Origin: a virus
Reading direction: 5' to 3' (one strand)
Virus record (IMG/VR): IMGVR_UViG_3300020596_000078
Location: 1 to 33,171 of that record
Length of the DNA stretch: 33,171 bases
In this document: positions 1-33,171 of the stretch, piece after piece
Layout: the number at the start of each line of letters is the position of its first letter
How positions within the stretch are numbered: the stretch's first letter is position 1
Position numbers and translations under genes: made by a program
Notes under the pieces: generated by a model
Databases searched by the model: none
What the model was told of the DNA's origin: nothing
What the model saw: the letters and a program-made list of their open reading frames with translations, nothing else

Positions 1-2317
1 TTATTTTCGGCACTGTAGTAGTAGGCGTGAAAGAGACTTGTAGTATCTGCCCTGCTGTTGTACCTGATGCCACATTCGTTACAACGGTCGTGTTGTCGTA
101 GGTTACTCGAAGGGTTGGTTTTGTATGTACGCCTGCATAGAACGCTGCGTTGTTGATTTTAATGTAGATAGATACGCCACAGTCTAGGTTTTGTGAGTTA
201 CCGATCAGTGATGAGCCGTTATTATCTTGGTAGATCAGCAGCGACAAGGGTTTAGAGGGACTGAACTCAACCGATCTCTCGCCACTTGCAGCCACGCCCC
301 AAGTATTATTCGCCTTCAAAGCCGTAGTATCTGCTAGTCCAAAACCTGTTGAAAAGATCAGTCCTTCTGTCTTATAGATACGGTTATCCCCAGCCACGTT
401 GTTGTAATCCTCGAACGAAAAGGTTGAGTTCGGTGCCCAGTTCGATTGATTTGCAACAGAAAAGGTAGGACTTCCTGTTGCGTTTGAAAAGCCAAAGTTG
501 GTGAAGAATGAGCCAGCTGAGGGGTTAATGTCTGATGCACCTACTGATACCCAAACCGATTCTTTAATAAGCGAGTTTACCGCCAAGCTAGAAAGGGCGA
601 TCGGAACTGGTAGTGATCGAAAAACATTTCCGACAGTATCTTGCAGGTTAACAATCGAGGTGATGCCCCAGATCATGGTGCCTGAACCTCCACCTCTGTG
701 AAAGACGTTCCCCTTAAAACTGCCACCTGTCGTGTTGTATCCACCATTTCCACCGTTGGTAAAATAGCAGTTGTCGAATATATTATTTTCGTAATAATTG
801 ATATTCTGAATTACCGCTGATCCTGCTAGAGTAGGCATTTGATAGTTGCCTCGCACAAAAAAAGGATATACAGACGAAAAAGCCGTACCGTTACTTTTTA
901 AGCCCCCAGTCTCCAGAATGTTGTTATCAATCACCGCTCCACCAGAGAACTTCGTGAATAAAGCTTGAAGAAAGAAACTACTGTTATTGGGAAAGAACAT
1001 ATAGTTACTATCGGTAGTTGGCATTGACCTTCGTGCCAGATCCTCTGCATAAATGTTACTAGAGGTGGCGGTTCTGGCAGTCCAGCCGATTGAGCGTAAC
1101 GCACAGCCCTTGATGTTCCAGTAGTGAGGATAGAAGGTTAAGCCAGTAGAAAGAAATGTCGTTGATGTTCCATTTTCAATTTCAAAGCCGTAATCAGTGA
1201 AGTTCGTTCTAAAGACAAACCCACCTGCCAAATAGTTAGCAGCCAGAGTACCTGTGATGTTAATTTGAGTTCCTGAAATAGTGCTGATCGTGTATTTTGT
1301 CACCGTAGTGGTAAGTGCGTCACGATACCCTACGTAGATAACGTCTCCATTGAGCCAGGGTTTTACTGCTCCTGCACTCACGTCCCTATCTACCGTAATA
1401 AAAGAAGCTCCTGAGGTGTGTGCGCTTGAGAGATAGGCATAGCGATCTGTTGGTAATTCTCCAAAGATATTAACTGAAGATCCTTCTTGCACCAATCCTG
1501 AGTTAAGCCCTAGTCCTCTGAGTCCTGTATTACTTGCCGTACCAAGAGTTGCATTTTCTATTCTGATCTTCCCTCTATTGGTAATGGTGATAGGACTACC
1601 AGATGTACCTGCCCTGAGTCCACCGTATAAGCTAAAGAGACACCAGCCTTTAACTGTGAGGGTATACGAGCCACCAGTTCCCCAAATGACACAGTCTTGG
1701 TTCGTGACATCGGTACTTCGACACGCAATCAGAGCAACTGACTGGGTCGCATCTCCAGTACCAAGAACACCAACAACTGTAGCTGTTTGGTCGATCGTCA
1801 CCGTTCCAATGTCTCCTTTACCACAGACAATCGTATCGTTATTGGCAAAAGTAGCGGTAGTTTCTGAAAAGGTCGCATAAAAAGCCTCAGTACCGTTTGA
1901 GGTAACAAGAGTAGGCTGCGTTCCCGATCCACTAGATGAGATGTTAAGTCTCCATGTACTCGCTGCGGTGGTGTACGCATAACTGCTTGAAAAAACAAAA
2001 GGGACTGCTAGAGCTGTTGTTGTGAGAACCGTTGAGTTACCAATCTCGGCACTAGTAAGCGTTTTGCTTATGCGAGTAGTCCAAACTGACGCTACAAACT
2101 CTTGAAAGTCTACGGTGACTGAATAACCAGTACCAGGACGCAGACACAACGCCACCCACTTGAGGTTGCCAGTTGCCGAAAAAGTAATTGGTATTTGTCT
2201 TGAGCTAGACAAAGAGAGAAGCGTTGCACTAAATACACCCAGATTAGAGGCGTGGCTAACCACAAAACCGTTGGCAGTGCTAAGAGTGGTATTGGTAGTT
2301 GCACCTAATATTGCCAT
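1..2317 (-). CDS. Large beta-rich virion/tail-fibre-like protein, 3' end outside window
   Basis: An uninterrupted minus-strand frame runs from the ATG at 2317 to the left edge without a stop: 772 codons, so the C-terminus lies outside the window. The product is rich in Thr, Ser, Asn and Gly, with no signal peptide. Residues about 450-650 contain Asn/Gly turn repeats such as ENNIFDNCYFTNGGNGGYN and GGSFKGNVFHRGGG, which look like a right-handed parallel beta-helix of the kind used in tail spikes and polysaccharide-binding fibres. It is the last gene seen in the late operon, just after a holin-like gene. Role in host-surface binding is inferred from composition and position. No catalytic residues were recognised. 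No clear Shine-Dalgarno precedes the start. Confidence 0.8.
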   Translation of the reverse strand, partial: MAILGATTNTTLSTANGFVVSHASNLGVFSATLLSLSSSRQIPITFSATGNLKWVALCLRPGTGYSVTVDFQEFVASVWTTRISKTLTSAEIGNSTVLTTTALAVPFVFSSSYAYTTAASTWRLNISSSGSGTQPTLVTSNGTEAFYATFSETTATFANNDTIVCGKGDIGTVTIDQTATVVGVLGTGDATQSVALIACRSTDVTNQDCVIWGTGGSYTLTVKGWCLFSLYGGLRAGTSGSPITITNRGKIRIENATLGTASNTGLRGLGLNSGLVQEGSSVNIFGELPTDRYAYLSSAHTSGASFITVDRDVSAGAVKPWLNGDVIYVGYRDALTTTVTKYTISTISGTQINITGTLAANYLAGGFVFRTNFTDYGFEIENGTSTTFLSTGLTFYPHYWNIKGCALRSIGWTARTATSSNIYAEDLARRSMPTTDSNYMFFPNNSSFFLQALFTKFSGGAVIDNNILETGGLKSNGTAFSSVYPFFVRGNYQMPTLAGSAVIQNINYYENNIFDNCYFTNGGNGGYNTTGGSFKGNVFHRGGGSGTMIWGITSIVNLQDTVGNVFRSLPVPIALSSLAVNSLIKESVWVSVGASDINPSAGSFFTNFGFSNATGSPTFSVANQSNWAPNSTFSFEDYNNVAGDNRIYKTEGLIFSTGFGLADTTALKANNTWGVAASGERSVEFSPSKPLSLLIYQDNNGSSLIGNSQNLDCGVSIYIKINNAAFYAGVHTKPTLRVTYDNTTVVTNVASGTTAGQILQVSFTPTTTVPKI

Positions 2318-2351
2318 GATTACTCTAATCTACGTATTTTTTGTATGTTGG

Positions 2352-2669
2352 TCATTTTTTTAACCCGATAACTGCAAGAACTGAGACAATAATTGATCCT
2401 AACACAACTCGAATAATCCAAGACCAATTGTTTTCAATACCTGTAACTCTTATATTGATATGATCATGCTCCTCTTTACTTACAAAATTGCTTTTCATTT
2501 CCACTCGTAATTCTACAATATTGTCATTAATCTTTTCAATAGTTTCCTTCATAAAACCAATATTTTGTTTGAGTAACAAAAGCGAGATGTTATTTTCTGC
2601 AACTTCATCTGATATATCATTTCTCTGTTCATCAGGTGTATAAGCATGACTTAAATTTTTTTTTATCAT
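2352..2669 (-). CDS. Holin / XhlA-like coiled-coil membrane protein
   Basis: The 105-residue product has a charged N-terminal half predicted as coiled coil (KETIEKINDNIVELRVEMKS, residues about 40-60) and one C-terminal membrane segment at about residues 83-103 (WSWIIRVVLGSIIVSVLAVI), ending in Lys-Lys. This is the layout of XhlA-type proteins and small phage holin-associated proteins, which sit in the inner membrane and help trigger lysis. The assignment rests on architecture, not on a diagnostic motif. It lies between small virion genes and the large fibre gene. The lysozyme-like gene is far away in the plus-strand operon, so a classical holin-endolysin cassette is not present here. Confidence 0.65.
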   Translation of the reverse strand: MIKKNLSHAYTPDEQRNDISDEVAENNISLLLLKQNIGFMKETIEKINDNIVELRVEMKSNFVSKEEHDHINIRVTGIENNWSWIIRVVLGSIIVSVLAVIGLKK

Positions 2670-2677
2670 AAAAATCT

Positions 2678-3025
2678 TTAAAAAATTACACTATAGTAGT
2701 CGTACACAAGTCCTGTTCGTGCAGTCCAGGAAGTTGAATAATTTGCAGATCCTTTAATGTACCGTACAGATCCTGTAGAGGTGTTTATTGAAGTAATAAA
2801 CCATGATCCATTCGCTGCTACTTTTCCAACGTAGACAGGATTAGCTGAATCGTCATAGTCTGAAATCGAATAGGAGTCAGTCGCAAGTACATTACTATCT
2901 TCAAATAATAAAGCATGTGTACTTGGATTTACCCAGACATCTACAAGCGTTCTTCCATCAACACTAGAAACACCTTGAACAGCTGGTACATAATTATCAT
3001 CTCGTTTTGCAATGTCTCCTGTCAT
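2678..3025 (-). CDS. Small conserved-type virion protein, unknown function
   Basis: The 115-residue, Ser/Thr/Tyr-rich protein has no membrane segment or cysteine motif. The block VQGVSSVDGRTLVDVWVNP is of a kind I associate with small beta-rich proteins in environmental phage tail regions. The start is preceded by AGGA about 8 nt upstream. It sits 24 nt after the Fn3-like gene and 8 nt before the holin-like gene, so it is cotranscribed with fibre genes. A structural or fibre-accessory role is likely from context, but the function is not recognised. Confidence 0.7.
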   Translation of the reverse strand: MTGDIAKRDDNYVPAVQGVSSVDGRTLVDVWVNPSTHALLFEDSNVLATDSYSISDYDDSANPVYVGKVAANGSWFITSINTSTGSVRYIKGSANYSTSWTARTGLVYDYYSVIF

Positions 3026-3049
3026 TATGCGTCCTGCTCTTTTTTATCG

Positions 3050-3892
3050 TTATATACCCATCAGAAGCATTGTTGGTCTGACTCCACCACTTGCTGCTAA
3101 CGTTGTAAAACTTCTCGTAGTAGACCATGCACCGTATGTATTACCGCCTAGTGGGTCTATGCCAATCACTCTCCAGTAATAGGTAGTATTATCACTTAGG
3201 GCATCTCCTGCTTGAACTGTATAGGTTACTTGATTTCCTGATGGCCAGGGGTGAGGGTCACCTGTACCTGTAAAGGTGGCATCTGAGGTGACGGAAAGTT
3301 TGTTCATGATAGGAAGTTTCGCCTTCAAAGAAAAGTCATCATAAAAAGCAGTGACTGTGCCATTATCATTGTAAAATCTAATCCAAATTTGAGTATATAT
3401 CCCAGTATTGAACGTTTTAGTCACCAGTGTCCACACGCCTGCATTATCTACAAGAGCATTATCAAAAAAAGGAGTACCAAAGGCTGAGGTTCTATTGACT
3501 TGTAAACGAGTTGGACTGGCTGAGGTCATTTTAAGCCAGAAGGTGAGAACGTAGTCTGTATTTGCGGTCACTGTAATACCAGAGCTGCTATACAGATTTT
3601 GATAACCAGTGGTACTCACTTGTTTAACTGACCAACTCCCACTTTTAGAATCTGTATTATCTCTTGTGTAGTTCGCATCAAGCGTCCAACCAGTTGAGTT
3701 TGTTTCAAAGCCACCATTAGAAATAAGTTCAGAACCAAGTAAAGAGTCAAATGTATTTACTGTGTCTACATGAACGGTATATTCGATCTCATTGCTCTCT
3801 GCGTCTGTACCTGTAAAAAGCAAATTAGGTGTACGTGACACATTTGTCGCTGCATCTGCTGGAGTGTTGAGTGCTACTGTTGGTGCTGCCAT
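3050..3892 (-). CDS. Fn3-like virion protein split by a carbohydrate-binding-like jelly roll
   Basis: The 280-residue protein begins with the first half of an Fn3/Ig-like domain (residues 1-50: PTVALNTPADAATNVSRTP through YTVHVDTVNTFDS). The second half resumes at about residues 193-265 (VTYTVQAGDALSDNTTYYWR then TTRSFTT). Between them, residues about 51-192 resemble a CBM4/9-type jelly roll: ISNGGFETNSTGW at the start, WSVKQVS, YVLTFWLKM and YDDFSLK at the end. CBM4/9 domains bind glycans. The combination suggests a virion surface protein that docks on host or environmental polysaccharide. Family calls are by pattern recognition only. The C-terminal tail (VRPTMLLMGI) is hydrophobic and short. 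Confidence 0.75.
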   Translation of the reverse strand: MAAPTVALNTPADAATNVSRTPNLLFTGTDAESNEIEYTVHVDTVNTFDSLLGSELISNGGFETNSTGWTLDANYTRDNTDSKSGSWSVKQVSTTGYQNLYSSSGITVTANTDYVLTFWLKMTSASPTRLQVNRTSAFGTPFFDNALVDNAGVWTLVTKTFNTGIYTQIWIRFYNDNGTVTAFYDDFSLKAKLPIMNKLSVTSDATFTGTGDPHPWPSGNQVTYTVQAGDALSDNTTYYWRVIGIDPLGGNTYGAWSTTRSFTTLAASGGVRPTMLLMGI

Positions 3893-3893
3893 A

Positions 3894-4385
3894 TTATACG
3901 TTCGATACTGTTAATGCCGTAATAATTACAGAAGTTACAGATTGAGTGGTGGCTGTCCAGACAGTGTTGACCGCAGATTGTTTAATCGCTGCATCAACTG
4001 GAAGCATAAAGCCTCTTGTATCTCCTGCTGGTACTGCGATGTTCAACCTTGTCGTGCCAGCTAACGCATCTTTTATAGCAACTGTTACTGCAGATACAGA
4101 GGTATTAGTTACTATAAGTCCATATAAATCTAAGTACGTTGCGGCAACTGCTGTTACGATTGTCGTTTCCGCTGCTGAGGCAGTGATTGTAGTTACCTGA
4201 TTGAGTTTAAGATCTCTTGAAGTAGAACCAAAAGAGGTGATCTGTGTTCCCGAAGCGTCCACAATGCCGACTCTTAATGCTTCCGCATTATCAATAGCTT
4301 TAATATCTATTGTCGAAAAAGACACTAGAGAAGATTTTCCTTTTATCGCTGGAATAGAGCTTCCTGATTTATCAAATGTAGACAT
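3894..4385 (-). CDS. Beta-rich virion protein, unknown function
   Basis: The 163-residue protein is dominated by Thr, Val, Ala and Ser with alternating beta-strand patterns (TTIVTAVAATYLDLYGLIVT). There are no cysteine pairs, membrane segments or catalytic motifs. Its ATG overlaps the stop of the preceding 160-residue gene as TAATG, with AAAGGAT upstream, so the two are translationally coupled. Similar small Ala/Val/Thr-rich proteins often serve as tail or capsid decoration proteins, but I do not recognise this one. The following Fn3-like gene starts 1 nt after its stop. Confidence 0.7.
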   Translation of the reverse strand: MSTFDKSGSSIPAIKGKSSLVSFSTIDIKAIDNAEALRVGIVDASGTQITSFGSTSRDLKLNQVTTITASAAETTIVTAVAATYLDLYGLIVTNTSVSAVTVAIKDALAGTTRLNIAVPAGDTRGFMLPVDAAIKQSAVNTVWTATTQSVTSVIITALTVSNV

Positions 4386-4867
4386 TAAAATCCTTTCTTT
4401 GTGCCATATTCATTGACACCAGAGTAATCTTTTCCCATTCCGCCCATGTAATCCCCTTGCATTTGAGATCTTGCCATAGGTTGTGTATTTGACCAACTCA
4501 TCCCACCGCCTCCCATAGGAAGCGTTGTAGGAGCTTGTGCCATAGGTTGTGGAGCTGGCTGTGAAGCAAGCTTTGTTTGTTCCTTGGTCAGTTTTGTATC
4601 GTTTTTCATTTGTTCAATAAGTGCCAGAGTAATAAGATCAGTTCGATCCTGAGGTTCAAACTTTGGCATTTGAACAGGTTGAGTAGAAGGTGGTGCAGAA
4701 GCCATGTTCACATCAGAAGGGTTCATGGGTTGAGGGACAGGATTTGCCATAGCAGCCCCGGGAGAAACTTGAGTCAACGCCCCTTGACCAGCAGCAGCAC
4801 CACCACGGCGTTGTAAAGCAGCTTGTACAGCACTTGATAGTCCTGGATTTCCTTGTGTGTTTTCCAT
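4385..4867 (-). CDS. Low-complexity Pro/Gln/Met-rich virion-associated protein
   Basis: The 160-residue protein is largely disordered by composition: Ala/Gly/Gln-rich near the N-terminus (QRRGGAAAGQGALTQ), Pro/Met/Gln-rich in the middle and Gly/Met-rich at the end. The only segment likely to fold is a helix at residues about 70-100 (TDLITLALIEQMKNDTKLTK). AAGGAT lies about 6 nt before the ATG. It lies directly downstream of the 716-residue internal-virion-like gene and upstream of small beta-rich genes. A structural or packaging-assistant role is plausible, but no function is recognised. Confidence 0.65.
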   Translation of the reverse strand: MENTQGNPGLSSAVQAALQRRGGAAAGQGALTQVSPGAAMANPVPQPMNPSDVNMASAPPSTQPVQMPKFEPQDRTDLITLALIEQMKNDTKLTKEQTKLASQPAPQPMAQAPTTLPMGGGGMSWSNTQPMARSQMQGDYMGGMGKDYSGVNEYGTKKGF

Positions 4868-4875
4868 AATAATCC

Positions 4876-7026
4876 TTATCTATATGTATGTTTCTGTATA
4901 TCTAATCCCAATCCTAAACCCCCCCCACCACCACCTTGTGGCTCATCATTAATAGTCGCAGGTTCTAAGTACGCAGAGATGTCAGGAATAATGCTACTAT
5001 TTGTGTAAAAATCAGATTTTGTCTTATAAATATTATTCAATGTTTTCTGGATATTCTTCAATTTTCCCTGTGCAGTTTTAGGGGTATCAGTAATGTTTGG
5101 CAGCATACTCCGATATCGTTCAATATCGGAATCAGTCAGTTTTCCACCCTCTAAAGACTTCCCAATAACCTGAGCTGCAATCTTCATCTGAGCATCAAAA
5201 GACTGAGCAGTAGGGTTATAGACATTCGCTTGAGAAAGCCGTCCTACTAGCGGACCCATTGTATCTTTATAGGTGTCAATAGAAGTACTCAGTCTCACGA
5301 GCATTTCAGTAGAGTTCTTGATGTCAGACAACTCTTTTGCAGCACTTGCTGGTAAACTTTTACTTTGAGTCTTTTGTGACTTTTGAAAACTTACCTCATC
5401 TGAGTACATCTGCTTTATTATTGCTGCCTTCTTTGTATTACCAGTCTGAGCAGTTTGAATATATGCAGCGTAAATTTGCTGAGGAGAAGCTCCAAAAGGG
5501 TTAAGGTATTCTGGTTGTGCTATACTCTTTGTAGTATCAGCACTGAAAGAGTTTGTATGATTATTATCGGTATTCAACTGTTCATCGGATTGGCTATTGG
5601 CAGCGTTATTGTCTGTTACGTCATTCCCGCCATTCTGATTTTTTTGGTGAAGTTGTTCATTCCCTCTACTCGATAGGTATAGCCCCTTAGAGGTAGGAGT
5701 CAATCCCACAGCAGGGATACGTCCATTCTGTAACCTTTTTCCTAAAGCCTGCGTTCCAACTCCTGCTACATCTTGACCAGTCTGCATCACACTAGCAGGG
5801 ACAGTTGTTCCAGCAATACGCATAGTAGGGACAGTTTTACGAGAACGATTTAAAGAGTCAGCTGCATCGTAGAGATGAGATTGTTCAATAGTGAGTTGCT
5901 TTACCTCAGGATTTGTTTGGCCAATCACATCATCAAGGGTATTCCTAAATGCGAGAATAACCTGTTCTTTAGGAGTAAGTGGAGTTCCTCGAGAGAGTTT
6001 TTCATATATCTGCGTAGTATCTCCATTTACCACTCTTTTCAGTCCGAATAAATCTCGAGAAGTCATCTCATCAACGGGAACGTCAGATAAATCAGACAGA
6101 TATTTATTCATCATCTTCTGAGCCTGAGGAGTAGATAAATCACTCGTACGAAGTGTACTCGCCACCTTCTCCTTAAATGCTAAATCGACCATACTCTTTT
6201 CAATAGGTACGGGTTTTGCGTCTAATTGATCTGCGATCTCACCACCTATTTTTTCCATAACAGGCTGTAATTTCTCATACTTCGCCTGAGCAGAACCGAA
6301 TAATCCCCTTTTATCTAAAGTATTTGCCACAGCAGCTTCTTTCCCAGCTCCATAGATATCAGCAGGCATATATATCTTAGATACACCCTGCCTCATAGCA
6401 GTGCCTTGATCTTCAATAAATTCACCAGCTTTCGCAACTGTAGGATTGAGAGCTTTCCCAACCCCTTTCGTTACAATTCGTAAGGGATCTACCGCTTGTC
6501 CAACATCTTTAATCGTTTTACCAGCTTTTACTAATTTATTTATCTTAGAGATCTCTCCTAGTTTACCAATAGCCGAGCCACCGAGATCAGCCACAACAGA
6601 AGCGTCAAGTAACGCCCCAACAGGGTCGTTATAGAGTGTGTTTCCTATAGCCTCAAGTGACCCATACCTATTTTTATAAAAATCAGCTACTGCCTTAGGA
6701 TACTTTTCAAGTCCTTGTTCACCAGGGATAAGTAACTGCCCTGTACCAAGAGCTAATTTCGCTACTCCAGCAACAGTATTATTCTCCATATCAGGGTTTA
6801 ACACGTTAATTAACGCACTTCCAACCCCACCAATAGCATCAGCTCCACTCTTTACAACATTTCCTAAGAAACCACCAACTGACTTTGGTTCAGCAGCAAC
6901 AGGAGCGGGGAGAGCAGCAATCTGAGAGGCAATAAACTGATCAGCTTGTACAGGGTCAGCCCCTTCAGAGATAACACTTGCTTTAAACGCTTGTACTTGC
7001 TGTGGATTAGAGAAGTCTACTGGCAT
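4876..7026 (-). CDS. Large internal-virion-like protein
   Basis: The 716-residue protein starts with a helical module, residues 1-36 (PVDFSNPQQVQAFK... GADPVQADQFIASQ), that is duplicated upstream of the M23-like gene. Next come Gly/Ala-rich, amphipathic stretches (SVGGFLGNVVKSGADAIGGV; ALLDASVVADLGGSAIGKLG) that could insert into membranes. An Asn/Gln/Asp-rich linker lies at about 460-500, and a helical C-terminal domain at about 510-690 (SAAKELSDIKNSTEMLVRLS). Large Ala-rich proteins at this place in podoviruses are usually ejected internal core proteins. That role is inferred from size, composition and order. AAGGA lies 9-12 nt before the ATG, which overlaps the preceding stop as TAATG. 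It ends in a Gly-run and HTYR. Confidence 0.75.
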   Translation of the reverse strand: MPVDFSNPQQVQAFKASVISEGADPVQADQFIASQIAALPAPVAAEPKSVGGFLGNVVKSGADAIGGVGSALINVLNPDMENNTVAGVAKLALGTGQLLIPGEQGLEKYPKAVADFYKNRYGSLEAIGNTLYNDPVGALLDASVVADLGGSAIGKLGEISKINKLVKAGKTIKDVGQAVDPLRIVTKGVGKALNPTVAKAGEFIEDQGTAMRQGVSKIYMPADIYGAGKEAAVANTLDKRGLFGSAQAKYEKLQPVMEKIGGEIADQLDAKPVPIEKSMVDLAFKEKVASTLRTSDLSTPQAQKMMNKYLSDLSDVPVDEMTSRDLFGLKRVVNGDTTQIYEKLSRGTPLTPKEQVILAFRNTLDDVIGQTNPEVKQLTIEQSHLYDAADSLNRSRKTVPTMRIAGTTVPASVMQTGQDVAGVGTQALGKRLQNGRIPAVGLTPTSKGLYLSSRGNEQLHQKNQNGGNDVTDNNAANSQSDEQLNTDNNHTNSFSADTTKSIAQPEYLNPFGASPQQIYAAYIQTAQTGNTKKAAIIKQMYSDEVSFQKSQKTQSKSLPASAAKELSDIKNSTEMLVRLSTSIDTYKDTMGPLVGRLSQANVYNPTAQSFDAQMKIAAQVIGKSLEGGKLTDSDIERYRSMLPNITDTPKTAQGKLKNIQKTLNNIYKTKSDFYTNSSIIPDISAYLEPATINDEPQGGGGGGLGLGLDIQKHTYR

Positions 7027-7514
7027 TACAATTTAATTCCTTTGTACTTTTCAAGTGTAGAAAGCTGAGAAGCTAAACCAATACCACTCGCAGGCATAGG
7101 TTGAGAATTGATAGAAAGATTAGAAAGATTAGAAAGATTAGAAAGTTTTAAGTCACCTGTTTGAGCAGACTGAGGGTCAATAGTAGGAGGTACTACAACA
7201 GGAGCAGCACTAGGGTTTACTCCCCCCGGAAACTTATCTACTTTCCCACTCCAATCAAACTGAGGTACACCAGAAGAAACCTGCCCTCCCATAGAGCCAT
7301 CTCTCGAAATACTTCCCAGCCCGAAGTCAGAAGCGGATAGCGCACTACTCATTCCAGAAGCACTTTGATTTGAGATATTCTGTTGAGTTAAACCGTACAT
7401 AAATTTAATCGTATTCGCAATTCGATTATCATCAACTCCGTCAGCTTTAGCGGTCTGAATAAAATCATTTGCTTGATTCATGAAGTCAGTCATTGAGGTC
7501 GGAGCTTGTACCAT
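7026..7514 (-). CDS. Small internal-virion-like protein with SNL tandem repeat
   Basis: The 162-residue protein has an N-terminal helical segment (MTDFMNQANDFIQTAKADGV, then DDNRIANTIKFMYGL) resembling the short 'G-x-D-x3-I/A-x2-I' helical modules in its two neighbours. Ser/Gly/Pro-rich low-complexity sequence follows. Near the C-terminus a 9-nt DNA repeat gives (LSN)n. It is the first gene after one of the repeated late leader elements, with AGGAT about 8 nt before the ATG. It is coupled to the 716-residue gene through TAATG. Probably a virion core or scaffold-like accessory; function not recognised. Confidence 0.65.
   Translation of the reverse strand: MVQAPTSMTDFMNQANDFIQTAKADGVDDNRIANTIKFMYGLTQQNISNQSASGMSSALSASDFGLGSISRDGSMGGQVSSGVPQFDWSGKVDKFPGGVNPSAAPVVVPPTIDPQSAQTGDLKLSNLSNLSNLSINSQPMPASGIGLASQLSTLEKYKGIKL
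7113..7145. repeat. 9-bp tandem repeat, about 3.7 copies
   Basis: The unit agaaagatt is repeated at 7113-7121, 7122-7130 and 7131-7139, with a partial copy to 7145. It lies in frame in the 162-residue protein gene and encodes Ser-Asn-Leu repeats. Copies are identical, which suggests recent slippage expansion. Confidence 0.9.
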
Positions 7515-7577
7515 ATAATCCTATAAAAAACCCACCCTAAAAGGTGGATGTAAAATATCCTATATCCAATTATAACA
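7515..7577 (-). promoter_or_regulatory. Late leader element 1: promoter, TAGGAT/ACATCC box, terminator-like hairpin
   Basis: Reading the minus strand, extended -10 TGTTATAAT (7577-7569) sits right after the stop of the M23-like gene. ATAGGATATTTTACATCC follows, then stem CCACC/GGTGG (7547-7543 and 7536-7532, 6-nt loop), then six Us (7530-7525). AGGAT then serves as the RBS before the ATG at 7514. GGAT-N7-ATCC could pair as an alternative small hairpin. One of five similar leaders. Confidence 0.65.
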
Positions 7578-7578
7578 C

Positions 7579-8058
7579 TTAGCGTGAAAATAAATGTTGA
7601 GCGTGAGGAGTCTTGGTGATATCAACAATACGCCCTGTTTTATCCTTCGCCTCAATCCCTAAATTATACCCAGTAGAGTTTCCAGAAGACCCAGTTGTAC
7701 CAATCAATGCCCCACCCTCTAACACTTTCCCAGGCTGTGCAGAGACACCTGATAAGTGCTGAAAGATCATCGACTCACCCTCTGGATTTACAACCTGTAC
7801 CATGTTCCCGTACCCGCTATTTTCTCCCCTTGGTCCTCCAATAGGTCTTGCCCTGTCATACGTCTTTACAACCCCCCATTTCCCAGGAGGTAACGCAACA
7901 GGAGTATTTACAGGAGCTGCAAAGTTCGTATCTCGAGCATATCCCCCAGAATAAATCTCCACATTAGGATTATAGTTTCCAGCGTGTTGAGTGACTCTAT
8001 ACGGTTGAGGCAATATCCCATTCTGAGTCTGTTGAGCTTGAGGAGCTTCTTGAGACAT
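7579..8058 (-). CDS. Degenerate M23 (LytM-like) peptidase-fold virion protein
   Basis: The C-terminal part matches the M23 metallopeptidase layout: NFAAPVNTPV (residues about 45-54), GYGNMVQVV (82-90), FQHL (99-102), IGTTGSSGNSTG (119-130). Active M23 enzymes have HxxxD and HxH zinc ligands. Here the first pair is Ala41/Asn45 and the HxH is Asn132-Leu-Gly134; only the QHL histidine survives. Hydrolysis of peptidoglycan is therefore unlikely, and a structural or cell-wall-binding role is more plausible. The ATG given (8058) has no Shine-Dalgarno. The open frame extends to an ACG at 8163 and encodes the same N-terminal module as the 716-residue protein, so the real protein may be 194 residues. 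It follows the 250-residue virion gene. Confidence 0.7.
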   Translation of the reverse strand: MSQEAPQAQQTQNGILPQPYRVTQHAGNYNPNVEIYSGGYARDTNFAAPVNTPVALPPGKWGVVKTYDRARPIGGPRGENSGYGNMVQVVNPEGESMIFQHLSGVSAQPGKVLEGGALIGTTGSSGNSTGYNLGIEAKDKTGRIVDITKTPHAQHLFSR

Positions 8059-8059
8059 T

Positions 8060-8163
8060 TGAGAGGCAATAAACTGATCAGCTTGTACAGGGTCAGCCCC
8101 TTCAGCAATAGCATACGCCTTAAAATCTCGTACTTGCTGTGGATTAGTAAAGTCTACTGGCGT
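8060..8163 (-). repeat. Diverged copy of the 716-residue gene's 5' coding module, with ACG at the start position
   Basis: This 104-nt segment aligns without gaps to 6923-7026; 46 nt are identical (8060-8105 and 6923-6968). It encodes PVDFTNPQQV...EGADPVQADQFIASQ in frame with the M23-like gene. The other copy starts with ATG; here the matching codon is ACG (8163-8161). An in-frame TAA lies two codons upstream of it. No ATG, GTG or TTG occurs in between. Confidence 0.85.
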
Positions 8164-8906
8164 GGTTTACCCCAGCCCTGCACATACATCGCATTCGCAT
8201 CAAATGCTGTTTTGCGTTCTTGATCTGCTGTCTGACTAATCCGATCAAGCGCATTCTTAAAACTTCCTTCTTGCACTGCTAACTGTTCAAGCCGTCCTTG
8301 CTCTGCGTTTGAGAGTGTTGCACCAGTTGACTGATTCGCCAGTAATCGTGATAACTCCATTTGGTTTGCTTGACTCCATTGAGCATTTTGAGCTGCATTT
8401 GCAATGGTCATCGCATCATAGGATTGAAGCCATGGTTGAGTCTCTTTTAACTGTTGAGCTTGTTCTTGACCAACAGCAGTATTCTGATTCATTTGTGCTG
8501 TGTTAAGAGCTGAATTTGTGTTTCCAGAAGCTTGTGATGCAACGGCGAACTGTTGCTGTAACGGTGCGCCTTGGGATTGTACGATGCGATCTTTTTGACC
8601 TTGGGTCAATAGAGAGTTACTGGTAGCAGAATTGACAGATCCTGGCAGTGCAGAAATCTGATTGCCAATCATCTGAGTAATTCCGTTTTGTTGATCTGCC
8701 TGTCCTTGTAAAAAAGGGATATTATTTCTGTTTGCATATTTTTCTTGAAGCTGGGGAACAGATGCCTGCCCGTTGAGGAAGGTGGAAAATGAATCATTAA
8801 AAGTACCGTAGTCACTTTTTTGTTGAGATAATGGTGAAGCAGTAGGAGTAAATCCAACATCGAAAGATCTAGCGTAGTTATCAGGAGTTGTGTAGTTGAG
8901 AGGCAT
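8154..8906 (-). CDS. Gln/Asn/Ala-rich internal-virion-like protein
   Basis: The 250-residue protein is rich in Gln, Asn, Ser and Ala and predicted mainly helical, with no Cys, membrane segment or enzyme motif. Stretches such as QGAPLQQQFAVASQASGNTN and ALNTAQMNQNTAVGQEQAQQ look like the extended helices of podovirus internal or ejection proteins. The order, directly after nozzle-like genes and before the M23-like and 716-residue genes, supports a virion core role. It is first after leader element 2 and has TAGGAT about 10 nt before the ATG. Its 3' end overlaps the upstream extension of the M23-like frame by 10 nt. Confidence 0.65.
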   Translation of the reverse strand: MPLNYTTPDNYARSFDVGFTPTASPLSQQKSDYGTFNDSFSTFLNGQASVPQLQEKYANRNNIPFLQGQADQQNGITQMIGNQISALPGSVNSATSNSLLTQGQKDRIVQSQGAPLQQQFAVASQASGNTNSALNTAQMNQNTAVGQEQAQQLKETQPWLQSYDAMTIANAAQNAQWSQANQMELSRLLANQSTGATLSNAEQGRLEQLAVQEGSFKNALDRISQTADQERKTAFDANAMYVQGWGKPRQ

Positions 8907-8978
8907 AAAATGTATCCTAAAACAAAAATCCAGTCAAGATAGACTGGATGTAACGAATCCTAATCATGAATTATAACA
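8907..8978 (-). promoter_or_regulatory. Late leader element 2: promoter, TAGGAT/ACATCC box, terminator-like hairpin
   Basis: TGTTATAAT (8978-8970) directly follows the TAG of the 73-residue gene. TTAGGATTCGTTACATCC follows, then a perfect 8-bp stem ATCCAGTC/GACTGGAT (8949-8942 and 8935-8928, 6-nt loop), then UUUUUG, then TAGGAT as RBS before the ATG at 8906. GGAT-N7-ATCC would compete with this stem for ATCC. Confidence 0.7.
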
Positions 8979-9200
8979 CTAGACAAGAGTCACCGCATAC
9001 CAGGTTTCACCAGACCAAATAGATAAAACATGTGTGTCTAAACTAAACCATACAGGATACACAGTTCCTGCTACTGGTCTGTCTGCCGATAATCCAAACT
9101 TTACGGCTGCCAATCCCTGATCTAAATGCCGTGGTTTCACCGCCCCATTAGCAATATCTAGCTGAGTAATTTGTCTTTCTACTACTGTATCTACACCCAT
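8979..9200 (-). CDS. Small tail-associated protein
   Basis: The 73-residue protein starts 10 nt inside the end of the 1231-residue gene (AGGAGACAAGATGGGT, with a good RBS AGGAG), so it is coupled to it. The motif ITQLDIANGAVKPRHLD followed by FGLSADRPVAGTVYPVWFS and IWSGETWYAV resembles the short 'ANGAV / DGSTWYALT' strips found at ends of phage tail-fibre proteins and small fibre accessory proteins. A structural role is inferred. The stop is immediately followed by the late leader element 2 promoter. Confidence 0.7.
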   Translation of the reverse strand: MGVDTVVERQITQLDIANGAVKPRHLDQGLAAVKFGLSADRPVAGTVYPVWFSLDTHVLSIWSGETWYAVTLV

Positions 9201-12200
9201 CTTGTCTCCTCTTGGTCATCAAACTCTGTTACTGCTTGAATAATCTTTACAGGAACTCCAGAGGTAGAAAACAGATCAACTGCGCATTGAATTTCTCTTA
9301 CTTGTTGACGGAAAATACCCCGAACTTGGGTAGCTCCTAGCGTACTTTGTGTCTCTAATATTCTCCAAGAAGATTCACGATCTGCCTTAAATTTAACCAC
9401 TACCGATTGACCAGCCTCTAGTGGTTCAAAGTCTACTCTAAAAACAAGCGGTAATTTATTTTGCGTTAGTCTGCCATAGTCGGTGATAAGTAGTTCAATC
9501 GTAGCAGAGGCATAACAATCATTGGTAACAGACACCGTATCAATGCCGTATACATTACCATTCTGCCATCCGATATAAAGAGATTGCCCTGCTGGAAATA
9601 CAGAACCGATACGTACTGTTGCGCTCTGTTGATCTCCAATAGAAAGAGGGTAGTCAAATCCAAGTGAGTTTGGATACTCTGAATGTAGTTTCCCATAGCT
9701 ATATACGCCTTGATGAATAGTTGTTGAGTTTGTGTTAAGTGTCGAGCCAAAATGAAGCATGCTTCTCCACATAGTCATCGCTCCTGGTGCTGTTTCTGCG
9801 TACGTCTTTTTTCCAAGTAACGGAATCTGTTTTATTTTTTGTGTTTCTCCCCCACCGTACGCTAAAAGATTTCCCTCATATCCTGCAATAACATACAGAA
9901 TACCCCCAGCTCCAGTCATTGCATTTACTCCACCCTCTAGAACATCAATGATTGTATTTGGTGAGGAAACCCCAGCTGTATCAGATGATCCATCCCACAG
10001 AAAGATTTTTCCCTGATCAGTATCCGTGATTGAACTTCCTTTCCATACTCCAATGGCGATGTAGTCTCTATACGTTGTAAAACAACGAACACGGTAGCCA
10101 GCAGGAAGAGTGATCTGATGTGGATTGTAAATATTACCAGCTTCCAACTTTGCCACATATCGCTCATTTCCTATCACTAAAAAGTTAAGAAATTGTGTTA
10201 TTGGGTGGTATATATCAGATACAAGAATCTGAAAAAATGTACTCAATGTTGTCCCTGTTGTTAACGAAAGCCAAGGCGTACTGGTGTCTCCTTGCATTTT
10301 ATTTAGTGTTGATGTAACAATTGTTCCATCGGCAACAGTAGAATAGATATGCAGATGATATACAGCTGTCAATACAGGTCTGGAAACAGTGGGAAACACC
10401 ACCTCATATAGTCCTGTGTGAAGATCGGCGTTTGCTATTGTAATCGTATTTTGCTCACGATTTAAGCCGTCATGAATAACAAATGTCCAGTTTCCTGTTC
10501 CCACAGCAGCAATGTTGACCTGAACAGATTTTAACGGCTCTTTTGTTGGAATAAAACTTCTTCGGTTGTTTGTTGATTCCGATATTGACGTAAGTAATGT
10601 GTACGTCTGCCCACCACTAGATACAATTTTCACATCTTGATCAGCCCTGGTAGTAAAACCAGAAAAACCCACATCAGAGGAATATGTTGGTGTTCCCGTT
10701 GCTGTTAAATCTGCGTTTGTTGTGTATGTCTGGGAGTCTAAGACGTTTCCATCTAGTTTCCAGTACCCTGAAAGGTTCGTTTCAACACCTTCTAGCACTC
10801 TGTCATTGTATAGTGCTAATATCGTCTGGGATCGTTGTGCATTCCACAGTCTTACGTCATCCATGCGACCATTTAAAAAGTCTTTTGCAGCACCAGCGCT
10901 GTCGTAACTCGTTGCGAGTGCAAATCGTGCAGTAGAGTTAAATATTGCCGTCATTATGCCTGTTTGAGTTCCCAATAGACTGGCGTTTTTGTAAAAACTT
11001 GCAGTTGATGTACTTGCGTCCCAGCTGACTGCGTAGCGACCCCACTGAGCAGTCTGTATAATATTTGTAATATCTTGCGTGTATGTTTCAACATTGATTC
11101 CATCGTTAGAAATCAACAACCGCATGACATAGCCGGTCACATTGGAAAGGGTGGTGTCCAAGATAGATGTCGATGCAGGAGTCGTTGTTCCAGTATTGAC
11201 CGAGGAGTATTTTGTCACAATATGTCCATTTCCACCTAACCCATTTGCTGTCCCATTGTTGCCACCCAGAGCTTTTATCTGGTTTGTTCCGTATGTTCCA
11301 CTCTGAAATCCGAGATTGATGCACCCAGCACTAGAATCACCGCCAGCTCCTTGATCCCTATCGACCAGCTGACCTACTTGACCACTCACGTCAATCAGCC
11401 CTGAAGCTCCAAATACAAGGGTAGTTCCGTAGATATCTAATACGCCTCCGCCTGTTGCGCCTCCGCCTGTCCCTGGAACAAATCCGGTGTCCCCAATACC
11501 ACCACCACCTCCACCAGATCCGAGATTCATTGACGAACCGTCCGCTGCATCATAGAGAGTAGATGCGCCGATTCCGACTCTTCCGCTTTGAGGACTTCCG
11601 CCTGCTAAAGATCCTGTTGTTCCAGCTGTCGCATGAGCAGCTCCACCGCCACTATTTCCACCCTCATTTATTTCTCTTTCAGATCCACCACCACCGCCAC
11701 CTCCATTAGCAGCATTCGTTATGCCACCTACACCAGTGGGACTTTCACCTGCTTGGCCAGTCTGATTAGACCCGTAACTGCCACCGGCATTCCCTCCAAG
11801 ATATCCGCAATTGACTGCGGTTATCGTTCCGTTTACCGTGAGTGTTCCACTGTACACAAACGACAGAATACCACCCACACCGTTTGATGGTGGATTCCAT
11901 GATTTTGCTGTCCAGGTTACGCCAGCGTTTACAGTCACATTAGTGTATTGTTTGCGTACAAGTACCTGCGCCTTATGTACCCCAGAGGTACTAAAAGAGA
12001 AGGTTAAAGCATCTGTGGTGGTAATAGTTCCGGCGGTATAAGACTGAATCTTTGTTTTCTGATACGTGCTTGCTCCAGTTCCTTGCATTTGAATGATGAG
12101 AATAAGCTGCCCAGCTTGAAAAGACGCATTTGTGGCACTGAGCGTGTGTGTAGCTATAGTTCCAGAACATTGCGAATCAGTGTTTGTCTCTGTGGTGTTA

Positions 12201-12886
12201 GCACTGATAACTCTTGCCCCGTCTGAACCATCACCAAACTGGTTCGCAGAGGTTGTTATGTCAAATTTGAAGCTTCTTTGGTTTCCTGACTCATTCCACT
12301 TACTCATCAGCGTTTGTACCTCTAATGATGCTGGAAGTGATGTTAATTTAACATAGCTTTCCATTGCTAGATCAAGCGTAATACTGAGAGAAGCCTGGTC
12401 TGCAATAGAGGCATATTGAGAAGACGATCGTACAAATAGAGCAGATGACGGGTTAGTCGGTTCTCCGCCCTCAGACTCTAAAAATCCGTCATAATACACA
12501 CCAACTGATTTTGCGAAGCTTTTTCTTCCAATTGTCGTATTTTGAGCATAATACAGATTTTCATCTTCAGCGAAGTACGCCATTCCATTCCCAGAGCAAT
12601 TAGGTGAAATGTGATCAATAGACCATACATTTGACACATCTTTCTTATACACATACCCAGTATTTCCTTGAAAATATTTATTAGAACCAGCCGTGTCCAT
12701 CCACATAATTAAATCAGCGATAATTCCAGCTGCTTCTTGTTGTGTTTTAGGGTTTACTGTGGATTGAGCAGGATCTGATCTGAAATCAATACCCCGAAGA
12801 AATGCGAAGGTGTGTTCACTCCCAGCTTTAAGAGAGTCCCCAATTCCGCCAACAAAACTGACAGTTGGTTGAAGCTTCTTTGACAT
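9191..12886 (-). CDS. Giant tail-nozzle-like protein with LamG domain interrupted by a Gly-rich module
   Basis: 1231 residues. Residues 1-135 (VGGIGDSLKAGSEHTFAFLR ... YFAEDENLYYAQ) and about 880-1120 (ERYVAKLEAG, GKIFLWDGSS, GILYVIAGYEGNLLAYGGG, YIGWQNGNVYGID) look like blades of a beta-propeller, as in podovirus tail tubular/nozzle proteins. Between them is a LamG/concanavalin-like lectin domain: first half about 146-212 (SSALFVRSSSQYASIADQAS), second half about 585-700 (WGRYAVSWDASTSTASFYKN; GRMDDVRLWNAQRS). This lectin is itself interrupted by about 370 residues, including NVTVNAGVTWTAKSW and a Gly-run-rich region (about 360-560). Gene order (adaptor upstream, internal proteins downstream) supports a nozzle; the lectin probably binds host glycans. 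The exact role is inferred. Confidence 0.75.
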   Translation of the reverse strand: MSKKLQPTVSFVGGIGDSLKAGSEHTFAFLRGIDFRSDPAQSTVNPKTQQEAAGIIADLIMWMDTAGSNKYFQGNTGYVYKKDVSNVWSIDHISPNCSGNGMAYFAEDENLYYAQNTTIGRKSFAKSVGVYYDGFLESEGGEPTNPSSALFVRSSSQYASIADQASLSITLDLAMESYVKLTSLPASLEVQTLMSKWNESGNQRSFKFDITTSANQFGDGSDGARVISANTTETNTDSQCSGTIATHTLSATNASFQAGQLILIIQMQGTGASTYQKTKIQSYTAGTITTTDALTFSFSTSGVHKAQVLVRKQYTNVTVNAGVTWTAKSWNPPSNGVGGILSFVYSGTLTVNGTITAVNCGYLGGNAGGSYGSNQTGQAGESPTGVGGITNAANGGGGGGGSEREINEGGNSGGGAAHATAGTTGSLAGGSPQSGRVGIGASTLYDAADGSSMNLGSGGGGGGIGDTGFVPGTGGGATGGGVLDIYGTTLVFGASGLIDVSGQVGQLVDRDQGAGGDSSAGCINLGFQSGTYGTNQIKALGGNNGTANGLGGNGHIVTKYSSVNTGTTTPASTSILDTTLSNVTGYVMRLLISNDGINVETYTQDITNIIQTAQWGRYAVSWDASTSTASFYKNASLLGTQTGIMTAIFNSTARFALATSYDSAGAAKDFLNGRMDDVRLWNAQRSQTILALYNDRVLEGVETNLSGYWKLDGNVLDSQTYTTNADLTATGTPTYSSDVGFSGFTTRADQDVKIVSSGGQTYTLLTSISESTNNRRSFIPTKEPLKSVQVNIAAVGTGNWTFVIHDGLNREQNTITIANADLHTGLYEVVFPTVSRPVLTAVYHLHIYSTVADGTIVTSTLNKMQGDTSTPWLSLTTGTTLSTFFQILVSDIYHPITQFLNFLVIGNERYVAKLEAGNIYNPHQITLPAGYRVRCFTTYRDYIAIGVWKGSSITDTDQGKIFLWDGSSDTAGVSSPNTIIDVLEGGVNAMTGAGGILYVIAGYEGNLLAYGGGETQKIKQIPLLGKKTYAETAPGAMTMWRSMLHFGSTLNTNSTTIHQGVYSYGKLHSEYPNSLGFDYPLSIGDQQSATVRIGSVFPAGQSLYIGWQNGNVYGIDTVSVTNDCYASATIELLITDYGRLTQNKLPLVFRVDFEPLEAGQSVVVKFKADRESSWRILETQSTLGATQVRGIFRQQVREIQCAVDLFSTSGVPVKIIQAVTEFDDQEETRWV

Positions 12887-13860
12887 TATGGTGCCTCAGT
12901 CAATGTAGTTCGCCAAGCCTCTGGAATGTACCCGTTTTTGTTTATATGAAGTCTTGTAAGCTGGTTGTTTGATCTTCCTTTGTTTTTATACTCATTTAAT
13001 ACACCTAGAACGCCTCCCTTTATTCCACCACCTCTGTTTGGGTTTCCATCATCTCCTGTGTAAAAGTAGTTCATGTATTCTTGCGCTCTAGAGGCATCTC
13101 TTCTCGGCCCTCTATAGTATGCAGCAGCTGCTCTATACGGAATATATTCATGTAGTTCTTCTGGAAGTTCAGGACTTTGTGCGATAACAAAAGTACTGCC
13201 TGTTAGTGTGCTTTCTTCAAAAAAAGACTCGAGGGTAATTGACGTAGCAGACGTGTATGCAGAAATTCTATACCAGTTTCCAATAGGAATAGCATTTGCA
13301 TCTGTCTGACAAAACCATCTTCCGATCATTGATGAGGTAAATGAGGTAGTAACACCCGTGACGATCTGCGCATTTTGTGTAACACTTACCGTCCCACTTG
13401 TATAGTCAGTAACACTTAAAGCTTGTGGAAGAAAGTTACCTACAATTGTTCCTGCACGTACTGCTTTTGGTGTAGGATATATACCAAAATCTGATTGTCT
13501 AGGGAATACGTACTGCGGAAAGTCTCCAGAATAGTTGATTTCTTGAAGACGATCCCACTGAAGTTGGGAGTTAATAACTGTGAGTGGAGGAGTGATGTTT
13601 CCTGTTGAAATAGTGACGGACTCAAAGCTTAAAAACCCTGGTGGATAGTGATAAAACTTTTGACCGATAACAGTGTTGAATGTTCGAGGAATTGGCTGTG
13701 TTTTATAATTCTTGAATAGAGAAAACATGAACTGAATTGTAGAGTTAATGTTGCGTGAAAGAAAAACAGGTGTTGTAGAAACGGTACTTGTAGAAACAGT
13801 AGACGAGTCAATACAAAGGTCGATTGCTGCTTGTAAAAGAGTGCTGTATGTTTCTCTCAT
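12886..13860 (-). CDS. Head-tail adaptor / tail tubular A-like protein
   Basis: I chose the ATG at 13860 (324 residues, MRETYSTLLQAAIDLC) over an in-frame ATG at 13890, because it lies 2 nt after the GH5 gene stop and has GGCGG upstream. The helical N-terminus followed by QFMFSLFKNYKTQ, the phrase FGIYPTPK and the C-terminal helical EYIPYRAAAAYYRG recall phage adaptor proteins that join portal to nozzle. A central segment (about 155-235: SGTVSVTQNAQIVTGVTTSF; WYRISAYTSATSITLE) is an Ig-like beta insertion common in environmental phages. Its stop overlaps the ATG of the nozzle-like gene. The functional call comes from order and composition. Confidence 0.65.
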   Translation of the reverse strand: MRETYSTLLQAAIDLCIDSSTVSTSTVSTTPVFLSRNINSTIQFMFSLFKNYKTQPIPRTFNTVIGQKFYHYPPGFLSFESVTISTGNITPPLTVINSQLQWDRLQEINYSGDFPQYVFPRQSDFGIYPTPKAVRAGTIVGNFLPQALSVTDYTSGTVSVTQNAQIVTGVTTSFTSSMIGRWFCQTDANAIPIGNWYRISAYTSATSITLESFFEESTLTGSTFVIAQSPELPEELHEYIPYRAAAAYYRGPRRDASRAQEYMNYFYTGDDGNPNRGGGIKGGVLGVLNEYKNKGRSNNQLTRLHINKNGYIPEAWRTTLTEAP

Positions 13861-13862
13861 AA

Positions 13863-15998
13863 TTATGCCGCCGTTGTAAGTGATGTCCACGTTGTCAAAG
13901 CATCCGTATTAATATACGCTCTTGTCGATGTTGATGATCCGTCTGTTCTGAGATATAAAGACCCCTTAGGAGCTGAAATCGTTGGTACTCCTGATCCGAA
14001 GTAGATTCCAACAACAGTAGATGTGCCAATCTTTAATGCAGCAGCCCCACCAGCTGTGGCAACAGTAGCAGCAGCGATTGATGCAGTACCTGTAACTGTC
14101 AACGGATCTGTTGGGGTAGCGTTCATAATCCCTAGCCTGCCGTTAGTCGTGTCTGCGTACGTGACAGGAGTAATCACCCCGTTTGTATTTTTAAAGTTTG
14201 TTTTATACGCATTTACTATTTCTTGAGGGTCATATCCAAGATGTTTTTGTATAATAGGAAGCTGTTCCCTATCTACTGCAAAAGTCGACGGCTGTAAAGT
14301 TGTAGGAGATGAATACGCATCCCCACCAGACCAGTGTGTAGCCCAGACACCAAACGCATCAAAAATGGTAAGCAAGTAATCCATGTCAGACTGCCAGTTT
14401 ATTGCATCGGCACTCACTCCATTTAGAACACCGTACTCGCCAATGAAGGTAATCACATTGTTTTTCTGCGCCCAGATTAGTGCAGGAAGAACTTCTGTAA
14501 GAATACGAGTTCTATATGAAGCGTCGTAAGCTGTTGAGTAACTTCCAGAGTGATCAGAGTCTTGATAATAATGCCATGAAACAAGTGTTTTATTAGATGG
14601 GTCTGTCCACCAGATCTGCGGATTAGCTCCATACATGTTTGTAAACGACTGAATACCAGTCCATCGGGTACTTTCAATAGCAATCCATTTGTTCGTATCA
14701 ACTGCACGAATAGCGTCAATAGCAGCCTGATTTGCCAGAGTAGTTGTGGCTGTAGTGAGATAGTTAGCAGGTGATGTTTCTACAGACATATCATGCCACT
14801 CATTCATGGTATCGTACATTAAAACAGTAGGCTCATCTTTGTATGCAGTCGCTATCTTTGTCCAAAGATCTGCAAAAGCAGTAAATGGGACTTGCGCAGA
14901 TCCAACAAGAAATTCACCTGTTCCAGCAATTGCTGAGGTTGTGTCTCCATTCACGTTGAGCGTCATGTTTGTAATTCTTCCCTGTACCCCATTGGAAAAG
15001 GCTGCAACATATCCTTTAGTAAATCCTGCTGGAATTGCTACTGTTGCGACAAGTGTGCCATCAATTTTGAGAGAAATGTTTCCTGGTGAAAGTTGACCGA
15101 CATCAATAAGAATGGTGTAATTTGTTCCTAAAACGAACGTTTTTGACGCCGTTGCTAAAAGTGTTGTCGTTCCATTTACTTGCTTTGAAAGTTCCCATTT
15201 TGATGCAACATTTTGCATGGTGAAAAAAAGAAAGTTGTTTGAATCAGTACGAAATACCTCGAGCCATAATGCTTCAAAACCAACACTGGAAAGATTTGCT
15301 ACAATCTTCGCATCTACCTGAAATGAGTAGGTCGTAGCTGGAGAAACTGGATTGTTTGCTGTACCTCCAACTGCCGTTTTATAGTCCGTTACTTCCAAAT
15401 ATCCTGGCGAACCTGCTGTAATCGTTCCTCCTGCCCATAATTTATCAGATGTCGACGTAAATGTGTCAGTAAATCCACCATTTGAAATAACGATATATCT
15501 GCCGAAGTTATGAGGTTCTAACACTATTTTTTGACTGTTTAGCTTCGCATACGTAATCATTGTATCAATATGCGCTTTGTATGATGTGGATAACGCACCT
15601 AAAAGAACTGGTTGAAGTCTTTCCCAGTTGAATGCAATGCGTAATAATTTTAAGCCCTTTTGAGCAAAATAGGTGAATGTTTGCAAAGAAGAAATAAAGT
15701 AATCCTGTCCCTCTGTCCCTGGAACTGTTCCACCAAACTCTAGACCTGAAAGCGCTCCTCCTCGTTTATATTGTTGTGAAGCAAACTGAATAAGATTTGT
15801 TGAAGATGCTTCAGCTTTACCGATGCGATACACAAGAGAGCTGGTATCGACGCTGCTTGTTACTCCCACTTTTGCCTCCAACGCCTCAATGGCGCTGTTT
15901 TGATCCGTTTGTGATGAAGCTAATGATGGACTAGTTCTTGGAGAAGAGGCAATAGGATCAACAAAAGTATCTAAAGTTGTAGGATATGTAATACTCAT
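13863..15998 (-). CDS. Virion-associated glycoside hydrolase family 5 with inserted beta-sandwich
   Basis: 711 residues. Residues 1-60 form a tail-fibre-type N-terminus (TDQNSAIEALEAKVG). The GH5 barrel starts about 80 (GLEFGG, LLRIAFNWERLQP with Arg120, EPHNFGRY with His163-Asn164). It resumes about 362 and carries the acid/base pair Asn399-Glu400 (DTMNEWHDM), VSWHYYQD (His476, Tyr478), nucleophile Glu521 (FIGEYG) and Trp556. All canonical GH5 residues are present, so beta-glucan or mannan hydrolysis is expected, though the substrate cannot be told. Residues about 175-358 are a LamG-like beta-sandwich inserted in the barrel. The C-terminus (APKGSLYLRTDGSS ... TTWTSLTTAA) is a common fibre tip motif. 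Its ATG overlaps the preceding stop as ATGA. Probably degrades host-surface or capsule glycan. Confidence 0.88.
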   Translation of the reverse strand: MSITYPTTLDTFVDPIASSPRTSPSLASSQTDQNSAIEALEAKVGVTSSVDTSSLVYRIGKAEASSTNLIQFASQQYKRGGALSGLEFGGTVPGTEGQDYFISSLQTFTYFAQKGLKLLRIAFNWERLQPVLLGALSTSYKAHIDTMITYAKLNSQKIVLEPHNFGRYIVISNGGFTDTFTSTSDKLWAGGTITAGSPGYLEVTDYKTAVGGTANNPVSPATTYSFQVDAKIVANLSSVGFEALWLEVFRTDSNNFLFFTMQNVASKWELSKQVNGTTTLLATASKTFVLGTNYTILIDVGQLSPGNISLKIDGTLVATVAIPAGFTKGYVAAFSNGVQGRITNMTLNVNGDTTSAIAGTGEFLVGSAQVPFTAFADLWTKIATAYKDEPTVLMYDTMNEWHDMSVETSPANYLTTATTTLANQAAIDAIRAVDTNKWIAIESTRWTGIQSFTNMYGANPQIWWTDPSNKTLVSWHYYQDSDHSGSYSTAYDASYRTRILTEVLPALIWAQKNNVITFIGEYGVLNGVSADAINWQSDMDYLLTIFDAFGVWATHWSGGDAYSSPTTLQPSTFAVDREQLPIIQKHLGYDPQEIVNAYKTNFKNTNGVITPVTYADTTNGRLGIMNATPTDPLTVTGTASIAAATVATAGGAAALKIGTSTVVGIYFGSGVPTISAPKGSLYLRTDGSSTSTRAYINTDALTTWTSLTTAA

Positions 15999-16177
15999 AA
16001 ACCGCCTCCGTCATAGGTTCTATCTATGTGTGAAAGAGCTATTTCTGATCCGTCATATGTTCCAGAACTATTATACAGATTATCTGTTGCAATAATTGGA
16101 ATTGCACCTTCTTCATCCCAATTTGTAGGAAAGATCTGGGTATTTTCGTAGTCAGTGGGATAAATCGTTTCTGGCAT
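15995..16177 (-). CDS. Small protein upstream of the GH5 gene
   Basis: The 60-residue acidic protein (MPETIYPTDYENTQIFPTNW...) is not recognised. It is the first gene behind late leader element 3: its ATG comes directly after the U-run of the hairpin, with no free Shine-Dalgarno except GGGTGG inside the 3' arm of the stem. Its stop overlaps the GH5 start as ATGA, so it may mainly act to load ribosomes onto the GH5 gene, or be a small fibre component. Confidence 0.65.
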   Translation of the reverse strand: MPETIYPTDYENTQIFPTNWDEEGAIPIIATDNLYNSSGTYDGSEIALSHIDRTYDGGGL

Positions 16178-16229
16178 AAAAAAACCACCCTTATAGGTGG
16201 ATGTAACAAATCCTAGGCTTATTATACCA
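16178..16229 (-). promoter_or_regulatory. Late leader element 3: promoter, TAGGAT/ACATCC box, terminator-like hairpin
   Basis: TGGTATAAT (16229-16221) overlaps the stop codon of the 61-residue gene (GTG GTA TAA). CTAGGATTTGTTACATCC follows, then stem CCACC/GGTGG (16200-16196 and 16189-16185, 6-nt loop) and seven Us, then immediately the ATG at 16177. The only possible ribosome-binding purines lie in the stem, so the hairpin could control both transcription and translation. Confidence 0.7.
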
Positions 16230-16407
16230 CTTCCTTTTCCTTTAACTGGAGTTTTTCAATCTCTTTAGCAAGCAAAAATATAGCCTCAGTCAGTTTAACT
16301 TTATCAATCTTTCCACGCCTGTTAATATCCTTTATTGTATCCTCATCTGTTTGATCAGAAGGAACGTAGATGTCAAAAAGTGCGAATAGTTTATGCTTGA
16401 GGTTCAT
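16222..16407 (-). CDS. Small charged hypothetical protein
   Basis: Using the ATG at 16407 gives 61 residues (MNLKHKLFALFDIYVPSDQT...), a Lys/Glu-rich helical protein ending KLQLKEKEVV. An ATG at 16479 in the same frame would overlap the preceding gene much more, so I prefer 16407, which overlaps it by 17 nt. No strong RBS is seen. The stop codon forms part of the -10 box of late leader element 3. Function not recognised. Confidence 0.55.
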   Translation of the reverse strand: MNLKHKLFALFDIYVPSDQTDEDTIKDINRRGKIDKVKLTEAIFLLAKEIEKLQLKEKEVV

Positions 16408-16900
16408 ACGGTTTATCTGCCATTCCTGTCTTTTGGAGAGCATCGCCCAAAGCCGATCCTGTATGTATCGGTGATTCATCTATTGGTTCTGGTAAGTCTA
16501 ACATTCCAAACTTCTCTACAACTCCAAGCCAGATCTTAGGAAACCAATTTCCCCACAAGGTAGCATCATTTGTTCTGATTTGTTCACTTTCAGCATGAGC
16601 AAGCTTTTCATCTCGAGTTCGGTAGACCTTAGAGTCTTTCAACCATTTTGCATCAGAGTATTCATTGATCAACCGTGTAATATGATCTTCCGTAAATCGC
16701 TCGGCTTTCCATCGCATCATGTGTGCAATTCCTTTTCCAAACCCGATGTCTTTATCTTTTCCAGGCACAAGCGTCTTTGAAGATTGTGTGCCATATTTAT
16801 CAGTCCAGAAAATAACGTCCTCAGACATCTGATTCTGTATAGCAATAGTGTCCATTGAACGGGCAGTCTGCTCTCGAGCGTACTGATCACTTGTTGACAT
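16391..16900 (-). CDS. Hypothetical virion-region protein
   Basis: The 169-residue soluble protein is Trp/Asp/Lys-rich (TLWGNWFPKIWLGVVEKFGM near the C-terminus) and has no Cys motif or membrane segment. AAGGAT lies about 5 nt before the ATG. It lies among small genes between the decoration proteins and the GH5 fibre. The N-terminal half (DQYAREQTARSMDTIAIQNQ) is helical. I do not recognise the family; a structural or assembly role is only a guess from position. Confidence 0.65.
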   Translation of the reverse strand: MSTSDQYAREQTARSMDTIAIQNQMSEDVIFWTDKYGTQSSKTLVPGKDKDIGFGKGIAHMMRWKAERFTEDHITRLINEYSDAKWLKDSKVYRTRDEKLAHAESEQIRTNDATLWGNWFPKIWLGVVEKFGMLDLPEPIDESPIHTGSALGDALQKTGMADKPYEPQA

Positions 16901-16902
16901 GT

Positions 16903-17166
16903 CTATCCTTTTTTGTATTCTGCTTTTACAATCAATGTGGGTTTTTCTAGTGTAATCATGCCGTATTTTGTTGAAACTGCACCCTCTATAACGTCAAAAT
17001 TAAGCTCCAAATTGTGTTCTAGGAGAAACTGTTCGAGTATTTCTTGAGGGTTTGTATTTCTGGTAGATTCCCAAGTGTCATTTACTTGTGTTTCTATTCC
17101 AACGATTCCTGACAGTTCTTCTTTTTTGTATCGTTTATCAGGTGAACCGTTTTTGTTAAATCGCAT
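16903..17166 (-). CDS. Small hypothetical protein, probably leaderless
   Basis: I place the start at 17166 (87 residues, MRFNKNGSPDKRYKKEELSG) because TGGTATAAT (17181-17173) ends 6 nt before it. An in-frame ATG at 17199 (98 residues) overlaps the preceding stop as ATGA and is the alternative; it would place the -10 box inside the coding region. Neither has a Shine-Dalgarno. The protein is mixed alpha/beta (ILEQFLLEHNLELNFDVIEG) and not recognised. Confidence 0.6.
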   Translation of the reverse strand: MRFNKNGSPDKRYKKEELSGIVGIETQVNDTWESTRNTNPQEILEQFLLEHNLELNFDVIEGAVSTKYGMITLEKPTLIVKAEYKKG

Positions 17167-17172
17167 GAGTAT

Positions 17173-17181
17173 ATTATACCA
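17173..17181 (-). promoter_or_regulatory. Extended -10 promoter, leaderless start
   Basis: TGGTATAAT on the minus strand is followed by ATACTC and then the ATG at 17166. The 6-nt spacing puts the expected transcription start at or next to the start codon. Confidence 0.5.
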
Positions 17182-17195
17182 TAATCGTTTTAACG

Positions 17196-17708
17196 TCATA
17201 ATGTTTGTGATTCAAGAATTTTTGTATATTTTTCAATCTCTTTATTAAGAAGCTTTTCCTTTACCTTTAAAGCGTCTTGTTTACTTCTTGCTGCCATCAC
17301 GTCATTTATGGCTGTTTCTTCTCTTTGCGCTACGTGTATCTCTTTTTCGCTTACCGTCTTTTCTCGCAACGCGATCTGTTCTTCTCTTTTTTCTAAACCT
17401 TTTACTTTTTCTAAACGTACAGCAAGAAGTTTTCGATCTTCTTCTATTTCTTGTCTATCCAAGTCTATTTGGACTTTCATTTTACTTGCTAAGTCGCTCA
17501 TCTGGCGAGATTTTTCAATTTCTTGGGTCATTGCAGCCGTTTGTTCGTAAAATGACGATTTCTTGGCAATAAACGACTCCATATCATTTCTCATCTGGAG
17601 TTTATCTTGATCAATCTCTTTTTGAAGCAATTCAATACGTCGATCCTCTTGTTTAATGTGGTTTACCATTTCTTGAAGATAGTTAATAGCAACTTGAGGG
17701 TCAATCAC
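17196..17708 (-). CDS. Long coiled-coil protein
   Basis: The 170-residue product is almost entirely one charged heptad-repeat helix: RRIELLQKEIDQDKLQMRND, then MKVQIDLDRQEIEEDRKLLA and EKREEQIALREKTVSEKEIH. No Cys, Gly-rich or membrane segments. Its start lies 8 nt inside the 83-residue gene, suggesting coupled translation. Coiled-coil proteins between capsid and tail genes may act as spacers, chaperones or fibre rods, but it is far too short for a tape measure of a long tail. Function unknown. Confidence 0.7.
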   Translation of the reverse strand: MIDPQVAINYLQEMVNHIKQEDRRIELLQKEIDQDKLQMRNDMESFIAKKSSFYEQTAAMTQEIEKSRQMSDLASKMKVQIDLDRQEIEEDRKLLAVRLEKVKGLEKREEQIALREKTVSEKEIHVAQREETAINDVMAARSKQDALKVKEKLLNKEIEKYTKILESQTL

Positions 17709-17952
17709 TCAACACCAGCTTTCTTGCAATCTCACGATCAAACATTTTCGGCTTACTACTGACATACTGTTCAATAAGAAGTTCGGCAACAAACAAGCCC
17801 TTAGCTTTTTTAAAAGATTTATTTTCACGAGCATGAAATGTTTCTGTTACTCCACCATAGGTAAAATCAAAGTCATTAGGAAGAGGATTAAAAACAAGTA
17901 CCTCTTTCAAGGCATCGTCTTTCGCTTTCCGTTGCAAGTCTATAGCGTCCAT
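17701..17952 (-). CDS. Small hypothetical protein, probably leaderless
   Basis: The 83-residue protein has a compact mixed fold (FNPLPNDFDFTYGGVTETFH, then a Lys-rich helix and IEQYVSSKPKMFDREIARKL). This pattern recalls small proteins encoded next to capsid genes in environmental phages, but no function is known to me. TGCTATAAT ends 8 nt before the ATG and there is no Shine-Dalgarno, so leaderless translation is likely. Its end overlaps the coiled-coil gene. Confidence 0.65.
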   Translation of the reverse strand: MDAIDLQRKAKDDALKEVLVFNPLPNDFDFTYGGVTETFHARENKSFKKAKGLFVAELLIEQYVSSKPKMFDREIARKLVLSD

Positions 17953-17960
17953 AGAAGGCT

Positions 17961-17969
17961 ATTATAGCA
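17961..17969 (-). promoter_or_regulatory. Extended -10 promoter, leaderless start
   Basis: TGCTATAAT on the minus strand begins one base after the stop of the 136-residue gene. AGCCTTCT (8 nt) separates it from the ATG at 17952. Confidence 0.5.
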
Positions 17970-17970
17970 C

Positions 17971-18381
17971 TTATGTTGTAGCACCTTTAATAATCACAAA
18001 GTTAATTAAAATAGCACCTGTTTCAGCTGTACCAGCTGCGACGTTGTTATTTTGAACGGCAATACTAAATGATCCTGCTGCCACAGTAACGACTTCAACA
18101 ACAGTTCCACCACCGTTTGATCCTGATTGCTGGGAAAGAACAACGACATCACCAATTTCGACGTTCGTATTAGTAACGATAAAAACAGCAGTTCCTTCGG
18201 CAGCCAGGGAAGCAGTGTTTGTAGTAATTGTTCCTGCCATTTTACTCAGAGTAACACCAGTTGATCTGTTTGTTGCTTGAGTAACCAATCCACCTGCGCC
18301 TGGGTTATATCCTATTTGAGTGGCGGTACGCATACCGTTACTTAATACAGCTGATGAAAATGCTTCCATTGGTAATGGCAT
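17971..18381 (-). CDS. Capsid/tail decoration-like beta protein
   Basis: The 136-residue protein has a short helical start and then a Thr/Val/Ala-rich beta domain: ATNRSTGVTLSKMAGTITTN, AVFIVTNTNVEIGDVVVLSQ, VVTVAAGSFSIAVQNN, ILINFVIIKG. I recognise this pattern from small proteins encoded beside phage capsid genes, probably decoration or tail-completion proteins; no enzyme motif is present. AAGGATTCT precedes the ATG as RBS. It is followed by a -10 box for the next gene. Confidence 0.7.
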   Translation of the reverse strand: MPLPMEAFSSAVLSNGMRTATQIGYNPGAGGLVTQATNRSTGVTLSKMAGTITTNTASLAAEGTAVFIVTNTNVEIGDVVVLSQQSGSNGGGTVVEVVTVAAGSFSIAVQNNNVAAGTAETGAILINFVIIKGATT

Positions 18382-18394
18382 AGAATCCTTTTAA

Positions 18395-18571
18395 TTATAC
18401 TTTTCCAGTTCCTAAACATGAATCACATCGTACGTTGCCGTCTAATCCTTGACCTTTACAGTCCATACAGTTGAACATGCTTCTGTCTTCCACTGGTTCT
18501 TCATGTGTTCTCAGATCCCGTAATTCTTGAGTTTCATTGAATGTTCTGCTGTTATTGTTTTTATGTGACAT
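18395..18571 (-). CDS. 58-residue DnaJ-type CxxCxGxG zinc-finger protein
   Basis: The frame runs ATG (18571) to TAA (18395), with AGGAG 6 nt before the ATG. The N-terminal half is charged and helical. The C-terminal half carries CMDCKGQG and CDSCLGTG, a pair of CxxCxGxG motifs as in the DnaJ/Hsp40 zinc-binding domain, probably binding one zinc ion. It lies between two decoration-like genes in the capsid cluster, so it may act as a small assembly chaperone or RNA/protein-binding factor. That role is inference. No J-domain is present. Confidence 0.8.
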   Translation of the reverse strand: MSHKNNNSRTFNETQELRDLRTHEEPVEDRSMFNCMDCKGQGLDGNVRCDSCLGTGKV

Positions 18572-18613
18572 ACATCTCCTATATAAGTTATTCTTTTAGA
18601 ATACAGCCAACTC

Positions 18614-19360
18614 TTAGTCTATTTGTAAGAAAATTGTAATACCTTTGGCAGATGCTGCTATTTGTCTTGTTACACCAACTCTCTGTTTGGTTGTACCGAC
18701 AGTTGCCACAGTGACTGCACCAGCTGTTCCAGATACAGTACCGACTTCAGATCCTACAGCGAATGTAGAGCCATCTGAGAGAGCGGAGACAGTACCGTGG
18801 GTTTGCACCCATCCATATTGATTCGCTGGGATTTCAAAAATAGCAACTCCGACAGCCATTCCCGTTGGGGTAGTTGCTGGAAATTGAATAACACCAGACC
18901 ATGGACTTCTCTTCATATTCACTTTTGCAGAGGTAGAGAAGGCATATCGTAATGGTCTATCTAGATACACTATTAAAGCTCCACCTGTTGTTAACACACC
19001 ACCCACTGAAGTAATTGTGTACTCATCGGCAATGGCCACAGTTCCTGCGGTGTAAACGTTAATGCTTCCACCAATAAAAGCCTCAGAGGTCACCGTGGTT
19101 GTACCATTGGTAATCTGTAAGAATCTATCACCTACTGCTCCAGCTACACCGACGGCCATGTTTTCAAATTGTGTGTCGTTCGCTGCTTCTTGTAAGAGAT
19201 TTCCCTTGACAAGCGCCGACGCTCCTGCTTTAGCATATCGAAATATCTTACCGTTATTTCCGTCTCTCATCTCTCCGATGGTATATGGGCTTGGAACATC
19301 AGTAGTTGCCGTGTAAAGATCTAGTGCTGAGAGTGTCTTTCTTCCTGTAATACTTGCCAT
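18614..19360 (-). CDS. Capsid-associated/decoration-like protein
   Basis: The 248-residue protein lies immediately after the major capsid gene. It begins with MASITGRKTLSALDLYTATT and contains GKIFRYAKAGASALVKGNLL and long Thr/Val/Gly-rich beta segments (TVAIADEYTITSVGGVLTTG; DGSTFAVGSEVGTVSGTAG). This beta-rich composition and position fit a capsid decoration or cement protein. A 6-bp hairpin (TTCGTG/CACGAA, 19391-19374) lies between the capsid stop and this RBS (AGGAAATT). The family was recognised only in general terms. Confidence 0.7.
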   Translation of the reverse strand: MASITGRKTLSALDLYTATTDVPSPYTIGEMRDGNNGKIFRYAKAGASALVKGNLLQEAANDTQFENMAVGVAGAVGDRFLQITNGTTTVTSEAFIGGSINVYTAGTVAIADEYTITSVGGVLTTGGALIVYLDRPLRYAFSTSAKVNMKRSPWSGVIQFPATTPTGMAVGVAIFEIPANQYGWVQTHGTVSALSDGSTFAVGSEVGTVSGTAGAVTVATVGTTKQRVGVTRQIAASAKGITIFLQID

Positions 19361-19407
19361 AATTTCCTATTCTTTCGTGGTTGTACACGAATTTTTATCT
19401 ATCGTTA

Positions 19408-20526
19408 TTAAGCGACAGAGGTGATACCTGTTAATTTGCCTTGTCTTCGTGGTTGAAATGACGCCATTTGACCGAATACGTAAAAGCGACTAATAATGCC
19501 AGCTTGTTCTTGCATCATTTGTTTTGCTTGATAGAAGAACCCGTGATAACTGGTTTTTGTTTCAGAGATTTGACCTTCAACAACACCTTTTTTACCTAAA
19601 GATACTGGGGAAACAAATTCTTTGAAAGATCGAGGTACTTGTGTTCTTCCGTACCATTTCAAATAGTTCTCATTCAACATGTATAAAGTTCCAGATGGAG
19701 CAGCTTTATCACGCATGATTGGGATACCTGAGTAGGTGTTTGTTCCACCGTAGCCAGCACCAGCGCCTGGTAATTTACCAGCTGTTGGGAATTGACCACT
19801 CATGGATTGATCCATGTAATTTCTTTGAACGGTTGGGGTTAAAAACTGCTCGTAGAGTGATGCCACAGTATCTCCAGTGTAAATTACTGTTGGGTTTTCT
19901 TTAGGGCCAGTATCTGAGATGGCTGATCTTAATGTAGCTAGCTTAGCTAAAGTCATCGTGCCACTAGAAGGAGTGACAGTCGCATTCAGTGAGCCATACG
20001 TTGCACGAGTTTGTCCGCCGTAGGTTAATAGGTTTGTTCCGTTATCCACAATACCCTCTAATCCCAGTGGTTGATCGTTCGTGCCTCCAATACCAAACAT
20101 CGCTAATGAAAGACCTTGCACAGTTTCATTGAGTGCATCTTCATACTCAAACGCTGGATAATCAACATCCTGACCATCTCCTTCTCGAGCAAATGCATCA
20201 GTCATGATTTCTACCATAGGCATCGTTGCGTGTGCGTCATTAAATTGGAGCTGTACGACAACGTTCTCAGATGATGAATTTAATCCGTCTAATCCGTCGA
20301 ACCATTGAAATTGAGTTCTACCGGCAATCTTGATATTTTTAATGATGGTTGGTTGTTCACCACGTCCATCACCTGAAAATTGTTGACCGTTATAAAGCAT
20401 GCGTGATGCGAATGATGGATAGTTTAAAATACCATCGACAACAGTTGCAGCAGCTCTGGCGGTACTGAAGTTGAAAACGTTTGATCCCTGAGGTGTACCT
20501 TGTGGGACGATTGATCCATTTGCCAT
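19408..20526 (-). CDS. Major capsid protein, HK97-fold type
   Basis: 372 residues from the ATG at 20526 (MANGSIVPQGTPQGSNVFNF), which has AAGGA about 6 nt upstream. An in-frame ATG at 20577 lies in the leader and is rejected. Features typical of HK97-like capsids are an extended N-arm, a spine-helix region, a Gly-rich E-loop-like part, and the late block NTYSGIPIMRDKAAPSGTLY MLNEN (P-domain and A-domain boundary). It follows portal and scaffold in the usual order. No protease domain is visible, so a separate scaffold rather than a delta-domain is used. It is preceded by late leader element 4, which fits strong regulated late expression. Confidence 0.9.
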   Translation of the reverse strand: MANGSIVPQGTPQGSNVFNFSTARAAATVVDGILNYPSFASRMLYNGQQFSGDGRGEQPTIIKNIKIAGRTQFQWFDGLDGLNSSSENVVVQLQFNDAHATMPMVEIMTDAFAREGDGQDVDYPAFEYEDALNETVQGLSLAMFGIGGTNDQPLGLEGIVDNGTNLLTYGGQTRATYGSLNATVTPSSGTMTLAKLATLRSAISDTGPKENPTVIYTGDTVASLYEQFLTPTVQRNYMDQSMSGQFPTAGKLPGAGAGYGGTNTYSGIPIMRDKAAPSGTLYMLNENYLKWYGRTQVPRSFKEFVSPVSLGKKGVVEGQISETKTSYHGFFYQAKQMMQEQAGIISRFYVFGQMASFQPRRQGKLTGITSVA

Positions 20527-20621
20527 AAATTCCTTTTTATGTAGAGCGAAATGCTCTAACAGACGTAAAAAATCCACCTGGTTGGGGTGGATGTATCGAA
20601 ATCCTAAACTGTATTATATGC
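20527..20621 (-). promoter_or_regulatory. Late leader element 4 upstream of the capsid gene
   Basis: GCATATAAT (20621-20613) is followed by TTTAGGATTTCGATACATCC, then stem ATCCACC/GGTGGAT (20592-20586 and 20578-20572, 7-nt loop) and a U-run. A second hairpin AGAGC/GCTCT (20557-20543) follows, then AAGGA and the ATG. Here the extended TG is lacking. GGAT-N8-ATCC could pair as the alternative to the terminator-like stem. Confidence 0.7.
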
Positions 20622-20640
20622 TCTTTTGGTAGCCTGTCAA

Positions 20641-21273
20641 TTAAAACCCAAACATCCGTTTTCTTAACGGTGCAACGTCACGGTCATAGTCTAACTCTTT
20701 ATTTTCTTTAGCTGGAGAGGACGGTCTTGTGCCAATGACTGGTGCTGAAGCTCCTACTGGCTCTTTGTTATATTCTTCGTAAAATGCAATTTTTGCAGAC
20801 TTTCCACCAGATACTTTTGCAAGTTCAAGTCTTGCACTAAGTCCTGCATCTGCTTGTATCTCTTCCATTGTCAATGTTTCACCTTTGTTAATCTTTTCTT
20901 GCGTTTTTGCTTCCACAGCTGGCATCTTTCCTTGATGAACAAGGTCATACCACTCTGTATCAAAAGACTTTCGTCTTTCTTCAAGCTCAGTGTTACTTCT
21001 CTGTTTCTCTAATTCCTGAACAGTCTTTTGTGTTTCTTCTCGCTCTTTCAGCTTTGCCTCTACTCGGGCATCAATATCGTCTTGTGAAATGGTGGGAATC
21101 TGTTTTTTTGCTTCATTAAAGAGTTCATCATACGTTTCTGGGGAATCTTTTCCACGCTGTTCCCATGAGTACTTTGATTTGTCTCCTTGAAGGGCAGTAA
21201 TGAGGGATTCTTTTGCAGCCTGAATAGCTTCTCGTTTAATGTTCTCTGCGTCTATTTGAGGGGTTTCAGTCAT
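20641..21273 (-). CDS. Scaffolding protein
   Basis: The 210-residue, highly charged protein is mostly helical, with a central coiled coil (VEAKLKEREETQKTVQELEK) and a basic C-terminal end (APLRKRMFGF). It lies between portal and capsid genes. These are the hallmarks of a phage scaffolding protein, whose C-terminus usually binds the capsid subunit. No serine-protease motif is seen. The ATG has no Shine-Dalgarno and lies 7 nt behind TGGTATAAT, so a leaderless mRNA is likely in addition to readthrough from upstream. Confidence 0.85.
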   Translation of the reverse strand: MTETPQIDAENIKREAIQAAKESLITALQGDKSKYSWEQRGKDSPETYDELFNEAKKQIPTISQDDIDARVEAKLKEREETQKTVQELEKQRSNTELEERRKSFDTEWYDLVHQGKMPAVEAKTQEKINKGETLTMEEIQADAGLSARLELAKVSGGKSAKIAFYEEYNKEPVGASAPVIGTRPSSPAKENKELDYDRDVAPLRKRMFGF

Positions 21274-21280
21274 GGTGTCT

Positions 21281-21289
21281 ATTATACCA
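21281..21289 (-). promoter_or_regulatory. Extended -10 promoter, leaderless start of scaffold gene
   Basis: TGGTATAAT overlaps the portal stop codon (GTG GTA TAA). AGACACC (7 nt) separates it from the ATG at 21273. Confidence 0.5.
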
Positions 21290-23177
21290 CGGGTTTATTC
21301 AGTTCATTTACAGCGCCACCACTCATAGGCATAGCGCCAGCATCTAGTGGTGTTCCGCCTGGTGAAGCAGCCATCGCTTGATCCACGGCGCTTGGTGGCA
21401 TGTTTTCCTCTTGTGCTGGCTTTTCCGTTAAATACTGTTGTATATACATCTGCGGTGATCCTTGAGCTAACATAGCCCTCAGCGCTCGTTCTTTTGGATT
21501 TGATTGCTCGGTGTCTTCATAGTAAGAAAGTGGATCACCTATTCCAAGGCTCATGTTTGTTTCAGCTTGACGCTTACGGAGCATTTTATCCACACCAGAG
21601 GCTGAGACAACAACTTCCATTCCGTTATCAACAGAGTCTCTAGAGAGTCTTGTATGAAGCACTTCCCCGTCTTTTCCTAAGATATGCCTCATGTGTGCTT
21701 TGGTGTAGAAGAGTCTAATAAACTGCATCGCCCAGTTTGCCTGCCATTCAGAACAGGCGTTAATTGTGTCTTCCACAATGTCATCAATCAGCCCGAAGTC
21801 ACCTTCTCGGCTCATCTGCTCTTGGCCTAACGTAGAGTTTGCAGAAGATAATCCTCGAGTAGCAGGGCCAGTACCCATCATTTCAAAGGCTTTTGATCGG
21901 TCATCTCCCTGCGATCGGTATTGTTGCGCAGTCGCTGGTGCTTGATCAATATGAGCGTGAGCGTTGTTAATAGATGATCCTTGTGGAATATCTAGCCCTA
22001 AAACCTGATCAACATCATAAATATTGATGTTGTCTAGGGTTGTCTGAGGAATGGCGTTTGTATCAAACATGTCCTTGCCACGGGAACGAATATTCATATC
22101 TTGAATGATAGAACCGTTGAGGTTGATAGAGTCCTGAAAGTCTAGTATCTGCTCTACCCTAGACGTTTCACTAATTGGATGCTCTCCCATGTTTTCGTAC
22201 ACCATAAAGAAATAGGGTTTTTGGGGGTCTTGAAAGTAGTTTGAGTACTCTGTTTCAGTATTTTCATCACTTTTAGATAGAAAGATATCTTCAATTGTGT
22301 ACGCATTTTTTTCAACCATTTCCTTACTAAAGAGTTTTTTGCGACCCTGATAATCAAAATAAGGATTTTTCATCTTCTTCAAAGGAATGTTTCCGTACAC
22401 CCACGCAACTCCATCTATGCGTTCTGTCTCTTTATCTTTCAAGACATACGTGTGAAACCACACTTCCCATAAAAGCACCATTGATGCCATCTTCGCCTCG
22501 GTATTCAGTGAGTTTTTATCCCATCCAAACTCTGCTTTGATTTCGTCTTCTTTATTTGGAAACATCAAAATAACTTCTTTAAGCGGCATTTTTGCCTTCT
22601 CTGCTACAAACCCCATGTTATTGGCATCATTGTCTGGACAGTTATGATCCCACACCATATTGTCTGGATGAACAACAGGAAACTCATAATCTCCAAATGG
22701 TCCTTTTTCAGGATTCCAAATTGCTTTTCGGCATGCGAAGAAATACAACGGCTCTTGTTTTGTCATAAGCCCTAACGCTTTTCTATTCGCTCGCTGTTTC
22801 ACATCAGAGTTGAAAACACCCGTCAGATCCTGTGCAGACTTTTTAGACTCTGGTGTTTCATCACCAGGCTTTACGGTAAGGTCTGGCATACGAGATAACG
22901 CAATAGGTTTCTGCCTAGAAATAGCCTCATTGATCACATTTTCTCTATATGGTCTCGACTTGTTCGACGTTTTTTGAAGTGCTTGTCTCCCGTAGTAATA
23001 CTCGAGATTCTTCTGTTGTCTGTTGTAGAGATTTTTTTCTGTGTAAAAAGCAATAGAGGCACGAATATGTTGCTTCACAATTTTAACAATTTCATCGTCA
23101 TCAATATCAAGCCGCATCGGGTCTAAAAATTCTTCTGGTTGAGCGTTAAGATCGGCGGTTGGAAGGTCTTGAATCAT
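21282..23177 (-). CDS. Portal protein
   Basis: The 631-residue protein has the general pattern of a podovirus-type portal: an acidic N-terminus, YNRQQKNLEYYYGRQ (about residues 50-64), a wing region with YFFACRKAIWNPE and PVVHPDNMVWDHN, and a helical clip/stem region (SRVEQILDFQDSINLNGSII). It ends with a Pro/Gly/Ala-rich tail. It forms the dodecameric DNA channel at one vertex and docks the terminase. It is placed between the zinc-ribbon/terminase genes and the scaffold. The ATG follows the hairpin of late leader element 5 with no obvious Shine-Dalgarno. Confidence 0.88.
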   Translation of the reverse strand: MIQDLPTADLNAQPEEFLDPMRLDIDDDEIVKIVKQHIRASIAFYTEKNLYNRQQKNLEYYYGRQALQKTSNKSRPYRENVINEAISRQKPIALSRMPDLTVKPGDETPESKKSAQDLTGVFNSDVKQRANRKALGLMTKQEPLYFFACRKAIWNPEKGPFGDYEFPVVHPDNMVWDHNCPDNDANNMGFVAEKAKMPLKEVILMFPNKEDEIKAEFGWDKNSLNTEAKMASMVLLWEVWFHTYVLKDKETERIDGVAWVYGNIPLKKMKNPYFDYQGRKKLFSKEMVEKNAYTIEDIFLSKSDENTETEYSNYFQDPQKPYFFMVYENMGEHPISETSRVEQILDFQDSINLNGSIIQDMNIRSRGKDMFDTNAIPQTTLDNINIYDVDQVLGLDIPQGSSINNAHAHIDQAPATAQQYRSQGDDRSKAFEMMGTGPATRGLSSANSTLGQEQMSREGDFGLIDDIVEDTINACSEWQANWAMQFIRLFYTKAHMRHILGKDGEVLHTRLSRDSVDNGMEVVVSASGVDKMLRKRQAETNMSLGIGDPLSYYEDTEQSNPKERALRAMLAQGSPQMYIQQYLTEKPAQEENMPPSAVDQAMAASPGGTPLDAGAMPMSGGAVNELNKPVV

Positions 23178-23230
23178 AAAAATACCAGCTCTACGGCTGG
23201 TTGTATAAATAACCTTGTTGAATTATATCA
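23178..23230 (-). promoter_or_regulatory. Late leader element 5 upstream of the portal gene
   Basis: TGATATAAT (23230-23222) is followed by a weaker box (AAGGTTATTTATACAACC), then stem ACCAGC/GCTGGT (23201-23196 and 23189-23184, 6-nt loop), AUUUUU and the ATG at 23177. Same order and spacing as leaders 1-4 but the most diverged box; no Shine-Dalgarno outside the hairpin. Confidence 0.6.
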
Positions 23231-23482
23231 CTGAATATGGATCTTATAGCTGTGTTCACACTTGCGGCATTTTAACGTCAATGGTGGTGATTTTAAAATG
23301 TGGGTCATATCTTCCTGGACTAACGCAATAATCCTATGCTGAATATAAAACTGGAACTTTCCACACTCTATACAGTGAAACGCTCTTGATTCTTCTGCTG
23401 GCTCTAGCCACACCACAGTTATCCGTAAAGGTTTCACCCCTTTGTTTATGACCACATAGGATACTGGATACACTAACTCCAT
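23228..23482 (-). CDS. Zinc-ribbon protein between terminase and portal
   Basis: 84 residues from the ATG at 23482 (MELVYPVSYVVINKGVKPLR). I prefer it to an ATG 21 nt upstream because a TATAAT box ends 7 nt before it. Two cysteine pairs, CIEC (about residue 38) and CRKC (near the C-terminus), fit one zinc ribbon with a beta-rich core between them. No Shine-Dalgarno is seen. Small zinc ribbons in packaging modules may bind DNA or terminase, but the function here is unknown. Confidence 0.65.
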   Translation of the reverse strand: MELVYPVSYVVINKGVKPLRITVVWLEPAEESRAFHCIECGKFQFYIQHRIIALVQEDMTHILKSPPLTLKCRKCEHSYKIHIQ

Positions 23483-23489
23483 GTTAGTA

Positions 23490-23498
23490 ATTATACCG
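23490..23498 (-). promoter_or_regulatory. -10 promoter, leaderless start
   Basis: CGGTATAAT on the minus strand is followed by TACTAAC (7 nt) and the ATG at 23482. The TG of the extended -10 is CG here, so this is the weakest of the set. Confidence 0.4.
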
Positions 23499-23587
23499 TA
23501 CATTCTTTGTGGTGCTATAACTCTTTAAAAAAGGGTTTTACCGTAGGCCTTCTTGACTATTTACCTAATAACGTATTTTTGAGGACG

Positions 23588-25003
23588 TTAATGAAGCGTT
23601 TTAAAGAACGCTTTCGGATCAATTGCAAGCTGGCCATCACCAGCAAGAGAGAGTTTTCCCTTGTATTCACTTGTTTTTATCGTATATGATCCTGCTTTTA
23701 CGGCGGTAAACTTGACTTTAACGAGTCCATAGCTCCACCCATCCCAGCCGTGATCATCACCAGTAGTATCTACATCATCAATTTTATGTTCATCATAAAT
23801 CAGTGTCGGTAATGATTTAATCAAGTATGGACAGCTTTCTGTTACTAAAGCATATCCAAGACCGTCTGGGGCTAATGAGAGCCAGTTATGGGTCAAAGCA
23901 ACCCTAGCGACTCTGTTCTTCGTAGCAGGATTAAAACGACACCAGTTCACTCCTCCATTGAGTTCTTTCCACTTCTCTTCCATGACTCTAGCAATTGACT
24001 TACTGCCATCAGTATTTGTATTCAACATGGCTGAATCAGGCTCTACTCTTGAGGGATGAATGCCGATCTTCTTACAGCCGTAAAATATCTCTTCTGCCCA
24101 CATATCTGGTGTTTTCTGATTTCCTGCCCATTCTTTATAAGCAATGTCTCTGTGATAGTTTGCTCCCTCATGCTTCATTGGAACAACGGCATGCAAATAC
24201 GCAGCAAACAGTGATTTACTTGAGTAACCCCAGTCCATCGAGAGGTAGTGATCATTATCTTTGTCTGGGATAAGCGGTTTAATGACATGAGTAAGCTTTG
24301 AGAACTCGCTAAAGGCTTGACCAGTAAAAATGTTCCAGTCCCCTTCGAGATACGCTTTTCGTAAGTGTTCAGGTAGATCTTTTAGTCGTTCGATATACTC
24401 GGGGTCATTTTCCATGAGCGCTCTGTTATCTGTGACAAATGCTTGGGTAAAGTGGTAGTCTTCAGGATTTTCATCTGGTTTAAAATCTCTATCTATAAAG
24501 ATTCGCTTAATTTCAGCGTGACCTTTTCCTCCCGGGTTACCCGTAAGATACATTCTCGGCTTAATAAATGGATTGGTGGTTCGTAAAGATGATCTGAGAA
24601 TTTTAATAACTTCGTAGTCGTGCTGTGTCACTTCATCAACATCAATATCTTCATACTCTCGACCCTGGTATGTATACACGTCATCTGTGTTTTGTAGGTA
24701 AGAAAACTCTGTCGTTGATCCGTTTGGATAGTGAATCTTTTTTTCTGATCTGTTATACCATTGGACAGTCATGGGGTACTCTTTAAAAAAGGGATAGATG
24801 TGGTTTGCGAGCAGCTCTGGGTACGTTTTTCGGACGATTAAACCTCTTGTGTTCGCATATTTCAGTCGACGTAACACCTGTCTGGCTCGTATTGCGTAGC
24901 TTTTCCCACCACCCTTTGCTCCACCAAAGAATTCTATTGGGTAGATTTCACTTGCTTTGATCGACTCCCGTTGTTTCGGCTGTAGAGTTATTCGTATTTC
25001 CAT
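23588..25003 (-). CDS. terL: Terminase large subunit
   Basis: 471 residues with all expected motifs: Walker A GGAKGGGKS (27-35), Walker B YEDIDVDE (117-124), coupling motif LTGNPGG (153-159), and an RNase H-like nuclease with MDWGY (Asp257), EPDSAM (Asp323) and GDDHGWDGWSYGL (416-428). It cuts and pumps the DNA into the prohead through the portal. The length is normal. The gene starts 56 nt inside the small-subunit gene, so the two are overlapped and probably coupled. Confidence 0.95.
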   Translation of the reverse strand: MEIRITLQPKQRESIKASEIYPIEFFGGAKGGGKSYAIRARQVLRRLKYANTRGLIVRKTYPELLANHIYPFFKEYPMTVQWYNRSEKKIHYPNGSTTEFSYLQNTDDVYTYQGREYEDIDVDEVTQHDYEVIKILRSSLRTTNPFIKPRMYLTGNPGGKGHAEIKRIFIDRDFKPDENPEDYHFTQAFVTDNRALMENDPEYIERLKDLPEHLRKAYLEGDWNIFTGQAFSEFSKLTHVIKPLIPDKDNDHYLSMDWGYSSKSLFAAYLHAVVPMKHEGANYHRDIAYKEWAGNQKTPDMWAEEIFYGCKKIGIHPSRVEPDSAMLNTNTDGSKSIARVMEEKWKELNGGVNWCRFNPATKNRVARVALTHNWLSLAPDGLGYALVTESCPYLIKSLPTLIYDEHKIDDVDTTGDDHGWDGWSYGLVKVKFTAVKAGSYTIKTSEYKGKLSLAGDGQLAIDPKAFFKTLH

Positions 25004-25271
25004 AATCTTCTATGATGATTCTTATGGCTTCGCCATCCTTTCCAACTAACGTATTTACTGGCATGCCGTCCATGTACGACCATACAAGCTTTTGCGCTCC
25101 TACATCACCCTCTACTGCTTTCTTAACGATTGATTTACCGATAGCATCCTTCACCTCTGGGCTACTAGCCAGCATACTTTGAAACCATTCTGTAATTGAA
25201 TAGCCCTTCTTGGGTCTTCCGTCTGGGTTGCCAGACTGTCCTGGTTTAAATTGAGTACTTTTATTGCTCAT
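24948..25271 (-). CDS. Terminase small subunit-like (DUF5681-type) protein
   Basis: The 107-residue protein starts with the signature FKPGQSGNPDGRPKKG (residues 8-23) of DUF5681-type proteins, which are commonly encoded just before a terminase large subunit and are thought to be its DNA-recognition partner. A helical region follows (TEWFQSMLASSPEVKDAIGK; AVEGDVGAQKLVWSYMDGMP). AGGAAA precedes the ATG. The 3' end overlaps terL. The small-subunit role is from family and position. Confidence 0.8.
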   Translation of the reverse strand: MSNKSTQFKPGQSGNPDGRPKKGYSITEWFQSMLASSPEVKDAIGKSIVKKAVEGDVGAQKLVWSYMDGMPVNTLVGKDGEAIRIIIEDYGNTNNSTAETTGVDQSK

Positions 25272-25307
25272 CTGTTATTTTCCTGTTACAAAGGTTTATC
25301 ATTTCAC

Positions 25308-25595
25308 TCATGGTTTCTCGAGTATATCTATACTTCCGAACTTTGTCTTGTTTGTTGTTGGATTGAGATGAAACGTTTTTGCCATCTGTTGCACCATCTG
25401 CTTGTACCAAGTCATTGCCTCTTTTGTGAGAGCTATTTCTGTCGGTGAACCAGAGTATTTCTCTATCAAGCTTATATACTGTTGAAATTCTCCCAAACTA
25501 TATCGTGGTGGTCCTGGATTTGGATTCATATACTGATAGTATACTCTACTTTGAGTTTTCCCTGTTTTCCCACCCTGGAAGATCTTTCCAGACAT
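25308..25595 (-). CDS. Hypothetical protein upstream of terminase
   Basis: The 95-residue basic protein begins with MSGKIFQGGKTGKTQSRVYY and has a helical middle (YSLGEFQQYISLIEKYSGSP; MTWYKQMVQQMAKTF). The first 50 nt overlap the end of the 129-residue gene in another frame. No RBS is clear, and a Met at residue 23 is an alternative start. Not recognised. Its position before the small terminase suggests a packaging or DNA-binding role, but nothing in the sequence proves it. Confidence 0.6.
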   Translation of the reverse strand: MSGKIFQGGKTGKTQSRVYYQYMNPNPGPPRYSLGEFQQYISLIEKYSGSPTEIALTKEAMTWYKQMVQQMAKTFHLNPTTNKTKFGSIDILEKP

Positions 25596-25935
25596 ATTTT
25601 GCGTTATTCACTTGGTCCATTGAGACTGAGGATTCTGTAATCATCTTCTTTACCTGCTCTGGGAATGCCTCAACAAACTCTCTTGATATCTCACCGTTTC
25701 TAAATGGTTGAGTAAGAGATTTAAAATGTGTCTTTCTTCCGTCTTTAATCTCCTGGGTAGTAAATTCGTGAGGAGGGGTCATTTTTTTTGATGTGTTTCG
25801 TTCATCAAAGGCTGTTTGACAGGGTTCACATCGTGTTAGCTGCCAAGCAGTGAAAAGAAGAATAACTCTGCCCGGGCGTGTGTGACACTCTGGACATGGT
25901 CTTCCTTGCAGTTCCTCTTTTGTAGGAAAATTCAT
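25546..25935 (-). CDS. Zinc-finger protein of the packaging module
   Basis: The 129-residue protein has CPECHTRPG (14-22) and CEPC (36-39), forming one probable zinc finger. A C-terminal region PFRNGEISREFVEAFPEQVK followed by NNAKYVWKDLPGW resembles a conserved tail in small phage proteins encoded near terminase genes. Function unknown. It starts 4 nt inside the preceding membrane-protein gene (ATGA-type overlap), so it is in the same operon. Confidence 0.7.
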   Translation of the reverse strand: MNFPTKEELQGRPCPECHTRPGRVILLFTAWQLTRCEPCQTAFDERNTSKKMTPPHEFTTQEIKDGRKTHFKSLTQPFRNGEISREFVEAFPEQVKKMITESSVSMDQVNNAKYVWKDLPGWENRENSK

Positions 25936-26246
25936 TTAAAAAAATCCTCGTTTAATCCTGTTTGTCTCCAGTGATCTTCTAGGGCTTTGTCCCCACTTTT
26001 GATGTCTTGGATCTGTTGTTCTGTTTTAAAAGGAATCACTCCAGGATGTATTAATTTCTTTTGTGGTCTTGACTTTGTGTCTTCAATGATTTCGTCTATT
26101 GATGCTGTTTGTATATCAAGTGGTGGTGGTGTTGAAGGAAACACGACGTGGTATTTCTGATGTATTGAAGAGAGGATTTTGTGTTCTTGACCAGATATTC
26201 GTCCGATGATGTAAAAAAGAACAGCAGTAAAAAGAAATGAAAACAT
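25932..26246 (-). CDS. Membrane-anchored hypothetical protein, first late gene, probably leaderless
   Basis: The 104-residue protein has one N-terminal membrane segment (FSFLFTAVLFYIIGRISG) and a soluble tail with Pro-rich and acidic stretches. It is the first gene of the minus-strand block. TGGTATAAT ends 7 nt before the ATG and there is no Shine-Dalgarno, so it is a clear leaderless candidate. Function is not recognised. Confidence 0.65.
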   Translation of the reverse strand: MFSFLFTAVLFYIIGRISGQEHKILSSIHQKYHVVFPSTPPPLDIQTASIDEIIEDTKSRPQKKLIHPGVIPFKTEQQIQDIKSGDKALEDHWRQTGLNEDFFK

Positions 26247-26250
26247 CTGC

Positions 26251-26279
26251 TTGATTATACCATTAAATGTGTGTATTCT
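26251..26279 (+). promoter_or_regulatory. Candidate plus-strand promoter of a small RNA
   Basis: TTGATT (26251-26256), 17-nt spacer, TATTCT (26274-26279) preceded by TGTG. The predicted start is about 26286. It overlaps the divergent late promoter. Confidence 0.4.
26254..26262 (-). promoter_or_regulatory. Extended -10 promoter for the late block, leaderless start
   Basis: TGGTATAAT with a TTTAGA (-35-like, 17-nt spacer) upstream, followed by CAAGCAG and the ATG at 26246. It overlaps the -35 of a plus-strand promoter at 26251-26279, so the two divergent starts may exclude each other. Confidence 0.6.
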
Positions 26280-26285
26280 AAAGAC

Positions 26286-26355
26286 ATATCTCCTGGTTTA
26301 TCTTGATTGAGAACGAGGAGACTTTCATTAAAGCATCTCAAAAGGATGCTTTTTT
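26286..26355 (+). ncRNA. Candidate about 70-nt structured small RNA
   Basis: Between a sigma70-like promoter and a strong intrinsic terminator, no ORF fits. The RNA would fold into a first hairpin (TCTCCT-G-GTTT / GAAC-G-AGGAGA, 26289-26321, loop 26300-26310) and then the terminator hairpin. The 5' arm TCTCCT resembles an anti-Shine-Dalgarno sequence, so base-pairing to ribosome-binding sites is conceivable. No known RNA family is recognised. Confidence 0.4.
26330..26355 (+). terminator. Intrinsic terminator
   Basis: Perfect 8-bp stem AAAGCATC/GATGCTTT with a 7-nt loop (TCAAAAG) followed by a run of Ts on the plus strand. On the minus strand the run is interrupted, so it works mainly for plus-strand RNA. 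Confidence 0.75.
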
Positions 26356-26751
26356 GATGATGCGTGTTGTGTGAAAAAATGATCATGTTGCTTTTATCGC
26401 TGGAAGCTGATACAAAAATAGATGCGTTTTATTCCGCACTTCACTCTATCAATGGGGTTGCCAGCGGTCAGGATACTCAACCTGTATAAATTAGTGGCAT
26501 AATAATTGACTTTGAAGAACCGGCTTTATACTGATTCTTTTAAGAAAATGAGAGGGTTCAGGGCTTCGCATTCAGACCCCCCCTCCTTCTACGACCAGGT
26601 GCCGTAGTTTGAAACAGTGAATATGCTTATCTTGTCCGGGAGACAACGGATGATACAAGAGATATACCACTAGAGAACCACTCTTATTTATCTTTTCTGC
26701 TTCCCGTCATTACCTGATTCAGTATATATACGATTCCACAAGATCCCCCTA
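26356..26751. other. Non-coding divergent control region with inverted repeats
   Basis: No convincing gene. It contains a 36-codon plus-strand ORF without RBS (26379-26489), a possible promoter (TTGACT at 26506, TATACT at 26527, 15-nt spacer), a GC-rich hairpin-forming stretch around 26552-26582 ending in a C-run, and an inverted repeat TCTTGT/ACAAGA around 26640-26663 enclosing TTGTC/GACAA. This could hold regulatory RNA, operator sites or a replication origin; none can be proven. Confidence 0.5.
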
Positions 26752-26780
26752 TTGACATTACTCGTAATTTACTGTATACA
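26752..26780 (+). promoter_or_regulatory. Strong sigma70-type promoter of the plus-strand operon, leaderless start
   Basis: Perfect -35 TTGACA (26752-26757), 17-nt spacer, -10 TATACA (26775-26780). TAGAGT (6 nt) separates it from the ATG at 26787, so the transcript should begin at or near the start codon. Confidence 0.75.
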
Positions 26781-26786
26781 TAGAGT

Positions 26787-27356
26787 ATGCAAAAAAACGT
26801 ACAGAGATCAAAATCACGATTACATAAAAACACTGGATGGCGTAAATGGTACAAACACCAACCTCACCGTTTGAGACTTAGGTTGTTCTTTTTAAGCATT
26901 TTAATAGGCTTATACATATTCTATAACATAGGTGGCATACTAGCTGCTCTTAACCCTGTTAAAGCCCTCACCAACAATGAGATTCAAGTGGTAGAGATTG
27001 AAAAACGCATTGAAGTGATTAAAGAGGTTGAGGTTGATCGGAAGTTCACAACAGAGAAGCAGCAGATTATGGCCTACATTGTAGAGGTATTTGGTGATGA
27101 TGCAGCTGACGCCATTACTGTTATCAGTAAGTGCGAAAATAACGCTTTTAATCCTAAAGCCACAAATCATAATAGAAACGGCTCAATTGACCGAGGAGTA
27201 TTCCAGCTTAATTCAGCATACTGGGGCGGTGAAGAGTTGTTTGACTGGAAAACTAATGTAGATGTAGCCTACACAGTATTTAAGAGAGCCGGTAAGAAGT
27301 GGACACCATGGACATGCTCACATACTGTAGGACAAGCTAATTATTTAGGACAGTAA
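26787..27356 (+). CDS. Membrane-anchored lysozyme/transglycosylase-like protein
   Basis: 189 residues: a basic N-terminus, one membrane helix (about 33-54: FFLSILIGLYIFYNIGGILA), a charged coiled stalk (IEKRIEVIKEVEVDRKFTTE) and a lysozyme-like domain (about 92-189). The domain shows KCENNAFNP with the likely catalytic Glu118, then GSIDRGVFQLNSAYWG and the C-terminal CSHTVGQANYLGQ. Such domains cleave the glycan strand of peptidoglycan; being anchored outside the membrane it could act in lysis or in wall remodelling during infection. It is the first gene of the plus-strand operon, with no Shine-Dalgarno and a start codon at the predicted transcription start. The family call is good, the infection role is inferred. 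Confidence 0.8.
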   Translation: MQKNVQRSKSRLHKNTGWRKWYKHQPHRLRLRLFFLSILIGLYIFYNIGGILAALNPVKALTNNEIQVVEIEKRIEVIKEVEVDRKFTTEKQQIMAYIVEVFGDDAADAITVISKCENNAFNPKATNHNRNGSIDRGVFQLNSAYWGGEELFDWKTNVDVAYTVFKRAGKKWTPWTCSHTVGQANYLGQ

Positions 27357-27388
27357 AGGGCTAACTAGCCTAACGGCAGAAAGAAATT

Positions 27389-27829
27389 ATGCAAAGACCA
27401 AACAACCTAAAAGTAGGCGATCAGTTTAGAGTGATTGAGGGAGATGGTGGCTTTAAAGTGGGTGATATTATCACGCTTAAAAGTGATGACAGAACTGATT
27501 GTCCATACTTCTTGAAAGAAGATAAGTCTGATGTTTACTGTACATACTGGTCAAACCTCAAACCCTACATCAAAACAATCAGAGATGCTCAAGTTGGGGA
27601 TGTGGTTGTTAGTAATAGTAGTGGATTTGAGTACCTCGTGCTTGAGAGAGGACAGAGTACAGTTACTTTTTCGAAAGGCAATAACTTCAAAATCGCATAT
27701 GATATTTACACCATTGACGAATTAGAAGAAGATTTTACCCTCAAAAATGCACCAGAGGTAGTGAGTGACAAAATAGCCGAGGCGAAGAAGCTGTTAAAAG
27801 AAGCTGGATATAAAATAACTAAGGAATAA
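27389..27829 (+). CDS. SH3/KOW-like double-domain protein, paralogue 1
   Basis: The 146-residue protein has two small beta-barrel-like repeats: LKVGDQFRVIEGDGGFKVGD with WSNLKPY, and RDAQVGDVVVSNSSGFEYLV with IDELEEDFTL. It ends with a helical tail KKLLKEAGYKITKE. These repeats resemble SH3-like or KOW-type binding domains. The gene after it is a tandem duplicate sharing the first ten residues and most motifs. The tail recurs at the end of the HNH remnant at 28282. Role unknown; a protein- or nucleic-acid-binding role is plausible. Confidence 0.75.
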   Translation: MQRPNNLKVGDQFRVIEGDGGFKVGDIITLKSDDRTDCPYFLKEDKSDVYCTYWSNLKPYIKTIRDAQVGDVVVSNSSGFEYLVLERGQSTVTFSKGNNFKIAYDIYTIDELEEDFTLKNAPEVVSDKIAEAKKLLKEAGYKITKE

Positions 27830-27830
27830 T

Positions 27831-28280
27831 ATGCAAAGACCAAACAACCTAAAAGTAGGCGACCGATTTAGAGTGATTGAAAGAAATAACTACTTTAATG
27901 TAGGCGAGATTATCTCGCTCAAAGATGATGATGATGGCAGCACTAATCCATACTTCTGGAGTGAAGATAAATCCTATTTCTGGTGTATATCCTTCTCCGA
28001 CCTTGAACCCCACACCAAATCAGTCAGAGATGCACAAGTTGGGGATGTGGTGGAAGATAGTAATGCAGCTAGATGTGTGGTATTTGAGAGGGGTCAGAGT
28101 ACTGTTTTACTTTCGAGAAAAAATGATTTTACAAAGACTGGTGACACGTTCACCTTTGACGAACTAGACAGATACTTTACCCTCAAAGCTGAGCCAGAGG
28201 TAGTAGACGATAAAATAGCCGAGGCGATCTTAAAAGATGGAAAAACATATAGGATTAAAATCCTAGAGGAAATTAAATAA
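27831..28280 (+). CDS. SH3/KOW-like double-domain protein, paralogue 2
   Basis: The 149-residue protein is a tandem duplicate of the preceding gene, starting 1 nt after its stop. Both begin MQRPNNLKVGD and share ACLPTY-like order of motifs: FRVIE, FNVGEIISLKDDD, DAQVGDVVEDS, FERGQSTVLLS, FDELDRYFTL. DNA near the two starts is nearly identical over about 50 nt. The C-terminal tail differs (ILKDGKTYRIKILEEIK), lacking the KLLKEAGYKI end that paralogue 1 has. Function unknown. Confidence 0.75.
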   Translation: MQRPNNLKVGDRFRVIERNNYFNVGEIISLKDDDDGSTNPYFWSEDKSYFWCISFSDLEPHTKSVRDAQVGDVVEDSNAARCVVFERGQSTVLLSRKNDFTKTGDTFTFDELDRYFTLKAEPEVVDDKIAEAILKDGKTYRIKILEEIK

Positions 28281-28281
28281 T

Positions 28282-28518
28282 ATGCCTTCTGGTGTTTACA
28301 AAAGAACTATAGAACATAAAAAATGGAGAACATCTTGTTTTGAAAGGGACAATTATGCCTGTCAGAAATGTAAGGAGAGTGGATCAAAGAAATATTTAAA
28401 TTGTGTAGATTGTCATAGGAAAACATATACATATGGAGAAGGATCAAAAAAATTTGAAAAGTTATTAAAAGAAGCTGGATATAAAATAGTTAAAGAACCA
28501 AAAAGGACTAACCTATGA
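28282..28518 (+). CDS. Internally deleted HNH-endonuclease remnant fused to the SH3-paralogue tail
   Basis: The 78-residue protein starts MPSGVYKRTIEHKKW, typical of phage HNH endonucleases, followed by FERDNYACQKC and LNCVDCHRKTYTYG, the flanking zinc-binding cysteines. The segment between them that should carry the DH-I catalytic histidine and metal site is missing, so nuclease activity is very unlikely. The C-terminus FEKLLKEAGYKIVKE is the tail of SH3 paralogue 1. This looks like an HNH gene that landed in a third SH3 copy and then collapsed. It may still bind zinc or DNA. Its stop overlaps the next start as ATGA. Confidence 0.7.
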   Translation: MPSGVYKRTIEHKKWRTSCFERDNYACQKCKESGSKKYLNCVDCHRKTYTYGEGSKKFEKLLKEAGYKIVKEPKRTNL

Positions 28519-28727
28519 CTCAAAAAATAATTTTGACAGCAGTGCTGGGTCGGTGGATTGCTATCGTCATTTTACTTTACTTCTTTCTTAAAGAGCAAAC
28601 TGGCCTAGCAACGAGAATACTATTATTTACTATAGTTTTTAACCTTGAGGCAGGTACATTGGTCAGAAATATAAAACAGTGGATGGAAGTTAAGATTACA
28701 GATAGTAAACTCACTAAAAAGGACTAA
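28515..28727 (+). CDS. Small two-helix membrane protein
   Basis: The 70-residue protein has two predicted membrane helices (IILTAVLGRWIAIVILLYFF and ATRILLFTIVFNLEAGTLV) and a C-terminal LTKKD. The last residues are encoded by the repeated junction cassette AAAAAGGACTAACCTATG, which also supplies stop and next start. It could be a holin-like or superinfection-type membrane protein, but nothing specific is recognised. Confidence 0.65.
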   Translation: MTQKIILTAVLGRWIAIVILLYFFLKEQTGLATRILLFTIVFNLEAGTLVRNIKQWMEVKITDSKLTKKD

Positions 28728-28730
28728 CCT

Positions 28731-28964
28731 ATGTCTATACAGAACTCATGGTTTGGCAGAGAAACCCCTACAGAATCAGAACAGTCTGAACAACACAGCT
28801 TTTTTCAACGTATTTTACGAAAAGAAAAGTCAAGTCATACACCTGTCCAGAGAATAGAACACGTTATATATCAGACTACTCAATTACCAGAAAAACCTAA
28901 AAAAATATTTAATATGAAAGAGTATCAAAAGAGTTGCATTCTTTCAGAACAAAGAAGCAAATGA
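28731..28964 (+). CDS. Small hypothetical protein
   Basis: 77 residues, polar and probably disordered (Gln/Glu/Lys-rich, no Cys pairs or membrane helix). It is preceded by the AAGGACTAACCT junction cassette, which gives a good RBS. Not recognised. It lies between a membrane protein and the VRR-NUC gene. Confidence 0.55.
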   Translation: MSIQNSWFGRETPTESEQSEQHSFFQRILRKEKSSHTPVQRIEHVIYQTTQLPEKPKKIFNMKEYQKSCILSEQRSK

Positions 28965-28971
28965 GTTTATT

Positions 28972-29589
28972 ATGACACTATTAACCCGACAAGAACTCTG
29001 TACAAAACTTGATGTTAGTAACTCTATCGTCAAGTGGTGGTCGCAAGGATGGTATATGAGACTAGGAAAAAAAACATACTTTTTCCCAGATCACCATAAA
29101 GTAAAAGCCGTGAAAGGACTTGGAATTAAAAGTAACCCGTTTTTGTATGATCTTGATGAGGTCAATGCGTACCGATTAGAGTGTAAACGTAAAGAAAAAA
29201 AACGAAAAGAAAAGGTACACAAGAAAATCCAAAAAAATAAATTAGAGATACATCTTTGTAAAAAGATTATTCTTGATTTAAACACCAGCGGAACATACTA
29301 TTGCTGGAGGGTAAATTCAGGCGCTATAAAGTCAAAGACTAACGGCAAGACACGACTTATTCACATGGCTAAAGCAGGCACAAGCGACATTCAAGGCATT
29401 GTAAAGTCAACAGGACGAATGTTCTGTCTTGAAGTGAAAAGACCTGAAACAAGAAATACGGTTACCGAATTACAACAACAGTACTTAGACAAAATGAAAG
29501 AGTTTGGTGCAGTAGTAGGAGTGGTGACATCCCCAGAAGAAGCACTAGACATTCTAGAAAATAAAAAACCTCAACAGGAGAACTTATGA
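28972..29589 (+). CDS. VRR-NUC nuclease with N-terminal helix-turn-helix
   Basis: 205 residues. Residues 1-60 resemble an excisionase/MerR-type helix-turn-helix (LLTRQELCTKLDVSNSIVKW). Residues about 65-95 are a Lys-rich linker (ECKRKEKKRKEKVHKKIQKN). Residues about 105-195 are a VRR-NUC nuclease of the PD-(D/E)XK type: GTSDIQGIV (Asp), CLEVKRPETR (Glu and Lys) and a later Gln in TELQQQYLDKM. VRR-NUC enzymes in phages act as single-strand or junction-specific endonucleases. The helix-turn-helix plus nuclease fusion suggests targeted DNA processing in replication or recombination. It lacks the junction cassette at its start. Confidence 0.8.
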   Translation: MTLLTRQELCTKLDVSNSIVKWWSQGWYMRLGKKTYFFPDHHKVKAVKGLGIKSNPFLYDLDEVNAYRLECKRKEKKRKEKVHKKIQKNKLEIHLCKKIILDLNTSGTYYCWRVNSGAIKSKTNGKTRLIHMAKAGTSDIQGIVKSTGRMFCLEVKRPETRNTVTELQQQYLDKMKEFGAVVGVVTSPEEALDILENKKPQQENL

Positions 29590-29732
29590 ACATATTTACA
29601 TGGATCTATAGGAAATTACTAGAACCAACAACGTGCAGTCATTGTAAAGCTACATTAACAACACATGGATTTTATGATGATTTAGAGTGTCCAAATCGCT
29701 GTGAATGGAAAGAACTTACTAAAAAGGACTAA
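29586..29732 (+). CDS. 48-residue zinc-finger protein
   Basis: ATG at 29586 overlaps the VRR-NUC stop as ATGA, with AGGAG upstream. The product has CSHC (17-20) and CPNRC (35-39), likely one zinc site, and the end ELTKKD is encoded by the junction cassette. Function unknown. Confidence 0.65.
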   Translation: MNIFTWIYRKLLEPTTCSHCKATLTTHGFYDDLECPNRCEWKELTKKD

Positions 29733-29735
29733 CTT

Positions 29736-29891
29736 ATGCAGGAATTCATACATACAACAATAATTTATCTTGCGATTGTATCAGGATGTTTCTTGGCGTC
29801 CTGGCTTATGGTGGGAGATTTCAGACTTGCGTATAATATGATTGCACATTCAGCACTATATATCGCAATTTATTTTCGGATTAACAGATAA
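29736..29891 (+). CDS. 51-residue membrane protein
   Basis: ATG follows AAGGACTAACTT. Two hydrophobic segments (TTIIYLAIVSGCFLASWLMV and an amphipathic helix MIAHSALYIAIYF) suggest a small inner-membrane protein. No further homology recognised. Confidence 0.6.
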   Translation: MQEFIHTTIIYLAIVSGCFLASWLMVGDFRLAYNMIAHSALYIAIYFRINR

Positions 29892-29900
29892 GGACTAACT

Positions 29901-30062
29901 ATGACCAACACTTGTTTAAGATGCGGAGTAGATAGAGAAGATAAACCTTATGTAGTGTGTGCTTTATATGGAACAGTAGAAAAGCGACACATTTGGGGAG
30001 AATTTAAAGGAGAAACAGAAACAATAGAATTAAACGATTTACTAACCTCTAAGGATAGATAA
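29901..30062 (+). CDS. 53-residue zinc-finger-like protein
   Basis: ATG follows AAGGACTAACT. The start MTNTCLRCGVDRE contains CxxC; a single extra Cys at residue 20 may complete the site. The rest is beta-like (VCALYGTVEKRHIWGEF). Function unknown. Confidence 0.6.
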   Translation: MTNTCLRCGVDREDKPYVVCALYGTVEKRHIWGEFKGETETIELNDLLTSKDR

Positions 30063-30081
30063 AATGAAAAAGGACTAACCC

Positions 30082-30249
30082 ATGAATAAACAACAAAAAA
30101 TAAAAAAACCAGATTTGAGTGAAGAAAATATAAGTTGTGCTTGGTGCGGTAGAGCCTACTCTGAGCATGATGATGAAAGAGCAGAGAACATGCCAGTTCC
30201 AAGAACTCCTTGTTTATTATTAAAATCTGGATTCTGGGAGAGGAAATAA
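30082..30249 (+). CDS. 55-residue zinc-finger-like protein
   Basis: ATG follows AAAAAGGACTAACCC. Contains CAWCGRAYSEHDDE (residues 19-32) and a later PCLLLKSGFWERK, giving up to three Cys and one His that could bind zinc. Function unknown. Confidence 0.6.
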   Translation: MNKQQKIKKPDLSEENISCAWCGRAYSEHDDERAENMPVPRTPCLLLKSGFWERK

Positions 30250-30269
30250 TTGAAGTAGAGGACTAACCT

Positions 30270-30587
30270 ATGACAAACAAAAAACTACCGAAAACATACA
30301 CAATGGAAGAACGATTGGAAAAGTTAATATCTGGTTGTTCCAACACTGGCGACCTAAGTGGTGAGTGCTATCCAATGTACGGTGTGTATGACCTTGTAGA
30401 AGAATTTATAAACGATGAACTAGCCAAAGCCAGAGCAGAAGAACGTGAGCGGATTGCTGATGAATTTGGCGACTTTAGACTGGTGGCAAAAGGTTGGCTT
30501 GGAATAATTAAGTACGGTAGAACACTAAGATTCTTTTTATTGCCTCACACAAAACATAAAAAGGGTGATGACGAAACTAACGAATAA
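30270..30587 (+). CDS. ELAxARAEER family protein 1
   Basis: 105 residues. The core YDLVEEFINDELAKARAEER (residues about 45-64) recurs in the three genes downstream. The N-terminal part has MEERLEKLISGCSNTGD; the C-terminal part is basic (IIKYGRTLRFFLLPHTKHKK). The gene follows AGGACTAACCT. The shared core is a helix of alternating acidic and basic residues, perhaps for self-association. Function unknown. Confidence 0.65.
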   Translation: MTNKKLPKTYTMEERLEKLISGCSNTGDLSGECYPMYGVYDLVEEFINDELAKARAEERERIADEFGDFRLVAKGWLGIIKYGRTLRFFLLPHTKHKKGDDETNE

Positions 30588-30597
30588 GGACTAACCC

Positions 30598-30921
30598 ATG
30601 ACAGACACACGAAAAATAGTAGATAGTATTTGCAAATGTCGCAGAGGCTCAATGGACGACAAACAGTTCAGAGCTAAAGTTGAGTTTGCAATCCAAGAAG
30701 AACTAGCCAAAGCTGTAGCAAAGGAAAAAATAAAAACAAAAAAAATAGTAGATGATGTTAAAGACAGCTTGTGGAAGATACAAAGAATGGGAGTAATTGA
30801 TTTTAAAGGAGAAAAACTAGAAGTTATTACTAGATATCAAGCTCTAAATACAATAAATCTAAGTGGACTACCATATACATCAAGATCTGGAAGAAAACTA
30901 ACCAATTACTTTGAAAGCTAA
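30598..30921 (+). CDS. ELAxARAEER family protein 2
   Basis: 107 residues with DKQFRAKVEFAIQEELAKAV (residues about 21-40) then AKEKIKTKKIVDDVKDSLWK, a diverged family core. The start follows AAGGACTAACCC. The C-terminal 40 residues (YTSRSGRKLTNYFES end) have no homologue in the others. Function unknown. Confidence 0.6.
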   Translation: MTDTRKIVDSICKCRRGSMDDKQFRAKVEFAIQEELAKAVAKEKIKTKKIVDDVKDSLWKIQRMGVIDFKGEKLEVITRYQALNTINLSGLPYTSRSGRKLTNYFES

Positions 30922-30969
30922 GCAAGTGAAAGATATTATAGAGGAATATTTAACTAAAAATGACTAACT

Positions 30970-31176
30970 ATGCCAGACAAAAAACTACCAGCAGATGTTG
31001 AGCGTAGATTCAACGAAAGATATTCAGGAAATCATGACTATCTTCCGTACTATATTCTTGAAGATGATGCCAAGGAGTTTCTAGCCGAAGAACTAGCCAG
31101 AGCCAGAGCAGAAGAAAGGGCGAGGTCAGCTAAAATAATTTCAACAATTACTTCAACTGAAGGTAAGTGGGAATAA
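30970..31176 (+). CDS. ELAxARAEER family protein 3
   Basis: 68 residues: DKKLPADVERRFNERYSGN, then DDAKEFLAEELARARAEERA. It is the shortest member and mostly consists of the shared core. The start follows a variant cassette (AAAAATGACTAACT), where the first G of GGACTAAC is T. Just upstream a 13-codon GTG frame encodes KDIIEEYLTKND, a likely remnant of another small gene. Function unknown. Confidence 0.6.
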   Translation: MPDKKLPADVERRFNERYSGNHDYLPYYILEDDAKEFLAEELARARAEERARSAKIISTITSTEGKWE

Positions 31177-31186
31177 GGAATAACCT

Positions 31187-31552
31187 ATGACAGACTTAAT
31201 TGAAACCATAGTGATTGAACTCAAGCAAAGACGTGATTGGAATAATCCGGAAGAAGTAGAGATCTGGTTCGAGGAGAAGTTGAGAGAGGTGAGAGAAAGA
31301 TCGGTGGCAGAAGAAAGACTGAGGATAGTTGGGGAGATAAATAACACACCCATAGATACAGCACATACTTATTCCAGTGAAAATGCAGACGAGTATAGAA
31401 CATTTGACAATGGACAAGAAAGTTATAAACAAAAACTCCTTTCTTTCCTAGACGAACCAAATGAAGTCTTTTTGAAATGGCACGGATGTAGACCAAATCA
31501 ATTTTTCAAAGAATGTATTACCCCAGTAAACGTAAATAAAAAAAGGTGTTGA
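31187..31552 (+). CDS. ELAxARAEER family protein 4
   Basis: 121 residues. A related core appears as VEIWFEEKLREVRERSVAEE, followed by a polar region with SLSFLDEP-like helical end and a Cys-containing tail. The start follows GGAATAACCT, a variant cassette. The family relation is weaker than for members 1-3. Function unknown. Confidence 0.6.
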   Translation: MTDLIETIVIELKQRRDWNNPEEVEIWFEEKLREVRERSVAEERLRIVGEINNTPIDTAHTYSSENADEYRTFDNGQESYKQKLLSFLDEPNEVFLKWHGCRPNQFFKECITPVNVNKKRC

Positions 31553-31638
31553 TTTCAATCATGCGTGATAAAGCGTGGTCCATGGTTGTGTTGCCTAACA
31601 AGTAAATTTTATTATTAATAATAATAACGAAACAGTTT

Positions 31639-32688
31639 ATGAAACACCTTGATCTTTTCTCAGGTATTGGAGGATTCGCCCTAGCAGCTGATACTGTATT
31701 TGGGAATGTAGAACATACGTTCGTTGAGATTGACCCATTTTGCCAAGAGATATTAAAAAAACATTGGCCAGAAAGTGAAGTACACCATGACATCAGACAG
31801 TTTATTGCCGACACCGAACGCAAGGGATGGTCGAGGAAAGGGGATAACACCTCGGGACAACATGGACAGCTTGATCGGTCATGGGAAAACGAAACACCGT
31901 ACATACTCACTGGTGGATTCCCCTGCCAACCGTTTAGTCAAGCAGGAAGACGGAAAGGGACAAACGACGAAAGATATCTCTGGCCTGAAATGTTTAGAGT
32001 CATCCAACTATACCAACCCCAGTGGGTCATTGCTGAAAACGTGCGTGGCCTCACTACTTGGAACGAGGGCATGGTACTCGAACAAGTGTGTACTGACTTG
32101 GAAAGCGAAGGTTACGAAGTCCAACCGCTTATTATTCCAGCTTGCGGTGTCAACGCCCCACATAGGCGAGAGCGAGTCTGGATTATTGCCCACGCTCAAC
32201 ACGATGGAAAGTTTAGAACCCAAAACGCTACAGTCAATAGTGGCCTACAACCAAAAATCGAGACCAGGGAGAAGTTATCTATCGATGAATCTAAGGGAGT
32301 TGATAGTCTACGGAAAAAGAAAACTAGACGGAACACCTTTTCAGACAGAGGAAGTGACCAAATTACTACCAACAGTAACGACACACGAGGTGGAGCATCC
32401 GAATATGACGATCACCAAGACAGGTCGCAGAGCAACACTAGACGGCAAAGACAGCCACTCAATAGGACTAGCAGACAAGGTTGGCCAGACTGGTCAAGAG
32501 ACTGGCAAGAAGTTGCGTTTGCAACCTGCAATGACGGAGTGGATGATAGGATTCCCCGAAAACTGGGTAACACTACCATTAGTTCTGCAAGATGGCGTAG
32601 AGAAGCCCTCAAAGCCTACGGTAACGCAATAGTACCCCAAGTTGCAATTGAAATTATGAAGGCAATAAAACTAACGAAAAAAGACTAA
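31639..32688 (+). CDS. C5-cytosine DNA methyltransferase
   Basis: 349 residues with C5-methyltransferase motifs: I DLFSGIGGF (5-13), IV GGFPCQPFS (92-100, nucleophile Cys96), VI ENV (133-135), VIII APHRRERVWIIAHA (173-186), and late EALKAYGNAIVPQVAIEIMK (322-341). It methylates cytosine in DNA, probably to protect phage DNA from host restriction or in gene control. No cognate restriction gene is seen. Residues about 56-87 insert between DIR and the GGFPCQ motif, and residues about 187-290 are polar low-complexity; both regions coincide with blocks of a nested ORF in another frame. The C-terminus LTKKD is encoded by the junction cassette. Confidence 0.92.
   Translation: MKHLDLFSGIGGFALAADTVFGNVEHTFVEIDPFCQEILKKHWPESEVHHDIRQFIADTERKGWSRKGDNTSGQHGQLDRSWENETPYILTGGFPCQPFSQAGRRKGTNDERYLWPEMFRVIQLYQPQWVIAENVRGLTTWNEGMVLEQVCTDLESEGYEVQPLIIPACGVNAPHRRERVWIIAHAQHDGKFRTQNATVNSGLQPKIETREKLSIDESKGVDSLRKKKTRRNTFSDRGSDQITTNSNDTRGGASEYDDHQDRSQSNTRRQRQPLNRTSRQGWPDWSRDWQEVAFATCNDGVDDRIPRKLGNTTISSARWRREALKAYGNAIVPQVAIEIMKAIKLTKKD
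31775..32632 (+). CDS. Nested out-of-frame ORF inside the methyltransferase gene
   Basis: A 285-codon frame (+1 relative to the methyltransferase) starts at GTG 31775 or ATG 31787 and is open to 32632. It has repeated LLPTP-like blocks: SLLPTPNARDGRGKG, GLLPTLNTMESLEP, LLPTVTTHEVEHPN. It also has SLVDSPANRLVKQEDGKG, CVLTWKAKVTKSNRLLFQLA and MTEWMIGFPENWV. I recall proteins with the same block order being listed as separate phage proteins, so this is probably a conserved overprinted gene. Chance persistence of 286 sense codons is unlikely in AT-rich DNA. No strong RBS is seen (GTGAAG). Function unknown. Confidence 0.6.
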   Translation: MKYTMTSDSLLPTPNARDGRGKGITPRDNMDSLIGHGKTKHRTYSLVDSPANRLVKQEDGKGQTTKDISGLKCLESSNYTNPSGSLLKTCVASLLGTRAWYSNKCVLTWKAKVTKSNRLLFQLAVSTPHIGESESGLLPTLNTMESLEPKTLQSIVAYNQKSRPGRSYLSMNLRELIVYGKRKLDGTPFQTEEVTKLLPTVTTHEVEHPNMTITKTGRRATLDGKDSHSIGLADKVGQTGQETGKKLRLQPAMTEWMIGFPENWVTLPLVLQDGVEKPSKPTVTQ

Positions 32689-32704
32689 ACTGAGTAGTTT
32701 TGCT

Positions 32705-32739
32705 ACTGTACAACCGTTACAGAACGGATATACTACAGT
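32705..32739. promoter_or_regulatory. Nested inverted repeat upstream of the clamp-like gene
   Basis: ACTGTA (32705-32710) pairs with TACAGT (32734-32739) around an inner CCGTT/AACGG stem (32714-32727, 4-nt loop). No T-run follows. TATACT at 32729-32734 could be a -10 box, so the repeat may be an operator or a 5' UTR hairpin. Confidence 0.4.
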
Positions 32740-32764
32740 CATACCAATAAAAAGGAGAATAAAT

Positions 32765-33171
32765 ATGAAAGAAAAAACGAAAACATTTATTTTTAACGCA
32801 AAGCATCTGGAAACATTAAAGTTTTTTACTGATAAGAATTCGAATAACCCTACATATGGTTTAATAAGATTTGAAAAGGGTCGAATGATAGCTACTGATG
32901 GCAAGATAGCTATGATAATCAGCCACGACCAAGATGTAACCGAACCATTTGGTGTTACTGCTGAGGTGTTTACTCCAAAAAGTATACTCGATGTAATAGA
33001 GATCGAATACGGCCTTGAAAAAATCCGCATTACAACCAAAACAGCAAGTGGGATAATAACACAAGAAACCGATGCTATTTCAGAAAAATATCCACGCGTT
33101 GATTCAATTATTCCAAGCGCGTCTGAAAATGATTTGAGGGTGAGACTCGGAGTTGGCCTACTTGATAGAAT
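32765..33171 (+). CDS. Sliding-clamp (DNA polymerase III beta)-like protein, 3' end outside window
   Basis: 135 codons are visible, and the frame runs off the right edge. AAGGAG lies 8 nt before the ATG. The visible part, FIFNAKHLETLKFFTDKNSN, LIRFEKGRMIATDGKIAMII and EKYPRVDSIIP, follows the beta-clamp pattern of a fold repeat with ATDG and a YP.VD..IP domain junction, as found in phage clamp-like proteins. It would tether a polymerase to DNA in replication. Confidence is moderate because the second half is missing. Confidence 0.55.
   Translation, partial: MKEKTKTFIFNAKHLETLKFFTDKNSNNPTYGLIRFEKGRMIATDGKIAMIISHDQDVTEPFGVTAEVFTPKSILDVIEIEYGLEKIRITTKTASGIITQETDAISEKYPRVDSIIPSASENDLRVRLGVGLLDR

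Follow-up and report, generated by a model that had tools for sequence, protein, structure and literature searches.

Known control of phage late genes relies mainly on a phage RNA polymerase, a new sigma factor or a single processive antiterminator. Among the closest phage systems, lambdoid Q and N, Thermus P23-45 gp39 and Xp10 p7 all serve late or middle genes that lie behind terminators, and P23-45 also uses extended -10 promoters. Similarly, the ribonucleic antiterminator (RAT) of the BglG/SacY/LicT systems is a promoter-proximal hairpin that overlaps the 5′ arm of a terminator, the two structures being mutually exclusive. In the Bacillus subtilis pyrG attenuator (Meng, Turnbough and Switzer 2004; cited in PMC4448216), the initial nucleotides of the RNA reportedly base-pair with the 5′ strand of an early intrinsic terminator and thereby allow read-through. 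Comparative data for the phages described here support another arrangement, in which many minimal attenuators are positioned at the boundaries of late transcription units and alternate with leaderless promoters.

The window analysed here comprises 33,171 nucleotides, positions 1 to 33,171 of virus record IMGVR_UViG_3300020596_000078. Five of its minus-strand late genes are preceded by the same order of parts, namely a TATAAT box, AGGAT-N-ATCC, and a terminator hairpin with a U-run (Table 1), and all five lie where the original prediction had placed them. The window contains four matches to the pattern TAGGAT-N-TACATCCA, every one of them on the minus strand, with 0 expected from 100 shuffles. 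The portal copy, which had been taken for a weaker version, is in fact AGGTT-N8-AACC, a compensatory change of GGAT/ATCC on both sides. An extended -10 (TGnTATAAT) is found at four of the five leaders; the major capsid protein (MCP) leader lacks the TG and carries a perfect TTGACA-N16-TATAAT instead. This perfect -35 apart, -35 boxes were not enriched over shuffles (2.94 vs 2.99). The MCP start is the ATG at 20526, with the GTG at 20577 of the ORF list lying upstream of it. Terminator-like stems occur at all five leaders, with loops of 4-7 nt where 6-7 nt had been proposed. Orthologues of the element 4 gene, found in contigs G003 (L214:112) and G008 (L211:19447), are likewise preceded by the element.

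Table 1. Attenuator-like leaders and leaderless promoters of the window.
Feature	Position	Strand	Parts and remarks
Element 1, portal gene, ATG 23177	23178..23230	(-)	compensatory GGTT/AACC copy
Element 1 parts		(-)	TGATATAAT 23230-23222; segment 1 GGTT 23214-23211; segment 2 AACC 23202-23199
Element 1 terminator		(-)	stem-loop 23201-23184; AUUUUU tail 23183-23178
Element 2, major capsid gene, ATG 20526	20567..20640	(-)	
Element 2 promoter		(-)	-35 TTGACA 20640-20635; TATAAT 20618-20613
Element 2 RNA parts		(-)	GGAT 20604-20601; ATCC 20592-20589; terminator stem-loop 20592-20572; U-run 20571-20567
Element 3, 60-aa gene, ATG 16177, then 711-aa gene	16178..16229	(-)	
Element 3 parts		(-)	TGGTATAAT 16229-16221; GGAT 16213-16210; ATCC 16202-16199; terminator stem-loop 16200-16185; U7 16184-16178
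Element 4, gene with ATG 8906	8919..8978	(-)	
Element 4 parts		(-)	TGTTATAAT 8978-8970; GGAT 8960-8957; ATCC 8949-8946; terminator stem-loop 8949-8928; U-rich tail 8927-8919
Element 5, gene with ATG 7514	7525..7577	(-)	
Element 5 parts		(-)	TGTTATAAT 7577-7569; GGAT 7560-7557; ATCC 7549-7546; terminator stem-loop 7549-7530; U-run 7529-7525
Leaderless promoter, first late gene	26246..26262	(-)	TGGTATAAT-N7-ATG; no attenuator; contrast class setting start-site register
Leaderless promoter, gene 20641-21273 between portal and capsid	21273..21289	(-)	TGGTATAAT-N7-ATG
Leaderless promoter, gene 17701-17952	17952..17969	(-)	TGCTATAAT-N8-ATG
Leaderless promoter, inside 5′ end of ORF 16903-17199	17166..17181	(-)	TGGTATAAT-N6-ATG; L127 homologue (12275) arranged likewise

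Leaderless extended -10 promoters alternate with these leaders, and their ATG is most often 6 nt after TATAAT, a register that would place the transcription start of the leaders at AGGAT. For example, gene 20641-21273, a probable scaffold gene, has such a promoter, and its homologues in L126, L127, L128, L130, L131 and L163 are arranged in the same way. Another lies inside ORF 16903-17199, whose true start is probably 17166.

When run against IMG/VR, the same TAGGAT pattern returned, among the matches listed, mostly single chance ones; stricter patterns worked. One pattern match, L200, has a hairpin that does not overlap ATCC and was treated as chance. Among named phages no DNA-level match to the window was found, and the only MCP or portal protein matches were MW202566 and TM7 phage DolZOral124_53_65 (24-30%), from both of which the element is absent. 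It is also absent from the outgroup terminase relatives L258 and L261-L267. Two scans of genome contigs for a host found no relatives, 0/4227 Rfam families reached threshold in the window, L254, L253, L234 or L230, and no published description of the element was found in an open-access library.

We designate the transcript start as segment 1 and the 5′ and 3′ arms of the terminator as segments 2 and 3, such that segments 1 and 3 compete for segment 2. In the close clade of the window (33 copies from 12 contigs), the T count is 5-8 of 8, and the terminator stem covaries with a score of 0.460, compared to 0.125 ± 0.031 for shuffled copies and at most 0.08 for slid versions. The ATCC of segment 2 supplies the base of this stem, which includes its CC in 33/33 copies, and the two hairpins are therefore always mutually exclusive. 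The original prediction had the GGAT/ATCC pairing remove the 5′ arm in its leaders 2 and 4 and merely adjoin it in its leaders 1 and 3; removal extends to every copy, and adjoining gives way to universal overlap. Within the stem, positions 0-2 (CCA/TGG) are near-invariant and positions 3-5 vary freely, and to judge from these alignments the invariance of CC is as expected if it has a second partner. GGAT/ATCC is itself almost sequence-invariant in this clade (32/33), with one compensatory copy only (26/500 by shuffle), and the case for a 1:2 pairing therefore rests on deeper relatives.

Distant relatives with portal identity down to 29% provide 37 copies, of which 36/37 have an ORF within 75 nt downstream. 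The order of promoter, hairpin, U-run and gene is kept in these relatives and the 1:2 sequence differs, appearing as GGCT/AGCC, GGGT/ACCC, GGAC/GTCC, GAGT/ACTC, CGG/CCG and others. In a loop-anchored set of 13 copies, 88.5% of cells are paired with 16 two-sided changes, and the score is 0.840 as compared to 0.199 ± 0.058 (0/500). When leaders were swapped, 1:2 pairing fell from 31/37 to 16.8 ± 2.5, and the observed mean pairing score was unreached in 1000 trials. Loss of the pairing in related phages, named beforehand as the result that would count against it, was thus looked for, and the pairing survived. An intrinsic terminator with a U-run lies between promoter and start codon in the 33 close and 37 deep copies, which were selected on this feature, as in attenuators generally, and an alternative pairing that excludes its stem is maintained by compensatory change, as in terminator/antiterminator attenuators. 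At the level of sequence comparison, these data demonstrate selection for both pairings and support an attenuator-like, family-wide leader of the kind first suggested; the competing pairing is, on this evidence, preserved across an uncultured phage family even where the sequence has wholly changed.

The 1:2 hairpin comprises 3-4 bp and an A/U-rich loop of 4-9 nt, mostly 5-9 nt. Inside one genome the loop can be kept while the stem changes (AATTTA in L254, ATTTTA in L230), and half-sites vary among copies: AGGT, GAGT and AGGA in L230; GGGT, GGG and GGCT in L254. Furthermore, two tandem leaders without a promoter of their own keep the pairing (L254:10345, GGGT/ACCC; L234:12144, GAGG/CCTC), which suggests that the module acts as RNA. 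These features bear on whether GGAT-N7-ATCC might instead be a palindromic DNA operator, bound at +1 to +16 by a repressor or activator of the phage and lying beside an ordinary terminator. Its near-invariance in the window's clade would suit such an operator, and repeated intergenic operators exist in other phages (phiC31 CIRs, L5 stoperators); however, the differing half-sites within a genome, the spacing of 4-9 nt, the overlap of the 3′ half with the terminator stem and the two promoterless copies make it very improbable.

A role in translation or mRNA stability, in which hairpins at the 5′ end shield the message or mask and free a ribosome-binding site close to the AUG and ribosomes land on the U-run, would fit the many copies with AUG directly after the U-run. 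It would also fit the resemblance of GGAU, in the window's clade, to the phage's own AGGAU sites. Nevertheless, relatives replace AGGAT with GGCT, GAGT, CGG, CGA, AGGT and others, several of them not SD-like (GGCT, GAGT, CGA), and keep the pairing; GGAT as a ribosome site was accordingly dropped. The hairpin and U-run are retained with the start codon 24-69 nt downstream, several capsid leaders have their own AAGGA-type site, tandem leaders are internal rather than 5′-terminal, and many late genes of these phages have no leader at all. We consider a translational role unlikely, and the initial choice between antitermination and translation is narrowed in favour of transcription by the U-runs kept far from start codons. 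An upstream terminating ribosome covering segment 1 was also rejected, the distance from stop to segment 1 being mostly 18-20 nt, probably beyond the footprint, and not constant.

A census of terminators places the 1:2 pairing with late promoters. It was detected in 60/77 promoter-linked late-strand terminators (shuffled, 11.9 ± 2.8), the other 17 lacking it at the threshold used, and in 10/45 opposite-strand terminators without promoter, which is the chance level (10.8). Similarly, an extended -10 lies upstream of 67/103 late-strand terminators as compared to 4/57 on the opposite strand. In 53/69 elements for which an upstream stop codon was found, that codon ends between -13 and +5 relative to the -10 box, and nearly every strong terminator (stem plus U-run) on the late strand of the window is one of the elements. 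Both observations would also suit a constitutive insulator, without regulator or timing, whose terminator ends upstream transcripts and whose 1:2 pairing gives the embedded promoter a fixed leak, and so weak a hairpin fits tuning better than switching. Yet read-through RNA from upstream also carries segment 1, so pairing alone could not separate own from foreign transcripts; the loop is conserved within genomes; and a mere leak would hardly account for the two attenuators in tandem that precede a single gene in L254, L234 and L223. We therefore regard an insulator as rather doubtful. Promoter also adjoins terminator in every copy, as would be expected if polymerase stayed on the DNA after releasing its RNA and restarted about 45 bp upstream; indeed, polymerase that has terminated in vitro can diffuse along the DNA and start again from promoters close by (PMC6978380). 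Such recycling is most improbable here, however, since the restarted polymerase faces the same terminator, and neither selection for the 1:2 pairing nor promoterless tandem terminators are explained.

On balance we favour, as the probable reading of these alignments, repeated local transcription attenuators at late-gene boundaries, with the terminator as default and 1:2 as antiterminator. From a -10 box at or just after the preceding gene's stop codon, host-type RNA polymerase would start on the A of AGGAT or immediately beside it, about 6-8 nt past the extended -10, and 30-47 nt on would reach an intrinsic terminator with a GC-rich stem and U5-8. Segment 1, the first bases transcribed, would pair with segment 2 to form a small hairpin that excludes the base of the 2:3 stem; once it is stabilised, polymerase would pass and the late structural gene would be expressed. 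The same terminator would also stop transcripts arriving from the upstream gene. The energetic default would be termination: with mean energies of -1.6 kcal/mol for 1:2 and -11.0 kcal/mol for the terminator, 1:2 alone could hardly prevent it, and the antiterminator therefore probably needs a factor, most likely of phage or host origin and reading the 1:2 loop. By synteny, one candidate is a zinc-ribbon protein (23228-23503 in the window) whose gene lies between terL and portal in this family. More tentatively, this lineage, possibly infecting Patescibacteria, might gate its structural genes singly through multiple mini-attenuators, a trans-acting phage factor reading the loop while the stem is free, in place of a single processive late antiterminator.

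To our knowledge, 3-4 bp is the smallest selected antiterminator pairing, and short DNA templates make it possible to test how so weak a hairpin can matter. Should the hosts be Patescibacteria, these leaders would give an early look at how transcription is controlled in phages of that group, as well as a compact genetic part.

Start-associated sequences of cluster K mycobacteriophages are reportedly short repeated elements just upstream of several genes in a phage family; we know of no competing terminator/antiterminator pairs described for them, and here, in contrast, sequence is free and structure fixed. The RAT has a specific sequence of about 30 nt, whereas the phage stem sequence is not conserved, and a non-exhaustive look revealed no BglG-type protein. 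In pyrG, segment 1 arises from G residues added without a template when pyrimidines run short, whereas phage segment 1 is templated, takes many sequences, can be internal in tandem copies and precedes many genes of one phage; it contains no long homopolymer run (AGGAT, GAGT, CGG etc.) of the kind used in a pyrG-type slippage start. Finally, Q, N, gp39 and p7 act once, from one loading site, to modify RNA polymerase for later terminators, whereas here most terminators, and even the second one of a tandem pair, come with a segment 1 of their own. This speaks for local rather than processive antitermination, although a polymerase-bound factor may act in addition to the local pairings.

The 33,171-base window is an IMG/VR virus record. 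On its minus strand, which is the late-gene strand, direct reading of the five leaders revealed a common layout: the stop codon that ends the preceding gene, TGnTATAAT, 6-8 nt, AGGAT, 7-8 nt, ATCC, a terminator stem, a U-run, and then the gene, with TTGACA-N16-TATAAT in place of TGnTATAAT before the capsid gene. The core TAGGAT-N-TACATCCA has 4 matches in the window as compared to 0 expected. The terminator 5′ arm starts within ATCC, the segment that would pair with GGAT in the first (1:2) pairing, which is mutually exclusive with the terminator stem. In the fifth copy both sides of this pairing are altered together, because it reads GGTT...AACC.

Contigs with 71-75% capsid identity were obtained by a capsid-protein search and others were added by pattern scans, while IMGVR 3300005544_000015 (G008, L211/L212) is farther off (capsid 44%, portal 48% identity). 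The window, its close relatives and G008 provided 33 catalogued copies across 12 contigs, and in the close relatives, portal and capsid genes alike have the element at every covered site inspected. The CC of ATCC sits at the terminator stem base in 33/33 copies; the first pairing is GGAT/ATCC in 32 and GGTT/AACC in one. The terminator stem covaries strongly within this close clade. For the first pairing there is one compensatory copy (26/500 shuffles), and close-clade variation is too small to prove it alone.

The original prediction was of family-wide, attenuator-like leaders in which GGAT/ATCC pairing could, in two of the five, take away the 5′ arm of the terminator-like stem; as judged from sequence, it is the distant relatives that decide the case for the first pairing. 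A portal alignment covered 47 contigs (lowest identity 29%), and elements were picked by an extended -10 box with a terminator 12-34 nt beyond, ignoring the first pairing. This revealed 37 copies, and in 36 of them an ORF no shorter than 50 aa follows within 75 nt. The post-box segment was complementary to the terminator 5′ arm in 31/37 as compared to 16.8 ± 2.5 (maximum 25.4) with leaders swapped between contigs, although these distances and pairings depend on an energy-chosen terminator, with a few arms misplaced, and the copies, some from near-duplicate loci, are still statistically non-independent after removal of identical elements. The observed mean pairing score was unreached in 1000 swap trials. 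Similarly, among 13 deep copies anchored on the loop motif NWTTWA alone, 88.5% of cells were paired, with 16 two-sided changes and a covariation of 0.840 as compared to 0.199 ± 0.058 for shuffled sets, and the signal collapsed in all slid registers.

The cleanest control is a census of all strong terminators of the family on both strands. Under thresholds chosen after examples had been seen but identical in the controls (at least 3 Watson-Crick pairs, at least 2 GC), the first pairing accompanied 60/77 promoter-linked late-strand terminators versus 11.9 ± 2.8 (maximum 19) when shuffled, and 10/45 opposite-strand terminators without a promoter versus 10.8. About half of the 60 come from the close clade; the leader-swap and loop-anchored tests are independent support because that clade is left out of them almost entirely.

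Most TGnTATAAT boxes of the late regions belong to one of two classes, in which either ATG lies 5-9 nt past the box (leaderless, mode 6) or AGGAT lies 5-11 nt past it (element, mode 7). Deep loci contain 127 boxes on the late strand versus 6 on the other, and 43 leaderless promoters (mode N6), with a spacing of 6 again in 25/43. From this register we infer that transcription starts at or beside the A of AGGAT. Leaderless promoters are common across the family. The relatives are uncultured, and the sole named kin with a stated host, TM7 phage DolZOral124_53_65 (24-30% identity), carries a few TGnTATAAT-N6-ATG promoters; the element was looked for there and was absent. Several early genes have in common another repeated start-site context, which differs from that of the late genes.

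Features and their coordinates in the window and in contigs of related phages (L numbers)
Feature	Location	Strand	Remark
Terminase	window 23588-25003	minus	
Small zinc-ribbon protein	window 23228-23503	minus	between terminase and portal
Portal	window 21282-23177	minus	
Major capsid protein	window from 20526	minus	
Leaderless promoters, TGnTATAAT-N6-8-ATG	window 26262-26246, 21289-21273, 17969-17952, 17181-17166	minus	before late genes
Hairpin TTCGTG-GTTGTA-CACGAA	window 19374-19391		between capsid gene and next gene; U-run on plus strand only
58-aa CxxCxGxG protein	window 18395-18571	minus	
Two adjacent paralogous early genes	window 27389-28280	plus	start MQRPNNLKVGD; no clear domain
Early start-site context	window 28515-31187	plus	upstream AAGGACTAACC/T-ATG
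Tandem attenuators before single gene	L254:10275-10370		second module without own promoter
Tandem attenuators before single gene	L234:12078-12165		second module without own promoter
Tandem attenuators before single gene	L223:4327-4432		

With mean energies of -1.6 kcal/mol for the 1:2 hairpin versus -11.0 for the terminator, termination would be the default. By itself, a hairpin of 3-4 bp would hardly prevent formation of so stable a terminator, and a stabilising factor is therefore probably needed. The loop may be the recognised part. Copies in L254 have stems GGGT, GGGT, GGG and GGCT around the same loop AATTTA, and those in L230 have AGGT, GAGT and AGGA around ATTTTA; the stem changes within a genome while the loop is kept, and therefore the 1:2 stem is under selection for pairing rather than sequence. 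By synteny, the zinc-ribbon protein (about 76-104 aa, two C-x2-C pairs, no Pfam match) is a candidate regulator, or else a head protein; its gene has this position in the window, in G008 and in most of the deep relatives that were inspected, and L234 and L236 encode a longer form with the C-x2-C pairs repeated. The separate 58-aa protein weakly resembles anti-TRAP in Pfam, below cutoff (E 0.003), and had no homologue among the searched loci.

A factor-free explanation is a constitutive boundary terminator, leaky by design, which suits the position of the element at gene boundaries (in 53/69 cases the end of the stop codon lies between -13 and +5 relative to the -10 box) but does not fit the loop conservation or the tandem modules. 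The latter also argue against explanations that depend on where transcription starts, on the 5′ end or on double-stranded DNA. Finally, deep copies retain the U-run with the start codon 24-69 nt away, so that translation alone is unlikely to account for it.

Rfam returned no match to the element (window, L254, L253, L234, L230), and no description was found in the open-access literature. In Bacillus subtilis pyrG, the initial RNA reportedly pairs with the terminator 5′ strand. The phage element is similar in this pairing, but it is without a run for slippage and internal copies occur. For the pyrG attenuator, PMC4448216 cites Meng et al. 2004. RAT systems have in common with the element the overlap with a terminator, but not its size or sequence conservation, and N/Q/gp39 systems, although they too serve late genes, act processively.
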